From the NCBI RefSeq assembly GCF_900187375.1, contig NZ_FYEW01000001.1, forward strand, positions 496,001 through 560,000: a stretch of 64,000 nucleotides of DNA, in the 5' to 3' direction. Shown in pieces: positions 1 to 64,000 of the stretch. The notes under the pieces are model-generated. The model was not told the DNA's origin, did not search any database, and was given only the letters and a program-made list of their open reading frames with translations. The translations under genes were made by a program, and so were the position numbers. Within the stretch, counting starts at the first letter, position 1. Each line of letters begins with the position of its first letter. Source of the stretch: Hymenobacter gelipurpurascens (GTDB taxonomy: Bacteria > Bacteroidota > Bacteroidia > Cytophagales > Hymenobacteraceae).

Positions 1-1008
1 GATATTGATCTGGTAGACGAAGGCTCCTCTTTGCAGGAGTATGAGCGCAACCTCCAGACGATAGTGGCCTACGCCAAGGAGCACCAGCTGGCCAGCGGCG
101 TGAAGCTGCTGTGGGGCACGGCCAACGTATTCTCGAACCCGCGCTACATGAACGGCGCCAGCACCAACCCCGATTTTCAGGTAGTAGCGCACGCCGGCAC
201 GCAGGTCCTGAACGCCATTGACGCGACTATTGCGCTCGGCGGCGAGAACTACGTGTTCTGGGGTGGTCGCGAGGGCTACATGACTCTGCTCAATACCGAC
301 ATGAAGCGTGAGCAGGCGCATATGGGTCGTTTCCTAACCATGGCCCGCGACTACGCTCGCAAGCAGGGCTTCACCGGCAAGTTCTTCATTGAGCCCAAGC
401 CCGCTGAGCCCACCAAGCACCAGTACGACTTCGATGCTGCCACGGTAATCGGTTTCCTGAAGGAGCACGGCCTGGAGAACGACTTCATGCTGAACCTAGA
501 GGTAAACCACGCCACGCTGGCCGGCCACACCTTCCAGCACGAGCTGCAGGTAGCTGCCGATGCTGGCATGCTGGGCTCGATGGACGCCAACCGCGGCGAC
601 TACCAGAACGGCTGGGATACCGACCAGTTCCCCAACAACCTGAACGAGCTGACCGAGTCAATGCTCATCATTCTGGAGCACGGCGGCTTCAAGCACGGCG
701 GCATCAACTTCGACGCCAAAACCCGCCGCAATTCGACGGATCTGGAGGACATCTTCATCGCCCACATCAGCGGCATGGACACCTTCGCTCGCGCCCTGGT
801 AGTAGCCAACGACATCCTGGAGAAGTCGCCCTACCGCAAGTTCCGCACGGAGCGCTACGCCTCGTTCGATTCGGGGGAGGGACAGGCCTACGAGAAGGGC
901 CAGCTGACGCTGGAAGACCTGCGCACCATTGCCCATAAATCGGGTGAGCCAACGCCCCGCAGCGGCAAGCAGGAGTGGCTGGAAAGCATCATCAATCAGT
1001 ACATCTAA
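1..1008 (+). CDS. xylA: Xylose isomerase, C-terminal part (5' end outside window)
   Basis: Interconverts D-xylose and D-xylulose in the cytoplasm, the entry step of the isomerase route into the pentose phosphate pathway. The reading frame is open from base 1, giving 335 visible residues; the family is about 440 residues, so roughly 100 N-terminal residues, including the active-site His/Asp pair, lie upstream. Metal-binding blocks typical of class II enzymes are intact: [45 protein letters not shown] and [12 protein letters not shown]. It precedes four arabinoxylan-degrading enzymes on the same strand, which fits processing of the xylose they release. Identification is secure; only the start is missing. 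Confidence 0.97.
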
Positions 1009-1016
1009 GCAATAAA

Positions 1017-1076
1017 AAACGAAACCGGCCGGCTACTCAGGGGAAAGGGAATTGGGGGGCTGGCCGGGGCCGTTTT
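1017..1076 (+). terminator. Possible rho-independent terminator after xylA
   Basis: CCGGCC at 1025-1030 can pair with GGCCGG at 1062-1067, followed by GGCCGTTTT. The stem is short and the loop is about 31 bases, so the call is tentative. Confidence 0.4.
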
Positions 1077-1099
1077 ATGCGTCTGTAATCGAGTCGGGT

Positions 1100-1205
1100 A
1101 AGAACGTCATGCTGAGCGCAGTCGAAGCATCTCGCGTGCTGAGGTTGGGTTAGTAACTCAATGATGCGAGCGAGATGCTTCGACTGCGCTCAGCATGACG
1201 TTCTT
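1100..1205. repeat. REP-like hairpin repeat, copy 1 (perfect 36-bp inverted repeat)
   Basis: Bases 1100-1135 and 1170-1205 are perfect reverse complements (36 bp) around a 34-base loop. The arm contains the words GTCATGCTGAGCGCAGTCG and GAAGCATCTCGC. The same words recur at 2861-3042, 38446-38544 and 55887-55981. It lies between xylA and the GH51 gene and ends 37 bases before the chosen GH51 start. It carries no coding sequence. Confidence 0.9.
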
Positions 1206-1242
1206 TTTACGCCTAAACAGTTTCAGTCCATCAAATCCACCC

Positions 1243-2841
1243 ATGACCTTCTTCTCCGTTCCATTTCCTCGCGCCACCAAAAAAACTGCCTTGCGCCATG
1301 CTGCCCTAACCATAGGCCTAGGCCTGGGACTGGCTTACGGGGCCGCAGCCCAAACCGTGCAAATGACCGTGCAGCCCGGCGACCCGAAAGTGCAGGTCAG
1401 CAAGCACATCTACGGGCATTTTGCCGAGCACCTGGGGCGGTGCATCTACGATGGATTTTGGGTGGATGAGAAGCTGAATGTGCCCAAACAGGGCCGCATT
1501 CGGATGGACATTGTGGAGGCGTTGCGCAAGATTAAGGTGCCCAATCTGCGCTGGCCCGGCGGCTGTTTTGCCGATACTTACCACTGGCACGATGGCGTAG
1601 GGCCCACGGCCCAGCGCCCCAAAATGCTCAACATGTGGTGGGGCAATAATCTAGAGGACAACTCCTTCGGGACGCATGAGTTTCTGGAGCTGTGCAAGCT
1701 GCTCGGTACCGAACCTTACCTGGCGGCCAACGTGGGCAGCGGCACGGTGCAGGAAATGGCCGGCTGGATGGAGTATCTCAACTCCAACAGCGACACGCCT
1801 CTGGTAATGGAGCGCCGCAAAAACGGCCACCCGGAGCCGTATGGCGTTTCGTGGTGGGGCATTGGCAACGAAAGTTGGGGCTGCGGCGGCAACATGACGG
1901 CCGACTACTACACCGACGTGTACAAGCGCTACGCTACTTTCGCGCACAACTACCCCAGCTCGCCGCCGCTCAAAAAAATCGTGAGCGGTGCCAACGGCGA
2001 CGACGCCAACTGGACGGAAACGTGCATGAAGAAAATCCCGCTGAACATGATGTGGGGCCTGACCTTGCACCAGTACACGCTGCCCACTGGCAGCTGGACG
2101 GGCAGCAAGGGCAAGGCCACCGGCTTCAATGAGCAGGAGTACTTCAACACGATGCGCAACTGCCTACGAATGGAGGCCATCGTGACGAAGCACGCGGCCA
2201 TCATGGACAAATACGACCCCGAAAAGAAGGTAGCCTTGCTGGTGGACGAGTGGGGTGTCTGGACCGATGTGGAACCCGGCACCAACCCCGGCTTTTTGTA
2301 TCAGCAGAACTCCCTGCGTGATGCCCTTGTAGCCGGCACCACGCTCAATATTTTCAACAACCACGCCGACCGGGTGCGCGGGGCCAACCTGGCCCAGGCC
2401 ATCAACGTGCTGCAGGCACTCATCCTCACGGATAAGGAAAAGATGCTGCTTACGCCCACTTATCACGTCTTTGACCTCTACCAGGTGCATCAGGATGCGC
2501 AGCTGCTGCCGCTGCAATTCACCAGCCCGGAGTACGTGATGGGCAACGAGAAAATCCCGGCGCTCAATGCTTCCGCCTCCAAAGACAAGAATGGCGTGGT
2601 GCATATTTCCCTAGTGAACCTCGATACCAAGAAGAGCCAGAAGCTGGAAACTACGCTGGCTGGTGTGAACTGGAAATCCGTTTCGGGCCGCATTCTGACT
2701 TCGCCGAAAGTCAACGACTACAACACCTTCGATAAGCCCAACACCGTGAAGCTGGCCAGCTTCAGCGGCGCCAAACAGCGCGGTGATAAACTGGCCGTGG
2801 AAGTGCCACCCCAGTCGGTAGTGGTTCTTGAGCTGAAGTAG
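1243..2841 (+). CDS. GH51 alpha-L-arabinofuranosidase, secreted
   Basis: Removes alpha-linked L-arabinofuranose side chains from arabinoxylan or arabinan. The 532-residue product begins with a signal peptide (basic region ATKKTALRH, then hydrophobic LTIGLGLGLAYGAAA, cleavage after AQ). GH51 landmarks are present: the acid/base Glu in GIGNESWG (about residue 210) and the nucleophile Glu in LLVDEWG (about residue 336). The frame stays open upstream to a TTG-type start at 1195, but that would start inside the hairpin repeat and place 16 residues before the signal peptide, so ATG 1243 is preferred. It is the first of four hemicellulases in a row. Family assignment is firm; substrate is inferred from family and neighbours. 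Confidence 0.94.
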   Translation: MTFFSVPFPRATKKTALRHAALTIGLGLGLAYGAAAQTVQMTVQPGDPKVQVSKHIYGHFAEHLGRCIYDGFWVDEKLNVPKQGRIRMDIVEALRKIKVPNLRWPGGCFADTYHWHDGVGPTAQRPKMLNMWWGNNLEDNSFGTHEFLELCKLLGTEPYLAANVGSGTVQEMAGWMEYLNSNSDTPLVMERRKNGHPEPYGVSWWGIGNESWGCGGNMTADYYTDVYKRYATFAHNYPSSPPLKKIVSGANGDDANWTETCMKKIPLNMMWGLTLHQYTLPTGSWTGSKGKATGFNEQEYFNTMRNCLRMEAIVTKHAAIMDKYDPEKKVALLVDEWGVWTDVEPGTNPGFLYQQNSLRDALVAGTTLNIFNNHADRVRGANLAQAINVLQALILTDKEKMLLTPTYHVFDLYQVHQDAQLLPLQFTSPEYVMGNEKIPALNASASKDKNGVVHISLVNLDTKKSQKLETTLAGVNWKSVSGRILTSPKVNDYNTFDKPNTVKLASFSGAKQRGDKLAVEVPPQSVVVLELK

Positions 2842-2860
2842 AAAATGAACAAATGACGAG

Positions 2861-3042
2861 GTCATGCTGAGGCTCGATTGTAGAGACGCAATAGTTGGAA
2901 TCTCGACGTTGAACGACTGGCCTAGAACAGCTTCGGGTAAACAATATCAGCAACGAGGAGATGCAAAATTTTGCGTCTCTACGACGTTCTCATTGCAGCG
3001 CGCGAGATGCTTCGACTGCGCGGACTCCATATCAAGCATGAC
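2861..3042. repeat. Degenerate composite repeat, copy 2 of the GTCATGCT family
   Basis: It starts GTCATGCTGAGGC (2861) and ends with AGCATGAC (3035-3042), preceded by CGAGATGCTTCGACTGCGC, so it is bounded by the same words as the 1100-1205 hairpin. Inside lies a second inverted pair, TAGAGACGCAA (2881-2891) and TTGCGTCTCTA (2971-2981), with an ACTGGCCTAG word between them. It looks like one repeat inserted in another. It fills the GH51-GH10 intergenic gap. Confidence 0.75.
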
Positions 3043-3067
3043 GGTCAAATAAGCCCTTTCAACCTCT

Positions 3068-4162
3068 ATGAAAACCACCCTGTTTCCTATGCGCAAACTC
3101 TCTCTGGCGGCTCTGCTGGTTGGTGGACTTGGCCTGCTTAGCAGCCAGCGCCCGGCCTCCGAAAAAACGCTGAAAGAGGCCTACAAGAACTACTTCCCGA
3201 TTGGGGTAGCCGTGGGTGCCCGGCAGCTGAAAGGTGGTGAGGCCGAGCTCATCAAGCAGCAGTTCAACAGCGTGACACCGGAAAACGCCATGAAAATGGG
3301 CCCGATTCATCCGGAGGAAAACCGCTACTTCTGGACCGACGCCGACGCCATCGTGGACTTCGCGCAGGCCAACAAGCTACGCGTGCGGGGGCACAACCTG
3401 CTCTGGCACGAGCAAACGCCCAAGTGGCTGTTCAAGGATGCCGAGGGCAAGCAGGTGAGCAAGGAAGTATTGCTGAAGCGCCTGCACGACCACATCTTCA
3501 CCGTAGTGAAACGCTACAAAGGCAAGATATACGCCTGGGACGTGGTGAACGAAGCCATTGCCGACAACCCCCAGGAGTTCCTGCGCAACTCGGAGTGGTA
3601 CCAAATATGCGGCGAGGATTTCATTGCAAAAGCTTTCGAGTACGCCCACGAAGCCGACCCTAAAGCCCAGCTTTTCTACAATGACTACAACACCGAGCGG
3701 CCCGAAAAGCGCGAGCGAATCTATAAGCTGCTCAAGAAGCTGAAAGACGCCAACGTGCCGATTCATGGCGTAGGCCTGCAGGGGCACTGGTCGTTGCAGG
3801 AGCCTACGGAGGCGGAGCTGCGCAAGGCCATTGAGCAGTACTCCACACTGGGCCTGAAAGTGCAGATTACGGAGCTGGACGTGTCCATCTACCCCTGGGA
3901 AAAGGAGCGCCGCGCCAAGCGCCCCGGCGAGTCGGATGCCTACACGCCGGAGCTGGAGCAGAAGCAGGCGGAGCAGTACAAGATGTTCTTCCGCGTCTTC
4001 CGCGACTACAAGAACGTGCTGACCGGCGTCACCTTCTGGAACGTCTCGGACCAGTACAGCTGGCTGGATACGTACCCCGTCGCTGGCCGCAAAAACTACC
4101 CCTTGCTCTTCGACCAAAACCTGAAGCCCAAAAAGGCTTTTCAGGAAGTGGTGAAGTTCTAG
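3068..4162 (+). CDS. GH10 endo-1,4-beta-xylanase, secreted
   Basis: Cleaves internal beta-1,4-xylosidic bonds of xylan. The product has 364 residues: a signal peptide (MRKLSLAALLVGGLGLLSS), then a single GH10 barrel with no carbohydrate-binding module. Family signatures are FNSVTPENAMKMG, RGHNLLWHEQTP, the acid/base Glu in WDVVNEAIAD (residue 162) and the nucleophile Glu in QITELDVSIYP (residue 269). A second Met at residue 8 is an alternative start giving a more compact signal peptide. No lipobox Cys is visible, so secretion to the periplasm or medium is expected. It sits in the xylan run between GH51 and GH115. Confidence 0.96.
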   Translation: MKTTLFPMRKLSLAALLVGGLGLLSSQRPASEKTLKEAYKNYFPIGVAVGARQLKGGEAELIKQQFNSVTPENAMKMGPIHPEENRYFWTDADAIVDFAQANKLRVRGHNLLWHEQTPKWLFKDAEGKQVSKEVLLKRLHDHIFTVVKRYKGKIYAWDVVNEAIADNPQEFLRNSEWYQICGEDFIAKAFEYAHEADPKAQLFYNDYNTERPEKRERIYKLLKKLKDANVPIHGVGLQGHWSLQEPTEAELRKAIEQYSTLGLKVQITELDVSIYPWEKERRAKRPGESDAYTPELEQKQAEQYKMFFRVFRDYKNVLTGVTFWNVSDQYSWLDTYPVAGRKNYPLLFDQNLKPKKAFQEVVKF

Positions 4163-4264
4163 AACAACAAAACGGTAACCCCCTTCCTCAGATGAGGAGA
4201 GAAGTTGCCGTTCTCTGTCTACAGTAAATAACTGCGGCTCATCAGCCTCTGCTTTTCCGTGCTT

Positions 4265-6919
4265 ATGCCCATTCCACATTCCCATCCAACACGCTCAGCC
4301 CTGCTTGCTCGCTGGCTGCTGTGTGCCTTGCTGCTACTGGCCTACACTCAAAGCTGGGCCGACACCCCGACTGGCCTAGGCGAGCAGTACGTTTCTGCGA
4401 AGAAAGGTAAAGGCAGCTTCGCGCTGGCAGCATCCGGCAAAACTGCGCCGCTGTTTGTCAGTGCTCAGGATTGGGCCGGCGTACAGCGCGCCGCCAAAGA
4501 TTTGCAGGCTGATATCAACCGCGTTACCAAACTCCAACCGACGTTAACCACTGACCAAGCGCCAAAGGGCAAGGAAGTAGTCCTGATTGGAACGCTTGGC
4601 AAAAGCCCGCTCATCGACCAGCTTGTACAGAGTAAAAAGCTCGATGTGTCGGGTATTGCCGGTAAGTGGGAAGTTTCCCTGGTGCAGGTGGTGGAGAAAC
4701 CCATGCCGGGCATCGACCGGGCGTTGGTAATTGCGGGCAGCGACAAGCGCGGCACCATCTACGGCATTTATGAGGTGTCGCGGCAGATAGGGGTGTCGCC
4801 GTGGTACTGGTGGGCCGATGTGCCGGTGAAGGAGCAAAAGTCTTTATACGTAGCCGCGGGCCGCCACACGCAGGGTGAGCCGAAGGTGAAATACCGCGGC
4901 ATTTTCCTCAACGACGAAGCACCAGCCCTGAGCGGCTGGGCCAAGGGGAAGTTTGGGGGTATCAACTCCAAAATGTACGTGCATGTATTTGAGCTGATTT
5001 TGCGCCTGAAGGGCAACTACTTGTGGCCCGCCATGTGGGGCAATGCCTTCAACGACGACGACAAGCAAAGCCCCATACTGGCCGACGAGTACGGCGTAGT
5101 CATGGGCACTTCTCACCACGAGCCCATGGTGCGCTCCCAGCAGGAGTGGAAACGCTTCGGCTCGGGCCCCTGGAACTACCAAACCAACCAGAAAACGCTG
5201 GAAGACTTCTGGCGTCAGGGTATCGTGAACATGGGCACCAAGGAAAGCATCGTCACCATTGGGATGCGCGGCGACGGCGACGAGCCCATGAGCGAGGAAA
5301 GCAACATTTCTCTGCTGGAGCGCATTGTGGCTGATCAGCGCAAGATTTTGGCCGAAGCCACCGGCAAACCCGCTGACCAAACACCGCAGCTCTGGGCCCT
5401 TTACAAGGAAGTGCAGGACTACTACGACCGCGGCATGCGCGTACCCGACGATGTAACGCTGCTCCTCTGCGACGACAACTGGGGCAACCTCCGCAAGCTG
5501 CCCAAGCCCGGCGAGAAGCCCCGCAGTGGCGGCTACGGTATCTACTACCACTTCGACTACGTGGGTGGCCCCCGCAACTACAAGTGGCTCAACACCAATC
5601 CGCTGCCTCGCATCTGGGAGCAAATGCACCTGGCCCACGAGTACGGTGCTAATCAGATCTGGATTGTGAACGTGGGCGATCTGAAGCCCATGGAGCTTCC
5701 CATCAGCTTCTTCCTCGATTACGCCTGGAACCCCGACCGCATTAAAGCTACCGACGTAGCGGCCTATACCCAGCGTTGGGCGGCGCAGCAGTTCGGCGAG
5801 AAGCATGCTGCCGGCATTGCCGACATCCTGGCCAATTATGCCAAGTACAACGCCCGCCGTAAGCCTGAGCTGCTGGACCAGAAAACCTACAGCCTGGCTA
5901 CCGGCGAGTGGGCTACCGTAGTGAATGATTACAACCAGCTGCTGAACCGCGCCGAGGCCATCAACCAGGCTATTCCGGCCGCCTCCCGCGACGCTTACTA
6001 CCAACTGGTGCTGCACCCGGTGCAGGCCTGCGCCAATCTGAATGAGCTCTACTTCACCGTGGCTCTTAACCACGACGCGGCCCAAAAAGGTCAGGCCGAC
6101 ACCAACGGGCTGGCCGAGAAAGCCAAGGCGCTGTATGCCAAGGATGCGGAAATCACGAAACGCTACCATGCCGTGGCGGGCGGCAAGTGGAACCACATGA
6201 TGGACCAGACCCACATTGGCTACACCTACTGGCAGCAGCCCAACGAGCAAAAGATGCCCGAGGTAAAAACGCTGCCAAACGCCACAGCACCTGCCGTTGC
6301 GCCCATCATACCCGCTAGGCCAGTAGCCGTACCTACCGCTGGTGCGGGTTTCCTGGAAAGCAATGGCTACGTAAGCATAGAGGCCGAGCATTACACCAAA
6401 GCCGTAACTGGCAGCGCCATCACCTGGCAGAACCTGCCCGACCTGGGCCGTACCCTAGGCGCCGTGACCACCTTCCCGGTGACAGCCGCGGCAGAGGCTA
6501 CACCCGGTGGCCAGTCTCCTCACCTGCAGTACACCATCACGCTGCAGCAGGCCGGTCCCGTTACGGTGCAGGCCTACTTGGCGCCCACGCTCAATTTCGC
6601 GGGCGGGCAGGGCTTGCGCTACGCCGTTTCTATTGACGATGAAGCCCCGCAAATAGTGAACCTGCACACTGGCCTAGTGGCCGATAATGGCAACAGACCC
6701 TGGGAAAGGGCGGTGGCCGAAAGCATCCTTATCAAAACCTCGCAGCACACGGTAGCCGCCGCGGGCACGCACACGCTGAAGTTCTGGCGCGTAGACCCCG
6801 GCGTGGTGCTGGAAAAACTGGTCGTGAGCCGCGGCACGGTGCCTGCTAGCTACCTTGGTCCGCCCGAAAGCTCTTCCGCGAAGCCAGCTGCGGGGAAAGG
6901 CAGCGTAGGCCGCCGGTAG
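4265..6919 (+). CDS. GH115 alpha-glucuronidase, secreted
   Basis: Predicted to remove (4-O-methyl-)alpha-1,2-D-glucuronic acid side groups from xylan. The product has 884 residues with a signal peptide (LLARWLLCALLLLAYTQSWA). The GH115 core includes KYRGIFLNDEAPALSGWA, LKGNYLWPAMWGNAFNDDD and the stretch around EQMHLAHEYGANQIWIVNVGDLKPMELP. A C-terminal domain from about residue 700, opening GFLESNGYVSIEAEHYT, is the accessory domain usual in this family. A GTG at 4259 is in frame, but ATG 4265 is used because it directly precedes the signal peptide. With GH51, GH10 and GH127 it forms a set suited to glucuronoarabinoxylan. Confidence 0.93.
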   Translation: MPIPHSHPTRSALLARWLLCALLLLAYTQSWADTPTGLGEQYVSAKKGKGSFALAASGKTAPLFVSAQDWAGVQRAAKDLQADINRVTKLQPTLTTDQAPKGKEVVLIGTLGKSPLIDQLVQSKKLDVSGIAGKWEVSLVQVVEKPMPGIDRALVIAGSDKRGTIYGIYEVSRQIGVSPWYWWADVPVKEQKSLYVAAGRHTQGEPKVKYRGIFLNDEAPALSGWAKGKFGGINSKMYVHVFELILRLKGNYLWPAMWGNAFNDDDKQSPILADEYGVVMGTSHHEPMVRSQQEWKRFGSGPWNYQTNQKTLEDFWRQGIVNMGTKESIVTIGMRGDGDEPMSEESNISLLERIVADQRKILAEATGKPADQTPQLWALYKEVQDYYDRGMRVPDDVTLLLCDDNWGNLRKLPKPGEKPRSGGYGIYYHFDYVGGPRNYKWLNTNPLPRIWEQMHLAHEYGANQIWIVNVGDLKPMELPISFFLDYAWNPDRIKATDVAAYTQRWAAQQFGEKHAAGIADILANYAKYNARRKPELLDQKTYSLATGEWATVVNDYNQLLNRAEAINQAIPAASRDAYYQLVLHPVQACANLNELYFTVALNHDAAQKGQADTNGLAEKAKALYAKDAEITKRYHAVAGGKWNHMMDQTHIGYTYWQQPNEQKMPEVKTLPNATAPAVAPIIPARPVAVPTAGAGFLESNGYVSIEAEHYTKAVTGSAITWQNLPDLGRTLGAVTTFPVTAAAEATPGGQSPHLQYTITLQQAGPVTVQAYLAPTLNFAGGQGLRYAVSIDDEAPQIVNLHTGLVADNGNRPWERAVAESILIKTSQHTVAAAGTHTLKFWRVDPGVVLEKLVVSRGTVPASYLGPPESSSAKPAAGKGSVGRR

Positions 6920-6935
6920 TACATACGCATCTGCA

Positions 6936-6987
6936 AAAGGCAGCTGCAGCCTAAGTCCTATAAGGAATTGGTTGTAGCTGCCTTTAT
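6936..6987 (+). terminator. Rho-independent terminator after the GH115 gene
   Basis: AAAGGCAGCTGCA (6936-6948) pairs with TGTAGCTGCCTTTA (from 6973), with one G-T pair, and is followed by a T-rich stretch. This suggests the GH127 gene downstream is transcribed separately or by read-through. Confidence 0.65.
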
Positions 6988-7042
6988 TACTTAAAATTGA
7001 ACAGAGCTGGCCTATCAGCCAGAACGAAATAAGTTGATTGTT

Positions 7043-9409
7043 ATGCGAGGTAAAGCATTGCTGTTGAGTGCCTGGCTGGTGCCGGGAATAGTGCTAGGCC
7101 AGTCGAAGCCCCTGGAAACCTTCCCGGTGTCGGCGGTGCAGCTGCTGGCTAGCCCTTTCCAAGTGGCCCAGCAAACCGATAAAGCCTATATACTGGCACT
7201 GAACCCCGACCGGTTGCTGGCGCCTTATCTGGCCGAAGCGGGTTTGCCCCCGAAGGCGGAGCGCTACGGCAACTGGGAAAATACTGGCCTAGACGGGCAC
7301 ATGGGCGGGCACTACCTCTCTGCCCTGGCCTACATGTACGCCGCCACCGCCGATGCGCAGGTGCAGCAGCGCCTCACCTATATGATCAACCAACTGGAGC
7401 AGTGTCAGCAGCAGAACGGCAACGGCTACTTGGGTGGCGTGCCTGGCGGCCGGGCCATGTGGCAGCAGATCAAGGAAGGGCGCATTGATGCCAACAGCTT
7501 CGGGCTCAATAAGAAGTGGGTGCCTCTCTACAACCTTCACAAAACCTACGCCGGCCTGCGCGATGCCTACATGATAGGCGGCAACGAAAAGGCCAAAGGC
7601 ATGCTCATCAAGCTCACCGACTGGTGCCTCGACCTGACGGCTAACCTCTCCGACGAGCAGATTCAGCAGATGCTGCGTAGTGAGCACGGGGGCCTGAACG
7701 AGGTGTTTGCTGATGTGGCTCAGCTCACGGGCGATACGAAATACCTGCGCCTGGCCCAGCGCTTTTCCCACCGCGCGGTACTGGAACCCTTGTTGGCTGG
7801 GAAAGACATGCTCAACGGCATGCACGCCAACACACAAATACCTAAAGTTATTGGCTTCGAGCGAATTGCTGAAGTTGGCGGTGACCCCGCCTGGGCTAAT
7901 GCGGCCACGTTCTTCTGGAAAACCGTGGTGGAAAACCGGACGGTATCTATTGGGGGCAACAGCGTGAGTGAGCACTTCAACCCAACGACCAGCTTCGCCT
8001 CCATGCTGGAAAGCACCGAGGGGCCGGAAACGTGCAACACCTACAACATGCTCAAGCTCAGCAAGCAGTTGTATCTCACCAGCGGCTCCACGCGTTACCT
8101 CGATTTTTACGAGCGCGCCACCTACAATCATATTCTCTCCACGCAGCACCCGGGGCAGGGCGGTTTTGTGTATTTCACGCCCATGCGACCCCGCCACTAC
8201 CGCGTGTATTCGCAGCCGCAGGAGGGGATGTGGTGCTGCGTGGGTTCTGGGCTAGAAAACCACGGCAAGTACGGCGAACTGGCCTACGCCCACCGCGGGC
8301 AGCAGGAACTGCTGGTGAATCTGTTTCTGCCCTCACGCCTCACCTGGCCCGCGCAAGGCCTGACCCTGACGCAGGAAACTACCTTCCCCCGCGAAGAACG
8401 CTCCCAGCTGAAGCTCCAATTGAAGAAAGCTCGCCAGTTTGCGCTCAGCATCCGGCAACCCAACTGGCTGCCTACAGGCAAGCTGCAGGTGCTGGTGAAC
8501 GGTAAGCCCGTAGCCACTAGTGCAGTCTCACCCGGCTACGTAACCGTGCAGCGCAAGTGGCGCTCCGGCGACGTAGTGACTGTGGCGCTGCCAATGGAAA
8601 CCAAGGCCGAGTACCTGCCCGATCATTCGCCCTGGGTGTCGTTCGTGCACGGGCCGGTGGTGCTGGCCGCCGTAACGGATACGACGGATCTGGTAGGCCT
8701 GCACGCCAACGGTCAACGCATGGCCCACGTAGCCAGCGGGCCGCTCTATCCGGTGGAGGAAGCGCCAGTGCTCGTTTCGACGGATAAAAACGTAGCGGCC
8801 GGCATCACGCCCGTGCCTGGGCAGCCGCTCACGTTTTCAGCGGCGAAGCTGATTGATTCTGACAAGTACCGCAACATGCGCCTCGTGCCTTTTTCGCAAA
8901 TTCATGATGCCCGCTACATGGTATACTGGCCCGTGACAACACCCGAAGGCCTGGCCGCGCGCAAGGAGGAAATCCGGCGCCGAGACGAAGAGAAACGGGC
9001 TCTGGAAGCCCGCACCGTTGACCAAGTGACGCCCGGCGAGCAACAGCCAGAATCAGATCATGGATTTCAGGGCGAGCAAACCGAGTCGGGTAGCCACCGC
9101 AACCGCCACTGGCGCCACGCCAAAGGCTGGTTCAGCTACAACCTACGCAACCCCAACCGCTCCGCCCGCGCGCTCCGCGTGACTTACTCCGGCGGCGACA
9201 AAGACCGGCAGTTCACTATTCTGGTAAACGGCATGCCGCTCACGAAAGTAGCCTTGCAAGGCAATCCGCAGGGTGACTTCTACGATGTGGACTATGCCCT
9301 GCCCAAAGCCCTGCAACAAGCCAATGCGCCTACCACGCTGGTCGTGAAATTCGAGGCGGCCCCTGGCTCAACGGCCGGAGGAGTGTTCGATGTGCGTCTG
9401 CTGAAATAA
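7043..9409 (+). CDS. GH127/GH146-type beta-L-arabinofuranosidase (DUF1680), secreted
   Basis: Predicted to release beta-linked L-arabinofuranose. The 788-residue product has a signal peptide (MRGKALLLSAWLVPGIVLGQ) and an (alpha/alpha)6-type catalytic domain. The unusual zinc/cysteine active site described for HypBA1 is intact: Glu329 and Cys331 in GPETCNTYNM, and Cys398-Cys399 in MWCCVGSGLENHG, one of which acts as the nucleophile in the family. The C-terminal third has a DUF4986-like part (HDARYMVYWPV) and a jelly-roll-like end (WFSYNLRNPNRSARALRVTYSGGD). TTG and ATT codons upstream are in frame; ATG 7043 fits the signal peptide best. GH127 and GH146 cannot be separated by eye. Confidence 0.9.
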   Translation: MRGKALLLSAWLVPGIVLGQSKPLETFPVSAVQLLASPFQVAQQTDKAYILALNPDRLLAPYLAEAGLPPKAERYGNWENTGLDGHMGGHYLSALAYMYAATADAQVQQRLTYMINQLEQCQQQNGNGYLGGVPGGRAMWQQIKEGRIDANSFGLNKKWVPLYNLHKTYAGLRDAYMIGGNEKAKGMLIKLTDWCLDLTANLSDEQIQQMLRSEHGGLNEVFADVAQLTGDTKYLRLAQRFSHRAVLEPLLAGKDMLNGMHANTQIPKVIGFERIAEVGGDPAWANAATFFWKTVVENRTVSIGGNSVSEHFNPTTSFASMLESTEGPETCNTYNMLKLSKQLYLTSGSTRYLDFYERATYNHILSTQHPGQGGFVYFTPMRPRHYRVYSQPQEGMWCCVGSGLENHGKYGELAYAHRGQQELLVNLFLPSRLTWPAQGLTLTQETTFPREERSQLKLQLKKARQFALSIRQPNWLPTGKLQVLVNGKPVATSAVSPGYVTVQRKWRSGDVVTVALPMETKAEYLPDHSPWVSFVHGPVVLAAVTDTTDLVGLHANGQRMAHVASGPLYPVEEAPVLVSTDKNVAAGITPVPGQPLTFSAAKLIDSDKYRNMRLVPFSQIHDARYMVYWPVTTPEGLAARKEEIRRRDEEKRALEARTVDQVTPGEQQPESDHGFQGEQTESGSHRNRHWRHAKGWFSYNLRNPNRSARALRVTYSGGDKDRQFTILVNGMPLTKVALQGNPQGDFYDVDYALPKALQQANAPTTLVVKFEAAPGSTAGGVFDVRLLK

Positions 9410-9541
9410 GCACACACTCTGGTACAGTCAGCAAATCGGAGTGGCCTAGCAATAAGTCTTGGCCTGGGAGCCAAGCTAGGCCAGTCGACCAGATGAGTAC
9501 CTTAACTGCGCCATGCCTAGCGTGTGAGAAACTGTACAACC

Positions 9542-9579
9542 AAAAAAAGGGCGGCCACATGCGTGGCCGCCCTTTTTTT
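9542..9579. terminator. Strong bidirectional terminator between GH127 and tal-pgi
   Basis: A7, then GGGCGGCCAC, loop ATGC, GTGGCCGCCC, then T7. It is symmetric and lies between convergent genes, so it can serve both. Confidence 0.92.
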
Positions 9580-9604
9580 AAAGCTGGTTAGCAGTGGCCT
9601 AGGC

Positions 9605-12418
9605 CTATGCAGACAGCTCCTGAATCAGCTTCTGCAGACCTTGCTCGGCATTGTTGCCGAGGTCTACGCGTAGCGTACGACGGTCGTAGTCGCGGAGGGC
9701 CTGCAGATCGCCTTGGGCCTGGGCATTCTTCAGGGTGCCGAAGGTGTAGGAGCGGCCGGGGAGGGGCAGGTCGTTGGGGTTTTCTGCCGTCAGCTGCAGG
9801 AACAGGCCAGTGTTGGGGCCGCCCTTGTGGTACTGACCCGTGGAGTGCAGGAAGCGCGGGCCGTAGCCGAACGTGGTAGCCACGTGCAGACGCTTCTGCA
9901 GCAAGGCACGCAGCTTATCAATCGACTCATTCAGCGCGGGCGACTCCGTCAGGTAGGCTTGGATGGAAACGTAGTCGCCGGGATTCGCCTGGAAGAACTG
10001 GCCTAGCAGCTCGGTTGCTGAGCCAGCGGCCGGTACGCCATAGTAGGCCAGTCCATCAGCAGAAAATGCCTTCTCTTCTTCGGGCAGCTGGCCTTTTTCG
10101 GCTACTTCCTTCATCAGCTTATCGGTAGCCGTTTTGGCGGCCTGCACGTTGGGCTGATCGAAGGGGTTGATGCCGAATACGGCGCTGGCAGCGGCCGTGG
10201 CCACTTCCCAACGGTAGAACTCCGCGCCCAGGTCCAGCGCATCGTGCATCCGGATGCTGATAACCGGATGGCCCGCCTGCTGCAGCGCCTGCAGCTTCTG
10301 CTGGTTAGCCTCATCGGCTTCGTTTTCATAGCCCACGTACACGAATACGCGGTCCTGGCCGTAGAGGCTTGCATCGGTCAGCGGCTCGCCGGCTACGGGC
10401 AATATGCCTTTGCCCAGCTTGCCGGTGCTTTCCGCAATCAGCTGCTCCAGCCACAGGCCCAGGTCGTGCAACGACTGTGGTACCACGAGGGTCAGCTTGT
10501 CGCGGCCCTGCTCGGCGAGTACGCCCAAGGCCACGCCCAGCTCCACGCCGGGGTTTTGCTCAACCGGGCCATAGCCACCGCAGGCACGCATCATCAGGAT
10601 GGCACGCTGCAGTATTTCGCCTACCGGAATGCCGTAGAGGGCCGCCGGCACCAGCCCGAAGTAGGTGAGGGCCGAGAAACGGCCGCCTACTTCCGTGAAA
10701 TTCAGGAAGATTTTGCGGTAGCCTTCTTTCGTGGCGGCCTCAATGAACTTGGAGCCGGGGTCAGTAATGGCCACAAAATTCTCGCCGGCTTTGTCGCCTT
10801 TGATTTGCTTGAGACGGTCGTAGAAATAGTCGCCGAAAGCCAGGGGCTCGGCCGTGGTGCCCGATTTACTGGCCACGATAAATAGGGTTTCCGCCAGCGG
10901 CACGCTTTCTTCAATCTGACGTACGGTACCGGGGTCGGTGGTGTCCAGAATCGAGATGGGCAGGCCCTCAGCGCTGCGCTTAAATGACTTCTGGAACACG
11001 ATGGGGGCCATGGAGCTGCCGCCCATGCCCATCACTACTACGTGCTTGAAACCGGCGGCGCGCACTTCCTGCACAAACTGCTCGATTTCAGGCACGGCGC
11101 TTACCATGGTTTCGGCCACACGGAGCCAGCCCATGAAGCTGCGGATGCTTTGCTGCGCCTCAGCATCCTGAGTCCACAACCCGGCCTCTTTCTGCCAAAA
11201 GCCTTCGGTGAAATTCTTCGCCTTGAACTCCTGAATTTTAGCGTCTACCGCAGCCTGATACTGGCCTAGCTGGTAGGTAGCGGGGGCTACGGTTTCAGTA
11301 AGAGCCTCCTGGCGCTTCTTCTCCAGAGCAGCCATCAGCTTACCGAAGGGCTCCTTAAATTTCTGGCCGCCTTCCTGCTCCAGCTGGTTGGTCAGCTCTT
11401 CCAGATTGATGCCCAGCTCTGGCAGGCGCCGCAGTACGTCGGCGGCTTTGTCGGTGCCTTCTTCCAGACGGACGGCGGGCTTCCCTTTCTCCCGGAAAAT
11501 GTCCATCGTTTCCACCGGAATCGTGTTTACGGTGTGCGGCCCAATCAGCGACTCCACGTACTTCAAGTCGTCGTACTTGGGGTTTTTGTTGCCGGTGCTG
11601 GCCCACAGCAGGCGCTGGGTGCTGGCGTCTTTCTGCTGCAGCTTCTCCCACCGCTCGCCGGCGAATATCTCCTTGTAGATCTGGTAGGCCTGTTTGGCGC
11701 TCGATACGGCCACTTCGCCCACGAGGCTTTGGGCCAACTCGCCTTTCTCGCCGCCCTCGGCCGCCAGCTTTTCCAGCATGGGGTCGATCAGCACATCAAT
11801 GCGCGAGAGGAAGAAGCTGGCTACGGAAGCAATGTTATCAATGGGCAAACCAGCAGCGGCGCGGTCTTCTAGGCCACTCAGGTAAGCCTCGGCTACGGCG
11901 CGGTAGCGCTCCAGCCCGAAAATCAGGGTCACGTTGACGTTGATGCCCTCCGAGATGAGGCGACGGATGGCGGGGAGACCTTCCAGTGTGGCGGGCACCT
12001 TTATCATCACGTTGGGGCGGTCTACGGCTTTCCAGAAGCGCATGCCTTCCTCAATGGTGCCTTCCGTGTCGTTCACCAGCTCCGGCGATACTTCCAGGCT
12101 CACGTAGCCGTCGCCGGAGTTGTCGTTGCTGTCGTAGAGCGGGCGGAATAGGTCGCAGGCCAGCTGCACGTCGGCAATGGCCAGCTCCGTATAGATTTCG
12201 TCTACGGATTTGTTCTGCAGGGCTAGTGCGCGGATGGCGGAGTCGTAGTCGTCGGAGCCCCCAATGGCCTTCTCAAAGATGGCTGGGTTTGAGGTGACGC
12301 CACGCAGGGAGTCTTCCGAAATAAGCTTTTGCAGCTCGCCGTTTACCAGAATCTTGCGGCGAATGAAGTCGAGCCAAATGCTTTGGTTGAACTGGCGGAT
12401 GTCTACTAGTGCGTTCAT
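9605..12418 (-). CDS. Bifunctional transaldolase / glucose-6-phosphate isomerase fusion
   Basis: The 937-residue protein joins two central-carbon enzymes. Residues 1 to about 370 are transaldolase: WLDFIRRKILVNGELQKLI, GVTSNPAIFEKAI and the Schiff-base Lys region RPNVMIKVPAT. From about 430 to the end is phosphoglucose isomerase: VVVMGMGGSSMAP, ILDTTDPGTVRQIEE and the SIS-type sugar-phosphate motif ASKSGTTAE. The fusion would link non-oxidative pentose phosphate products to fructose-6-P/glucose-6-P exchange. ATG at 12418 (MNALVDIRQFNQSIW) is chosen over an upstream in-frame start because it begins the conserved domain. It converges on the pentose-releasing gene run. Such fusions are known in several phyla; the assignment is secure. 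Confidence 0.95.
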   Translation of the reverse strand: MNALVDIRQFNQSIWLDFIRRKILVNGELQKLISEDSLRGVTSNPAIFEKAIGGSDDYDSAIRALALQNKSVDEIYTELAIADVQLACDLFRPLYDSNDNSGDGYVSLEVSPELVNDTEGTIEEGMRFWKAVDRPNVMIKVPATLEGLPAIRRLISEGINVNVTLIFGLERYRAVAEAYLSGLEDRAAAGLPIDNIASVASFFLSRIDVLIDPMLEKLAAEGGEKGELAQSLVGEVAVSSAKQAYQIYKEIFAGERWEKLQQKDASTQRLLWASTGNKNPKYDDLKYVESLIGPHTVNTIPVETMDIFREKGKPAVRLEEGTDKAADVLRRLPELGINLEELTNQLEQEGGQKFKEPFGKLMAALEKKRQEALTETVAPATYQLGQYQAAVDAKIQEFKAKNFTEGFWQKEAGLWTQDAEAQQSIRSFMGWLRVAETMVSAVPEIEQFVQEVRAAGFKHVVVMGMGGSSMAPIVFQKSFKRSAEGLPISILDTTDPGTVRQIEESVPLAETLFIVASKSGTTAEPLAFGDYFYDRLKQIKGDKAGENFVAITDPGSKFIEAATKEGYRKIFLNFTEVGGRFSALTYFGLVPAALYGIPVGEILQRAILMMRACGGYGPVEQNPGVELGVALGVLAEQGRDKLTLVVPQSLHDLGLWLEQLIAESTGKLGKGILPVAGEPLTDASLYGQDRVFVYVGYENEADEANQQKLQALQQAGHPVISIRMHDALDLGAEFYRWEVATAAASAVFGINPFDQPNVQAAKTATDKLMKEVAEKGQLPEEEKAFSADGLAYYGVPAAGSATELLGQFFQANPGDYVSIQAYLTESPALNESIDKLRALLQKRLHVATTFGYGPRFLHSTGQYHKGGPNTGLFLQLTAENPNDLPLPGRSYTFGTLKNAQAQGDLQALRDYDRRTLRVDLGNNAEQGLQKLIQELSA

Positions 12419-12632
12419 TATGAATGAAATATGTAGGAGCGTAAACTGGAAGATAATAGGGCAGCAGCGGGGTACTAGGCCACTCAGTTGTACAGCTACA
12501 CCTGCTGAAACCAACTTTTCGGCGGAAAGCTACGAAAGTTAAGGCCACCTACGGAAGCCAAAAAGGAGAACCAGCGTCCCTAGGCCACTCTAGCGGTGCT
12601 GATGCGGACAAGAACGGAAATAAAGTAGGTAT

Positions 12633-12656
12633 TTTTGCACAATCGATTGTGCAAAA
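12633..12656. promoter_or_regulatory. 24-bp perfect palindrome, candidate operator
   Basis: A self-complementary 24-mer whose centre is GCACAATCGATTGTGC. On the + strand TATTTTTG, a match to the -7 consensus TAnnTTTG, overlaps its left edge. The central CG in an AATCGATT core resembles LacI-type operators, but no regulator gene is adjacent. It lies in the 437-base divergent region (12419-12855) between tal-pgi and the exonuclease gene; the rest of that region shows only a likely -7 box at 12797 and two copies of the AGTGGCCTAG word. Confidence 0.6.
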
Positions 12657-12796
12657 TTGCGCTATTTTGTCGGGTAACCCAACATCCTAAGCAACCAAGT
12701 GGTGGCGCAAGACGCTTGATCAAGTGTAAGTATGCCTGAGCAAAAGGCGTGCGTCAGTTGCAGCGTTGTGCATGAAATAGGTTCAGCACCCACACT

Positions 12797-12804
12797 TACC
12801 TTCG
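12797..12804 (+). promoter_or_regulatory. Candidate -7 promoter box for the exonuclease/DUF294 pair
   Basis: TACCTTCG fits the Bacteroidota -7 pattern and equals the box upstream of gap (47245) and of the PhzF gene (minus strand, 18134-18141). It lies 52 bases before the GTG start. No clear -33 element at the ideal distance. Confidence 0.5.
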
Positions 12805-12855
12805 TTTAACCCGCGGCCATGGGCCTATGATGCCCCTATCAAAGAACCTTATCTG

Positions 12856-13548
12856 GTGAGAGAATTTCTGCTGTTTGTAGATACCGAAACAACGGGGCTG
12901 CCACTTCGCTGGGATGCGCCCTACGCTGAGGAACGCTACTGGCCACATATTGCCCAGTTGGCCTGGGGAATTTACACGCCTGCCGGTGAACTGATCAAAT
13001 CGGAAAGCCACTATTTGCGAGTGCCACCCGGTACTATGCAGGACTCTGCCTTGGCCATTCATGGCCTCACCTCCAGCTTTTTACAGGAGCAGGGGGAGGA
13101 GCCACACGCCGTATTGGAGCGTCTGCACACCGACCTACTGGCCTACAACCCATTAGTGGTAGGCCACTATTTGCAGCTCGATTTTCATGTAGTGGGCTCA
13201 GGGTTTCACCGGGTAGGCCTCTCCAATCCGTTGGAAGAGTTACCTACCTTCTGCACCATGCAGCTCACCCACGGCGTGCCCGCCCCACTGGGTAGGCGTC
13301 ACCTGCGGCTGGGGGAGCTGTTCGAGAAGCTGTTTCAGCGTCCTATGGAACGCCAGCACGATGCCTGGGCCGATGCGCAGGCCACGGCGCAATGCTTCTT
13401 CGAGCTGCAGCGCAGAGGCAACCTCACCGAAAAACTAATTGAGCAGCAGTCGCCCCTGACTGTACCCAAGCCCGGCCGCCGGTGGCCGGTAGGGTGGTTC
13501 CTGCTGGTCGCTGCTGTTTCCTTGTTACTTTACCTCATCTATGCATAA
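12856..13548 (+). CDS. DEDDh 3'-5' exonuclease (DnaQ-like) with C-terminal membrane anchor
   Basis: The 230-residue product has the exonuclease motifs in order: DTETTG (residues 9-14), then NPLVVGHYLQLDFHV with the second Asp, and HDAWADAQAT with the catalytic His and last Asp. The C-terminus (about residues 210-229, GWFLLVAAVSLLLYLIYA) is a single transmembrane helix, so the nuclease is probably tethered to the inner membrane facing the cytoplasm. The start is GTG; the upstream ATGs at 12827/12830 are in another frame that stops at TGA. The last 8 bases overlap the next gene, implying translational coupling. DnaQ-like exonucleases are often encoded next to DUF294 nucleotidyltransferases; the substrate is unknown. 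Confidence 0.85.
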   Translation: MREFLLFVDTETTGLPLRWDAPYAEERYWPHIAQLAWGIYTPAGELIKSESHYLRVPPGTMQDSALAIHGLTSSFLQEQGEEPHAVLERLHTDLLAYNPLVVGHYLQLDFHVVGSGFHRVGLSNPLEELPTFCTMQLTHGVPAPLGRRHLRLGELFEKLFQRPMERQHDAWADAQATAQCFFELQRRGNLTEKLIEQQSPLTVPKPGRRWPVGWFLLVAAVSLLLYLIYA

Positions 13549-15442
13549 CCGCCTTGCTTTTCTCCAGACTGTGGAGCCCTTTAGCCTGCTGCCCGCCGAG
13601 GTGCTGGAAGGCGTGGTCGATCTGCTTCAGGAAGTGCACTACACCAAAGACACGCTTCTGTATCAGCAGGATGTCTCGAAGCTGCGTGGGCTGGACATCA
13701 TTGTGGAAGGCGAGTACGAGACGTTTTTCTACGATACCGACCAGAACAAGCGCCTGCCAGAGGCCTACGGGCCCGGCACCTGCTACGGCGGCATGTCGAT
13801 TCTACTGAATAAAAAACGCTCCCTCCGGACTGTAGTGGCTCACAAAGGCACCAAAGTGCTGGCATTGCCGCGCCGCGATTTTCGGGCACTCTGCCTGGCC
13901 TACGAGGCATTTTTTCACTACTTCACTGCCCGCTACGGGCAGCGCATGCTCAATGAGGAGTACGCGCACTTCGTGAAGCCCACGCCGGCGCCGGAGCAGA
14001 ACTACATTGCCGCCGATCAGCTGTATTCGCGCCGCATTGAGACGCTGGAAGCCCGCGACATCGTTTCCTGCCCTGGCACCACGCCCATTTTTGAAGCCGC
14101 CCGGCGCATGGCTGCCGGTAAAGTCAGCTGCCTGTTTGTGACGGATGAAGCGGGCAAAATCATAGGCTATGTCACTGATATCACGCTACGCGACAACGTG
14201 GTAGCGCAACAGCTGGATGCCGCTAGGCCAGTAGCGGAGGTCACGGATACGCCCATCGTATCTATCCGCAGCGAGGCGTATGTGTATGAGGCCATTCTGC
14301 TCATGTTCCAGACCAAAACGCGCTACCTGCTGGTGGAGCGGGGCGGCGAATACGTGGGTTTCCTGAGCCGCAACAAGCTCCTGAGCGACTTGGCGCAGTC
14401 GCCGTTTATGTTCATTCAGGCCGTGAAGCTGGCCCAAAGTACCCGCGAGCTGAAGCGCCGCTGGGGTATGGTGCCGGATATAGTAAACCAGCTGCTGAGC
14501 CGGGGCGTGAAGCCCGAAATCGTGAACCAAGTGATTACCACCGTAGCTGACACGATTTCGCTGAAAGTCATTGAAACGGTGCTGGCGGAGTTGGGGCCGG
14601 CGCCGGCCAAATTCGTGTTTATGGTGCTGGGAAGCGAAGGCCGCAAAGAGCAAACCTTGGCCACCGATCAGGATAACGCCATCATCTACGAAGACAAGGC
14701 CAATGAGCAGCGGGAGCTGGTACGGGCGTACTTCCTGAAGTTCGCCGAGTTGGTTTCCGACCAGCTCAACCACATAGGCCTACACTTCTGCACGGGCGGC
14801 TTCATGGCCAAAAACCCCAAATGGACGCACTCTCTCTCGCACTGGAAGCGAAACTACCATCAGTGGATGAGCGAATCGAATGTGGAGACGGTAATGAAGT
14901 TCTCTACTTTCTTCGACTGCCGGTACCTCTACGGCGAGGCCAGCATTATGCAAGAGCTGCAGACCTATCTGCACGAGGAACTGCAAGGGCCGCTGGACCG
15001 GTTTCTGTTCTTCATGGCCAAAAATGCCCTGCAATACGAGCCGCCGCTCACGTTCTTCCGCAGCTTCCGCACCTTCACGCAAGGCACTCAGCAAGTCTTC
15101 GACCTTAAAAAAACCATGACGCCCATTGTGGACCTGGTGCGGGTGTACGCGCTTAAAAACCAGATTTTTCCTACCAATACTGGCGAGCGGCTGGCCCAGC
15201 TCCGCGAGCGGGGCGTGTTCACGGCCAAAGAATACGAAGAGCTGCTGCAGGCCTACTACTACCTGATGGGCATGCGCCTGAAAAAGCAAGCCCGCCAGAT
15301 CAGTGACGACCATACCGAGCCGACCAACTACCTCGACCCCAAGCAGCTAACCCAAGTAGAGCAGGTTACTCTAAAGGAAATCTTCAAAGTTATTGGCGAC
15401 TTCCAGTTGAAGATCAAAGTGAGTTTCACTAAGGCACTCTAG
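13541..15442 (+). CDS. cNMP-binding / tandem CBS / DUF294 nucleotidyltransferase protein
   Basis: A 633-residue putative signalling protein. An N-terminal cyclic-nucleotide-binding fold (about 1-140, including YGPGTCYGGMSILL) is followed by two CBS repeats (about 165-285). Then comes the DUF294 nucleotidyltransferase core, motif GSEGRKEQTLATDQDNAII at about 364-382, like the GlnD-type active site, and a DUF294 C-terminal domain. There is no membrane segment. The ATG overlaps the stop of the exonuclease gene (ATGCATAA), so the two are one transcription unit. Domain content suggests a small-molecule-sensing uridylyl- or adenylyltransferase; the target protein is not known. The stop codon TAG is part of a CTAGGCCAGT word. 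Confidence 0.88.
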   Translation: MHNRLAFLQTVEPFSLLPAEVLEGVVDLLQEVHYTKDTLLYQQDVSKLRGLDIIVEGEYETFFYDTDQNKRLPEAYGPGTCYGGMSILLNKKRSLRTVVAHKGTKVLALPRRDFRALCLAYEAFFHYFTARYGQRMLNEEYAHFVKPTPAPEQNYIAADQLYSRRIETLEARDIVSCPGTTPIFEAARRMAAGKVSCLFVTDEAGKIIGYVTDITLRDNVVAQQLDAARPVAEVTDTPIVSIRSEAYVYEAILLMFQTKTRYLLVERGGEYVGFLSRNKLLSDLAQSPFMFIQAVKLAQSTRELKRRWGMVPDIVNQLLSRGVKPEIVNQVITTVADTISLKVIETVLAELGPAPAKFVFMVLGSEGRKEQTLATDQDNAIIYEDKANEQRELVRAYFLKFAELVSDQLNHIGLHFCTGGFMAKNPKWTHSLSHWKRNYHQWMSESNVETVMKFSTFFDCRYLYGEASIMQELQTYLHEELQGPLDRFLFFMAKNALQYEPPLTFFRSFRTFTQGTQQVFDLKKTMTPIVDLVRVYALKNQIFPTNTGERLAQLRERGVFTAKEYEELLQAYYYLMGMRLKKQARQISDDHTEPTNYLDPKQLTQVEQVTLKEIFKVIGDFQLKIKVSFTKAL

Positions 15443-15446
15443 GCCA

Positions 15447-15507
15447 GTTCGCACCAATACAAAGCGCCCGACCACATGGTGGCCGGGCGCTTTGTATTGG
15501 TGCGAAC
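15447..15507. terminator. Long bidirectional terminator, 24-bp arms
   Basis: Bases 15447-15470 and 15484-15507 are perfect reverse complements (core CAAAGCGCCCG / CGGGCGCTTTG) with a 13-base loop. It begins 5 bases after the DUF294-protein stop and ends 12 bases before the lipoprotein stop, so it serves two convergent genes. Confidence 0.85.
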
Positions 15508-15518
15508 TAGGTGAAAAA

Positions 15519-16028
15519 CTAGTGCGAGAATACCGAAGTAAAAGTAGTAGCTGGAGCACCTTCCGCCTGCTGGATCAGCTTCACACGCAGAGTAGTGGCG
15601 GTCAGTTCTTCCACAGCGAAGTGGCGAGTTACGTTAGGCTGTGCAATAGTCAGCGAGTCGCCACCGGCGCTCAGCTTCCAGGAGCCGGCAATTTGCTGAG
15701 GGGCTTCGGGGAAAGGCTTCACGGCAGCCTCATCCAGCACGAAAGAACCATCGGCTTTGAAGACATGCTGGTTGTCGCGCTGGGCGGGTTTCATGCGGGG
15801 CAACAGGTCTACGGCTGGAGCAGCGGTAGCACCGGGTGTTGCGGTAGCCAGCGTTAGGCTGGTTAGGTGCCAGGGGCTGGCGGTCAATAATTCTGGCTGC
15901 GATTTGGCGGCGGTTGCAGCGGCTGCCACTTCCTGGGCGGGGTCCTTAATTTCCTCAATCTCTTTCTCACAGGAGGCCAACACTAGGGTGGCAGCCACCA
16001 TGCTCAGGAATATGGGCAGTTTCTTCAT
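15519..16028 (-). CDS. Small lipoprotein, lipocalin-like (function unknown)
   Basis: 169 residues. The N-terminus MKKLPIFLSMVAATLVLASC ends in a lipobox with Cys20 as the lipidation site; an acidic segment (EKEIEEIKD) follows. The rest has short alternating strands (SPWHLTSLTL, HVFKADGSFVLDE, GSWKLSAGGDSLTI, ATTLRVKLI), a pattern seen in Bacteroidota lipocalin-like lipoproteins. No catalytic motif is visible. Monocistronic, with its own promoter (box at 16148) and shared terminator. Confidence 0.8.
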   Translation of the reverse strand: MKKLPIFLSMVAATLVLASCEKEIEEIKDPAQEVAAAATAAKSQPELLTASPWHLTSLTLATATPGATAAPAVDLLPRMKPAQRDNQHVFKADGSFVLDEAAVKPFPEAPQQIAGSWKLSAGGDSLTIAQPNVTRHFAVEELTATTLRVKLIQQAEGAPATTFTSVFSH

Positions 16029-16147
16029 GAAAGGGGTTTTGGTGTTTGTGCAACAATAGGTTTTAGGTCGTGGAACTTCTGCGGCAAATGCCTACTCGTT
16101 TACGTCCAACTTCACTTTTCCACGGCTACCGAGGTCTGCCGTTGTCA

Positions 16148-16155
16148 CAAAGCTA
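16148..16155 (-). promoter_or_regulatory. -7 promoter box for the lipoprotein gene
   Basis: On the minus strand the sequence reads TAGCTTTG, an exact TAnnTTTG match, about 120 bases upstream of the lipoprotein ATG. Apart from this box and the mutM terminator, the 307-base gap 16029-16335 is AT-rich and shows nothing else. Confidence 0.6.
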
Positions 16156-16283
16156 AGGGATTATAAAGTATGGTAGATCAGGGGGTTGTAAAAAAAGTAT
16201 GAATTTTACCACCTCATGTAGAATTCATGCTAAAAACGAAGCATTTTCTTGATAATGTGTTGATTAAATCTCAAAAAAATAAA

Positions 16284-16311
16284 AATGCCGTTCCTTTTTA
16301 AGAACGGCATT
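16284..16311 (-). terminator. Rho-independent terminator after mutM
   Basis: AATGCCGTTC (16284-16293) pairs with GAACGGCATT (16302-16311); on the minus strand the hairpin is followed by TTTATTTTTTT. Confidence 0.88.
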
Positions 16312-16335
16312 AAGTATGCTGATTTTGTATTATTA

Positions 16336-17160
16336 CTATATACTATTTTCAGGCTGACAAACTGGGCATGTATATGTAGCTCGACCGCCAACGTAACTTT
16401 TTGCTATTGCAGTGGTGGTGTGGCGTGGGCAATACAAGTGCTGATCGGAGCCGGGTGCCGCGGAATCGTCCCATTCGCGTGCATGAATCAGAAAGCCGGC
16501 CGGAAAATGTCGGTACATAGCTTCGTGTCGGATAGCCGTACTGAGAACCAGTTGGATAGCTGTCTGCAGCGCCTGAAATTCTTGGTCGGATAAACTGTTG
16601 GCTAAGCGTTCCGGATGAATATAGGCTTGAAATAGTACCTCATCTACTATCCAATTACCCAAGCCCGCCGTGATGCTCTGGTCAAGCAACAACGGCTTAA
16701 TAAGGGATTTGCGGTGGCCTAGCTTCTGCTTAAGCTGCTCAGTAGTAATTTCTAAAGCATCGGGCCCTAGCTTCTTCGCCTTTTGATAGGCGGCCACACT
16801 TTCTGCCAGCCGAATGCGGCCAAACTTTCTGGGGTCAATAAAGGCAATGCGCAGCCCAGAGTCGAGATGCAGGGCCACGCGGGTAAAGCGAGGTGCGTCG
16901 GGTTCGTCGCGGTAGGCCCCCACGTCACCCGTCATCCCGAAGTGCAACACGAGAATCTGGCCGGTATCCAGCTCCAGAAAGCAGTTCTTGCCCAAGCGAG
17001 TGGTAGCTACGATGGAGTGGCCTAGCAGAGCATTCCGCAAGACATCTTCCTCAGTTGCCAACACATGGGTGTCTTTCACTTCAAAGGCCACAATGGTCTG
17101 GCCCACCACCAACTCATCAAGGAAGCGGCGGTAGGTTTCTACTTCGGGTAATTCTGGCAT
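16336..17160 (-). CDS. mutM: Formamidopyrimidine-DNA glycosylase (Fpg/MutM family)
   Basis: A base-excision repair enzyme that removes oxidised purines such as 8-oxoguanine and nicks the abasic site. 274 residues, normal for the family. The N-terminus MPELPEVETYRR supplies the catalytic Pro and Glu; RLGKN carries the conserved Lys; the helix-two-turn-helix region includes QSITAGLGNWIVDEVLF. The C-terminal zinc finger reads YCPRH...YTCPVC, so the second ligand of the first pair is His rather than Cys (CxxH...CxxC). A single-gene unit with its own terminator. Confidence 0.93.
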   Translation of the reverse strand: MPELPEVETYRRFLDELVVGQTIVAFEVKDTHVLATEEDVLRNALLGHSIVATTRLGKNCFLELDTGQILVLHFGMTGDVGAYRDEPDAPRFTRVALHLDSGLRIAFIDPRKFGRIRLAESVAAYQKAKKLGPDALEITTEQLKQKLGHRKSLIKPLLLDQSITAGLGNWIVDEVLFQAYIHPERLANSLSDQEFQALQTAIQLVLSTAIRHEAMYRHFPAGFLIHAREWDDSAAPGSDQHLYCPRHTTTAIAKSYVGGRATYTCPVCQPENSI

Positions 17161-17201
17161 GTAGGAATAACTAAGAGGTATAGGGGCGGGCCGATAGTGG
17201 C

Positions 17202-18110
17202 CTAGGAAGGCAACGAAAGCCGCCCTTCCACCACCACTACCCCAGTGCCGCCAATTTGTACGGCCTCCATGGCGGTAGGCGGCCCCAGCACGCTGACCTG
17301 CACCGTGCCTGGGCGGCCCAGCCAGTGGCCCTGTTCAGCTACAAAGTTTGGCCCCGATAAGTGCCCATAGTGCCACAGGTAGGCCGCCATTCCGCCCGTT
17401 GCGGAACCGGTTACGGGATCTTCGGCTATATCGGGAGGAGTGCAGAAGTGGCGGGCAAATGTCTGGCCGGCGGGGGTGGCGCCTTCTAGGCAGAACAAAT
17501 GGGGGCTAAAGAAATCGGAGGAGCTGCGGTAGGCATCCAGGGCGGCAGGGTTGGGGAGGAAGGCGCGGCGGAGCGTGGCGGCATCGCGCAGCAAAACCAT
17601 TAGCTGGGGCGTTCCGGTGCTAACGGTCTGGACCAGAGAGCCCGGCAGCACATCATCGGGCGTGAGGCCAAACAGCGGGAGAACCACCGCCGGATCATGC
17701 ACCTGCCCAAACACTGGCTGGCGTTGCGTCATAATCACCTGCGCTAGGCCACCCGGCGCGGCGGGCGGCAGCACATCAATGCGGATAGGACCGTATAGCA
17801 ACTCCAGGTGCAGAGTAAGGGGCTGCTCAGCAGGCATTGCAAGCCGACCGGCATGTAGCAAGGCTGTAATAGTGGCAATAGTGGGGTGGCCAGCTAACGG
17901 AATTTCTTCGGCGGGCGTAAAGTAGCGAACCGCGAATTCTGCGGTAGTGGAGCGGCGTACAAACGCTGTTTCCGACTGATTGAACTCGCGGGCCAGCCGC
18001 TGCATCTGCTCATCGGTCAGGTCGTCGGCATCCAAGACCACGGCACAGGGGTTGCCGCCCAGCGCCACATCCGTGAAAGCGTCAACCAGCAAAAAAGGAA
18101 AAGAAGCCAT
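17202..18110 (-). CDS. PhzF-family epimerase/isomerase
   Basis: 302 residues of the PhzF (diaminopimelate-epimerase-like) fold. Characteristic segments are VDAFTDVALGGNPCAVVL, the conserved Glu in FNQSETAFV, RYFTPAEEIPLAGHPTIAT, and in the second half EDPVTGSATGGMAAYLW. The cellular substrate cannot be told from sequence; most chromosomal members are not phenazine enzymes. An in-frame ATG 13 codons upstream exists, but ATG 18110 directly precedes the conserved N-terminus. A TACCTTCG box lies 24 bases upstream. Confidence 0.9.
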   Translation of the reverse strand: MASFPFLLVDAFTDVALGGNPCAVVLDADDLTDEQMQRLAREFNQSETAFVRRSTTAEFAVRYFTPAEEIPLAGHPTIATITALLHAGRLAMPAEQPLTLHLELLYGPIRIDVLPPAAPGGLAQVIMTQRQPVFGQVHDPAVVLPLFGLTPDDVLPGSLVQTVSTGTPQLMVLLRDAATLRRAFLPNPAALDAYRSSSDFFSPHLFCLEGATPAGQTFARHFCTPPDIAEDPVTGSATGGMAAYLWHYGHLSGPNFVAEQGHWLGRPGTVQVSVLGPPTAMEAVQIGGTGVVVVEGRLSLPS

Positions 18111-18133
18111 AATAAGGAGCTTGGTAGGAGCCG

Positions 18134-18141
18134 CGAAGGTA
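18134..18141 (-). promoter_or_regulatory. -7 promoter box for the PhzF gene
   Basis: Minus-strand TACCTTCG, the same octamer as upstream of gap and of the exonuclease gene, 24 bases before the chosen start; this supports the shorter start at 18110. Confidence 0.55.
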
Positions 18142-18172
18142 CACCACACACTCTGCTAGGCCACTTAAACAC

Positions 18173-18206
18173 AAAAGGCCTGCTTCCTTTGCGGAGCAGA
18201 CCTTTT
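18173..18206 (-). terminator. Terminator after the metalloprotease gene
   Basis: AAAAGGCCTGCT (18173-18184) and AGCAGACCTTTT (18195-18206) pair with one mismatch and leave a T-run on the minus strand. Confidence 0.75.
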
Positions 18207-18224
18207 AGCAAGCGTAATTTCAGA

Positions 18225-19109
18225 CTAGGAAGGGTCGGAGAGCATGGCTACCTGCCGGCCAGTATTATCGAAGATGCCCCCGTTCTTACTGATGTAGAGT
18301 CGGTTTTGCTGCGAGTCTATCAGGACGTAGGGGAAGCTGAGGCTTTCGGAGCGGGTAAGGCGGCCAACTACTTGGGCCGTGCGCTCGGATGGGTCTACCC
18401 GAACTACATTGAGGCGGTTGGTGAGGTAGAATGGCACATCGGGGCTATTGCGGAAAGTGATTTTGCCCAGAATGCTCACGGGCGCAGCCGAAGTAGCCAC
18501 CGTGCGTACCGGAGCCGTAGCGCGGTTTACGAGAACCGCCGGCGTAGCCGAAGGAGCGGCAGTACGCGTGCTGGCTACAATCTGCTGATTAGCCCGCTGC
18601 CAGCCCTCCCCGATGGAAGTCAGACGAGTGCTGCGACCGGGATGCGTAGGGGAGGCCTCATCATCAGACACGATGGCCATAGCAGCCTGCGCCTGGGCCA
18701 TACTTGCGCCCATCTTCCGCAGTACAAAGCCCGAAAACTCATCGGCTTCCAGCTCATCGGTGGGGTTGGAGCCACCGGGCTTTAGGGTATGGCCGTTAAG
18801 GTGATGCCCCATTTCGTGGGCCAGAATGCTGATGCCAGCCCAGTCGGTGCGGCCGGCGCGGTTTACGGCGCCCACAAACTGCGGATTATATAGAAGGTAA
18901 CGCTTGCCGCCATACACCACAGCAGCGGCATTCTGCACCTGCGAAGTAGCCTGCAGCTCAAAACGAGGTTTGAGACCAACCACATCCGTTATTTCGCGCA
19001 GCACGTCGCGCTGGCCAGAACCGGAAGATTGTGCGGAAATTGTACCAACGGTCGGCCACAGAACCATCAGCAAGCCCGCAAGGGAGCGGTATAAACGGAG
19101 TCGTTTCAT
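18225..19109 (-). CDS. Secreted M48-like zinc metallopeptidase with extra C-terminal domain
   Basis: 294 residues: a signal peptide (LYRSLAGLLMVLWPTVGTISA), then a compact zincin domain with HEMGH at residues 98-102, extended to HEMGHHLNGH, and the third-ligand region DELEADEFSGFVLRKMGAS at about 118-136. This pairing is that of M48-type peptidases, but there are none of the membrane segments of HtpX. After an Ala/Thr/Pro-rich linker (about 185-230) comes a small beta-rich region ending YISKNGGIFDNTGRQVAM, not recognised. ATG 19109 begins the signal peptide; a longer frame exists upstream. Substrate unknown. Confidence 0.82.
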   Translation of the reverse strand: MKRLRLYRSLAGLLMVLWPTVGTISAQSSGSGQRDVLREITDVVGLKPRFELQATSQVQNAAAVVYGGKRYLLYNPQFVGAVNRAGRTDWAGISILAHEMGHHLNGHTLKPGGSNPTDELEADEFSGFVLRKMGASMAQAQAAMAIVSDDEASPTHPGRSTRLTSIGEGWQRANQQIVASTRTAAPSATPAVLVNRATAPVRTVATSAAPVSILGKITFRNSPDVPFYLTNRLNVVRVDPSERTAQVVGRLTRSESLSFPYVLIDSQQNRLYISKNGGIFDNTGRQVAMLSDPS

Positions 19110-19696
19110 GAAAAAATCCAGTTGGGTGTTAGTCTTGGTATGACAATTATCCTGCCGAAAAACTCTATAGTTACTAGAGATATCCTGGCCCATAAAAGGT
19201 TGCTTTTAATGGGCGGAATTTGCCTTGTGACCTGTCAGAAGTTCTCTTGCAGCTTGCAGTGCAAAAGAAGGGCCAGGGTATTGGCTCTGCTTGAGTTGCA
19301 TATAAAAAACACAATTTGCCAGAAGCCAGTTCCCTGCCAAGCAAGCGCAACAGATAAGCCGTGCTGGCAACGTCTGTCTGCTTTCAGTATCAGGTGAGGC
19401 TCCTTCCACTTTCCAACGAGTAAAGCGCGCTGAAAGTATTCGGCCACACAGAGAGTGGCCTAGGACTTGGGAAGGATATTTCAACGGGCAACGTTCAGGG
19501 CTTTTTTTATCTTGTTGCCTCATTCCCTGCCTTCGTTCATATGCACGTCAGTACTGCTGCTAGGCGCTACTTACAGTGGTGCCAATTTGGCCTCCGTAAG
19601 CCCGTAGGCCGTATAGTAGCATCTGTAGGCCACTCCTTGCGCTCTTAACTCACCTCTGATTACGCTGCCCAATAAGGACAGCAGCTACCTAACTAC
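19110..19696. other. 587-base intergenic region with no supported gene
   Basis: Divergent region between the metallopeptidase and the MaoC-like gene. It has one AGTGGCCTAGG word at about 19453. The possible frames here lack conserved features, signal peptides or recognisable domains, so I call none. Confidence 0.6.
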
Positions 19697-20164
19697 ATGA
19701 GTAACATTGTCATCCGTAGCCTCGCCGAACTTCAGCAACATGAAGGACAAGAACTGGGCGTCTCTGAGTATTACACCATCACCCAGGAGCAAATAAACAA
19801 GTTTGCCGACGCCACTCTGGACCACCAGTGGATTCATCTGGATGCTGAGCGCGCCAAAACAGAAACTCCCTTTCAGTCTACTATTGCGCACGGCTACCTC
19901 ACGGTGTCGTTGCTACCGTATCTGTGGTCGCAGATTGTGACGATTGAAAACCTGAAAATGCAGGTGAACTACGAAATTGAACGCTTGCGTTTCAATCAGG
20001 CTGTTCTGGTGAACAATGCGGTTCGGTTGCGGGCCAAGTTGCTTTCTGTGAAAGATTTGCGCGGCATAGCCAAAGCCAGCATCGAGGTGGCTTTAGAAAT
20101 TCAGGACGGCAAAAAGCCCGCTTACACGGGCGTTGTTACGTTCCTGTATCACTTCAATAGCTAG
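19697..20164 (+). CDS. MaoC-like (R)-specific enoyl-CoA hydratase/dehydratase
   Basis: 155 residues with a single hot-dog fold. The hydratase signature FADATLDHQWIHLD contains the catalytic Asp and His, followed by the conserved IAHGYLTVSLLP helix. These enzymes hydrate trans-2-enoyl-CoA to (R)-3-hydroxyacyl-CoA or act in related acyl-thioester steps; the pathway is not evident from neighbours. Single-gene unit ending at a long shared terminator. Confidence 0.92.
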   Translation: MSNIVIRSLAELQQHEGQELGVSEYYTITQEQINKFADATLDHQWIHLDAERAKTETPFQSTIAHGYLTVSLLPYLWSQIVTIENLKMQVNYEIERLRFNQAVLVNNAVRLRAKLLSVKDLRGIAKASIEVALEIQDGKKPAYTGVVTFLYHFNS

Positions 20165-20182
20165 GACAGTACACCAATTAAA

Positions 20183-20261
20183 AAAAGGCGTCCTGCGGAC
20201 GAATAAAGAATGGGCGACTGATATTGGCCCCGATTCTTTATTCGCCCGCAGGACGCCTTTT
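20183..20261. terminator. Long bidirectional terminator, 29-bp arms
   Basis: Bases 20183-20211 and 20233-20261 pair over 29 positions with one mismatch (core AAAAGGCGTCCTGCGG / CGCAGGACGCCTTTT). It lies between the convergent MaoC-like and ABC transporter genes. Confidence 0.88.
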
Positions 20262-20268
20262 GATTGAA

Positions 20269-22068
20269 TTAGGCCTTGGCTAGCGCTTTCGCGGGCGCTA
20301 TTTCGGCTTGGGGCCGCTCGCCGATCTGCTGCCGCCACATGGCGTAGTAAAGTCCTTTTTTGGTCAGTAGTTCCTCGTGGCGGCCTTGCTCCGCAATGTG
20401 TCCTCGCTCCAACACATAAATGCGGTCGGCGTGCAGGATGGTACTGAGGCGGTGCGCAATAAGAATGGTCATGTGCTGGCGCGAGCCTGATAGCTCCCGC
20501 ACCGTTTTGCCAATTTCTTCCTCCGTAAGTGAATCGAGGGCCGAAGTAGCCTCATCAAACACCAGCAAGGTGGGCTTGCGGAGCAGGGCGCGGGCAATGC
20601 TGAGGCGCTGCTTCTCACCACCCGAAACTTTCACGCCCCCTTCACCAATCACGGTGTCGAGGCCTAGCGGTGCGCGGGCCAGCAGCGTATCGGCGGCGGC
20701 CTGGCGCAGGGCCAGCAAGCATTCCTCATCAGTAGCCTGAGGCGCCACGAAGCGAAGGTTTTCCCGGATGGTTCCGGCAAAAAGCTGCGTATCCTGGGTC
20801 ACGAAGCCTATTTGCTCGCGCAGCTCATCCAGATCAATATCGGCGCCGGGTATGCCATTGTACAGGATCTGACCCGCGAGGGGCGGATAGAGGCCTACGA
20901 GCAGCTTTACCAACGTGGTCTTGCCAGAACCCGATGGGCCTACAAAGGCAATTGTTTCGCCGAGCTTTGTGGTGAAGGAAATATTGGACAGGGCCGCGCC
21001 ATTGGCGGTAAGATGCTTGAAGGTGACGTGCTCAAACGCTAAGTTGTCGATGTGCGCGACGGACTTAGGCTGGGCCGGTTTCACGTCTTTGGGCGTGTCG
21101 AGAATCTGCTGGAAGTTGCCAAGCGAAATCTCTGTTTCGCGGTAAATGCCAATGATGGCGCCCAGCTCCTGCAGCGGCCCGAAAATGGAGAACGAGTAGA
21201 TGAAGAACGAGAAGAACTCACCCAAGCTGATGTGATTCTGCACTCGCAGGTACAAAAGCAGCAGAATAATGACGTTGCGAAGCAAGTTCACAAACGTGCC
21301 CTGCACAAACGAGAGGGAACGGAGGTAGCGCACCTTGCGCAGCTCCAGCTTCAGGATTTTATCGGTGATGCCGTTCAGGCGTTGGGTTTCCTGTTGGGCT
21401 AGGCCTAGGCTTTTGATCAGCTCAATATTGCGCAGGCTTTCGGTAGTGGAGCCGGCCAAGGCTGTGGTTTCGGCCACAATGGTTTTCTGAATAACCTTGA
21501 TGCGCTTGCTCAAAAAGAAGCTCAGAATGCCCAGCAGCGGAATGGTAAGGAAGTAGCCAACCGCAATAGGCCAGTACACCGTAATGGCGTACCACATCAC
21601 GAACGTGATGCCCACCACTGCCGTAAATATCACGTTTACAAAGCTCTGAATCAGCTTCTCTACATCGGTCCGCACCTTCTGGAGCTTGCCCAGCGTTTCG
21701 CCGGAGCGTTGGTCTTCAAATACCTGATAAGGCAGGTCCAGGGAATGGCGTAGGCCATCGGAGTACATTTTAGCCCCGAGCCGCTGGGTGATAACGTTGA
21801 CGTAGTAATCCTGGAAGTTCTTGGCAATGCGCGACACCATGGCCACGCCCAGCATCATGCCGATATAGGGGGCTGCCTCCCGGAAAAAAGGCCAGAACGG
21901 CACCAGATGTAGCCCACTGGCACCGCCATCTTTCGGGACAAAATGATCGACCAGCCGCCGGAACAGGTAAGGGTCGAGCAGGGAAAATATCTGGTTGATG
22001 GCGGCCAGTAGCAACGCCAGAATTAGCAGGCCCCAATAGTTGCGGAGGTAGCCGTAGAGCAATTTCAT
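20269..22068 (-). CDS. ABC exporter, fused permease and ATPase (MsbA/MdlB type)
   Basis: 599 residues: six predicted transmembrane helices in the first ~310 residues, then a nucleotide-binding domain. Walker A GPSGSGKT is at 377-384, the signature VSGGEKQR near 481-488, Walker B LLVFDEATSALDS from about 501 and the H-loop in IAHRLST. It is a half-transporter expected to homodimerise in the inner membrane and export lipids, peptides or drugs; the substrate cannot be assigned. The start MKLLYGYLRNYW matches the usual family beginning. It lies 91 bases downstream of the MFS gene on the same strand and may be co-transcribed. Confidence 0.95.
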   Translation of the reverse strand: MKLLYGYLRNYWGLLILALLLAAINQIFSLLDPYLFRRLVDHFVPKDGGASGLHLVPFWPFFREAAPYIGMMLGVAMVSRIAKNFQDYYVNVITQRLGAKMYSDGLRHSLDLPYQVFEDQRSGETLGKLQKVRTDVEKLIQSFVNVIFTAVVGITFVMWYAITVYWPIAVGYFLTIPLLGILSFFLSKRIKVIQKTIVAETTALAGSTTESLRNIELIKSLGLAQQETQRLNGITDKILKLELRKVRYLRSLSFVQGTFVNLLRNVIILLLLYLRVQNHISLGEFFSFFIYSFSIFGPLQELGAIIGIYRETEISLGNFQQILDTPKDVKPAQPKSVAHIDNLAFEHVTFKHLTANGAALSNISFTTKLGETIAFVGPSGSGKTTLVKLLVGLYPPLAGQILYNGIPGADIDLDELREQIGFVTQDTQLFAGTIRENLRFVAPQATDEECLLALRQAAADTLLARAPLGLDTVIGEGGVKVSGGEKQRLSIARALLRKPTLLVFDEATSALDSLTEEEIGKTVRELSGSRQHMTILIAHRLSTILHADRIYVLERGHIAEQGRHEELLTKKGLYYAMWRQQIGERPQAEIAPAKALAKA

Positions 22069-22159
22069 AAGTGCAGAAGAGGGGAGAGAGTCAGGTGAAA
22101 AGCGCTGCGAGAGGAGAAAGGTTTAAGACCGATCAAACAGCGTCATGAAATTACCACTA

Positions 22160-23854
22160 TTACGCCGTAGCCTCGCCGGCGGTGCTGGCCACGAGCCGGG
22201 TGCTGCCGGGTACCATCACGGGCTCCGTCGGGACGGGGGCATCATGCAGGGCTAGCAGGTGTGAAACTAGGGGCGGTTCCGGGCCCTGGTGTAGCTGTCG
22301 GGCCTGGGTTTTCAGCAGTTCTTCATCCTGACTTACGCCGCGTTCGTGCTGCTGCGCATGCTCTTCCCACGATTCTACCATGAAGTACTCCACGAGCCGC
22401 GTAGGATCGGCCAAGTCTACATACGTGCCCACCCGGATGGCACCCTCGCGGCGACGGATGCGGGCCAGTTGATCCATTATTGCCATAAAGGCCGGCCTGT
22501 CCTGAGGGGCCACGCGGTAGATGGTTGTGATGATAACTGGACCTTCTGAGGGCACAGGCGCCAGGGCCAGCACGGGCTCATTGCGTGGCCTAGCAGGCGT
22601 AAAATCGAGATTTTCGCCTGTGCGCAGAGAGAAACGAAACACGAGCAATGTGCTGAGCAGCAGCCACCCGGTCGCGCCAGCCAGCGCCGGTGCCACGCCC
22701 ACCCGTTCGGCTACCGTGCCCCATACCACGCTGCCCAACGCCATGCCGCCTTGTATGGTAAGCAGGTACAGGCTGATGGTGCGTGCCTGCACCCAGCGCG
22801 GCACCACCGTTTGTACGCCCACGCTAAAGGAGTTCAATACCAGCATCCAGGCCAGGCCTACCAGCGTGAGCAGCGCATACAGGAGCCAGTGGTTATTGGC
22901 GTAGGCCAGCCCGGCTAGGCCACTGGCAAACGCCACGGTGGCCAGCGTTACGCGCATATCAATGGTGAGTCGGCGGTTGAGTCGGGGAAGAATCACGGCA
23001 CCTATCACGGCCCCAATGCCCATGCAGGAAAGCAGCATGGAGTAAAACGACGTGGGCTCCTGCAGGCGCTGCGTCACGACGGCCGGCATCAGGGCAAACA
23101 GCGCGCTGGCCCCAAACGTGAAACTCACGCCGCGCACCAGAATGTGCTGCACCGGAGGGGCAAACCGCGCGTACCGGATGCCGCCCCGAATTGCGGCAAT
23201 AATACGCTCACCAGCTAAAGGCGAAGTAGTCTGGGGCGCCCGCTTCCAGCTCCAGACCATGTACATAGTCGCCACAAACGATATACCGTTGAGCAGAAAA
23301 GCCGCTCCCGACGAAAAGTAGCCAATCACGAGGCCACCCAGCGCCGGCCCGAAAGCGCGGGCCAGGTTAAAGCTGACACTATTGAGCGCAATGGCCTGGG
23401 GCAGTTCGGCGCGGGGTACCAGCTCGGGCGTTACGGTTTGCCACACGGGGTTATTGAGCGCGCCGCCCAGGCCTAGCATAAACGTGAGCAGCAGCAGCAG
23501 CCACGGCGTAGTGAGGCCTAGGAGCGTTACGGTGGCCAGTACGAGGGCCGTGCCCGCCATCCAGGTTTGGGTGAGCAGCAGCATTTTGCGCCGGTCTACC
23601 AAATCGGCGAGGGCACCGGCGGGCAGACTCAGCAGAAACACGGGCAGCGCCGAAGCTGTCTGTAGCAAGGCCACCAGCGCGGGCGAAGGCGTCAGCTGCG
23701 TCATCAGCCCCACGGCGCCCACGTTCTGCATCCACGTGCCTATGTTTGAGACGAAGGAGGCAATCCAGAGCATCCGGAAAAACGGAATGCGCAGCGGGGT
23801 GAAAGGGGAGGTACTGGCGGGAGGCGGAGAGGGTGCAGTAACGGGCACGGACAT
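22160..23854 (-). CDS. MFS exporter (EntS/MFS_3 type) fused to a C-terminal monooxygenase-like domain
   Basis: 564 residues. Residues ~20-420 are a 12-helix MFS transporter of the enterobactin-exporter-like group (FRMLWIASFVSNIGTWMQNVGAVGLM; DLVDRRKMLLLTQTWMAG; NNPVWQTVTPELVPRAELPQAIAL). A ~100-residue soluble tail (IITTIYRVAPQDRPAFMAIM...VEYFMVESWEEHAQQHERG) resembles the dimeric alpha-beta barrel of antibiotic-biosynthesis-monooxygenase proteins; this combination is known in the MFS_3 group. ATG 23854 is preferred; the upstream in-frame extension lacks conservation signals. Likely effluxes a small molecule; specificity unknown. Confidence 0.88.
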   Translation of the reverse strand: MSVPVTAPSPPPASTSPFTPLRIPFFRMLWIASFVSNIGTWMQNVGAVGLMTQLTPSPALVALLQTASALPVFLLSLPAGALADLVDRRKMLLLTQTWMAGTALVLATVTLLGLTTPWLLLLLTFMLGLGGALNNPVWQTVTPELVPRAELPQAIALNSVSFNLARAFGPALGGLVIGYFSSGAAFLLNGISFVATMYMVWSWKRAPQTTSPLAGERIIAAIRGGIRYARFAPPVQHILVRGVSFTFGASALFALMPAVVTQRLQEPTSFYSMLLSCMGIGAVIGAVILPRLNRRLTIDMRVTLATVAFASGLAGLAYANNHWLLYALLTLVGLAWMLVLNSFSVGVQTVVPRWVQARTISLYLLTIQGGMALGSVVWGTVAERVGVAPALAGATGWLLLSTLLVFRFSLRTGENLDFTPARPRNEPVLALAPVPSEGPVIITTIYRVAPQDRPAFMAIMDQLARIRRREGAIRVGTYVDLADPTRLVEYFMVESWEEHAQQHERGVSQDEELLKTQARQLHQGPEPPLVSHLLALHDAPVPTEPVMVPGSTRLVASTAGEATA

Positions 23855-23968
23855 ACAAGCGTGAAGCGAATCACAAAGAGGCCTAGGCCACTCCGTGTTA
23901 TATATGGATGCCAATACTTACGCAGCAGGGCTAAAACTGATAAGCACCTCTGGCTAAAAGACTCCGAA

Positions 23969-23984
23969 AGTGGCCTAGGCCACT
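23969..23984. repeat. 16-bp palindrome of two head-to-head AGTGGCCTAG words
   Basis: AGTGGCCTAGGCCACT, a perfect inverted pair of the interspersed word. Similar pairs occur at 23879-23892, 38474-38489 and, inside the alcohol dehydrogenase gene, 39234-39247. It lies between the MFS gene and the outer-membrane protein gene. Confidence 0.8.
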
Positions 23985-24057
23985 ACTTAATGAAAACGCT
24001 CGAACCGTTACGGCCCGAGCGCTTTTTAAAAAGTAGAGTAAAGTGTGAGGTACCGAG

Positions 24058-26223
24058 TTATAATCGGATGCCAATACCTGGCCCCAGCATAAAGAACATT
24101 TTTTGCTTATTCAACAGGAAGCCACCGCCTAGATACAGCGGAAAAGTAAACTTCGCATCACTGCGAGTCGGGTATACGGAGCCTAACACTACAATGCCTA
24201 GCTCCCGAGATACACTGGCATCTTGGCTTAGGTTGAAAGCGTTGAAAGCAACGAATCCAGCGCCTACTTTGTAGGGGCGCAACTTGTTGATTTTATTTGG
24301 GTTATAAAAACTAAACTGTGCAAGCGTCGCTAAACTGATACCATTAAACGAGTTATAGCCTTTTACATCACTATTAATCTGCTTGGTAAGTAGGCCTGCC
24401 GGAAAGCTAATGTCAATATCGAACTTCACGCGCCGCTGGAGTACTAGCTCTAGTTGCTGCGTGAAGCCCGGCTCCTGGTACTGAGCCTGGGTATGTCTGA
24501 CAGTGATAAGAATTTTACTCCAATCGTCGAGGTCGTAGGTTTTGCGGTATCCCAGCAAGTTGTTCAGGCTGATGTTGCCCACCTGGCACTGCTTGTCCTG
24601 ATAGAAGGCGCCGCGCACGGAGTTACCATCGGGGCACACTACAATATTATCGACAGTGCGCATTTCAATCAGCTCACCTTTTGCGTTCTGGGTGCGGATG
24701 TCGAAGGTTAGGTACTGCTTGCCGTACAGCTGCTGCTCCGAGTCGATGGCGCCTGCGTTGAAGCTGAACACCACGTCGCGGATGGTTTTGTCGTAGAGCA
24801 CCGGGCCGTTCAGGCGCGTGACTGGCCTAGGCGCTTCACCGAAGGTGACAGCCACAAAATCAAGCGGATGCGGGCGCTGAAACTCCCGCACGGGCAACGA
24901 CTGGCCCGTTGGTTGGCCGGCATTGAAGATGGTGATGCGCTTCTTGTCAATCGTGATAGGTACCTGCACGCGGTACACCACCGAGGCATCGGTCCGGATG
25001 CTGGAATCGGATGGAATTATCCGCACATCCTCGAAATGGAACCGCCCTCTCGACAGCGACTCGCCTTCCAGGCGCACATCTACCGTCTCGCCGGGGTTTA
25101 CGTTGGTGTTCGTGCTCCAGTCGCCGCCACGGTGGCGCACGCTCACGGTGTTGATGCTGATTTTGGGCGAGATATTGAAGTTGGTGATGTACTTGGCCTG
25201 GTCGTTCTCCTTGATATAGAGGTAGCTATCGGTCTGGCGGTGCGTGTTGTACACGCGCAGCCAGCAAAGCACCCGGTCGTTCGTCAGGTACTGGCGCGTG
25301 AACAGCTCCGCCACCAGTCCGCCACCCGCTTCTTCCTGGTCTTCAATCCGGTAGGTTTTCTTCAGATCGAACGTCCGGCCGTTGTCCAGAATCAGCTCTA
25401 CGCCCTTGCGCCGGGAGGCGTCATCGAGCGTAATTTCCTTTTTATCGACACTGAGAAAGCGCAAACGCGAGGCCTTAACCGTAAATTCCTGCCGAATAGG
25501 CGGCAGCGCAAAGCTTACCCGGCGGTTGTTGTCGATGAGGAAAGCGCGCTCGGTTTGGGCGCGCATCGTGAGCAGGCGCGTACCGAGGGCGTTGGGCAGC
25601 ACATGCAGGCGGAGTGCTCCATTTTCCTGATCGAGGCGGTAGTCGATATCCTGCCCCTTTGTCCATTCTGAGGAAAGCCGGATGTTTTTGGGGTAGTTGC
25701 TGGTGAGGGTAAATACCTTTTCTTCCCCAATAAAGAGCTCCGTATCGGTGGGCTTAAACTCCAGCGTGGTGCGCGTAACGGGCAGCAGATTTACGGTTTG
25801 CGTCAGGGCCGGGTGGCCTACGGAGTCGGAAGGCTGTCGGAAGGTGAGGCGCAGGTAGCGAGTAGCACCTAGGTCTTTAAACCGTAGCTTGGCCCGGTAG
25901 TACTGCCCGCCCTCAATGGCCGTCAGGGAATCGAGCAGGGAAAAATCGGCGGAGCGCACCAGCCGCAAAGGAGCATTGGGCTTCACCTGCTGCGGATACA
26001 CCAGCAGCTCGGCCGTTTCGTCATCCTGCCGATAGTAGAAGTACAGGTTCGGCTCGTTTTGTACCAGCACCGTGTTGCGGCTTAACTGGTAGCGCATGGT
26101 ATCCGTGCGCAGGCTCAGGTCGCGGATGAGTGGCGTATTCTGGGCAGTAGCGGTGAAAGCGCAAAGAAGCAGCAGACTTGTGGCTAGCGCACACAAGCTG
26201 CGAAACCGGAATAGGTGCAGCAC
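24058..26223 (-). CDS. Large secreted, probable outer-membrane protein of unknown function
   Basis: I do not recognise this 721-residue protein. It starts with a signal peptide (SLCALATSLLLLCAFTATAQ). The first ~550 residues are beta-rich, with Ig-like stretches (LRLVRSADFSLLDSL, ATRYLRLTFRQPSDS, SVRHRGGDWSTNTNVNPG). A two-Cys segment (CPDGNSVRGAFYQDKQC) follows. The last ~170 residues, ending in FFMLGPGIGIRL with alternating aromatic strands (GAGFVAFNAFNL, FPLYLGGGFLL), look like a small outer-membrane beta-barrel. GTG 26223 is chosen because it just precedes the signal peptide and lies about 45 bases after a TACCTTTG box; the frame is open further upstream without conserved content. Confidence 0.75.
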   Translation of the reverse strand: MLHLFRFRSLCALATSLLLLCAFTATAQNTPLIRDLSLRTDTMRYQLSRNTVLVQNEPNLYFYYRQDDETAELLVYPQQVKPNAPLRLVRSADFSLLDSLTAIEGGQYYRAKLRFKDLGATRYLRLTFRQPSDSVGHPALTQTVNLLPVTRTTLEFKPTDTELFIGEEKVFTLTSNYPKNIRLSSEWTKGQDIDYRLDQENGALRLHVLPNALGTRLLTMRAQTERAFLIDNNRRVSFALPPIRQEFTVKASRLRFLSVDKKEITLDDASRRKGVELILDNGRTFDLKKTYRIEDQEEAGGGLVAELFTRQYLTNDRVLCWLRVYNTHRQTDSYLYIKENDQAKYITNFNISPKISINTVSVRHRGGDWSTNTNVNPGETVDVRLEGESLSRGRFHFEDVRIIPSDSSIRTDASVVYRVQVPITIDKKRITIFNAGQPTGQSLPVREFQRPHPLDFVAVTFGEAPRPVTRLNGPVLYDKTIRDVVFSFNAGAIDSEQQLYGKQYLTFDIRTQNAKGELIEMRTVDNIVVCPDGNSVRGAFYQDKQCQVGNISLNNLLGYRKTYDLDDWSKILITVRHTQAQYQEPGFTQQLELVLQRRVKFDIDISFPAGLLTKQINSDVKGYNSFNGISLATLAQFSFYNPNKINKLRPYKVGAGFVAFNAFNLSQDASVSRELGIVVLGSVYPTRSDAKFTFPLYLGGGFLLNKQKMFFMLGPGIGIRL

Positions 26224-26267
26224 AGCAAACAAAGGAAATAGGACCTCCGAACCCCACGAAGGTCCGG

Positions 26268-26275
26268 CAAAGGTA
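26268..26275 (-). promoter_or_regulatory. -7 promoter box for the outer-membrane protein gene
   Basis: Minus-strand TACCTTTG, a perfect TAnnTTTG box about 45 bases upstream of the GTG start; it argues against longer start choices. Confidence 0.55.
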
Positions 26276-26870
26276 CAGCCCTGACACAGCCATCCGAATA
26301 CTTGTGTATGGTTTTTCCTACTGGGTTTGTATTTGCCGGTCCTGTCCTTACTGGATTCGGCTGCCGCAGTATAGGCCAGGTTGTACCGTTGGATCAGTCC
26401 AGCCTTTTGTAACCTGACCAACACCATCAATTGCGACAGGGCCAGTATTGTGAGCTTTACCGCCCCTGATTATTTGAAATTCTTACTAGTCCCTTTGATT
26501 GTCGTTACCTGACCCCAGTGGAGTTCCAGGACCTTTGTAAGGTGGTTGGCAAGGCCGCGGCAAAGGGTTGGGATACTGACTACTCTAGCTTTCGATAGTC
26601 AGTGCCCACAGCACGCCGTAGTTCACTGCAGCAGCAACCCGCACCGACTAGAAGGTGGCCTAGCAGCATGCCAGGAGGATGTGCCTACCTAGGAACTCAT
26701 CAACCGGATGAGAGACGATAAGCAAGGCTAAAAATCCCACTCAGTGTAATAGAAAGCAGCTGATTCTGAGCAGGGCGCTAGGGCCGCTCGAACAGCCTGG
26801 TGGGTTGAACATCATATCAGCATACGCCAGTTACCTCACGCACTTCCACTATAACCCCGATCTGATTCTT
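26276..26870. other. 595-base intergenic region, nothing recognisable
   Basis: Divergent spacer between the outer-membrane protein and the first cupin gene. It holds one GGTGGCCTAG word at about 26653 and no ORF, hairpin or RNA that I can support. It marks the left edge of the accessory stretch. Confidence 0.5.
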
Positions 26871-27284
26871 ATGAGCAACTCAACCAACACCCCCCAGGCC
26901 CCGGCCGGCACCAAACGCGGCGCGGCCGACTACTTCAACGGCACTGCCTGGGTAACCATGCTGGCTGGTGATAACCCCACCGACTGCACTGTGGCCGATG
27001 TAACGTTCGAGCCCGGCACGCGCAACAACTGGCACGCGCACCCTGCCGGGCAGATTCTGGTAGTGACGGCCGGCCGCGGCTATTACCAGGAAAAAGACCG
27101 GCCGGCGCAACTGCTTCGGGCCGGCGACACGGTAAGCATTGCGCCCGGCGTAGTGCACTGGCACGGAGCCACCGCCGACAGCCTGTTCACTCATTTGGCC
27201 ATCAACCCCAACATCAAGCAAGGCGTGGCCGATTGGCTGGAACCCGTTACCGACGAGCAATACCTGGCCGCCCACAACTCGTAG
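26871..27284 (+). CDS. Cupin-domain protein, cytoplasmic
   Basis: 137 residues forming a single cupin. Motif 1 is PGTRNNWHAHPAGQILVVTAG, with HxH and Gln in place of the usual Glu; motif 2 is GDTVSIAPGVVHWHGA. This arrangement is seen in the mandelonitrile-lyase-like and carboxymuconolactone-associated cupins of redox/aldehyde clusters, but activity cannot be read from sequence. No signal peptide. The frame is open upstream for 22 codons; ATG 26871 is preferred. It is clearly paralogous to the secreted cupin at 29348. Confidence 0.88.
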   Translation: MSNSTNTPQAPAGTKRGAADYFNGTAWVTMLAGDNPTDCTVADVTFEPGTRNNWHAHPAGQILVVTAGRGYYQEKDRPAQLLRAGDTVSIAPGVVHWHGATADSLFTHLAINPNIKQGVADWLEPVTDEQYLAAHNS

Positions 27285-27300
27285 GCGCCTCCTAACCCAC

Positions 27301-28516
<1,216 letters not shown>

Positions 28517-28646
28517 CCGGTGGCGTATCCGGCATGTGCCGTGGCACATGGCCAGCAGCGGCCGACAACGAGCATAAGCTGCCCGAGGTGCTGGCTGAAG
28601 TGCTCCTAGTCCACTCAGGTAAGCCTAGTGAAATCGCCAGCGCCTT

Positions 28647-28685
28647 TGCCACTTAGCAGCTAGCAACGCCAGCTGCTAAGTGGCA
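28647..28685. terminator. Hairpin downstream of the aldo/keto reductase
   Basis: TGCCACTTAGCAGCT (28647-28661) and AGCTGCTAAGTGGCA (28671-28685) are perfect 15-bp arms with a 9-base loop. CTTTTTAG begins 8 bases later, so it is a plausible but not classic terminator. Confidence 0.55.
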
Positions 28686-28726
28686 GGAAATCCTTTTTAG
28701 AAGTCAATCTGCTCCATTTTAAAGCT

Positions 28727-29299
28727 ATGGAACCCCAACCCCGAAGCATCTTCGAGCGGGAGCTGGCCGGCGAGGTCATTTCCCTCGACGATCCTGACTA
28801 CCCCCAGATTTACTCCGTCATCCGCAAGGCCATCCGCATTACCTCGGAGCTGAACGCCATGCGCATAGACGACAACGAGCAGGTGAACCGCGTGTTCAGC
28901 GAGCTGATTAATCAGCCCGTCGACGACACCTTTTTCCTGATTCCGCCCTTCTACACCGACTTCGGCCACAACATCCGGATTGGCCGGAACGTGTTTGTGA
29001 ACCACGCCTGCACCTTCATGGACCGGGGCGGTATCACGCTGGAAGACAACGTGCTGATAGGGCCCAAGGTGAACCTCATCACCTCCAACCACCCCACTGA
29101 GCCGGGGCAGCGCCGCAGCACCATCTCTAGGCCTATCGTGGTGAAACAGGGCGCTTGGCTGGGCGCCAACGTGACGGTGATGCCCGGTATCACCATCGGT
29201 GAAAACGCTATTGTGGGAGCCGGGGCCGTGGTGACTAAAGATGTGGCGGCCAACACCATTGTGGCGGGCGTGCCGGCGCGGGTGGTCAAGCACCTCTAG
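28727..29299 (+). CDS. Sugar O-acetyltransferase, left-handed beta-helix (maltose/galactoside acetyltransferase type)
   Basis: 190 residues. The N-terminal helical part is typical of the Maa/LacA group, then hexapeptide repeats forming a left-handed beta-helix (IGRNVFVNHACTFMDRGG, ITLEDNVLIGPKVNLITS, ITIGENAIVGAGAVVTKDV). The catalytic His is in TSNHPTEPGQRR. Expected to transfer acetyl from acetyl-CoA to a sugar or other hydroxyl acceptor as a trimer. It is preceded and followed by genes of the accessory cluster on the same strand. Confidence 0.92.
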   Translation: MEPQPRSIFERELAGEVISLDDPDYPQIYSVIRKAIRITSELNAMRIDDNEQVNRVFSELINQPVDDTFFLIPPFYTDFGHNIRIGRNVFVNHACTFMDRGGITLEDNVLIGPKVNLITSNHPTEPGQRRSTISRPIVVKQGAWLGANVTVMPGITIGENAIVGAGAVVTKDVAANTIVAGVPARVVKHL

Positions 29300-29347
29300 C
29301 CGCTGGCTGCCGCCAACAGCCATTCCTCATTCTTAAAGCACTCAGCT

Positions 29348-29833
29348 ATGAAACGTATTACCTTAACTGCTGCCCTGGCCCTTGGTATCGGCCTGACCAG
29401 CTTCGCCCAAACCACATCCATTACGCCCGCCGCCGGGCCGTTGAGCGGCCCTTTCCCGAAGGGAGAGCGGGGGCCGGCAGCTTGGTTTACTGGCGTGGTA
29501 TACGTGCACACGCTGGTGAAAAACGATGACACCTTTAACTGCGCGAGCAGCAACGTCACGTTTACGCCGGGCGCCCGCTCGCACTGGCATAAGCACGCCG
29601 CCGGTCAGATTCTGCTGGTGACAGATGGCTTGGGCTATTATCAGGAGAAGGGCCAACCCATCCGGCGGCTGCACAAGGGCGACGTGGTGCAGGCTCAGCC
29701 GGGCGTGGAGCACTGGCACGGGGCCTCGCCCAAACAGAGTATGACACATATCTCGCTCAACGTGAACACCGAGAAGGGCCTTGTGGACTGGGGCCGGGCC
29801 GTAACCGACCAGGAGTACAACAGCTTCAAGTAA
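29348..29833 (+). CDS. Cupin-domain protein, secreted
   Basis: 161 residues: signal peptide MKRITLTAALALGIGLTSFAQ, then a cupin closely related to the one at 26871. Shared segments are SHWHKHAAGQILLVTDGLGYYQEKG and PGVEHWHGASPKQSMTHISLN (compare NWHAHPAGQILVVTAGRGYYQEKD and PGVVHWHGATADSLFTHLAIN). The same HxH plus Gln/His metal set is kept. This copy is expected in the periplasm, its paralogue in the cytoplasm. Function unknown. Confidence 0.88.
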   Translation: MKRITLTAALALGIGLTSFAQTTSITPAAGPLSGPFPKGERGPAAWFTGVVYVHTLVKNDDTFNCASSNVTFTPGARSHWHKHAAGQILLVTDGLGYYQEKGQPIRRLHKGDVVQAQPGVEHWHGASPKQSMTHISLNVNTEKGLVDWGRAVTDQEYNSFK

Positions 29834-30008
29834 GAGCCTGCCACAAGTCCGAACGGCACAACCCACGTGTCTAACTTATAAAAAAACGGCGCGGGTCCGT
29901 GGGCGCCTCCAGGCCGATAGCTGCGCACTACATTATATCTTATCTATCACTCGACCAAGTGCATCCCGTTGGCTAATGCAAGGGCCTTGGTCTTTCACTG
30001 TGTTCCGT

Positions 30009-31641
30009 ATGAAAGTATTCTTTCTGCTCCTGATGGCCGGCGTGGGGGCTTGGTTGCCCGCCCGGGCTCAACAACCCAAACCCACCTCGGCCCCGCAGAT
30101 CACTACGGCGGCAGGCGTGCTCGAAGGCGTCACGGAAGCGAGTGGCATCCGCTCGTTTAAAGGCGTTCCCTTTGCCCAGCCCCCGGTCGGGACGTTGCGC
30201 TGGAAAGAGCCCCAACCGCTCCCCCGTTGGTCCGGTGTGCGCAAAGCCCAGAAGTTCGGCCCCAAGCCCATGCAACTGCCGGTCTTTGGCGACATGAACT
30301 CCCGCTCCCAGGGCATGAGCGAGGATTGCCTGTACCTGAACGTGTGGACGCCCGCCAAGTCGGCTAAAGAACAACTGCCGGTGCTCGTGTATTTCTACGG
30401 CGGGGCCTGGGTGGCCGGGGATGGCTCCGAACCCCGCTACGACGGCGAAAGCATGGCTCGCAAGGGCATCGTGAGCGTGACGGTAAATTACCGCCTGGGC
30501 GCCTTCGGCTTCCTGGCCCATCCGGCCCTCACCCAAGCGTCGGGGCATAACGCGTCGGGCAACTACGCCTTTCTGGACCAGACCGCGGCTTTGCGCTGGG
30601 TGCAGCAGCACATTGCAGCCTTTGGCGGCGACCCCCAAAAGGTGACCATAGCAGGCGAATCGGCGGGCTCGTGCTCGGTGAGTGCCCTCATGGCCTCGCC
30701 GCTTTCCCGGAACCTGTTTGCGCAGGCCATCGGCGAAAGCGGCTCGTTGATTGGCTTAGGTGACGCGCCCCCATCTCCCTGGCCGAAGCCGAACAGGACG
30801 GCCGCAAGTTTGCCGAAGCGCTGGGCGCCACTTCCCTGGCGGCTTTGCAGGCCCTGCCCGCCGAGCAGCTGCTCTAGTCGACGGCCAAACCCACCATCCG
30901 CTGGACCACCGTGGTTGACGGCTACTTTCTCCCTAAATCCCCCGAAGCTATTTTCACCGCCGGTGAGCAGGCGAAAGTTCCCCTGCTGGTGGGCTGGAAT
31001 TCGCAGGAAATGGGCTACCAGGCCCTGTTGGGTAACCAGAAGCCCACCGTGGCCGCCTATACTCAAGCGGTGCAAAAGCGGTACGGGGCCAGGGCCCCGG
31101 AGGTGCTCAAGCTGTACGCGGCCACCACCGACGAATCGGTCGAGCAGGTGGCCACCGACCTGGCTAGCGACGGGTTTCTGGGGTTCTGTACCTGAAAATG
31201 GGCCGACCTGCACCGCCAGACCGGGGGCGGCAAGCCCGTGTTCCGCTTCTTCTACAGCCGCCCCCGGCCCACCATGCGGCCGGAAGTAGGGGCGGCACGG
31301 CCGGGCTGGCTGGGGGCATCGTGAAGAACACCAACCCGGCGGCGCCCAAGGCCCCGCTCGCCCGCGGGGCGGTGCATTCGGCCGAGATTGAATATGCCCT
31401 GGGCAATCTGGTCACCAACAAGATTTTCGCCTTGACCCCCGACGATTACAAGGTGTCGGAAACGATGCAGGCCTACTTCGCTAATTTCGTCAAGACCGGT
31501 ACTCCCAACCCCCCCGGCCTGCCGAACTGGGCGCCCATCAACCGGGTTGTTCCCGCCCCGGTGATGCACCTGGATGTAAACACCCGGCTGGAACCGGAGC
31601 AGCACCGGGACCGGTACCTGCTGCTAGACCAAATCTTCTAG
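30009..31641 (+). pseudogene. Carboxylesterase type B pseudogene (multiple lesions)
   Basis: The translated fragments together cover a complete alpha/beta-hydrolase of about 540 residues: signal peptide (MKVFFLLLMAGVGAWLPARA), FKGVPFAQPPVGTLRWKEP, SEDCLYLNVWTP, and the nucleophile elbow TIAGESAGSCSV. Four lesions break the frame: a frameshift in a C5 run near 30768-30772 after SLIGLGDAP, a TAG at 30875-30877, a TGA at 31193-31195 (one base from TGG in the expected TWKWADLH), and a second frameshift between about 31260 and 31310. The tail (KNTNPAAPKAPLARGAVHSAEIEYALGNL, in part) is still readable. Several independent lesions make sequencing error an unlikely sole cause. Confidence 0.9.
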
Positions 31642-31771
31642 GCCAAATCGCCAACAAGCAACCGATTTGGCTACCTGAGGTAGCCAGGTATTATCCCGTG
31701 CCGAAGTTCAGAAATCGGGTTCCTGGGCAAGCAGCCCGCCGCCACCATTCTTAGTCCAACATCTTCACGCT

Positions 31772-32749
31772 ATGGCTGAAACAAACCCCCAACTTCCTGC
31801 GTCTTTTAAAGATACCCAGGAGCGCCGCCAGCTGGCCAAGGCGCTCAGCAATCCGATGACCGAAACGCGCCCCTTTACCGCGCCTTCCCTTTACCACATC
31901 GGCGAAGACGTGGAGGTGCTCACCATGCACGAGGCGCGGTGCGGGCTGGGCAACTTCAACCGCCGCGACATGTTCAAGGTGGTGCTGGTGCTGGAGGGAA
32001 CCAACGAGCTGCACTACGCCACCCGCAGCTTTGTCGTCAACGGACCGGCGCTGGTGTTCACCAACCGGCTGATTCCCTACGCGTGGGAAGTGCACGAGGG
32101 CTTTAATGAGCAGCAAGGATTCCTGAGCTGCTTCTCTGAGTCGTTTCTGCACTCGGCCATGCGCAGCGTGAGTTTGAAAGACACGGTGCTCTACAAAGTA
32201 GAGGGCAACCCCGTCTATTTCCTTAACGAAGAGCAGGCCCGCTACTTCACCGACGCGTTTACGCGGATGCGGCGCGACCTGGAGTCGGGGTACGCCCACA
32301 AGGACGATTTGCTGCGCAACCAGCTTTCCATCATTATTCACGAAGCGGCGCTGCTGGAACCGGCCACCCCCCAGCACGCGCCCGTCAACGCGGCCGAGCG
32401 CATCACCGCGCTATTTCTGAATTTGTTGGAGGTGCAGTTTCCCATCACGGCGCAACTGCGCGAGCCGGTACTGAAATCGGCCAGCGACTACGCCGAGCGC
32501 ATGGCCGTGCACGTCAACCACCTCAATGCCATGGTGAAGGAGGTCACGGGCAAGTCCACCACCACGCACATCAACGAGCGGCTGGTAATGGAAGCCAAGC
32601 TACTGCTCGCCCACACCGACTGGAGCGTGGGTGAAATTGCCTACAGCCTGGGCTTTGGCTACCCCACGTACTTCAACAACTTCTTCAAGAAGCACACCAG
32701 CACCACGCCGCTCACTTTCCGAAAGGCACATGTAGCTGCTACCGCTTAG
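31772..32749 (+). CDS. AraC-family transcriptional regulator
   Basis: 325 residues: an N-terminal cupin-like sensing region (about 40-150) and a C-terminal double helix-turn-helix (about 225-320) with AERMAVHVNHLNAMVKEVTG, then VGEIAYSLGFGYPTYFNNFFKKHT and the PLTFRK end. AraC regulators usually bind pairs of direct repeats. This is the only AraC regulator in the window and lies 1.3 kb upstream of the aldehyde oxidoreductase promoter, which carries such a repeat pair at 34065-34100, so it is the leading candidate for controlling that operon and the alcohol dehydrogenase. Effector unknown. Confidence 0.93.
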   Translation: MAETNPQLPASFKDTQERRQLAKALSNPMTETRPFTAPSLYHIGEDVEVLTMHEARCGLGNFNRRDMFKVVLVLEGTNELHYATRSFVVNGPALVFTNRLIPYAWEVHEGFNEQQGFLSCFSESFLHSAMRSVSLKDTVLYKVEGNPVYFLNEEQARYFTDAFTRMRRDLESGYAHKDDLLRNQLSIIIHEAALLEPATPQHAPVNAAERITALFLNLLEVQFPITAQLREPVLKSASDYAERMAVHVNHLNAMVKEVTGKSTTTHINERLVMEAKLLLAHTDWSVGEIAYSLGFGYPTYFNNFFKKHTSTTPLTFRKAHVAATA

Positions 32750-32843
32750 GACGACTAAGGGAGCCCAAAAGAGATGCAAGATGGCAGGGATACGTCTTGC
32801 CGGTGCAGGCGCCCTAGGCCTAGCGCAGCTATCTGGCAGGCTC

Positions 32844-33209
32844 CTAGGCCAGCGGCTGCCGCACGCCCACGCGGCCCAGATGAGTGTCATGAAAACCCGT
32901 ATTGAGCTTCAGGCCATAGCCGAGCAGCCGGTCGAAGGCGCTATGAAAAAGTAGCACCGTGCCCGCCAGCAGCAGCAGGGGCAGGCCTAGCCACCAACCC
33001 GCTAGGCCTACCGCTATAGCCACTCCCTTGTGGTGGGCAACATTGTACGCCGCCGCCCCCACGCGCGGGCCGGCCAGGTAGCCGAGCATGCTCAGGTCGG
33101 GCAGCAGAAAGGTAGCGGGCAGCACCCACCACGCATACGGCAGGGTAGCAAAGCAGGCCAAGGCTAAGAGGGCTTGAGCTAGTTCTTCAGTTTTCAGGAG
33201 ATTTTTCAT
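32844..33209 (-). CDS. DUF4260 membrane protein
   Basis: 121 residues with three to four hydrophobic helices (LAQALLALACFATLPYAWWVL, VAIAVGLAGWWLGLPLLLLAGTVLLF). The DUF4260 hallmarks are FLLPDLSMLGYLAGPRVGAAAYNVAHH and the C-terminal GFHDTHLG. An inner-membrane protein of unknown function. It follows the Crp/Fnr regulator on the same strand after 124 bases and may depend on it. Confidence 0.88.
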   Translation of the reverse strand: MKNLLKTEELAQALLALACFATLPYAWWVLPATFLLPDLSMLGYLAGPRVGAAAYNVAHHKGVAIAVGLAGWWLGLPLLLLAGTVLLFHSAFDRLLGYGLKLNTGFHDTHLGRVGVRQPLA

Positions 33210-33333
33210 GGCAGTAATGAGCGAAAGAATGGTACACTTGAATGGATCAAATTTCCGCTGCCGCCGCCGCCTCCAACGATAACAAAAGCTAAGAAATGAA
33301 TGGCTTTCGCTAGTTCTGGCTTCTGGATCTGGG

Positions 33334-33930
33334 TTACGCCTTCGCGTCTGGTTTTCGGGCTACCCGCGCCCGGATGCGGCTCAGCGAGACGGGCGTGACG
33401 CCTAAGTAATTGGCCACCAGATGCTGCGGGATGCATTCCAGAATCTTGGTTTTGCCGCTGCTCAGCAGAGCGCGGTAACGCTCTTCGGGTGAGAGCATCA
33501 ACTGCTCAACCAGTCGGGCATCGGTCCCGAGCAAGTGATACTCGGCCACCAGGCGCCCGAACCGCTCGTACACCGGCCGCTCCTCGTATAGCTGGCGCAG
33601 CACGGCATAGTCAAAGACAAGCAATTCAGCATCAGTGAGGGCCTGAATACTGAGCTGGCTGGGCTGGCCGGTCAGGCAGCCGGGGTAATCGCCGAGCAGG
33701 TGGTTTTCAAAGAAAAAGTAGGTGGTGCGCTCTTCGCCGTCGGGGCGGGGGTAGTAGAGGCGGCAGGAGCCCTGCAGCAGAATGGCCAACTCGTGCCGAC
33801 GCTCGCCGGCTTGCACGAAATGTTCCCCCCGAGCTAAGTGCAGCGGGCGCAGGGCCTGGGCCAGCGGTTGCCAGTCGGCATCCGTCAGGGAGGGAATAAA
33901 CCGGTGCAGGTAGGCGCGAAGCGGGTGCAT
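33334..33930 (-). CDS. Crp/Fnr-family transcriptional regulator
   Basis: 198 residues: cyclic-nucleotide-binding-like beta-roll (about 20-115; ARGEHFVQAGERRHELAILLQG) and a C-terminal winged helix whose recognition region is QHLVANYLGVTPVSLSRIRAR. It lacks the Cys cluster of Fnr. Typical of the many Bacteroidota single-domain Crp-like regulators lying next to small membrane-protein genes. Its start is 332 bases from the divergently transcribed paoA-like gene. Confidence 0.93.
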   Translation of the reverse strand: MHPLRAYLHRFIPSLTDADWQPLAQALRPLHLARGEHFVQAGERRHELAILLQGSCRLYYPRPDGEERTTYFFFENHLLGDYPGCLTGQPSQLSIQALTDAELLVFDYAVLRQLYEERPVYERFGRLVAEYHLLGTDARLVEQLMLSPEERYRALLSSGKTKILECIPQHLVANYLGVTPVSLSRIRARVARKPDAKA

Positions 33931-34064
33931 AGTGGCGAAGAATTAGAAGTAATCAACTGCTAAACTAGGCGGTCATCCGGCAGCAAGTAAAATCCTATTG
34001 CGGTAGCTAAACGCTAACGAAGCAAGGCAACCAGTCAAGCAGAACGGACGGGGGAGTAGGCACT

Positions 34065-34100
34065 CTTTGAAAAGTGTACTTATCCGTTTGAAAGCTATAC
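34065..34100 (+). promoter_or_regulatory. AraC-type direct-repeat operator upstream of the aldehyde oxidoreductase operon
   Basis: TTTGAAAAGTGTAC (34066-34079) and TTTGAAAGCTATAC (34087-34100) form a direct repeat with a 21-bp period, two helical turns, the spacing typical of AraC-family half-sites. The proximal half-site ends 22 bases before the -7 box at 34123 and so covers the expected -33 position. A 32-bp block (34065-34096) matches 38579-38610 upstream of the alcohol dehydrogenase at 27 positions. Confidence 0.7.
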
Positions 34101-34122
34101 AAAAGAGTGAACAAGGGCTTGG

Positions 34123-34130
34123 TATCTTTA
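34123..34130 (+). promoter_or_regulatory. -7 promoter box for the aldehyde oxidoreductase operon
   Basis: TATCTTTA, a near match to TAnnTTTG, 58 bases after the operator start. The ADH promoter has TAGCTTTG at exactly the same offset from its operator. No canonical -33 element is visible, consistent with activator dependence. Confidence 0.55.
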
Positions 34131-34262
34131 CTTACAATTCCTGTAAGTTCATTTGCCGCAGGAGCGACAGGTAGTAGGTGCCAGGACCGTAGCCTAACCA
34201 TTCGGGCAACTTCGCAGCTCCTCGCCTAAAGGCGTACTCTTTTGCCACTTAGTTATTTCCCT

Positions 34263-34892
34263 ATGCAGTCCGATCTATTTCCCGATGCTCAGCCCCCAAC
34301 ACCGGGGCCGGCCGACAGCTCCCGCCGCTCGTTCGTGAAGCAGGCCGGTGGCATTCTAGGCCTAGCCTTAGCTCCGCCGCTGGTAAGCCAGGCTGAGCGC
34401 CTGAAGGCCTTCTCCAAAGTGATTCAGGGGGCTACCGACGTGACGCTGCGCGTAAACGGGCAGGCCCGCAGCCTGCGCATCGAGCCGCGTACCACGTTAC
34501 TTGACGCCTTGCGCGAGTACCTGGATTTGACCGGGACCAAAAAGGGTTGCGACCATGGCCAGTGCGGCGCCTGCACCGTGCACGTAGATGGCAAGCGCAT
34601 CAACAGCTGTCTCACGCTGGCCGTGATGACGCAGGGTAAGGAAATCACCACCATTGAGGGCCTAGCCAAAGGGGAGGAACTGCACCCTATGCAGGCTGCT
34701 TTCATCAAGCACGATGGCTTCCAGTGCGGCTACTGCACGCCCGGCCAGATTATGAGCGGCGTGGCCTGCGTGCAGGAAGGCCACGCCACTTCTGACCCCC
34801 AGGCCCGCGAGTGGATGAGCGGCAACCTCTGCCGTTGCGGGGCCTATCCCAACATTCTGGCTGCCGTGCGCGAGGTAGCTGGCAAAGGCTAA
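34263..34892 (+). CDS. paoA: Aldehyde oxidoreductase, 2Fe-2S subunit (PaoA/YagT-like)
   Basis: 209 residues. The Tat-type signal SSRRSFVKQAGGILGLALA near residue 22 directs the folded complex to the periplasm. The plant-type 2Fe-2S motif KKGCDHGQCGACTVHVDG with a fourth Cys in RINSCL, and the second cluster motif FQCGYCTPGQ...GNLCRCGAYP, are complete. It passes electrons from the molybdenum subunit to the FAD subunit. ATG 34263 is preferred over an in-frame TTG at 34242. First gene of a three-gene operon; its promoter carries an AraC-like operator. Confidence 0.93.
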   Translation: MQSDLFPDAQPPTPGPADSSRRSFVKQAGGILGLALAPPLVSQAERLKAFSKVIQGATDVTLRVNGQARSLRIEPRTTLLDALREYLDLTGTKKGCDHGQCGACTVHVDGKRINSCLTLAVMTQGKEITTIEGLAKGEELHPMQAAFIKHDGFQCGYCTPGQIMSGVACVQEGHATSDPQAREWMSGNLCRCGAYPNILAAVREVAGKG

Positions 34893-35002
34893 GCAGGAAG
34901 TTGTGAACTGTGAAGTTGTGAATTCCTAAGGGGTTCCGGCGCACTAAAAGGCCACTTTACTTTCACAAACTCACCACTTCACTATTTCACTCTTAACTAA
35001 GG

Positions 35003-35989
35003 ATGAACAACTTTAGCTACACTCAGGCTGCCACGGCCAAGGAGGCCAGTCGCCTGCGCAAAGACGAGCCGACGGCCGCTTATATTGCCGGCGGCACCAC
35101 GCTGCTGGACTTGATGAAGGCCAATCTGGAAGAGCACGCGCAGCTCATCGACATCAACCCACTGCCCTTCAAGGGCATTGAGCAAACCTCGGATGGACTG
35201 CGTATTGGGGCCATGGAGGGCATGAATGATGTGGGTGAGCATGCCTTGGTCAAGGAGCTGTTTCCAGCGGTGTCGGAGTCGCTCTTGCTGGCAGCCTCGC
35301 CGCAACTGCGCAACATGGCCAGCATCGGCGGCAACCTCTTGCAGCGCACTCGCTGTGGTTACTTCCGCGACGCGGCGTTTCCGTGCAACAAGCGCGTACC
35401 CGGCTCGGGCTGCCCTGCCCTGGAAGGCGACAACCACAACCTCGCCATTCTGGGCGTGAGCAATAGCTGCATCGCCACCGCCTATCCGGGCGACTTATCA
35501 GTGGCGCTGGCTGCTTTTGATGCCGTGCTGACGCTGGAAAACCAGAAGGGCAAGCAACGCCAAGTGTCTATCACCGATTTCTATTTGTTGCCGGGCACTA
35601 CTCCACAGAAGGAAACTGTGCTGGAACCCGGTGAGCTGATTGTAGCCCTCACAATTCCAACTGCAACCCATGCCCGGCGCTCCACCTATTTGAAAGTGCG
35701 TGAGCGGAGCAGCTACGCCTACGCTCTGGCCTCGGCGGCTGTAGGCCTAGACGTGCAAGGCGGCACCATTCGGACGGCGCGTGTGGCGCTGGGCGGAGTG
35801 GGCGCGCAGCCCTGGCGCAGCCGCGAAGCGGAAAAAGCGCTGGTAGGCCAGTCGGCCACGGAGGCTACGTTTCGGGCGGCCGCGGCGGCCGCGTTGCAGG
35901 GTGCTCAGCCGCGGGAGCACAGCCGTTATAAAGTAGAGCTAGCTCAGAATACGCTGGTGCGTGCCCTGCAGCAGGTAGCGGGCATGTAG
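35003..35989 (+). CDS. paoB: Aldehyde oxidoreductase, FAD-binding subunit (PaoB/YagS-like)
   Basis: 328 residues. The CO-dehydrogenase-flavoprotein fold binds FAD through AAYIAGGTTLLDLM and MASIGGNLLQRTRC. Like E. coli PaoB it carries an inserted Cys-rich loop (RCGYFRDAAFPCNKRVPGSGC) that in that enzyme binds an additional 4Fe-4S cluster. No signal peptide: it should be co-exported with the Tat-bearing subunit. It lies 110 bases after the 2Fe-2S subunit gene and 80 before the molybdenum subunit gene. Confidence 0.93.
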   Translation: MNNFSYTQAATAKEASRLRKDEPTAAYIAGGTTLLDLMKANLEEHAQLIDINPLPFKGIEQTSDGLRIGAMEGMNDVGEHALVKELFPAVSESLLLAASPQLRNMASIGGNLLQRTRCGYFRDAAFPCNKRVPGSGCPALEGDNHNLAILGVSNSCIATAYPGDLSVALAAFDAVLTLENQKGKQRQVSITDFYLLPGTTPQKETVLEPGELIVALTIPTATHARRSTYLKVRERSSYAYALASAAVGLDVQGGTIRTARVALGGVGAQPWRSREAEKALVGQSATEATFRAAAAAALQGAQPREHSRYKVELAQNTLVRALQQVAGM

Positions 35990-36069
35990 CGGTCGGCTAT
36001 TGCCCTTGGTCGGATAAAGAATACTATACCCACGCTAGCAGCTAGCTGCTGGTAGCCAACAGCTTATCA

Positions 36070-38421
36070 ATGAACAGCGAACCAGCTTTCTTCGAAACTA
36101 ATCCTCAGGCGGCTACCGTTGGTCAGCCGCTGAGCCGCGTGGATGGCCGGGCCAAAGTGACCGGTCAGGCCAAATACTCAGCCGAGTACAACCACTTGGC
36201 CGGTATGGTGCACGCCGTACTCAAAACTAGTGACGTAGCGAAAGGGCGCATCACAAGCATAGACACTAGTGCGGCCCAGCGCGAGCCAGGGGTGCTGGCC
36301 ATTCTTACCCACCAAAACCTGCCCAAGCCGGCTGTAACGGCCGACACCAAGGAAGGTAAAGAGGCCATTGGACCTTCGGTGCAGATGACATTTCTGCCCC
36401 TCACCACCGACCAAGTTTACTATGCGGCGCAGCCCGTGGCAATTGTGGTGGCCGACACGCTTGAACATGCTCAGCACGCCGCCGCTAAGCTGCGGGTAAC
36501 CATAGTCCCGGAAACCCCCATTGCCTCCTACCAAGACCCGCAAGCGAAGAAATTTAACCCCTCCAAGGATCCCAACGGTGCGGCTGAGGGTACCACCCGG
36601 CGCGGCAATGCTCTAGAGGCCTTTCGTAAGGCTCCGGTGCAGCTAACGGGCACTTATACCCACGCCACCAACCACCACAATCCCATGGAGCCCGGCGCGA
36701 CCATCGCCCACTGGGAAGCCGCCGACCGCATAACCGTCTACGATACGGCACAAGGGGTAGCGTGGCAACAACGGGCTCTGAGTGCCTTCCTCGGTTTGCC
36801 GCAGGACCAGGTACGGGTTATAAACAAGTATCTGGGTGGCGGTTTCGGTGGTAAGGGACCAATCTGGCCTCACACGGTACTCGCGGCCCTGACTGCCAAG
36901 GCTGTAGGCCGGCCCGTGAAGCTAGTGCTCACCCGCCCGCAGATGTTTACCGGCATGGGCCACCGCGAAGACCAGGAACAGACGCTTCGCCTGGGGGCTA
37001 CCAAAGAAGGCAAGCTGCTGGCTCTTCTGCACGAGAAAACCTCTACTACCTCGCCCTGGGATGAGTACGCCGAAACCAACGCCAAAATAGTGGGCATGCT
37101 CTACCAGTGTCCTGCTTTCGAGGCCACCACCCAGCTGGCGCGGGCCAACGTCATGACCTCAAGCTGGATGCGTGCGCCCGGTGAAGCGCCGGGTTCCTTT
37201 GCTATCGAGTGCGCCATGGATGACTTAGCTGCCCAACTCGGCTTGGACCCCATCGACGTTCGGCTGCGCAACTACGCCGAGAAGGACCCCAGTACCGGCA
37301 AGCCCTGGAGCAGCAAGAGCTTAAAACAATGCTACGCCCGTGGTGCCGAGCTATTTGGCTGGAGCAAGCGTAATCCTAAAAACGGCCTGACTCGCAACGG
37401 GAAATACTTGGTGGGCTGGGGCATGGCCACCGCCTCTTACCCGGTGCACAGCGCCCAAGGCAATGCCCGGGTGCGTCTCTACGCCGATGGCCACGCCGTG
37501 GTGCAGGTGGGCGCTACCGACCTGGGTACGGGTACCTACACGATCATCACCCAAGTGGCCGCCGACGCCCTGGGTCTTGCGCCAGAGAAGGTGCGCTTCG
37601 AGCTTGGCGATACAGTACTGCCGACCACCATCATTTCCGGGGGGTCGATGGCCGCGGGTACCGTGTCGTCGTCGGTATATGTGGCGGCGCAAGACGTGTG
37701 GCAGAAGCTCACTAAGCTGGCCTTGATGGACGCTAAGTCGCCGCTGTACCGGGCCAAGCCTGCCGACGTGGAAGTGGTGAAAGGCCGTCTTCAACTGAAA
37801 TCAAATGCGCAGAAAGGCGAAAGCTTTGCCGACTTGATGAAGCGCGCCGGTATAGCCGACGTAGAGGGCAGTGGGCAGGGCCGCTACGGCGCGGGCTATG
37901 AGTCGGCGCAGGCCGCTCTCAACGCTAAGTCCGACGATGCCGGCAAGGATGACGCGGGGCAGCATTCCATGCACTCGTTCGGGGCACACTTCTGCGAGGT
38001 CCAAGTTGACCCCGAGCTAGGTACCGTGCACGTGACCAAGTGGGTAAGCGTAGTGGCGGGCGGCCGTATTCTGAACCCAAAAACGGCTCGCTCCCAAATC
38101 ATCGGCGGGAGCATCATGGGCATTGGGGCGGCGCTAATGGAGGGAACGGTGCGGGATGAAAAGCTCGCCCGCTACACCAACGCCAACTTGGCCGACTACC
38201 ACATTCTCGTCAACGCCGATATCCCGGAAATGACGGTGGAATTCATCGACGAGCACGACCCCTACATCAACGCCATGGGCGTGAAAGGCATCGGTGAAAT
38301 TTCCATAGTGGGTACGACCGCCGCAGTCGGCAACGCTATTTTCCACGCTACCGGTCGGCGCCTGCGCAGCCTACCCATTACCCCGGATAAGATACTGGAA
38401 GCCATGCGGCAGCCGGTCTAA
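36070..38421 (+). CDS. paoC: Aldehyde oxidoreductase, molybdenum-cofactor subunit (PaoC/YagR-like)
   Basis: 783 residues of the xanthine-oxidase family. The N-terminal hammerhead domain (GQPLSRVDGRAKVTGQAKYS) precedes cofactor-binding loops such as NKYLGGGFGGKG, WMRAPGEAPGSFAIE, GATDLGTGTYTII and SGGSMAAGTVSSS. The catalytic Glu is in GVKGIGEISIVG (Glu743). It oxidises aldehydes to acids using molybdopterin cytosine dinucleotide. No maturation factor (PaoD-like) or cofactor-synthesis gene is in the window. The nearby alcohol dehydrogenase with a matching operator suggests a shared alcohol-to-aldehyde-to-acid function. Confidence 0.94.
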   Translation: MNSEPAFFETNPQAATVGQPLSRVDGRAKVTGQAKYSAEYNHLAGMVHAVLKTSDVAKGRITSIDTSAAQREPGVLAILTHQNLPKPAVTADTKEGKEAIGPSVQMTFLPLTTDQVYYAAQPVAIVVADTLEHAQHAAAKLRVTIVPETPIASYQDPQAKKFNPSKDPNGAAEGTTRRGNALEAFRKAPVQLTGTYTHATNHHNPMEPGATIAHWEAADRITVYDTAQGVAWQQRALSAFLGLPQDQVRVINKYLGGGFGGKGPIWPHTVLAALTAKAVGRPVKLVLTRPQMFTGMGHREDQEQTLRLGATKEGKLLALLHEKTSTTSPWDEYAETNAKIVGMLYQCPAFEATTQLARANVMTSSWMRAPGEAPGSFAIECAMDDLAAQLGLDPIDVRLRNYAEKDPSTGKPWSSKSLKQCYARGAELFGWSKRNPKNGLTRNGKYLVGWGMATASYPVHSAQGNARVRLYADGHAVVQVGATDLGTGTYTIITQVAADALGLAPEKVRFELGDTVLPTTIISGGSMAAGTVSSSVYVAAQDVWQKLTKLALMDAKSPLYRAKPADVEVVKGRLQLKSNAQKGESFADLMKRAGIADVEGSGQGRYGAGYESAQAALNAKSDDAGKDDAGQHSMHSFGAHFCEVQVDPELGTVHVTKWVSVVAGGRILNPKTARSQIIGGSIMGIGAALMEGTVRDEKLARYTNANLADYHILVNADIPEMTVEFIDEHDPYINAMGVKGIGEISIVGTTAAVGNAIFHATGRRLRSLPITPDKILEAMRQPV

Positions 38422-38445
38422 CAGCACGGTTTCTCCGGCTAAAAA

Positions 38446-38544
38446 GACGGTCATGCTGAGCGCATTCAAAGCAACTGGCCTAGGCCACTGCAACGTAAGC
38501 ACGCGAGATGCTTCGACCAGCGGACACCAGATGAAGCAGGACGG
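38446..38544. repeat. REP-like repeat, copy 3 (partly decayed)
   Basis: It begins GACGGTCATGCTGAGCGCA and, after an ACTGGCCTAGGCCACT palindrome (38474-38489), continues CGCGAGATGCTTCGACCAG and ends near GCAGGACGGT. The two ends are imperfect reverse complements of the words in the 1100-1205 hairpin. It sits directly after the paoC-like stop. Confidence 0.75.
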
Positions 38545-38578
38545 TAGCTGCATTCGTCACAGTACGAGAGTAGCGCAC

Positions 38579-38614
38579 CTTTGAAAAGCATACTTATCCC
38601 GTTGAATGCTGTAA
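38579..38614 (+). promoter_or_regulatory. AraC-type direct-repeat operator upstream of the alcohol dehydrogenase
   Basis: TTTGAAAAGCATAC (38580-38593) and the weaker GTTGAATGCTGTAA (38601-38614), 21 bp apart. The block matches the operator at 34065 at 27 of 32 positions and lies at the same distance (58 bases) from its -7 box. Two conserved copies at equal spacing before functionally linked genes make chance unlikely. Confidence 0.7.
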
Positions 38615-38636
38615 GACTGGCCGCGTAGCCCGGCAA

Positions 38637-38644
38637 TAGCTTTG
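38637..38644 (+). promoter_or_regulatory. -7 promoter box for the alcohol dehydrogenase
   Basis: TAGCTTTG, an exact TAnnTTTG match, 40 bases before the ATG and 22 bases after the proximal operator half-site. Confidence 0.6.
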
Positions 38645-38683
38645 TATTGTCAAATTATAGCGCAACGTTTTACCCTTAACCTC

Positions 38684-39724
38684 ATGATTCAAACGAAAGC
38701 CTACGCGGCCCAAAGCCCAACTGCCGACCTTGCTCCCTGGAGCCTGGAGCGGCGCGACGTTGGCTCCCACGACGTGCAGATTGACATTCACTTCTGTGGT
38801 GTGTGCCACTCCGACCTGCACCAAATCAGGAACGAATGGTTTCCCGGTATTTTTCCCATGGTACCTGGCCACGAAATAGTGGGCCGAATCAGTCAGGTAG
38901 GCAGCCACGTTAACAAATTCAAGGTCGGCGACTTGGCCGGTGTGGGCTGCATGGTCGACTCCTGCCAAGTTTGCGCTAACTGCAAGGATGGCCTAGAGCA
39001 GTACTGCCTGGAGGGTAACACCCAAACCTACAATAACCTAGGTCGGGATGGGGTGCCCACTTACGGCGGCTACTCTACTACCATTGTGGTACGCGAGGAG
39101 TTTGTGGTGAGCGTGTCCGACAAGCTCAACCTAGCCGCTGTGGCTCCACTGCTCTGCGCCGGTATTACCACCTATTCGCCCCTTCGCTACTGGAAAGTGG
39201 GCAAGGGACACAAGCTGGCCGTGGTGGGCTTGGGTGGCCTAGGCCACATGGGCGTAAAATTCGGCGTGGCCTTTGGGGCCGACGTGACCGTGCTGAGCAC
39301 CTCGCCTGAAAAGGAGCAGGATGCTAAATCCTTGGGGGCGCATCATTTCGTCGTGACCAAAGATGAGGCGCAACTCAAGGCCGTGCAGGGCTCGTTCGAC
39401 TTCATCCTGGATACCGTGGCCGCCGACCATGATATTCCCCTGTATCTGTCATTGCTCAAAACCAGCGGCACGCACATCCTGGTAGGGGCGCCCCCCAAAC
39501 CGATGGAAATCCCGGCCTTCGCCCTCATTCCGGGCCGCAAGAGTGTAGCGGGTTCCACCATCGGCGGCATTGCCGAAACGCAGGAAATGCTGGATTTCTG
39601 CGCTGAGCACAACATCGTGTCCGACATTGAGCTAATTGATATCCAGGACATCAACCAGGCCTACGAGCGTATGGTGAAAGGCGACGTGCGTTACCGGTTT
39701 GTCATCGACACGGCCACTATTTAG
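38684..39724 (+). CDS. Zinc-dependent NADP(H) alcohol dehydrogenase (YahK/CAD type)
   Basis: 346 residues of the cinnamyl-alcohol-dehydrogenase group of medium-chain dehydrogenases, reducing aldehydes or oxidising primary alcohols. Catalytic zinc ligands are Cys38 (HFCGVCHSD) and the GHE motif; the structural zinc uses the four Cys of DSCQVCANCKDGLEQYC. The Rossmann motif is GLGGLGHMGVKFG, encoded partly by the GTGGCCTAGGCCAC word. ATG 38684 is used; the open upstream frame covers the promoter. Its promoter shares an AraC-type operator with the aldehyde oxidoreductase operon upstream, suggesting joint control. Confidence 0.94.
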   Translation: MIQTKAYAAQSPTADLAPWSLERRDVGSHDVQIDIHFCGVCHSDLHQIRNEWFPGIFPMVPGHEIVGRISQVGSHVNKFKVGDLAGVGCMVDSCQVCANCKDGLEQYCLEGNTQTYNNLGRDGVPTYGGYSTTIVVREEFVVSVSDKLNLAAVAPLLCAGITTYSPLRYWKVGKGHKLAVVGLGGLGHMGVKFGVAFGADVTVLSTSPEKEQDAKSLGAHHFVVTKDEAQLKAVQGSFDFILDTVAADHDIPLYLSLLKTSGTHILVGAPPKPMEIPAFALIPGRKSVAGSTIGGIAETQEMLDFCAEHNIVSDIELIDIQDINQAYERMVKGDVRYRFVIDTATI

Positions 39725-39742
39725 CCGGTACGCTTCCTGCTT

Positions 39743-40198
39743 ATGAAACAGCTGCGCCTGCTGCTAGTGCTGCTCATATTTTCTATGGGTAGTGCGGCGT
39801 GTAAGAGCAATACCCCTAGGCCGGATATTTCCACTTTACCTACCATGAGCAACCGTCTGCGCCTCCGAGTTGGGTCAGAAACGTTTACCGCCACCTTGCT
39901 GGATAACCCCACCGTTGCGGCCTTCGTGGCCCAACTGCCCTTGACCGTCTCGATGGTGGAGCTGAATGGCAACGAGAAATACTACGACTTACCCCACGCT
40001 TTGCCCACTGACGCCGCCAACCCCGGTACTATTCAGGCAGGCGACCTGCTGCTTTACGGCTCGAACACTCTGGTACTGTTCTACGAAACATTTTCTACCT
40101 CGTACCGCTACACCCGCATGGGGCGGGTTGACAACCCAGCCGGCCTGGCCGCTGCTCTGGGTCGTGGCAACGTGAGCGTAACGTTTGAGCTGCAATAG
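39743..40198 (+). CDS. Cyclophilin-like fold lipoprotein
   Basis: 151 residues. The N-terminus MKQLRLLLVLLIFSMGSAAC has a lipobox with Cys20. The remainder (LRLRVGSETFTATLLDNPTVAAFVAQLP, KYYDLPHALPTD, IQAGDLLLYGSNTLVLFYETF, YTRMGRVDNPAGL) matches the cyclophilin-like domain often found with alcohol dehydrogenases and aldo/keto reductases in Bacteroidota. Activity is not established. It starts 18 bases after the dehydrogenase stop and is probably co-transcribed with it. Confidence 0.88.
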   Translation: MKQLRLLLVLLIFSMGSAACKSNTPRPDISTLPTMSNRLRLRVGSETFTATLLDNPTVAAFVAQLPLTVSMVELNGNEKYYDLPHALPTDAANPGTIQAGDLLLYGSNTLVLFYETFSTSYRYTRMGRVDNPAGLAAALGRGNVSVTFELQ

Positions 40199-40253
40199 CC
40201 AAGCAAAGAGTGTTGACTAAATTCTAACGAGTAGTCACCGTCCTGTCCACTCT

Positions 40254-40400
40254 AACTACCATAACCGGCTCCGGGTGTACCAGCGCGTGTTTCACGCGTT
40301 GGCACAGACGAGCTTTATCGGCCTTAAGTGGCCTACATACCTCGGCCGCCGGCTAACGTGGTTCAACTACGTGCCGACTCCCAGTTGCAGGGCAGGGTGA
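40254..40400 (+). other. Possible decayed reading frame within a 509-base gene-less region
   Basis: Between the cyclophilin-like gene and the tRNA (40199-40707) I can support no gene. One frame without start codon gives 48 protein-like residues (including RLRVYQRVFHALAQTSFIGL and WPTYLGRRLTWFNYV) up to TGA at 40398. It may be a gene remnant; I cannot name a family. Confidence 0.3.
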
Positions 40401-40670
40401 GCCACTTGGATGCTGGTAGCTTTAATTTCCTGGAACTGCATGTGGGCGAAACGTCCTGCTTTATCCATCCCCATCGGGTAGATAGTGCGCGTGCTCAGGT
40501 AGGTAGGGCAGAGGGCGTTAACGCGCTTTCACCACTATCATTAAGGAGTTGTGCCCCGCTGGCTGGGATGTTCAAATTCTATCTAGGGTGGTGTACAACG
40601 CTATTCAGGCAAGCCCGAAGCCTCCTTTGGCAATCCTATGTAAGGCCTTGCCAGCGCCGGTGGAAAACAA

Positions 40671-40701
40671 AAAGGCCTTCTGCGGGGAGCAGAAGGCCTT
40701 T
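40671..40701 (-). terminator. Terminator of tRNA-Glu copy 1
   Basis: AAAGGCCTTCTGC (40671-40683) pairs with GCAGAAGGCCTTT (40689-40701); on the minus strand TTTTTGTTTTCC follows. Confidence 0.88.
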
Positions 40702-40705
40702 AGTG

Positions 40706-40822
40706 TGTAGTCCGTAGGGGAATCGAACCCCTGTTGGTAGAATGAAAATCTACTGTCCTAACCCCTAGACGAACGGACCAGTTACCAGCGGAGTGTTTTC
40801 CGTTTTGGTGGTGCAAAGATAC
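40706..40822. repeat. 117-bp duplicated block, copy 1 (tRNA-Glu with its promoter)
   Basis: Bases 40706-40822 appear identical to 46984-47100 and include the whole tRNA, its leader and the -7 box. The flanking terminators are similar but not identical. The two direct copies are 6.3 kb apart. Confidence 0.88.
40708..40779 (-). tRNA. tRNA-Glu (anticodon TTC), copy 1
   Basis: 72 bases on the minus strand with a complete cloverleaf. Acceptor GGTCCGT pairs with ACGGACT; D arm GTCTAGGGGTTAGGAC; anticodon arm GTAGA-TTTTCAT-TCTAC with anticodon TTC; T arm AGGGG-TTCGATT-CCCCT. CCA is not encoded. Promoter and terminator are both visible. Confidence 0.95.
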
Positions 40823-40843
40823 AAGCCCGCTCTTTTGGCGCAA
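40814..40843 (-). promoter_or_regulatory. Promoter of tRNA-Glu copy 1
   Basis: On the minus strand TTG - 19 bases - TATCTTTG, the Bacteroidota -33/-7 arrangement. Apart from this, the 329-base region 40780-41108 up to the GH15 gene shows no gene. Confidence 0.8.
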
Positions 40844-41108
40844 TACCTGTGTCCGAAAAATTTCAATAAATACAGCTAACTGCTGCAGAATCAGGCGGAT
40901 TTATTTGTGAAGGCTCGCGCCATACGGCTGTGCAGGTAGCTGCTGCTGCCAGAAGTACAGGCGCAGGCAGGCCGCCGGGGTATGCACCGGTGCCAGGATA
41001 ATTCGGGGTGAAAGAGGCCTGTAGAGCAACCTCGACGGCTACAATAAGGTACTAGCTACTTCAGAACTCTTCGCAGCTGCCACCGGGCGGCTCCAATTCC
41101 ATCTCCTG

Positions 41109-42890
41109 ATGACAAAGCATACCTACGACCTGGGCTTGATTGGAAACTGTGCCTTTCTGGGCCTGATTGGGAAAGATACCGCCGTGCGCTGGCTGTGCTG
41201 GCCGCGTTTCGACAGCAGCTTCGTGTTCGGCAGCCTGCTCGATTCGCAGAAAGGCGGCGAGTACCGTATCAGCCCCGCCACGGGCCCTTTCGAGTCGGAG
41301 CAGTACTACCTGCCCAATACCAACGTGCTGTGCACCGAAATTACGGCCGAGGACGGCAGCTACCGCGTCACGGACTTTGCGCCGCGCTTCCCGCAGTATG
41401 AGCGCTACTACAAGCCGCTGATGTTTATCCGTAAGGTGGAGCCGATTTCGGGTACGCCCCGCATTAAAGTAGCCTGCCAGCCCGTAGGCCAGTACGGCGA
41501 GCTAAAACTGAGCCGACGCCGCAGTTCCAACCACATTGCGTTCCTGGGGCTGGAAGAAGAAATCCGCCTCACCACGAATATTCCGCTGACGTACGTGCTT
41601 GATGAGGAAGATTTCGTGCTCAACGAAACCAAGTACCTCGTCCTGACCTACGGCGCCCCACTGGAAGCTCCTTTGGAAAGCACTGCCGAGCGGTTCCTGC
41701 TGGCTACCATTGATTACTGGCGCAAGTGGGTGAAAAGCACCAGCATCAGCAGCTTCCACCAGGGGCAGGTAATCCGGTCGGCGCTGGCCCTCAAGATTCA
41801 CCAGTACGAGGATACAGGCGCCATTATCGCGGCCAGTACTACCTCCTTGCCGGAGGCGCCGGGCAGCACCCGCAACTGGGACTACCGCTATTGCTGGATG
41901 CGCGACACGTATTATATCCTCACGGCCTTCAATAACATTGGGCACTTTGAGGAAATGGAGCGCTATTTCCACTACATCGCCAACATTTCCAGCAAGATCA
42001 AAGGCAAATACCAGCCGTTGTACGGCATCAGCGGCGCTTCGGAACTGGTGGAGCAGGAACTGGACTTGGAGGGCTACCTCGGCAACAAGCCCGTGCGCAT
42101 CGGTAATGATGCCTACACCCACATCCAGAACGACGTGTATGGGCAGGTGCTGGTGGCGCTGCTGCCGCTTTACGTGGATTGCCGCTTCCTCGACCCGGCA
42201 CATACGAACCCCGAAAAGCTCGTTTATGAGGCCCTGCACCTGATTGAAGCTACCATGGACCAGCCCGATGCGGGACTGTGGGAGTTCCGCAATCTGGCCC
42301 AGTACCATTGCTATACCTACCTGTTCCATTGGGCAGGCAGCCACGCCGCGCGCCAGGTGGCACACTCCCTCGGCAACACGGAAATGGAGGCCTTGGCCAC
42401 GCGCCTGATGGAAGAAGCCCGCACCCGCATCGAGAAGTGCTTCAGCCCCGAGCGACAGGCCTACACCAACGCCATCGGCTCGCCTCACTTGGATGCCAGC
42501 ACCATGCAGCTCATCCTGATGGGTTACCTAGATCCGGCTTCGGAAGTGGCCAAAACCCACTTGGAAGCGTTGGAAAAGGAGCTGAAGACACCCGAAGGCC
42601 TGTTCTACCGCTACCGCCACGCCGACGACTTCGGAACACCAGAAACCACTTTCCTGATTTGCTCTTTCTGGTATGTAGAAGCTCTGGCCTGCGTCGGCCG
42701 CGTAGAGGAAGCCATTGTGGAGTTCGAGAAGCTCATTACCTATACCAACCACCTAGGTTTGCTCTCGGAGGATGTGGATGCCAAAACCGGCTCGCAGTGG
42801 GGCAACTTCCCACAGGCCTACAGCCACGTAGGCCTAGTGAATGCGGCCTACCGCATCGCCAAAAAGCTCGACAAGCCGAACTTCGTGTAA
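41109..42890 (+). CDS. GH15-family glucoamylase/trehalase-like hydrolase
   Basis: 593 residues, cytoplasmic (no signal peptide). An N-terminal beta-sandwich (YDLGLIGNCAFLGLIGKD, WLCWPRFDSSFVFGSLLD) is followed by an (alpha/alpha)6 barrel from about residue 220 (GSTRNWDYRYCWMRD). Candidate catalytic acids are in DAGLWEFR and LLSEDVDAKTGSQWGNFPQAYSHVGLVNAA (in part). Members of this group include bacterial trehalases and glucoamylases. The convergent neighbour makes trehalose, so a trehalose- or maltooligosaccharide-related role is likely but not proven. Confidence 0.9.
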   Translation: MTKHTYDLGLIGNCAFLGLIGKDTAVRWLCWPRFDSSFVFGSLLDSQKGGEYRISPATGPFESEQYYLPNTNVLCTEITAEDGSYRVTDFAPRFPQYERYYKPLMFIRKVEPISGTPRIKVACQPVGQYGELKLSRRRSSNHIAFLGLEEEIRLTTNIPLTYVLDEEDFVLNETKYLVLTYGAPLEAPLESTAERFLLATIDYWRKWVKSTSISSFHQGQVIRSALALKIHQYEDTGAIIAASTTSLPEAPGSTRNWDYRYCWMRDTYYILTAFNNIGHFEEMERYFHYIANISSKIKGKYQPLYGISGASELVEQELDLEGYLGNKPVRIGNDAYTHIQNDVYGQVLVALLPLYVDCRFLDPAHTNPEKLVYEALHLIEATMDQPDAGLWEFRNLAQYHCYTYLFHWAGSHAARQVAHSLGNTEMEALATRLMEEARTRIEKCFSPERQAYTNAIGSPHLDASTMQLILMGYLDPASEVAKTHLEALEKELKTPEGLFYRYRHADDFGTPETTFLICSFWYVEALACVGRVEEAIVEFEKLITYTNHLGLLSEDVDAKTGSQWGNFPQAYSHVGLVNAAYRIAKKLDKPNFV

Positions 42891-42900
42891 GGGACTAGAC

Positions 42901-42956
42901 CCATAAAAAAGCCCGGCCCGTTAAGCAATTGCTCAATGGGCCGGGCTTTTTTATGG
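42901..42956. terminator. Bidirectional terminator between GH15 and trehalose synthesis genes
   Basis: CCATAAAAAAGCCCGGCCC (42901-42919) and GGGCCGGGCTTTTTTATGG (42938-42956) are perfect arms around an 18-base loop; convergent genes flank it. Confidence 0.93.
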
Positions 42957-42970
42957 CTAGCAGGTATCGG

Positions 42971-45145
42971 TTATATCAGGCTGCGCAGCAACACCCGAAC
43001 ATCGGTGGTGGAGTGTACATGGTACTGCGCTTTGGAGCGCGAATCAGTGCCAACCTTTACGGTGTATGCCTCTGGCGGCATAGCCCCAAACGTGTCCTCG
43101 TCCGTCCGGTCATCACCGATGGCCAATATGAAATCGGGGGTGTATTGGCTTACCCAACGGGCTGCCGCAGAACCCTTATGAATGCCCGCAGTCTTGATTT
43201 CCAGTACTTTATTGCCTTCCAGGACTTGTAAGTCAGTATTGGAAGTCAGGAAAGTAAGGTGGCTCAGCAATTCCCGCGTCCGGACGGCAGCCAGCTCGCT
43301 GTCGGCACGGCGGTAGTGCCACACCAGCGAGTAGTCCTTGTCCTCAATAAAGGAGCCGGCCGTACGAGCCACGTAGGTTTCCAGAATGGGTCGTATTTCC
43401 TCTTTCCAATCGTTGCGAAGCACCTGAAACAAGTGCCAGTCTTCACCGGCAGAGCGCAGCCACACGCCGTGTTCGGCAATGAAATCCAGCGGCAGGTGGC
43501 CTAGCCAGTTCTGCAAAGTCGTGCGGTCTCGGCCACTGATTATGACCACCCGATTTTTAGGGTTTGCTGTGAGGGCCTGCAACAGAAACAGCAACTCTGC
43601 ATCGGGTTTGGCCCGCTGAGGCATGGGGTTGAAGGGCGCAAGCGTGCCGTCGTAATCCAGCAGGAGCAGGCGTTGTTCGGCGGCTTCGTAGCGCTCATGC
43701 AGCTGGGCCATAACAGTGGTTCCCAGAGTCTCGGTAGCCAGGGTAAGCTGCTTGATCTTGCTGTAGGCCAGTCGGTCCATGAACAGCTTGGTCCAGGCAA
43801 ATACGTTGTACTGGCGCACCAATGCCTGCATGGAAATCATGCGTTGGGTCTGTTCTTCCTCCGGCATCACGAGGGCATCGTGCATGGCTTCGGCCAGTTG
43901 CCCGGTATCGGTGGGGTTGATGATAATGGCATCGGAGAGCTCCCGGGCCGCACCGGCCCGTTCACTCAGAATCAACACGCCGCGCTTGTCAATCTTGCTG
44001 GCAATGAATTCTTTGGCTACCAGGTTCATGCCGTCGCGCATGGGCGTTACGAGGGCTACTTCGGCTAGGCGGTAAAGCGCTACCAACTCTTCTAGCGGGA
44101 AGGAGCGGTAGAAATAGTGGATGGGGTTCCAGCTGATGGTGCGGTATTGCGCATTGATGCGGCCTACGAGTTCATCAATTTCCTCTTTCAGCGAAGCGTA
44201 CTGCGCCACTTGGTCGCGGGAGGGCACCACCAGCATCACCAGGCTCACCTGCTCGCGCCACTCGGGGTAGCGCTGCAGCAGCAGTTCAAATGCCCTTAGG
44301 CGCTGAGCAATACCTTTGGTATAGTCGAGCCGATCAATGGAGAGGATAACTCGCGCATCGCGCAGCGCTTCCCGGTATTCTGCTTCGTGGTTTTTGGCCG
44401 TCTCCGAAGCCGCAGTCTGCTCATAACGGTCGTAGTCAATGCCCATCGGGAAGGCATCAACGAGCACCGTACGGGTCGGGGTTTCAATCTGTCCGTTCTG
44501 ATTGGCGATGCCCAGAATCTGCGATACGGCGCTCAGGAAGTGGCGCATATACCCATAGGTATGAAACCCGATCAAGTCGGCGCCCAGCATCCCGCGCAGC
44601 AGCTCCGCCCGCCAGGGCAGCACCCGAATCAGCTCATACGAGGGGAAGGGGATATGCAGAAAGAAGCCAATGGTGCACTCGGGGCGCGCTTTGCGCAGCA
44701 TTTCGGGCAACAGGAGCAGCTGGTAGTCGTGCACCCAAATGGTATCATCTGGGCCGGCCATGGCCAGCACTGCCTGGCAGAATTTCTCGTTCACGGCCAC
44801 ATAGGCCTCCCAGTGCTCCTGCTCGTAGGTGGCAAACTGGGCAAAATAGTGGAACGTAGGCCACAAGGTGCTATTGCTGAAGCCTTCGTAGAAATCCCGT
44901 ATTTCGGCTTCGGTGAGGAAAACCGGCGCCATACTGTCGGCGCGCAGCTGCTCCGAGATGTAGGCCTCTTCCTCCTCACTTTCCACGAACAGCCCCGGCC
45001 ATCCTACCCACACATTGCCGTCTTCCCGGTAGATGGAGCCCAGGCCCGTTGCCAGCCCGCCTTCACTGGGCTGAAAGGTGAGGCTTTCTTCGGTACGCAG
45101 GACTTTTGTAGGGAGACGGTTAGAAACTATAATAGTTCGGGACAT
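42971..45145 (-). CDS. Bifunctional trehalose-6-phosphate synthase/phosphatase
   Basis: 724 residues. The GT20 synthase domain occupies about 1-470: [61 protein letters not shown] and [14 protein letters not shown]. The HAD-type phosphatase domain, about 490-724, has [13 protein letters not shown] with the nucleophile Asp, IISGRDR and [11 protein letters not shown]. The protein makes trehalose from UDP-glucose and glucose-6-phosphate via trehalose-6-phosphate, typically as osmo- and desiccation protectant. The gene fusion is common in Bacteroidota. It faces the GH15 gene across a shared terminator. Confidence 0.96.
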
Positions 45146-45344
45146 GCCTTTGGTTAATGGTAAACCTTAAGGCTTACGTGATAAAAGGCCCCGGGGTCAC
45201 TAGTTTTTCTTCTTGTTTCTGTTAATAAAGGCAAGGTAAGCGGCTGAAAAATGTCCCGAAGTCTCAGCTAGTGGCCTAGGAAACCCCAGCAAATCAGGTG
45301 GCCTACATAGCCGAATACGCCGAGCGGTGAGCCAGCTAGTATGG

Positions 45345-46694
45345 CTATTCAGAATCAATAGATGCCGGGGCGGGGCGCTCCACGCGAGGCAGCATGGCGG
45401 CAGGCTCAGGCTGCAGTTCTTCGGGCACTGAACGCCCTTGCAGCGCCAACTGATGGCGGTTTTCATCAAACTCGCCCTCGCTTTTGGCAATAACCAGCGT
45501 AGCAATGCCATTGCCGATGACGTTGGTAATGGCCCGGGCCTCACTCATAAACCGATCAACGCCTAGCAGCAAGGCTACGCTTTCCACCGGAATAACCTTG
45601 GTGGCGGCCAAGGTAGAGGCCAGCACAATAAAACCCGAACCCGTAACGCCTGCAGCTCCCTTACTGGTCACGACCAGAATAGCAATGAGGGTCAACTGCT
45701 GGGTGAGAGAAAGCGGGATATTGAAGGCCTGAGCCAGAAATATGACGGCAATGGAGAGGTAAATGGAGGTGCCGTCGAGGTTAAACGAGTAGCCCGTCGG
45801 AATTACCAGGCCCGCCACCGAGCGGGAGCAGCCGTAGCGCTCCATCTTATCAATCATGCGGGGCAGCGCCGACTCGGAGGAAGAAGTACCCAGCACCAGC
45901 AGAATCTCTTCCTTAATAAAGGTGAGATATGGCCACAGGCGCAGATTGTAATAGCGCAAAATCAGGTTCAGGACTCCGAAAATGAACAGGAACATGGTGG
46001 CATACACTACCAGCATCAGCTTACCCAGCGGCAGCAGCGTGGCTAGGCCATATTTACCAATGGTGAAGGCCATCCCGCCAAATGCCCCGATGGGAGCCAG
46101 CTTCATCACCATGGCCAGCACGCCAAACATGGCGTGCGAGAGCCGGTCGAAGGTTCGCATCAGCGGCTGCCCGTGTGCACCCATATGGTTTACAGAAAGC
46201 CCAAACAGCACCGAAAACAGCAGCACCTGCAGAATGTCGCCTTCGGCAAAGGCGCCGATTACATTGTCGGGCACGATATGCGTGAAAAACTCTACCCAAT
46301 TCATGTCGCCGGCCTGGGAGGTGTACTTAGCTGCCTCGGCGGTTTGCTTGCTGTCCTGTAACACGGCCTGAGCGGTGGCCTGCACGCCTGCGCCTGGCTG
46401 CGTAAGGTTGGCAACCAGCACCCCGATGCCTAAAGCCAGCGTCGTCACGATTTCGAAGTATAGCAGCGCCTTGCCGCCCACGCGGCCCACCTTCTTCAGG
46501 CTGCCCATGCCCGCAATGCCCAGCACCACCGTCAGGAAAATGATGGGGGCAATCAGCATCTTGATGAGGCTGATAAAGGTATCGGCCAGTGGTTTAAGGG
46601 CAGCACCGAATGCCGGAAACAGGGCTCCAACCAACACGCCAAGCGCAATAGCCGTGAGCACCTGAACCGTCAGGTTGGAATACAATCGTTTCAT
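45345..46694 (-). CDS. Dicarboxylate/amino acid:cation symporter (DAACS family)
   Basis: 449 residues, inner membrane, with eight transmembrane helices and two re-entrant loops. Hallmarks are [21 protein letters not shown], the Ser-rich hairpin [31 protein letters not shown] and the substrate/Na+ region [19 protein letters not shown]. It imports C4-dicarboxylates, glutamate or aspartate with H+ or Na+. The Met at 46694 is used; six further upstream residues are possible. The C-terminal tail after [10 protein letters not shown] is charged and family-variable. No regulatory partner is adjacent. Confidence 0.95.
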
Positions 46695-46951
46695 ATACTT
46701 CTTATGTAGCACGTGTGTGGACGGCCGCAGCCCAACTCTCAGCCCAAGGTAGCGCGCCCGGTAGAATAGCGGAGCTAGGAGAGTCCGTTTTCTGCCGAAG
46801 CATACGCGAAAAGTACGAACCCATTTTGAGCCTGATATGCAGTTCTGGATCAGAAAGCAGTCGGGAGAAGTAGGTATCAGCTAACCCTGATGATGAAACT
46901 GAAGTGGCCTAGACCCTGTGGCCGAGAAGGTAGGGAAAGCCGGAAAACAAA

Positions 46952-46980
46952 AAAGCCTTCTGCGGGGCGCAGAAGGCTTT
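46952..46980 (-). terminator. Terminator of tRNA-Glu copy 2
   Basis: AAAGCCTTCTGC (46952-46963) pairs with GCAGAAGGCTTT (46969-46980) with a T-rich stretch after it on the minus strand. It differs from copy 1 by compensated changes in the stem. Confidence 0.88.
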
Positions 46981-46983
46981 GAG

Positions 46984-47100
46984 TGTAGTCCGTAGGGGAA
47001 TCGAACCCCTGTTGGTAGAATGAAAATCTACTGTCCTAACCCCTAGACGAACGGACCAGTTACCAGCGGAGTGTTTTCCGTTTTGGTGGTGCAAAGATAC
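46984..47100. repeat. 117-bp duplicated block, copy 2 (tRNA-Glu with its promoter)
   Basis: Identical by eye to 40706-40822 and in the same orientation. Confidence 0.88.
46986..47057 (-). tRNA. tRNA-Glu (anticodon TTC), copy 2
   Basis: 72 bases, identical in sequence to the copy at 40708-40779, with the same leader, -7 box and a similar terminator. Confidence 0.95.
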
Positions 47101-47121
47101 AGCCCGACCGATTCAGCGCAA
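47092..47121 (-). promoter_or_regulatory. Promoter of tRNA-Glu copy 2
   Basis: Minus-strand TTG - 19 bases - TATCTTTG. The -7 box is inside the duplicated block, while the -33 TTG is in divergent sequence yet kept at the same distance. Confidence 0.8.
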
Positions 47122-47165
47122 GGGGCCGGGGCAAGAAAAGTGTGAGGAAGAGAAAAACAGGCTGA

Positions 47166-48317
<1,152 letters not shown>

Positions 48318-48339
48318 GCTTTCGAGCTTATGTGTACGA

Positions 48340-48375
48340 AACAGCCTGCCTGAGCAATCAGGCGGGCTGTTTTTA
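48340..48375 (+). terminator. Rho-independent terminator of gap
   Basis: AACAGCCTGCCTGA, loop GCAA, TCAGGCGGGCTGTTTTT (one G-T pair), 20 bases after the stop. Confidence 0.9.
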
Positions 48376-48485
48376 TATGGGCCGTTTGCGTTACTAGTGC
48401 CAAACTTGATCCGGCTGACTGAACGAGTGGCCTAGGTTGCCTCTATATTTACTCACCATTTCGCCATTTCTCTACCTCATCTTCC

Positions 48486-49352
48486 GTGCGCATCTGTTTC
48501 ATTCTGAATCCGACTTCTGGCACCAACCGCACACAGGATGTGCCAGCGCTGCTGACGCGCTACGCTACGGCCGCCGGTGCCGACTTCGAGATTCAGCTCA
48601 CGCAGTATGCGGGCCACGCTGAACAGCTGGCCCGGCAAGCGGCCCACCAGGGCTTCCGGGTGGTGGTGGCCGTGGGCGGCGATGGTACGGTGAATGAGGT
48701 AGCGCGCGGCCTGTTGGGCACCAGTGCCGCGCTGGGTATTGTGCCGCGCGGCTCTGGCAATGGCCTGGCGCGCCACCTGCACATCCCGCTCGATCTGCCG
48801 GGCGCCGTAAAGCGCGTGTGTCAGCCTACGTTCCAGCGCATCGATGTAGGCCACATCAATGAGCGGCCGTTCTTCTGCACAGCCGGCTTAGGCTTTGATG
48901 CGCACGTGAGCAAGATGTTTGCCCGGGCGGGCACGCGGGGGCTAAGTACCTATGTGAAAGTGGCGTTGCGCGAATACCGCCGCTACCAGGCCGTCCCGAT
49001 TCTGGTGGAATTGAACGATCAGCAGATTGAAACCAACTGCTACGTGCTGGCCTTCGCCAATGCCGCCCAATACGGAAACAACGCCTACATCGCGCCCCGC
49101 GCCGATATCCAGGATGGCCTTTTAGACTTGTGCTTGATAGACGGGCTTTCGTTCCCAAGAGCGGTGCGCGTAGGCCTGGGCCTAGCGCTCGGTACGCTGC
49201 CTACTTCCGGTGGGGCCGTATACCATACCAGCTGCCACATTCGAGTACACGCCGCTAGGCCACTCGGGTTTCACGTTGATGGCGACTACGTGACAGATGG
49301 GACCGATTTTGAAGTAAAACTAGACCCGCTGGCTTTGGAAGTGGCCGTATAA
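48486..49352 (+). CDS. Diacylglycerol-kinase-family lipid kinase (YegS/BmrU-like)
   Basis: 288 residues. The N-terminal catalytic domain has the ATP-binding motif VVVAVGGDGTVNEVARGL and IVPRGSGNGLARHL; the C-terminal beta-sandwich includes YIAPRADIQDGLLDLCLID and HVDGDYV. It phosphorylates a lipid such as diacylglycerol or sphingosine at the membrane; the substrate is unassigned. GTG 48486 is the start, directly before RICFILNPTSG, the usual family beginning. It heads a + strand run with a SUI1-like factor and a DUF1622 gene. Confidence 0.93.
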   Translation: MRICFILNPTSGTNRTQDVPALLTRYATAAGADFEIQLTQYAGHAEQLARQAAHQGFRVVVAVGGDGTVNEVARGLLGTSAALGIVPRGSGNGLARHLHIPLDLPGAVKRVCQPTFQRIDVGHINERPFFCTAGLGFDAHVSKMFARAGTRGLSTYVKVALREYRRYQAVPILVELNDQQIETNCYVLAFANAAQYGNNAYIAPRADIQDGLLDLCLIDGLSFPRAVRVGLGLALGTLPTSGGAVYHTSCHIRVHAARPLGFHVDGDYVTDGTDFEVKLDPLALEVAV

Positions 49353-49452
49353 CTAAAGGTGAAATTGTGAAAAGTGAAATGGGTAGCCAACTGGCCGCAT
49401 TTCCGATGATGAATTCACAATTTCGCGCTTTACAATTTCTCAACTTGACTCT

Positions 49453-49797
49453 ATGAAAGCCGATAAGAACCGCCGCGAAGGTGTGGTGTATTCCACTAAC
49501 CCCGATTTTGAGTACCAGCAAAACGGCGACGAGGAAACCGTTACGCTGCCGCCCCAGCAGCAAAACCTGCGCGTGCAGTTGGATAAGAAATCCAGAGGCG
49601 GCAAGCAGGTAACGCTCATTACCGGCTTCGTAGGCCAGGATGCCGATTTGCAGACGCTGGGCAAGCTCCTGAAAACCAAATGCGGAGTTGGCGGCAACGC
49701 CAAAGACGGCGAAATCTTGATTCAGGGAGACTTCCGCGACAAGGTAATGGCCGTGCTGATCGAGCAGAAATACAAAGTCAAGAAGATCGGCGGCTAG
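49453..49797 (+). CDS. SUI1/eIF1-like translation factor (YciH type)
   Basis: 114 residues. The SUI1 core is [28 protein letters not shown] (in part), [22 protein letters not shown] and KYKVKKIGG. Bacterial YciH homologues bind the 30S subunit and can influence start-site fidelity; the precise role is not settled. The stop TAG lies within a CTAGGCCACT word. It may be in one unit with the lipid kinase 100 bases upstream. Confidence 0.95.
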
Positions 49798-49886
49798 GCC
49801 ACTGCGTGGCAGAAGTCTGGCCCAAAGTTGTCTGCCGCCGCATCATGCCACTTTGCCTAGGCCAGTATCTCTAACTAAGAAGCTAT

Positions 49887-50300
49887 ATGGAGAAAGAAAC
49901 CATCCATTCTTTGGCGGAAGAAGGGGTAAAGAATGCGGTTCTGTGGCTGAAGCTCGGCATCGAAACGATTGGCGGGGCCATAATTGCGCTGGGCGTTCTG
50001 GCAGCGGGCCGCTTATTCTTGCAAGCACTCCTGGCCCGCCGTACCGCCGACTTTACGGCAATCCGGCTGACGCTGGCCCGATACCTGGCGCTGGCGTTGG
50101 AGTTTCAACTGGGGGCCGATATTCTTTCTACGGCCGTTGCGCCCAGTTGGGAGCAGATAGGCAAGCTGGGCGCCATTGCCGTCATCCGGACGGCCCTTAA
50201 CTTCTTCCTGTCCAAGGAAATGAAGGATGAGCGCACCAGTGCCGCTGAGAAACATGTTGCCGCTCAGGCGGAGCAAATTCCTTCGCCAGCTCGTTCATAA
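49887..50300 (+). CDS. DUF1622 membrane protein
   Basis: 137 residues with about three hydrophobic helices (AVLWLKLGIETIGGAIIALGVL, FTAIRLTLARYLALALEFQLGADIL). The DUF1622 landmark R-x-x-L-A-R-x-L-A-L-x-LEFxLGADIL and the following AIRTALNFFLSKE-like helix are clear. Inner-membrane, function unknown. No recognisable regulatory signal upstream. Confidence 0.9.
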   Translation: MEKETIHSLAEEGVKNAVLWLKLGIETIGGAIIALGVLAAGRLFLQALLARRTADFTAIRLTLARYLALALEFQLGADILSTAVAPSWEQIGKLGAIAVIRTALNFFLSKEMKDERTSAAEKHVAAQAEQIPSPARS

Positions 50301-50323
50301 ACGCCTATGCGCACCGAACTGGC

Positions 50324-51082
50324 CTACTGCGCTTCTCGCTGCTTTGCCAGATGATCTAGCGCACGGCTCACGTCTTCGGGCGTATCAATACCAATGGTTT
50401 CCAGCTCCGTTTCGGCGGTAAGGATGCGGTAGCCGTGCTCCAGCCACCGCAGCTGCTCTAGGCTTTCAGCTATTTCCAAGGGAGAAGGTGAAAGCTGCGT
50501 GATTTTGGCCAGAACATCGGGGCGGTAGCCGTAGAGGCCAATGTGGCGCAGGTAGCGGTGGTTCTGCAGCCAGTTCTCCTGCGGATGTTGGCGCTGGTAG
50601 GGCAGGGGATGGCGGCTGAAATACAGCGCGTGCCGGGTAGTGTCGAGCACCACTTTCGGCAAATGCGGGCTGAAAAGTTCTTCGTGCGTGAGAACCGGCT
50701 TCACCAAAGTAGCCAGCTGCGGAGGCTGCGGCCGTGCAAAGAGCTGCACAAGCGCATTAATCTGGCTAGGGTGAATGAACGGCTCATCGCCTTGAATATT
50801 AATGATGCAGTCTGCAGACGTGTTTAGTTGCTGGTAGGCATCCCAGACTCGGTCAGTGCCACTGGGGTGGTCGGGGGAGGTCAGCACGGCTTCTCCACCG
50901 AAACCAAGCACATGCTGCAGAATCCGCTCATCATCGGTAGCTACCACCACCCGGCTCAAGACCGATTGCTGGGCTTGCCCTATCACCCGCTGAATCATGG
51001 ATTGGCCACCTAGGTCAACCAGTGGTTTGCCGGGCAGGCGAGTGGAGGTATAACGGGCGGGAATGATACCAATAGCAATCAT
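50324..51082 (-). CDS. kdsB: 3-deoxy-manno-octulosonate cytidylyltransferase
   Basis: 252 residues. Activates Kdo as CMP-Kdo for lipopolysaccharide inner-core synthesis in the cytoplasm. Motifs are IPARYTSTRLPGKPL, the nucleotide-binding VVATDDERIL, SGTDRVWDA, NIQGDEPFI and the C-terminal GIDTPEDVSRAL. ATG 51082 immediately precedes IAIGIIPARY; the open frame upstream extends into the promoter region, where the minus strand has a TATTTTTCG box. Its presence supports a Gram-negative envelope. Confidence 0.96.
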   Translation of the reverse strand: MIAIGIIPARYTSTRLPGKPLVDLGGQSMIQRVIGQAQQSVLSRVVVATDDERILQHVLGFGGEAVLTSPDHPSGTDRVWDAYQQLNTSADCIINIQGDEPFIHPSQINALVQLFARPQPPQLATLVKPVLTHEELFSPHLPKVVLDTTRHALYFSRHPLPYQRQHPQENWLQNHRYLRHIGLYGYRPDVLAKITQLSPSPLEIAESLEQLRWLEHGYRILTAETELETIGIDTPEDVSRALDHLAKQREAQ

Positions 51083-51342
51083 GGGCGGGGAGGAGCAAGA
51101 GGGAACGGAAATGGAGCCGCAAAAAAGGCGAAAAATACCGACAGCAGCTTTGCCGTTGTAGCCGTGGCTGTCAACTTCCGCCCGTACTTCGCCAGTTCTC
51201 AAAATTGACCAATAAAAAGCCGTAGCCATCCTACAAAGCCATCGGCTACTTGTCAGGAATGCGTAACTTTCGGCAGTATTTATGCAGTTAGCAGCTTTCT
51301 TTTCCTGCTGTGTTGTTCTGCTGCCTCCAGTGCCCCGTTTCT

Positions 51343-52374
51343 ATGTCTCGAATTTCGTTGCTGTCTGCCGCGTTTGTTTTTTCAGGTTTCTCCGCCTTGG
51401 CCGGCCCTCGTTTGGTAGCGCCACCTGATTCCATTGGAGTAGAATACCGCAACAATAAAGTCCTAATCAAGCACCGCGTAGCGCCCGGCGAAACGCTCTA
51501 CGGCCTGTCGCGCCGCTACAAAGTGCCCGTTGATGAGATTGTCGAGTTCAACCCCACGGTAAAAGGCGCCCTCGTAACGGGCCAGGTAGTGCTGGTACCG
51601 CGCAACCGAGTGGTCATGACCGCGCCCGCCACTCCGGCGGCTTCCGCCGTTTCGGCCGCTGCGCGTTCTTTGCCCACCGATGCCCGTGGCAACCACGTGT
51701 ACAAAGTTGAAGCTGGCCAGACGCTGTTTTCCATTGCGCGCCGCTTCACTGTTACTCCGGCCGAACTGGCGCGCCTCAATGGGTTTGCCCCCAACTACAA
51801 TGTTCGCACTGGTCAAACCGTAATTATCGCGGCTGGCACTGCTGCTGCTGCCCGCCCGGCGGCACCGGTAGCAGCGGCCCCACGTCCTGCGCCTGCTCCC
51901 GTTACTCGCCCAGAGAAAAACGAAGAAGCAGAACGGACGGCCCGCGAAACCCGGGAGCGGGACGCTCGCGCCCGCGCTAAAGACTCTGCCGCCGCCCCAG
52001 TGGCCCAAGCTGCCCCGGCTCCGCAGCCAGCTGTGTTGCCCAAAGAGGAGCCTGCTAAAGAAGCGGAAGAAAAGGAGCGCCCACCCGCACGGGCGAATGA
52101 GATTGTGCGCCGCGTGTCGGAGAGTGGCCTAGCCATGGCTATTTCCACGGATGCCTCCGATAAGTATCTGGCTCTGCACAAAACCGCGCCGGTGGGTACT
52201 ATTATGGAGGTGCGCAACATTATGAACGGCATGTCGGTGTATGTGCGCGTTATCGGCAAGCTGCCCGATACTGGCGAAAACTCCAATGTGCTGGTGCGCC
52301 TCTCCAAGCGCGCCGTGCAGCGCCTCGCCACGCCCGACCAGCGCTTCCGGGTAGAAACCAGCTACGTACCGTAG
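51343..52374 (+). CDS. Secreted LysM protein with C-terminal RlpA-like barrel
   Basis: 343 residues. Signal peptide (MSRISLLSAAFVFSGFSALA), then two LysM peptidoglycan-binding repeats (about 43-88, HRVAPGETLYGLSRRYKVPVDEI in part; about 118-163, YKVEAGQTLFSIARRFTVTPAEL in part). A long Ala/Pro/Glu/Arg-rich linker (about 165-250) follows, then a double-psi beta-barrel-like region (about 255-343: ESGLAMAIS, LHKTAPVGTIMEVRNIMNG, VYVRVIGKLPDTGENSNVLVRLS). Probably a periplasmic cell-wall protein with a structural or lytic role. ATG 51343 is chosen at the signal peptide. Confidence 0.88.
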   Translation: MSRISLLSAAFVFSGFSALAGPRLVAPPDSIGVEYRNNKVLIKHRVAPGETLYGLSRRYKVPVDEIVEFNPTVKGALVTGQVVLVPRNRVVMTAPATPAASAVSAAARSLPTDARGNHVYKVEAGQTLFSIARRFTVTPAELARLNGFAPNYNVRTGQTVIIAAGTAAAARPAAPVAAAPRPAPAPVTRPEKNEEAERTARETRERDARARAKDSAAAPVAQAAPAPQPAVLPKEEPAKEAEEKERPPARANEIVRRVSESGLAMAISTDASDKYLALHKTAPVGTIMEVRNIMNGMSVYVRVIGKLPDTGENSNVLVRLSKRAVQRLATPDQRFRVETSYVP

Positions 52375-52489
52375 CGGCGAAACACTGAGTTGGTGAGTTT
52401 GACGTTCGACTGGCCTAGACCACGCAAGTGACGCCACGTAGGCCACTAGAACGTCAACTCACCAGTTCACCATTTCGCTATTTCACCTG

Positions 52490-53248
52490 ATGAACCACGC
52501 GCAAGTCCGGGCCCTGCTCGACGACCGGTATGCTCATTATGATCAGCCGGCGTTCGTTTTGGCTGACCCCATCAGCATTCCGCATCGCTTCACCCAGCGT
52601 CAGGATATTGAGATAAGCGGCCTGTTTGCGGCACTACTGGCCTGGGGCCGCCGCCCCACCATTATCAGCAAGTGCCAGGAATTGATGCGCCGCATGGATG
52701 ATGCGCCGTATCAGTTTATTACGCAGCATCAGGACAACGATCTGAAAGGCCTGCTGGGCTTCTGTCACCGCACTTTCTGCGACACGGATCTGCTCTACTT
52801 CGTGCATTGGCTACGCTGGTTTTACAGCGAGCATGAGACGCTAGAGGATGCGTTTCTTATAGGAAATACCCAAAAAGAACGACTCGAAAACTTCCACAAC
52901 CTGTTCTTTAGCCTCGAAGACGCGCCTCAGCGTACCCGCAAGCACGTAGCTACCCCAGCCCGGGGCTCGGCCTGCAAGCGCATGAACATGTACCTGCGCT
53001 GGATGGTGCGCCCCGATAAGCATGGCGTAGATTTAGGGCTCTGGACGCGCCTCTCGCCCGCCGAGCTCATCTGCCCCTGTGATGTGCACGTGGAGCGTGT
53101 AGCGCGCCGTCTAGGCCTGTTGGAGCGCAAGCAAGTGGACTGGCTGGCCGCCGAAGATCTCACCGCCCACCTGCGCAGCTTCGACCCCTCTGACCCCGTG
53201 AAGTACGATTTTGCGCTGTTTGGGCTGGGCGTGGAAGGGGAGATGTAG
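52490..53248 (+). CDS. TIGR02757 family protein (DUF2400)
   Basis: 252 residues, no membrane segment. The sequence ADPISIPHRF...DIEISGLFAALLAWGRRPTI, HRTFCDTDLLYF, RGSACKRMNMYLRWMVRPD and LICPCDVHVERVARRLGL is the conserved set of this Bacteroidota-typical family. The KRMNMYLRWMVR helix and following DVH region recall HhH-GPD DNA glycosylase folds, but activity has not been shown. It is followed closely by mutS2. Confidence 0.92.
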   Translation: MNHAQVRALLDDRYAHYDQPAFVLADPISIPHRFTQRQDIEISGLFAALLAWGRRPTIISKCQELMRRMDDAPYQFITQHQDNDLKGLLGFCHRTFCDTDLLYFVHWLRWFYSEHETLEDAFLIGNTQKERLENFHNLFFSLEDAPQRTRKHVATPARGSACKRMNMYLRWMVRPDKHGVDLGLWTRLSPAELICPCDVHVERVARRLGLLERKQVDWLAAEDLTAHLRSFDPSDPVKYDFALFGLGVEGEM

Positions 53249-53431
53249 TTTCAAATTTTATGAAGGAGTAAAGTTGTCTGGAAAGGCCAGCTAGGCCACC
53301 TGTCACTCCTTAAAAATCTAATTTGTGCCGGCTGCTTCAGAAAGCCCATGTTACATTTCGTTTAATGAATCTTTCTGCCGCTCCCGACTGTTTATCTTCG
53401 CATTCCCATTTGATTATCAAGACTACCTGAT

Positions 53432-55849
53432 TTGATTCTTCCTCAGAATTTTGAGCAAAAAATAGGCTTCACGCAACTACGTGAAATGCTGGACGGGCTG
53501 TGCCTCAGTGCGCTAGGCCGCCAGTTTGTAGCCAAAATGACCTTTCAGACCAAGCACGACCAGCTCCATAAGCTGCTGCTCCAAACGGATGAATTCCGTC
53601 AGCTGCTTAGCAGCGGTGCTGATTTTCCCAGCTCCCACTACCACGATGTGCACCACCATTTGGTGCGCGCAAATATTCCCGGCTCTTACTTAGATGTGGC
53701 GGCTTTCTTCGCTATCAAGATGAGCCTGCGCACTATTCGGGAGGCGCTGACTTTCTTTACCCACGCCGAGGAAACGTTGTACCCTACACTTCGCCTGCTG
53801 GGCATTGGCGTGCAGGTTGACCGTAATCTACTCGCCGCCCTGGATAAGGTGGTGGACGAGGAAGGGCAGGTGCGCGATAACGCCTCACCGCTGCTAGGCC
53901 AGTTGCGCCAGGAACTGATCAACCGTCAGGGCCTATTGCGCAAGCAGATTGCGGGTATTCTGCGCCACGCTCGCCAGGAAGGCTGGGTGCCAGAAGGTGC
54001 CGAGCCTACCATTCGGGGCGGGCGGTTGGTGCTGCCGGTAATTGCGGAGCACAAGCGCCGCGTGAAAGGCCTGATTCATGATGAGTCGGCGACGGGGCAG
54101 ACGGTGTTTATTGAGCCGGAAGCCGTGTTCGAGCTGAACAACGACATCAAGGACCTCGAAAACGCCTACCAGCGTGAGCTTATCCGCATCCTGACCCAGC
54201 TCACGGCTCAGTTGCGCCCACACATTCCGGACCTGCGCAAAGCGTACCAGTACTTAGGCCTGTTGGATTTCATTCGGGCAAAGGGCCGGTTGGCGCAACG
54301 CTTGGAGGCTTCCTTGCCGGAGCTGCACCCGCGCCCCCTGATTCGGTGGAACCAAGTGCGTCATCCGCTGCTGTATCTTACCTTTCTAGGCCACTCCAAA
54401 GACGACCCGCGCGAAGTGGTGCCGCTGGATATCGAGCTGACGTCCGAACAGCGCCTGCTGCTGATTTCGGGGCCTAATGCCGGTGGTAAATCCGTGAGTA
54501 TGAAGACGGTAGGCCTGGTGCAGTACATGCTGCAGTGTGGCCTCCTGATTCCGGCCGGCGACGGTTCGGAAGCGGGCGTGTTCGAGGATATTTTCCTGGA
54601 CATCGGCGACGAGCAAAGCCTGGAAAACGACCTGAGTACGTACTCTTCGCACTTGCTGAGTATGAAGCAGTTCGTGACCCTGGCCAACAAGCGTAGCCTC
54701 GTCCTGATCGACGAATTTGGTACGGGCACCGAGCCCAGCCTGGGCGGCGCCATTGCCGAAGCCGTGCTGGAGCAACTCAACCGCGCCCGCGCATTCGGTG
54801 TCATCACCACGCACTATACCAACCTGAAGAACTACGCCGAGCGCACCGAGGGCATTGTAAACGGCGCCATGCGCTACGACCCCGATCAGCTGCAGCCGCT
54901 GTACCGCCTGGAAATTGGCAAGCCGGGTTCTTCCTTTGCTATCGAAATTGCCCGTAAAATCGGGTTGCCGAAGCAGATTGTGGAGCGAGCTACCCAGCTT
55001 GTCGGCAAAGACAAAATCCGGTACGACCGGCTGCTGGAAGGCCTCGAAAAGGAAAAAACGGAGCTGGAGCAGCGTACCGCTGAAGCCGCCAAGGCCGAGA
55101 AGCGTCTGAAAAAAGCCGCTCAGGAGTACCAGGACCTCAAGAAATATCTCGACGATACCACGCTGGAGGTGCTGCGCGATGCCAAGGCCAAGGCCAAAAT
55201 GCTGCTCCGCGATACCAACCAGCAGATTGAGGCCACCATTCAGGAGATCAGGCTAGGCCAGGCGGAGAAGGAGCGCACCAAGGAGGCGCGTGGTAAGCTG
55301 GATACGTTCGTGCGCGAAAAGCTCCAGATTGAGCCCCCCAAAGCCCGCGCCACCCGCGAGCTGGCCGACGTAAACACCCTCAAACCCGGCGACAAAGTGG
55401 CGCTAATTGGGCAGGAAGGGCACGGCGAAATCATGAGCGTGAAAGGTAAAACCGCAGAGGTTTCCTTCGGCGGCATGAAGACGCTGGTGAAGATAGGCCA
55501 GTTGGAAAAGCTCACACGCTCCGAAATTCGGGAGCGAGAGAAAGATGCTGCCCGCCGGGCTCCGGCTCAGTACTCGGGCTTCGATACCACCGGCAAAATG
55601 TCGAGCTTCAGCCCCACGCTAGACTTGCGCGGCGAGCGGGCTGAGGATGCGCTCAACAAGATCATGGCCTACGTAGATGATGCCGTGATGCTAGGCGTGC
55701 CGGAAATCAAAATCCTGCACGGCCGCGGTAATGGCGTGCTGCGCCAGGTAGTGCGCGACTACCTGCACCGCATCCGGGCCGTTGCCAGCGTAGCCGACGA
55801 GCACGCCGACCGTGGCGGCGACGGCGCTACTATTGCCGTGCTGAAGTAA
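53432..55849 (+). CDS. mutS2: MutS2 family protein (Smr-domain ATPase)
   Basis: 805 residues. An N-terminal core/lever region (1-320), an ABC-type ATPase with Walker A GPNAGGKS (about 347-354) and Walker B region SLVLIDEFGTGTEPSLGGA, a coiled coil (about 520-640, EKEKTELEQRTAEAAKAEKRLKKA in part), a KOW-like segment and a C-terminal Smr domain (LDLRGERAEDALNKI, LHGRGNGVLRQ). MutS2 proteins suppress homologous recombination and, in some bacteria, rescue collided ribosomes. The start is TTG: the next Met (residue 19) would remove the conserved ILPQNFEQKIGFTQLREML. Confidence 0.95.
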   Translation: MILPQNFEQKIGFTQLREMLDGLCLSALGRQFVAKMTFQTKHDQLHKLLLQTDEFRQLLSSGADFPSSHYHDVHHHLVRANIPGSYLDVAAFFAIKMSLRTIREALTFFTHAEETLYPTLRLLGIGVQVDRNLLAALDKVVDEEGQVRDNASPLLGQLRQELINRQGLLRKQIAGILRHARQEGWVPEGAEPTIRGGRLVLPVIAEHKRRVKGLIHDESATGQTVFIEPEAVFELNNDIKDLENAYQRELIRILTQLTAQLRPHIPDLRKAYQYLGLLDFIRAKGRLAQRLEASLPELHPRPLIRWNQVRHPLLYLTFLGHSKDDPREVVPLDIELTSEQRLLLISGPNAGGKSVSMKTVGLVQYMLQCGLLIPAGDGSEAGVFEDIFLDIGDEQSLENDLSTYSSHLLSMKQFVTLANKRSLVLIDEFGTGTEPSLGGAIAEAVLEQLNRARAFGVITTHYTNLKNYAERTEGIVNGAMRYDPDQLQPLYRLEIGKPGSSFAIEIARKIGLPKQIVERATQLVGKDKIRYDRLLEGLEKEKTELEQRTAEAAKAEKRLKKAAQEYQDLKKYLDDTTLEVLRDAKAKAKMLLRDTNQQIEATIQEIRLGQAEKERTKEARGKLDTFVREKLQIEPPKARATRELADVNTLKPGDKVALIGQEGHGEIMSVKGKTAEVSFGGMKTLVKIGQLEKLTRSEIREREKDAARRAPAQYSGFDTTGKMSSFSPTLDLRGERAEDALNKIMAYVDDAVMLGVPEIKILHGRGNGVLRQVVRDYLHRIRAVASVADEHADRGGDGATIAVLK

Positions 55850-55886
55850 GAATTGAGTGGCCTAAGCCACTACGTCACCAAAAGGG

Positions 55887-55981
55887 AACGTCATGCTGAG
55901 CTTGCCGAAGCATCTCTACCGCTGGCTAATCAACTAGCCTAGAAAGCGGTAGAGATGCTTCGGCAAGCTCAGCATGACGTT
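55887..55981. repeat. REP-like hairpin repeat, copy 4 (perfect 37-bp inverted repeat)
   Basis: Bases 55887-55923 and 55945-55981 are perfect reverse complements with a 21-base loop. The arm shares AACGTCATGCTGAGC and GAAGCATCTC with copy 1 but has CTTGCC in place of GCAGTC, changed identically in both arms. It ends 33 bases before the rlmF start. Confidence 0.92.
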
Positions 55982-56014
55982 CTTACATAAAAACGCTTCA
56001 TACCTTCTCATCAT

Positions 56015-56953
56015 ATGCACCCCCGCAACCCCCACAACGCCCGCTACGATTTTCCGCAGCTTCTGAGCACCAGCCCGGAGCTGGCCGCTTTTGTAGTGCC
56101 CAACCCCAGCGGCGACAGCAGCATCGACTTCGCTAATCCCGCTGCCGTGAAGGCCCTGAATCGGGCGTTGCTGAAGCAATTCTACGGCGTGGCCGCCTGG
56201 GACGTGCCCGCCGGCTACCTCTGCCCACCCATTCCGGGCCGCGCCGACTATCTGCACTATGCCGCCGATCTGCTGGCTGCCGACCACGGCGGCGTGGTGC
56301 CGCGTGATAAAGCTGTACACGTTCTGGACGTGGGCGTGGGCGCGAACTGCGTGTATCCTATCGTCGGTACGCATGAGTACGGGTGGCGTTTCTTAGGTTC
56401 GGAGATAGATCCGGTGGCTCTGAAATCGTCTAGAACGATGGTGGCGGCCAATCCTTCCCTGACTGGCCGGGTAGATATTCGTTTGCAAACCCACGCGGCC
56501 TACGTGTTCGATGGGATTGTGAAGCCTCGGGAAGAGTTCGATCTGGTGATGTGCAATCCGCCGTTCCACGCCTCAGCTGCTGATGCGGCGGCGGGCAGCC
56601 GGCGCAAAGGGCGCAACTTGGGCTACGCTAAGTCGCCGGAGCCGGTGCTGAACTTCGGGGGCCAGAACACGGAGTTGTGGTGTGAAGGGGGCGAGGAAGG
56701 CTTTTTGCGCCGTTTTGTAGAGCAAAGCGTACCACTGGCGCATCGGGTGCTATGGTTCTCCATCCTCATTTCTAAGAAAGAAACTCTGCGCAGCGCGTAC
56801 TACTTTCTGCAAAAGGCTGGGGTAGAAGAATCCTCTATCCGGACCATTGAAATGACACAAGGCCAGAAAACCAGCCGCATCGTAGCCTGGACCTTTCAGG
56901 ACGAGGAACAGCGGAAGGCCTGGGCTCTGCGCCGCTGGAAGCCAGTGGTCTAG
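56015..56953 (+). CDS. rlmF: 23S rRNA (adenine1618-N6)-methyltransferase
   Basis: 312 residues. A SAM-dependent methyltransferase modifying A1618 of 23S rRNA. The N-terminus MHPRNPHNARYDFPQL is typical; the SAM site is VLDVGVGANCVYPIVG; the catalytic motif is NPPFHAS in MCNPPFHASAADA; the family end ..QKTSRIVAWTF is present. A hairpin repeat occupies its leader. The stop TAG lies in a CTAGGCCAGT word. Confidence 0.95.
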   Translation: MHPRNPHNARYDFPQLLSTSPELAAFVVPNPSGDSSIDFANPAAVKALNRALLKQFYGVAAWDVPAGYLCPPIPGRADYLHYAADLLAADHGGVVPRDKAVHVLDVGVGANCVYPIVGTHEYGWRFLGSEIDPVALKSSRTMVAANPSLTGRVDIRLQTHAAYVFDGIVKPREEFDLVMCNPPFHASAADAAAGSRRKGRNLGYAKSPEPVLNFGGQNTELWCEGGEEGFLRRFVEQSVPLAHRVLWFSILISKKETLRSAYYFLQKAGVEESSIRTIEMTQGQKTSRIVAWTFQDEEQRKAWALRRWKPVV

Positions 56954-56968
56954 GCCAGTCTAGATGAT

Positions 56969-57038
56969 AAAAAAGGCGTGTGACTCTGAGTAATGCGAAA
57001 CATATTGCTCGCTATACTCAGAGTCACACGCCTTTTTT
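56969..57038. terminator. Bidirectional terminator, 24-bp perfect arms
   Basis: 56969-56992 and 57015-57038 (AAAAAAGGCGTGTGACTC / GAGTCACACGCCTTTTTT core) around a 22-base loop, between convergent rlmF and murB. Confidence 0.92.
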
Positions 57039-57058
57039 ACTGGCCTACAGCCTTGGGG

Positions 57059-58087
57059 CTAGTGAATATTCACCTCGGGGTGCAGCTCGATTCCGAACTT
57101 CTCCCGCACCGAGGCAATGATTTCCTGAGCCAGGTCGCGGATGTCGCCGCCTTGGGCGCCACCGTGGTTCACTAGTACCAGCGCCTGCTTGTCGTGTACG
57201 CCATGGGCGCCACGGCGCTGGCCTTTCCAGCCACATTGCTCAATGAGCCAAGCGGCGGGCACCTTCACGCCGCCGGGTACCGGGTAGCCGGGCAGGTCGG
57301 GGTACTGGCTTTTGAGGGCATCGTACTTCTGCTGCGAGACTTCGGGGTTTTTGAAGAAAGAGCCGGCATTGCCAATTTGGGCGGGGTCGGGGAGCTTGCT
57401 GCGGCGGATGTGCATCACGGCCTCGCTTACGTCGCGCGGCGTGGGCTCACCGCCAATACCAAGATCCTCGAGCGTGGTCTGGATGGCGCCATAAGTAACG
57501 TTGAGGCGGGCCTGACGGTGCAGGCGCAGCACCACGCTCGTGACGATATACTGGTTTTTCAGGGGGCCTTTGAACACACTTTCGCGGTAGCCGAAGCCGC
57601 ACTCAGCGGCCGAGAATGTGCGTGTATGCCCGCTAGCCACCTCCAGGGCTTCCAGATGGTCATATGTGTCCTTCAATTCCGAGCCGTAGGCCCCGATATT
57701 CTGGAGCGGAGCCGCCCCCACGGTGCCCGGAATCAGAGAAAGGTTTTCGATGCCACTCAGGTCCTGATCTAGGGTGTACTGCACCAGCCCGTGCCACGAC
57801 TCGCCGGCGCCAGCGCGTACCAGGGCCGTTTCTTCATCTTGGCTGATGATTTCCAGCCCCCGGATTTCATTCTTCAATACTACGCCATCAAAATCCTGCG
57901 TGAAAAGCAAGTTGGAGCCACCGCCCAGCACCAGTTTTTCCGTTTGCTGCACTTCCGGCAGCGCCAGCAACGCCCGCAGCTCTTCCACGGAGCTGAAGCG
58001 GGCGAAAAGCCGGGCCTTTACGTCCAGACCGAACGTGTTGTAGGCGCGAAGAGAAACTTGGTGTTCAAGAACAGGAGCCGAAGCCAT
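57059..58087 (-). CDS. murB: UDP-N-acetylenolpyruvoylglucosamine reductase
   Basis: 342 residues. The FAD/NADPH enzyme that makes UDP-MurNAc, the second committed step of peptidoglycan synthesis. FAD-binding motifs are LVLGGGSNLLF and IPGTVGAAPLQNIGAYG; the type I signature GFGYRESVFK is present; catalytic Ser and Glu are in GNAGSFFKNP and the C-terminal HPEVNIH. Length fits the E. coli-type enzyme. It has a TACCTTTG promoter box 26 bases upstream and converges on rlmF. Confidence 0.96.
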   Translation of the reverse strand: MASAPVLEHQVSLRAYNTFGLDVKARLFARFSSVEELRALLALPEVQQTEKLVLGGGSNLLFTQDFDGVVLKNEIRGLEIISQDEETALVRAGAGESWHGLVQYTLDQDLSGIENLSLIPGTVGAAPLQNIGAYGSELKDTYDHLEALEVASGHTRTFSAAECGFGYRESVFKGPLKNQYIVTSVVLRLHRQARLNVTYGAIQTTLEDLGIGGEPTPRDVSEAVMHIRRSKLPDPAQIGNAGSFFKNPEVSQQKYDALKSQYPDLPGYPVPGGVKVPAAWLIEQCGWKGQRRGAHGVHDKQALVLVNHGGAQGGDIRDLAQEIIASVREKFGIELHPEVNIH

Positions 58088-58112
58088 AAGGAAGTGGTGA
58101 GAGGATTTTGGG

Positions 58113-58120
58113 CAAAGGTA
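58113..58120 (-). promoter_or_regulatory. -7 promoter box of murB
   Basis: Minus-strand TACCTTTG, exact TAnnTTTG match, 26 bases before the ATG. Confidence 0.6.
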
Positions 58121-58191
58121 GCCGTTTCAGGCTGGTTGCCATTGGGGTCCGATGACCGGGTTTCCACAAAAAAGCCCGTCATCCAGATAAA

Positions 58192-58255
58192 GAAAGGACC
58201 TTATCAGGCCCGCACGACTGGCCTAGGGCCCTGTGCTGGCCTGATAAGGTCCTTC
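58192..58255 (-). terminator. Hairpin terminator after the sugar transporter
   Basis: GAAAGGACCTTATCAGGCC (58192-58210) pairs with GGCCTGATAAGGTCCTTC (58238-58255); an ACTGGCCTAG word and GGGCCC fill the loop. It separates the sugar transporter from murB. Confidence 0.75.
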
Positions 58256-58295
58256 ACTTCACCCCGAAAGGCAGGCTGAATTGAACCAGAAAAGC

Positions 58296-59696
58296 TTAGC
58301 GTACGCGGTACCCACGCAGGGCGTAGAAGAAGAGGTAAGCGTAGCACAGTGCTGGCAGAATGAAAGCCACCCGTAGGCCACCTCCGTTGGTGGCAATCCA
58401 GCCCATGAGAGGCGGAACGATGGCCCCACCCACAATGGCCATAATCAGGTAAGACGAGCCTTGCTTGGTGAACTGGCCCAGGCCTTTGATGGCCATGGGG
58501 AAGATAACGGGCCACATGATGGCGTTGCAGAGGCCGCAGAGGACGATCATCCAGAGGGCCGCCTCACCACTGGAAAGCATGGAGGCTACTACCAGCGCTA
58601 CACCGGCTGCGCACACTCCCACCAGCATCTTCCGGTCGTTGAAGCGCTGCAGGAGCGGAATGCCCACGATGCGGCCGACCATCACGCCAAACCAATAGGA
58701 GGCCACGAGTACGGCACCCACGGCTTTGGTGAATCCCGCTGTGGTGTCAATGGGGGCTGGCGACTTGCCAAACAGCACCGAGGCGAAGTTGGTAACAACA
58801 TTCAGGCCGCGTACTAACTGCTGCGTGAAGCCGCTGAGCTGCGTGATGCCCTGCGACTCGCCGTAACGAATGAGGAAAGAGCCTAGGCCAACCTCTACGC
58901 CCACGTACAGGAATATGGCCCCGATGCCGAGCACGAGGTGCGGAAAGTCGAGGGCGGAGCGGCGGTTGGCGGTAGCGGGCAGCGCGTCGGCTGCGTCGCC
59001 GGCGGGCAGGCTTTCAATTTCGGGCAGGCGCAGCAGGAAGAAGATGCCGGCCAGCGCCACCAGGAAACCCGCTAGGCCTAGGTAAAGCGGCTTGATGAGG
59101 GTGGCTTCTTCGGTGAGGCGCTGCTGCAGGGGCAGCGTAGCCAAGCGTGCTTTCAGGACCTCGGAAGTTCCGAACAGAATGGCCCCACCTATCAGCGGCG
59201 AAATAGTGCCGCCCAGGCCGTTGGCTACGCCCACAATACTTACCCGGCTGGCCGCACGGTTGGCAGGCCCTAGCACTGATACGTAGGGGTTGGCGGCTAC
59301 TTGCAAGAGCGTGATACCGGCACCTAATAGGCCTAGCGCCGTCAGGAACAGGCCGAAGGTGCGAGAGTTGGCGGCAGGCACAAACATCACGGCGCCGGCG
59401 GCCATCACCAAGAGGCCTAGCACAATGCCGCGCTGGTAGCCTAGCCGTTTCAGGACATAGCCGGCCGGCAGCGACATCAGGAAATACGCCCCGAAAAACG
59501 CTGACTGCACCAACGACGACTGCAAATCGGTGAGCTGGCAGATGTCCTTGAGGTAGGGCATCAGCACGTCGTTGAAATTCGTGACGGCACCGAACAGGAA
59601 GAACAGGCTCGTCATGGCTGCCATGGGGAGCAGGTAGCTGCTGGCCGTGGCGCTGGAAGCTGTGGTGGGAGAGGAGGAAGTAATAGGAGCAGCCAT
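58296..59696 (-). CDS. Sugar:H+ symporter, FucP/GluP-type MFS
   Basis: 466 residues, twelve predicted helices. The N-terminus SLFFLFGAVTNFNDVLMPYLKDIC and the loop QSAFFGAYFLMSLPAGYVLKRLGYQRG are diagnostic of the fucose/glucose-galactose permease family; LQVAANPYVSVLGP is the conserved helix-4 motif. It imports a monosaccharide across the inner membrane; glucose, galactose or fucose cannot be distinguished. It is followed by its own hairpin terminator. Confidence 0.93.
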   Translation of the reverse strand: MAAPITSSSPTTASSATASSYLLPMAAMTSLFFLFGAVTNFNDVLMPYLKDICQLTDLQSSLVQSAFFGAYFLMSLPAGYVLKRLGYQRGIVLGLLVMAAGAVMFVPAANSRTFGLFLTALGLLGAGITLLQVAANPYVSVLGPANRAASRVSIVGVANGLGGTISPLIGGAILFGTSEVLKARLATLPLQQRLTEEATLIKPLYLGLAGFLVALAGIFFLLRLPEIESLPAGDAADALPATANRRSALDFPHLVLGIGAIFLYVGVEVGLGSFLIRYGESQGITQLSGFTQQLVRGLNVVTNFASVLFGKSPAPIDTTAGFTKAVGAVLVASYWFGVMVGRIVGIPLLQRFNDRKMLVGVCAAGVALVVASMLSSGEAALWMIVLCGLCNAIMWPVIFPMAIKGLGQFTKQGSSYLIMAIVGGAIVPPLMGWIATNGGGLRVAFILPALCYAYLFFYALRGYRVR

Positions 59697-59861
59697 GCGA
59701 GGCGAGGTAGGGAGAAAATAAGAGGCTTAAAGATAGAAAGACGCCGCACAACGCCCGCTACCACCAGGCGGGGCCGGAAGCTAACCGGAGTAAGTGGCCT
59801 AGCAGCGGTAGAAAGCCAAATGCCCGGCAACAACATCTTTGCAACAGAGGAGAGGTGTGCG

Positions 59862-60521
59862 CTAGGCCACCTCAGCAGGAGCGGAGCCCTTAAGGTAGCG
59901 CCAGGTGAAAACGGCCCCAATGGCCCCGGCGGTGGGCGCCACCACATACAGCCAAACATGTTCCAGATGGCCCGAAACCAAGGCAGGAGCAAGGGAGCGG
60001 ACGGGGTTCATGGAAGCACCGCAGATGGGACCGGCAAACATGGCTTCCAGCAGCACTACGCCCCCAATGGCCAAGCCCGCGAACATGCCTTGCTCCTTGG
60101 AGCCGTGCGCCACGTTCATCACCACCAGCATCTGAAAATAGGTCAGGATAAACTCCAGCACGAAGGACTGCATCTCTGAGCCTTTGGGCATGGTGGCGCC
60201 CAGCAACACATTAGCCGGAAACAGAAACCGCAGGGTAGCGCTGGCCAGCACGGCGCCCACCACCTGGCTAATGATGTAGGGTAGCACCTCCCGCGCCGGA
60301 AACTTGCGCGCTACCGCAAACGCAATAGAAACCGCCGGGTTGAAATGAGCGCCTGAGATGTTGCCCAAGGCGTAAATCATGGAAGTGACAACTAGCCCGA
60401 ACGTAATGGCAATGCCCACATGCGTAACGGTGCCGCCCGTTTCCTGATTGATAATGATTGCCCCGGTCCCGCAAAAGATGATGGCAAAGGTGCCGAGAAC
60501 CTCGGCCAGATATTTAGGCAT
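59862..60521 (-). CDS. Aquaporin/MIP channel
   Basis: 219 residues with six helices. Two pore half-helices carry GAHFNPAVS and GASMNPVRS, so the second NPA box is NPV. The opening YLAEVLGTFAIIFCGTGAIIIN is typical of bacterial MIP proteins. It facilitates water or small-solute flux through the inner membrane; water versus glycerol selectivity is not clear. An in-frame ATG 10 codons earlier is an alternative start. Confidence 0.92.
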   Translation of the reverse strand: MPKYLAEVLGTFAIIFCGTGAIIINQETGGTVTHVGIAITFGLVVTSMIYALGNISGAHFNPAVSIAFAVARKFPAREVLPYIISQVVGAVLASATLRFLFPANVLLGATMPKGSEMQSFVLEFILTYFQMLVVMNVAHGSKEQGMFAGLAIGGVVLLEAMFAGPICGASMNPVRSLAPALVSGHLEHVWLYVVAPTAGAIGAVFTWRYLKGSAPAEVA

Positions 60522-60599
60522 GATGACGGGCAAGATAGAGCCGAAAAACACGGAAGCACCTGCGCTTGGAGGCGTTGCTAGGCCACTGAATGCTCTGGC

Positions 60600-61622
60600 C
60601 TAGAGCGGAAACTGTTCCCGAAGCCGCTGGTAGCCAGGGTGGTCATCGAGGCTGGTGAGGCTCTCAAACATACTGATGAACGTGCGCACCAGCTCGGGGT
60701 CGGCCGTTTGCATAGCGCGAGTTTCGGCCACCCGGTCGAGATTATACTGGCCTAGGAACACCACCAGGGCCCGGAACGGCTCTTTGGCCTCGGCATTGAA
60801 GCGCAGAAACAACTGTAGCGGCAGCACTGGCAGATGCTGGTGCGGCGCCAGGCCCGCTGCCTGCTGCTCAGAGTGTTCCGAGAAAGTCATAAACGTTTCC
60901 TGAATCTGGCGGAGGGTGGCCAGGTGCTCTTCCCGATGCTCTTTCCAGTGTTCTTCCGTTACGGGCACATTGGGGTGGAACTGCTGCCACACGCCCTCCA
61001 CGAAATAGTGCAGGTGTCCGTGCTTGTCGAAGGTGGGCGGAACCGCGGCCGTAGCATCCTCAACAGCAAGGGTGGCTAGGTAGAACTCTCGGGCATCGCG
61101 GGCACGCTCCAACAGCAAATCGTGAATGCGGTTGGTGAGGGCTCGCATTTCCCGCTGGTTGAGCGGGGGCTGATGATGTCGGGCATAGAAAGTGCCAATG
61201 GCGGCCGAGTCCGTCATCACGGCCAGAAACTCACTGTCCTTTGCTTCGGCCAGAAACTCGGCTATTTCCCCCATAATCGGCTGAAAGCCTTTGTACAGCT
61301 CCCGGGTGGCGTCACTGATAGTGACTACGGCAGTCTTGATCTGCTCTTCTACTGCACTGCTGCTTTCCACCAGCTGGCGGGTTTCGTGCACCAGCTCCTG
61401 CATCTGAGCCATGGCTTCATCGGTCTTACGGGAGGCGTCATCTGCCGACTTCCAGCTCTGAAACGCCACGAAGAAGGCTAGAAAGGAAGCCACGCTTCCA
61501 ATGATGGAGTAGTGGCCACCCAGGGCGTCGTAGGCCGTCAGCCCGACCACAATCAGCCCCAGAAACAAGATCAAATAAAACAGAGAGCTTTTATTGGGGT
61601 CGAAGAGGAAGGAGGGGCGCAT
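60600..61622 (-). CDS. Membrane protein of unknown function with coiled coil
   Basis: 340 residues, not recognised. Two transmembrane helices (about 14-31, LFYLILFLGLIVVGLTAY; about 38-55, YSIIGSVASFLAFFVAFQS) are followed by a heptad-rich segment (about 60-125, SADDASRKTDEAMAQMQELVHETRQLVE in part) and a soluble, mostly helical domain with a His/Glu-rich stretch (TEEHWKEHREEHLATLRQIQ). This arrangement suggests a membrane-anchored oligomer. Its stop TAG is part of a GGCCTAG word. No catalytic motif is seen, and the neighbours give no clue. Confidence 0.8.
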   Translation of the reverse strand: MRPSFLFDPNKSSLFYLILFLGLIVVGLTAYDALGGHYSIIGSVASFLAFFVAFQSWKSADDASRKTDEAMAQMQELVHETRQLVESSSAVEEQIKTAVVTISDATRELYKGFQPIMGEIAEFLAEAKDSEFLAVMTDSAAIGTFYARHHQPPLNQREMRALTNRIHDLLLERARDAREFYLATLAVEDATAAVPPTFDKHGHLHYFVEGVWQQFHPNVPVTEEHWKEHREEHLATLRQIQETFMTFSEHSEQQAAGLAPHQHLPVLPLQLFLRFNAEAKEPFRALVVFLGQYNLDRVAETRAMQTADPELVRTFISMFESLTSLDDHPGYQRLREQFPL

Positions 61623-61793
61623 GGCAGGAGCGGGGAGGTGGAAGGGCAGACGCTGGCTTGGCTAGGGGAGGCCCGTTGCCGTGTCAACCAATGTCCGGAT
61701 TCAGCAGCAAGATGCAAAGTTGCGGCCTACTACCGTTTCACGCGCTACTTTCCCGACCTTTGCCGCTTCACTTTGCAACTTCACCCGCTTCCC

Positions 61794-62981
61794 ATGGCCG
61801 ATAACCGCCGATCCGCTTCCTTTTACATGACCGCCACCACCCAATTTGGGTTGGAAGAAGTGCTGGCCGAAGAACTTCGCCAGCTTGGAGCGAAGATTGA
61901 GAAGGTTGGACAGCGCGCCATTGAGTTTACGGGCAATACCCAGCTGCTTTACGAAGCCTGCCTGTGGTGCCGCACGGCCATGCGCATCCTGAAGCCCTTC
62001 GCCGATTTCTATGCCCGCGACGAAAAAGCGCTGTATCGCGAGGTCGGCCGCATCGATTGGAGCAAGTACATCCGGCAGGACCAGACGTTTGCCATCACGG
62101 CCGTCGTGAACAAGTCCTCGTTTGAGCATTCCCTCTTTGTGGCTCAGCTCACCAAGGATGCCATTGTGGATCAGTTCCGCAACCGCACCGGCGAGAGGCC
62201 TAGCGTGGATGTGAAGAACCCCGACATTCGTCTGCACCTGCACATGATTGAAAATGAGGTGATCCTGAGTTTGGATGCCTCCGGCGAATCATTGCACAAG
62301 CGTGGGTATCGTCAGCAAACCAACGTGGCTCCCCTCAATGAGGCCCTGGCTGCCGGCCTGTTGCTGCTCACAGGCTGGGACGGCAAGAAGCCACTCATAG
62401 ACCCTATGTGCGGCTCCGGCACCCTACTCACCGAAGCAGCCCTAATTGCCCAGCGCATTGCGCCCGGCCTCTACCACCAAGGCAAGTTTGGCTTCGAGAA
62501 CTGGGCCGATTTTGACTCCGCCTTGTGGGAATCGGTGCAGATGGATGCGCGTCAGATGCGCCTAGAGGAACCCCAGGCCTACATTGCCGGCTCCGATTTG
62601 TCGCGCGAGTTCATTGAGCTAGCCCGCGAAAACGTGGCCGCTGCTGATCTGGAAGACTTCATTCGGCTGGGCGTGCGCGATGTGAAGGAAGCCAAAGCCC
62701 CCGCCAAAGAAGAGCCCGGCATCGTCATCATGAATCCGCCCTACGGCGAGCGAATTGGCGACGAGCTGGAGATGGACGCCTTATACAAAACCATCGGCGA
62801 CACACTAAAATCCGGATTTCAGGGGTATGATGCCTACATTTTCACTGGCAATTTGGAAGCGGCCAAGCGCATCGGCCTGAAAACTTCTCGTCGCATTCCC
62901 CTCTATAATGGCCCCATCGACTGCCGCCTGCTCAAATATGAGCTATATCAGGGCACGCGCAAAGTGAGCAAGCCGCAGTAA
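61794..62981 (+). CDS. THUMP-domain class I RNA methyltransferase (RlmL/YpsC-like)
   Basis: 395 residues. The N-terminal THUMP domain (about 10-165) includes ATTQFGLEEVLAEELRQLG and ERPSVDVKNPDIRLHLHM; the Rossmann methyltransferase domain has IDPMCGSGTLLTEAAL for SAM and NPPYGERIG as the catalytic N6/N2 motif. It resembles the 23S rRNA guanine-2445 N2-methyltransferase part of RlmL and YpsC-type enzymes without the RlmK fusion. ATG 61794 starts the conserved domain; the long open frame upstream overlaps the divergent membrane-protein gene and is not used. Confidence 0.93.
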   Translation: MADNRRSASFYMTATTQFGLEEVLAEELRQLGAKIEKVGQRAIEFTGNTQLLYEACLWCRTAMRILKPFADFYARDEKALYREVGRIDWSKYIRQDQTFAITAVVNKSSFEHSLFVAQLTKDAIVDQFRNRTGERPSVDVKNPDIRLHLHMIENEVILSLDASGESLHKRGYRQQTNVAPLNEALAAGLLLLTGWDGKKPLIDPMCGSGTLLTEAALIAQRIAPGLYHQGKFGFENWADFDSALWESVQMDARQMRLEEPQAYIAGSDLSREFIELARENVAAADLEDFIRLGVRDVKEAKAPAKEEPGIVIMNPPYGERIGDELEMDALYKTIGDTLKSGFQGYDAYIFTGNLEAAKRIGLKTSRRIPLYNGPIDCRLLKYELYQGTRKVSKPQ

Positions 62982-63025
62982 AGTGGCCTAGCCGCAATAC
63001 CCAGAACATCCTTCTCTCCATCCCA

Positions 63026-63120
63026 TCATCCTGAGTAAAGCGAAGAATCTTTTCACGTGAACACGTGGCCCTAGGCCAGTTGTGTAAACAAGGGAAGGTA
63101 CTTCGCTCTTCTCAGGATGA
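63026..63120. repeat. REP-like repeat of a second type (TCATCCTGAG ... CTCAGGATGA)
   Basis: TCATCCTGAGTAAAGCGAAG (63026-63045) and its near reverse complement (63101-63120, 18 of 20 positions) enclose a 55-base loop containing CTAGGCCAGT at about 63071. Related in layout to the 1100 and 55887 hairpins. The remaining 62982-63282 spacer carries three further copies of the CTAGGCCACT word and no gene. Confidence 0.75.
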
Positions 63121-63282
63121 CCTGTTTAGGAATAGGATAGAATCTGGCACCCATGACCTCTCCATCAGATGTAGGAAGCACTGATGCAGGGTAGTACTCC
63201 GATTTTTTCCGCTAGGCCACTAACTTACCAGTGCCTGCTAGGCCACTGGCTTCCTGCTCTCCCCAATTCCCACGTTTCTGTC

Positions 63283-64000
63283 ATGAAGAATACAGTTGTT
63301 TGCCTGCTACTAGCGGCCTCGGTGCTACCGCTGGGGGGTACGGCACAGTCTATTACGCGCCTGAATCCCACCAATTGGTGGGTAGGCATGAAAAACACCA
63401 ATGTGCAAGTGCTGGTATACGGTCCCAGCGCCGGAACCCTGGCGTACACAATCAACTATCCGGGGGTAAAGCTGGTGAAGGCCAACACGGTAGAAAACCC
63501 GAACTATGCCTTTCTGGACCTGGCCATTGCGTCCACGGCCAAGCCCGGCACCGTGAAGATTGTGGGCAAAAAAGGCGCCCAAACTATTACCCAGAACTGG
63601 GAGCTAAAGGCCCGCGACAACGCACCGAAAGGGCAGGGCGTCACGTCCGCCGACTTCATCTATTTGGCTATGCCCGACCGGTTTGCCAACGGTGACCCCA
63701 GCAACGACAAGTTCGCGGACCTGGCCGACCCCAATGCCGACCGCAGCAACCCCTTTTATCGCCACGGCGGCGACTTGCAGGGAGCCGCTCAGCATATCGG
63801 CTACCTCAAAGACCTTGGGGTAACGGCGGTGTGGTTTACGCCCGTGCTGGAAAACAACCAGCCCCTCACCAATGAAGGCGGCAACATGCGCTCGGCGTAT
63901 CATGGCTATGGCTTCACGGATCATTATGTGATAGACAAGCGCCTGGGCGGCAATGAGGCCTACAAGGCCTACGTACAGCAAGCCCACACTGCCGGTCTGA
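63283..64000 (+). CDS. GH13 alpha-amylase/neopullulanase-like enzyme, N-terminal part (runs off window)
   Basis: 239 residues are visible and the frame is open at the window end. Signal peptide MKNTVVCLLLAASVLPLGGTAQ, then a cyclomaltodextrinase-type N-terminal beta domain (RLNPTNWWVGMKNTNVQVLVYGP in part), then the start of the GH13 barrel: YLAMPDRFANGDPSND, the strand LGVTAVWFTPVLENN, and YHGYGFTDHYVIDKRLGG matching conserved region I surroundings. The catalytic Asp/Glu regions lie beyond the window. Likely a periplasmic enzyme acting on starch or maltodextrin, as SusA-like proteins do. Confidence 0.93.
   Translation, partial: MKNTVVCLLLAASVLPLGGTAQSITRLNPTNWWVGMKNTNVQVLVYGPSAGTLAYTINYPGVKLVKANTVENPNYAFLDLAIASTAKPGTVKIVGKKGAQTITQNWELKARDNAPKGQGVTSADFIYLAMPDRFANGDPSNDKFADLADPNADRSNPFYRHGGDLQGAAQHIGYLKDLGVTAVWFTPVLENNQPLTNEGGNMRSAYHGYGFTDHYVIDKRLGGNEAYKAYVQQAHTAGL

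Follow-up and report, generated by a model that had tools for sequence, protein, structure and literature searches.

Genome-wide words kept up by a drive are, to our knowledge, known from few groups: Neisseriaceae, Pasteurellaceae and cyanobacteria. Chi and KOPS are other short over-represented chromosomal words, with a strand bias relative to replication.

In the passages of the literature drawn on here, uptake sequences such as the Pasteurellaceae USS are short, dense words that exceed expectation in non-coding DNA, lie in either orientation without bias and are accompanied by an excess of near-misses (PMC1939737), and uptake-sequence dialects are congruent with phylogeny (PMC3630211). Type IV pili serve DNA uptake in Neisseria and Haemophilus. 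Bacteroidota offer a precedent in Riemerella columbina, which is transformed preferentially by its own DNA, its frequent k-mers being A+T-rich and only candidates for a role in uptake (PMC7965970). Transformation of R. anatipestifer needs ComEC, DprA, ComF and RecA together with four proteins without known counterparts (PMC8459023). The cyanobacterial HIP1 and its alternatives are likewise genome-wide, with mismatches at the word ends and replacement by other words in some lineages (PMC4390886).

Here we describe the word ASTGGCCTAG, counted in a 64-kb window (the whole stretch of Hymenobacter DNA that was analysed) and beyond it. Like the Neisseriaceae DUS, as covered in the cited passages, it has about 10 bases and thousands of copies and favours permissive, intergenic regions, and the words of Hymenobacteraceae share with the DUS a clade-congruent variation and the presence of members without an abundant word (PMC3630211). 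DUS dialects, however, are variants of one word with a common CTG core, whereas the Hymenobacteraceae words are mutually unrelated, are known here from sequence alone and occur in genomes without a pilus-type ATPase over the search cut-off. The USS traits listed above recur here as well; unlike in Pasteurellaceae, Hymenobacter has several unrelated words in one genus, no pilus machinery was found, and ASTGGCCTAG tends to form overlapping palindromes.

The pattern in Hymenobacteraceae looks like the known genome-wide self-tags of DNA-uptake bacteria. We tentatively favour, with some doubt, the reading that ASTGGCCTAG is a self-recognition tag maintained by biased DNA uptake along a putative pilus-independent route, a function that we infer from the observations below. 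Such a clade-specific tag would accumulate through a genome-wide drive: a candidate reader would prefer word-bearing fragments during DNA uptake or exchange, and homologous recombination would spread word-bearing alleles, as modelled for Pasteurellaceae and Neisseriaceae uptake sequences. Copies would build up in the least-constrained DNA, that is between genes (convergent ones above all), in stop codons and at synonymous positions; continuing bias would hold them, with decay where the bias was lost, and individual clades of Hymenobacteraceae would have moved to words of their own or display none. The supporting observations are the abundance of the word, its clade limits, the words of other clades, the intergenic excess, the conservation and the codon override, and further its near absence from mobile-looking DNA and the absence of strand bias. 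Every one of these positive features would fit another slow word-building drive too.

Abundance in the window, chromosome and genome

The window (GC 57.8%) holds 46 exact copies of ASTGGCCTAG on both strands, 26 as AGTGGCCTAG and 20 as ACTGGCCTAG, where base composition predicts 0.30; TGGCCTAG occurs 62 times against 2.4 expected and GGCCTAG 90 times against 11.5. The preliminary description had put these figures, by eye, at about 45 10-mers and about 80 cores against fewer than one and about a dozen expected, and came close; all 14 of its example positions coincide with a copy or lie within 4 bases of one. None of 100 dinucleotide shuffles of the window reached 46 copies (mean 0.31, maximum 2), and the enrichment in the window is confirmed as real. 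The word is also a genome-wide signature of coding and non-coding DNA in either orientation, as had been supposed: the 5.06-Mb genome carries 2630 copies (1313 + 1317 on the two strands), and the word read backward 10 (5 + 5).

A sample of 544 kb of the chromosome contains 313 copies. Comparison with a Markov model of order 5 or higher had been proposed earlier, and the excess withstands it: order 5 expects 40.5 copies when trained on the same DNA unmasked, 15.0 after masking of the words and 1.07 when trained on 15 Hymenobacter loci from species without ASTGGCCTAG, and the corresponding values at order 6 are 103, 28 and 0.71. The excess grows smaller where the Markov model has itself learned the word, and is never gone. 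Chance and base composition are rejected, since no model up to order 6 attains the count. A general CTAG bias is rejected as well: outside GGCCTAG, CTAG occurs at 1.32/kb on the chromosome, 1.69/kb in those 160 kb of the mobile-looking contig C4 that are poor in the word and 0.5–2.4/kb in the loci of ten relatives; it is not raised on the chromosome, and the enrichment is therefore a property of the word and not of CTAG.

Copies of ASTGGCCTAG are spread evenly over the chromosome at 0.58/kb; among the 28 stretches sampled, the 24 of 20 kb have a variance/mean of 1.32. The 160 kb of contig C4 hold 1 copy; a plasmid-library search with the first 20 kb of this contig gave no match. A Chi-like recombination or KOPS-like segregation signal would likewise be a short over-represented chromosomal word nearly missing from mobile-looking DNA. 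Such signals differ in their strand bias, and here the strands carry 157 and 156 copies (28 stretches, 544 kb; heterogeneity p = 0.30), with neither overall nor local bias. This symmetry rejects the Chi/KOPS explanation, which is most improbable also in view of the strong intergenic preference.

Placement relative to genes and form of the word

ASTGGCCTAG occurs at 1.97/kb between genes and 0.24/kb within them (~8-fold), in a comparison on a 304-kb sample that excludes the 22 of 170 copies straddling a gene edge and in which coding fractions are approximate, the gene calls being home-made from a hexamer score. With three carriers pooled, intergenic density is 2.59 per kb between convergent genes, 1.95 between codirectional and 1.19 between divergent ones (convergent vs divergent, p = 0.007). 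For two words of other clades, the intergenic excess is weak (CCTACCCC) or almost nil (GGCTAGCC), and the order of convergent above divergent is not clearly seen for either.

The convergent peak would suit a transcription terminator or other 3'-end signal, as would the finding that 25 of the 244 stop codons called in our own sample are the TAG within CTAGGCCA. We consider this very unlikely: of the 148 copies in the 304-kb sample that are clearly genic or intergenic, 61 are located within genes; most intergenic regions with the word (59 of 78) hold just one copy; and the orientation excess in codirectional regions (45 to 21) is due in part to copies that include the stop codon.

Within genes, the reading as GGC-CTA-G that had been pointed out earlier is borne out in substance, CTA making up 45% in GGC-Leu-G contexts and 9% overall; the override is limited to that context. 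Both TGGCCTAC and AGGCCTAG are frequent in genes too, TGGCCTAC mostly in one orientation, as might be expected if the word simply reflected codon usage, base composition or a dispersed repeat, and the word-trained order-6 model does account for 103 of 313 copies. This explanation is practically excluded by the near absence of ASTGGCCTAG from close relatives, by the Markov counts and by the flanks of 231 intergenic core copies, which are not conserved; the intergenic excess and the confinement of the CTA override to the word context also oppose it. A longer dispersed repeat is rejected by the same unconserved flanks.

In its wider form, RSTGGCCTAG, the word is asymmetric and not a palindrome, and its right half is only partly completed: GCCA follows 34 of 268 TGGCCTAG in our own sample (17 palindromes, each counted on both strands), against an expectation of about one. 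Of 38 pairs of neighbouring cores less than 80 bp apart (304 kb), 17 are overlapping palindromes, 16 spaced inverted and 5 direct; spaced inverted pairs, which have been described for uptake words in association with terminators, are few here, and overlapping palindromes are equally many. Among intergenic copies with a single mismatch, 48 of 61 have it at positions 1, 3 or 10, i.e. at the edges.

Clade words, methylases and uptake genes

ASTGGCCTAG occurs in bulk in only 4 of 200 Hymenobacteraceae genomes; it is confined to one small Hymenobacter group and belongs to a set of several clade-specific words. Different short words mark other clades, namely ACCTAGGT, AAAGTATAA, CAGGTATAG, CCCTACCCC, GGCTAGCC and GGGGGCAAA, and the clade words largely follow the tree, CCTACCC being found at three or four places in it. 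In a survey of 54 Hymenobacter loci (~22 kb each), 39 had none of seven listed words at 8 copies or more, a threshold that words of lower density may have escaped. Two of the words, ACCTAGGT and GGCTAGCC, are palindromes; palindromic words were counted once per site in this survey and in the intergenic-excess and conservation comparisons, and on both strands (doubled) in the convergent/divergent comparison, the first word listings and the ACCTAGGT logo. One carrier may be losing its word. Our literature searches found nothing related to the words themselves, nothing on point on over-represented words in Bacteroidota and no report of competence for Hymenobacter.

A site for an abundant DNA-organising (nucleoid) protein, with selection at each site, would account for the even chromosomal spread, the conservation and the intergenic preference, and a half-palindromic word suits a dimeric protein. 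We judge it less likely, and indeed rather improbable, since divergent, promoter-bearing regions are not preferred, and since the lack of listed words at 8 copies or more in 39 of 54 loci and the unrelated words of related clades would make the reader dispensable or fast-changing.

The preliminary description had also named a methylase site and a HIP1-like signature. A DNA-modifying enzyme acting on the word core could, with mismatch repair, create and protect words that need no function of their own. The palindromic clade words, the almost nil intergenic excess of GGCTAGCC and the tendency of ASTGGCCTAG to complete its palindrome agree with this, as do single mismatches mostly at the word ends and the precedent of word replacement, both as in the cited passages on HIP1 (PMC4390886). 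ASTGGCCTAG differs from HIP1, however, in being strongly intergenic and not palindromic; the words here mostly follow clades, whereas the exceptional HIPs are, in the same source, sporadic (PMC4390886). Where an aligned site in a relative differs by a single base (11 cases), the difference is in 8 a transition, the outcome to be expected of ordinary mutation; the direction of change is disregarded in this count. Among four methylase families, PF00145 was found in 2 of the four carriers, PF01555 in 1, PF07669 in 3 and PF02384 in 3 (one match weak), and none is common to all four. This weakens both candidates; HIP1 remains the right kind of comparison, and we regard the HIP1-like explanation as unlikely. 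C5-methylation with Vsr-type repair is rejected, the genome of the window and genome G164 being without PF00145.

As to biased uptake, a comparison with uptake words was again of the right kind, and the strict Neisseria/Pasteurellaceae type did not hold up: the pilus-type ATPase T2SSE (PF00437) was over the cut-off in none of 29 Hymenobacteraceae genomes, with 5 weak matches below it, and the same search matched all 14 control genomes, 13 of them over the cut-off. If the search is right, the route could not be a classical type IV pilus. ComEC is present in all 29 genomes, also where no listed word is, and is not carrier-specific. A DUF5689 receptor as in Riemerella is rejected by its lack of association with words across 51 genomes (matches in 10 of 26 word-group and 14 of 25 no-word-group genomes); DUF5689, a domain that one of the Riemerella transformation proteins carries, was missing from the genome of the window, genome G164 and H. 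wooponensis.

The words of Hymenobacteraceae point to a putative DNA reader in Bacteroidota, and several unrelated words, wordless-looking sisters and a possible word-losing carrier would allow the origin, switch and death of words to be studied. If uptake is the cause, they would offer a genetic handle on environmental Hymenobacteraceae and a sequence barcode of DNA exchange partners. It is possible, though doubtful, that self-DNA recognition here is pilus-independent and that its target word is rewritten chromosome-wide at each specificity switch, giving unrelated 8–10-base 'languages' in one family; genetic isolation would then be readable from raw sequence through the clade words.

Copies in the window and their conservation

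A test of conservation at orthologous positions had been suggested. In three relatives, with 37, 39 and 35 sites aligned, ASTGGCCTAG is retained at 16, 19 and 19 of them, respectively; any 10-mer is retained at 16–17%, so that the excess is ~3-fold (p 1e-4 to 6e-7). A first comparison of two loci only had given 9 of 11 and 5 of 7 sites against a 19% background; we use the larger one, in which retention was lower. For ACCTAGGT, no conservation above background was shown with 2–5 aligned sites only, and CCTACCC was not above background in 2 of 3 pairs.

The exact copies of the window include AGTGGCCTAG on the forward strand at 9440..9449, 17196..17205, 19454..19463, 45270..45279, 46903..46912, 48426..48435, 52123..52132, 59793..59802 and 62982..62991, and on the reverse strand at 12475..12484, 12580..12589, 18156..18165, 49255..49264, 49794..49803, 54386..54395, 60578..60587, 63212..63221 and 63238..63247. 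Further copies of ACTGGCCTAG lie at 52409..52418, 58217..58226 and 60746..60755 (forward) and at 9476..9485, 49857..49866 and 53894..53903 (reverse); reverse copies at 15439..15448 and 56950..56959 overlap the ends of the genes 13541–15442 and 56015–56953. For another, at 63071..63080 (reverse), the match in both relatives' loci lies far outside the syntenic block and is not taken as orthology. Two exact copies overlap as the palindrome AGTGGCCTAGGCCACT at 23969..23984 and two more as ACTGGCCTAGGCCACT at 38474..38489.

Copies kept in both H. fodinae and H. wooponensis are ACTGGCCTAG at 6315..6324 (reverse) and AGTGGCCTAG at 9593..9602 (forward). H. fodinae also keeps AGTGGCCTAG at 22915..22924 and 23883..23892 (both reverse) and ACTGGCCTAG at 24821..24830 and 6668..6677 (both forward), H. 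wooponensis differing at the last base of the latter; at 4370..4379 (forward) H. fodinae has ACTGGTCTAG for ACTGGCCTAG. H. wooponensis keeps ACTGGCCTAG at 7283..7292 (forward) and not at 7094..7103 (reverse). Neither of two aligned carriers keeps AGTGGCCTAG at 17016..17025 (forward), none of 13 aligned relatives AGTGGCCTAG at 11869..11878 (reverse), and none of seven, both carriers among them, ACTGGCCTAG at 9997..10006 (forward). At 14223..14232 (reverse), both carriers keep the word ACTGGCCTAG and all 16 aligned non-carriers are without it.

Insertion of the word is unsupported, non-carriers aligning across copies at six places. These alignments are ungapped at 9997, 11260, 11869 and 14223; at 15439, 1 of 14 non-carriers aligned ungapped, the others being cut or gapped, and the non-carrier alignment is gapped at the ACTGGCCTAG copy 2916..2925 (forward). 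Opposite the ACTGGCCTAG copy at 11260..11269 (forward), H. cavernae and H. crusticola have ACCTAGCT, a variant of the word that these two species carry.

Abundance and form of the word

The window belongs to Hymenobacter, as placed by a protein (13541-15439) with 92% identity to H. fodinae and 91% to H. wooponensis. Within it ASTGGCCTAG (S = G or C, both strands) occurs 46 times, 26 in the G form and 20 in the C form, against 0.30 expected from base composition, and its cores TGGCCTAG and GGCCTAG occur 62 and 90 times against 2.4 and 11.5; none of 100 shuffles of the window reached 46. The preliminary description had counted about 45 copies by eye, at coordinates that prove correct to within a few bases, and its expectation of less than one 10-mer and about a dozen cores agrees with the computed values. 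The excess it proposed to measure against an order-5 Markov model is present as well: 544 kb of sampled chromosome carry 313 copies, where the model expects 40.5 if trained on unmasked DNA, 15.0 if the words are masked and 1.07 if trained on 15 Hymenobacter loci from species without the word. It extends to the whole source genome (5,060,948 bases), with 2630 copies against 10 for the word read backwards.

Among 231 intergenic TGGCCTAG copies from four carrier genomes, information is limited to about 10 bases, RSTGGCCTAG. To the right a weak continuation makes some copies palindromic, and the flanks beyond show no conservation. In the sample from the source genome, GCCA follows the core in 34 of 268 cases, representing 17 palindromes each read from both strands. 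Beside 87 exact intergenic copies there are single-mismatch copies, 17 with the change at position 1, 8 at position 3 and 23 at position 10, and 13 spread over the remaining seven.

Placement and conservation along the chromosome

The word had been described as lying in coding and non-coding DNA in either orientation. This holds, with a marked preference: across 304 kb, where a home-made method called 253 genes, and leaving out 22 copies that straddle gene edges, 61 copies lie inside genes (0.24/kb) and 87 between them (1.97/kb; binomial p 7e-35). The two strands carry 157 and 156 copies over 28 stretches, with no local bias (p 0.30); copies per 20 kb of chromosome range from 2 to 17, a spread little above Poisson. 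Pooled over three carriers, intergenic density is 2.59/kb between convergent genes (26 copies), 1.95/kb between codirectional genes (98) and 1.19/kb between divergent genes (23).

Coding DNA also bears the imprint of the word. The stop codon is the TAG within CTAGGCCA in 25 of 244 called stops, and the GGC-CTA-G context remarked on earlier is real, CTA making up 45% of leucine codons in GGC-Leu-G contexts (n=192) against 9.1% across all leucines. Corresponding values are 6% and 6% in H. sp. UV11 and 0% and 7% in H. sp. CA2-7, which have other words; H. cavernae, with CCTAGG inside its own word, has 31% and 11%.

Conservation at orthologous positions, named as a check in the preliminary description, was measured in the window plus 40 kb, where 35-39 of about 69 copies are alignable per relative and the others lie in non-aligning DNA. 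The word is kept at 16/37 aligned sites in carrier genome G164, 19/39 in G172 and 19/35 in G163, against 16-17% for any 10-mer (62-77 thousand aligned 10-mers). Identity per position is 0.70-0.95 in the word and 0.50-0.85 (mean about 0.7) in the flanks. At 14223 both close carriers retain the word and all 16 aligned non-carriers lack it in a gap-free alignment; at 9997 and 11869 it is present in none of the aligned relatives, carriers included.

On contig C4 of the source genome (284,773 bases) a single copy lies in the first 160 kb, while the 120 kb that follow hold 33, compared with 5-17 copies in each of twelve 20-kb stretches of contigs C1-C3. We regard these first 160 kb as mobile DNA; C4 as a whole is at most a candidate plasmid. 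One 20-kb piece of the word-poor part has blocks of up to 6 kb in common with Hymenobacter plasmid records, including a UmuC/UmuD-type pair, and another piece has no match among those records. The word-poor part (loci L172, L173 and L179-L184) encodes a caspase-domain protein, a TOTE-conflict-type helicase, and a restriction-type helicase adjoined by an Eco57I-type methylase. A match there to DUF4138, a conjugation family, falls inside a PAS-domain frame and is weak evidence.

Within the window, 24831-38473 is a 13.6-kb interval without an exact copy, with the core TGGCCTAG at 26656, 31638 and 32844 only; its genes include an aldo/keto reductase, an AraC-type regulator and a molybdopterin dehydrogenase cluster, and it is possibly newer DNA.

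Clade limits and other words in the family

ASTGGCCTAG is found in bulk in four of 200 family genomes, the source genome, G163 (2561), G172 (2335) and G164 (1493), the remainder having 0-66 copies each. Places found in G163 and G172 coincide with those in the genomes of H. fodinae and H. wooponensis. G164 may be a fading carrier. Its density is 0.67/kb in intergenic DNA (1.8-2.0 in other carriers), the largest deficit, and 0.15/kb in genes (0.22-0.27), a smaller one; mismatches at core positions 4-9 number 6 to 12 exact copies, against 12 to 87 in the source sample (Fisher p 0.03). Decay after loss of a maintaining process would look like this, on small numbers.

Different words occur elsewhere in the family. 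Of 120 Hymenobacter genomes, five have 3262, 1867, 1815, 492 and 450 sites of ACCTAGGT and the others 0-60. Five genomes from two further genera of the family, one genus being Pontibacter to judge from named loci, have 2912, 1324, 747, 269 and 225 copies of AAAGTATAA, against 53-108 for its reversal; in a set of 291 genomes from the order, counts in most of the rest are close to control or lower, and some show a mild excess (e.g. 169 vs 76 in G394). In loci of about 22 kb (the best 80 of 224), CAGGTATAG, CCTACCCC, GGCTAGCC and GGGGGCAAA are prominent in further species, CAGGTATAG and GGGGGCAAA on these loci only. Samples of about 122 kb confirm three words as top 8-mers, namely ACCTAGGT in H. 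cavernae, AAGTATAA in Pontibacter flavimaris and CCTACCCC in H. sp. UV11, and place GGCTAGCC (H. sp. CA2-7) in the top four, level with codon-driven words. Beside CCCTACCCC, H. sp. UV11 (L076, L153-L157) has another abundant motif, which is built of repeating CTCACTG units and is mostly intergenic.

On a rapidly built tree of a single gene (DUF294 protein, 81 rows), with seven word groups called from at least 8 copies per locus, words mostly track clades. The window shares the main word with H. fodinae and H. wooponensis; H. crusticola and H. cavernae have forms of ACCTAGGT; GGGGGCAA belongs to H. roseosalivarius, BT188 and H. qilianensis, and six Pontibacter carry AAGTATAA. CCTACCC departs from this pattern, turning up in three or four separate parts of the tree, and the group labelled GTATA is two different words, AGGTATAG and GGTATACC, at two places. 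At that threshold 39 of 54 Hymenobacter loci have none of the seven groups. Tests for kept words (uncorrected p < 0.05) were passed by AAGTATAA in 5/5 pairs, AGGTATAG in 2/2, GGGGGCAA in 3/3, CCTACCC in 1/3 and ACCTAGGT in 0/2, the last with 5 and 2 aligned sites. Intergenic DNA is enriched about 5-fold in AAGTATAA, 3-fold in ACCTAGGT and 1.5-fold in CCTACCCC, and hardly at all in GGCTAGCC; convergent exceeds divergent density for AAGTATAA and ACCTAGGT, and this is not clear for CCTACCCC and GGCTAGCC. The coding word at window 11264 aligns with position 5441 of L038 and 2854 of L039, loci of relatives; at the orthologous site a form of their own word is found in H. crusticola and H. cavernae, as though one word had been converted into the other where the sequence is permissive. 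The accessible portions of the open-licence literature gave no prior naming of these words, or of a family-wide set of unrelated words in Bacteroidota.

A possible drive, and other features of the window

The word's even spread, strand symmetry, greatest density under weak constraint, retention in the face of drift, near absence from mobile-looking DNA and complete replacement from clade to clade would be better explained by a drive favouring it wherever it is present than by a local job at each site. This drive could be biased DNA uptake plus recombination, which we put somewhat short of an even chance; a HIP1-like model, after the cyanobacterial word (PMC4390886), is the main rival. Published work proposes biased uptake with recombination for uptake sequences (PMC1939737), reports self-preference in transformation in Bacteroidota (PMC7965970) and describes the machinery there as partly unknown (PMC8459023).

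ComEC is encoded in all 29 family genomes searched. DUS/USS as defined involve a pilus ATPase, whereas a T2SSE ATPase (PF00437) above cut-off is found in 0/29, with weak partial matches in five; the same search matched 14/14 control genomes, 13 above cut-off. The word therefore falls outside the DUS/USS family in its defined sense, though it may work like a member. Of the uptake-word candidate in the preliminary description, then, biased uptake survives as the favoured, tentative drive and the DUS/USS class does not. DUF5689, a domain in a Riemerella transformation protein, has matches in 24 of 51 genomes (21 above cut-off), 10 of 26 with a word and 14 of 25 without by our grouping, and none in the source genome, G164 or H. 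wooponensis. As for methylases, PF00145 is found among the four carriers in G163 and G172 only, PF01555 in the source genome only, PF02384 in G163, G172 and weakly in the source genome, and PF07669 in all but G172; none of these four families is common to all carriers.

The window has other features. GTCATGCTGAGC occurs at 1106-1117, 1188-1199, 2861-2872, 38450-38461, 55890-55901 and 55967-55978, five exact and one with a mismatch, forming two inverted pairs spaced by about 80 bp; it is probably a portion of a longer interspersed repeat, since H. sp. CA2-7 likewise has frequent, intergenic copies of GTCATGCTGA. Two tRNA-Glu(ttc) genes lie about 6 kb apart on the minus strand (40707-40779 and 46985-47057), and a single minus-strand frame (9608-12514) joins transaldolase and phosphoglucose isomerase domains in a fused sugar-phosphate enzyme.
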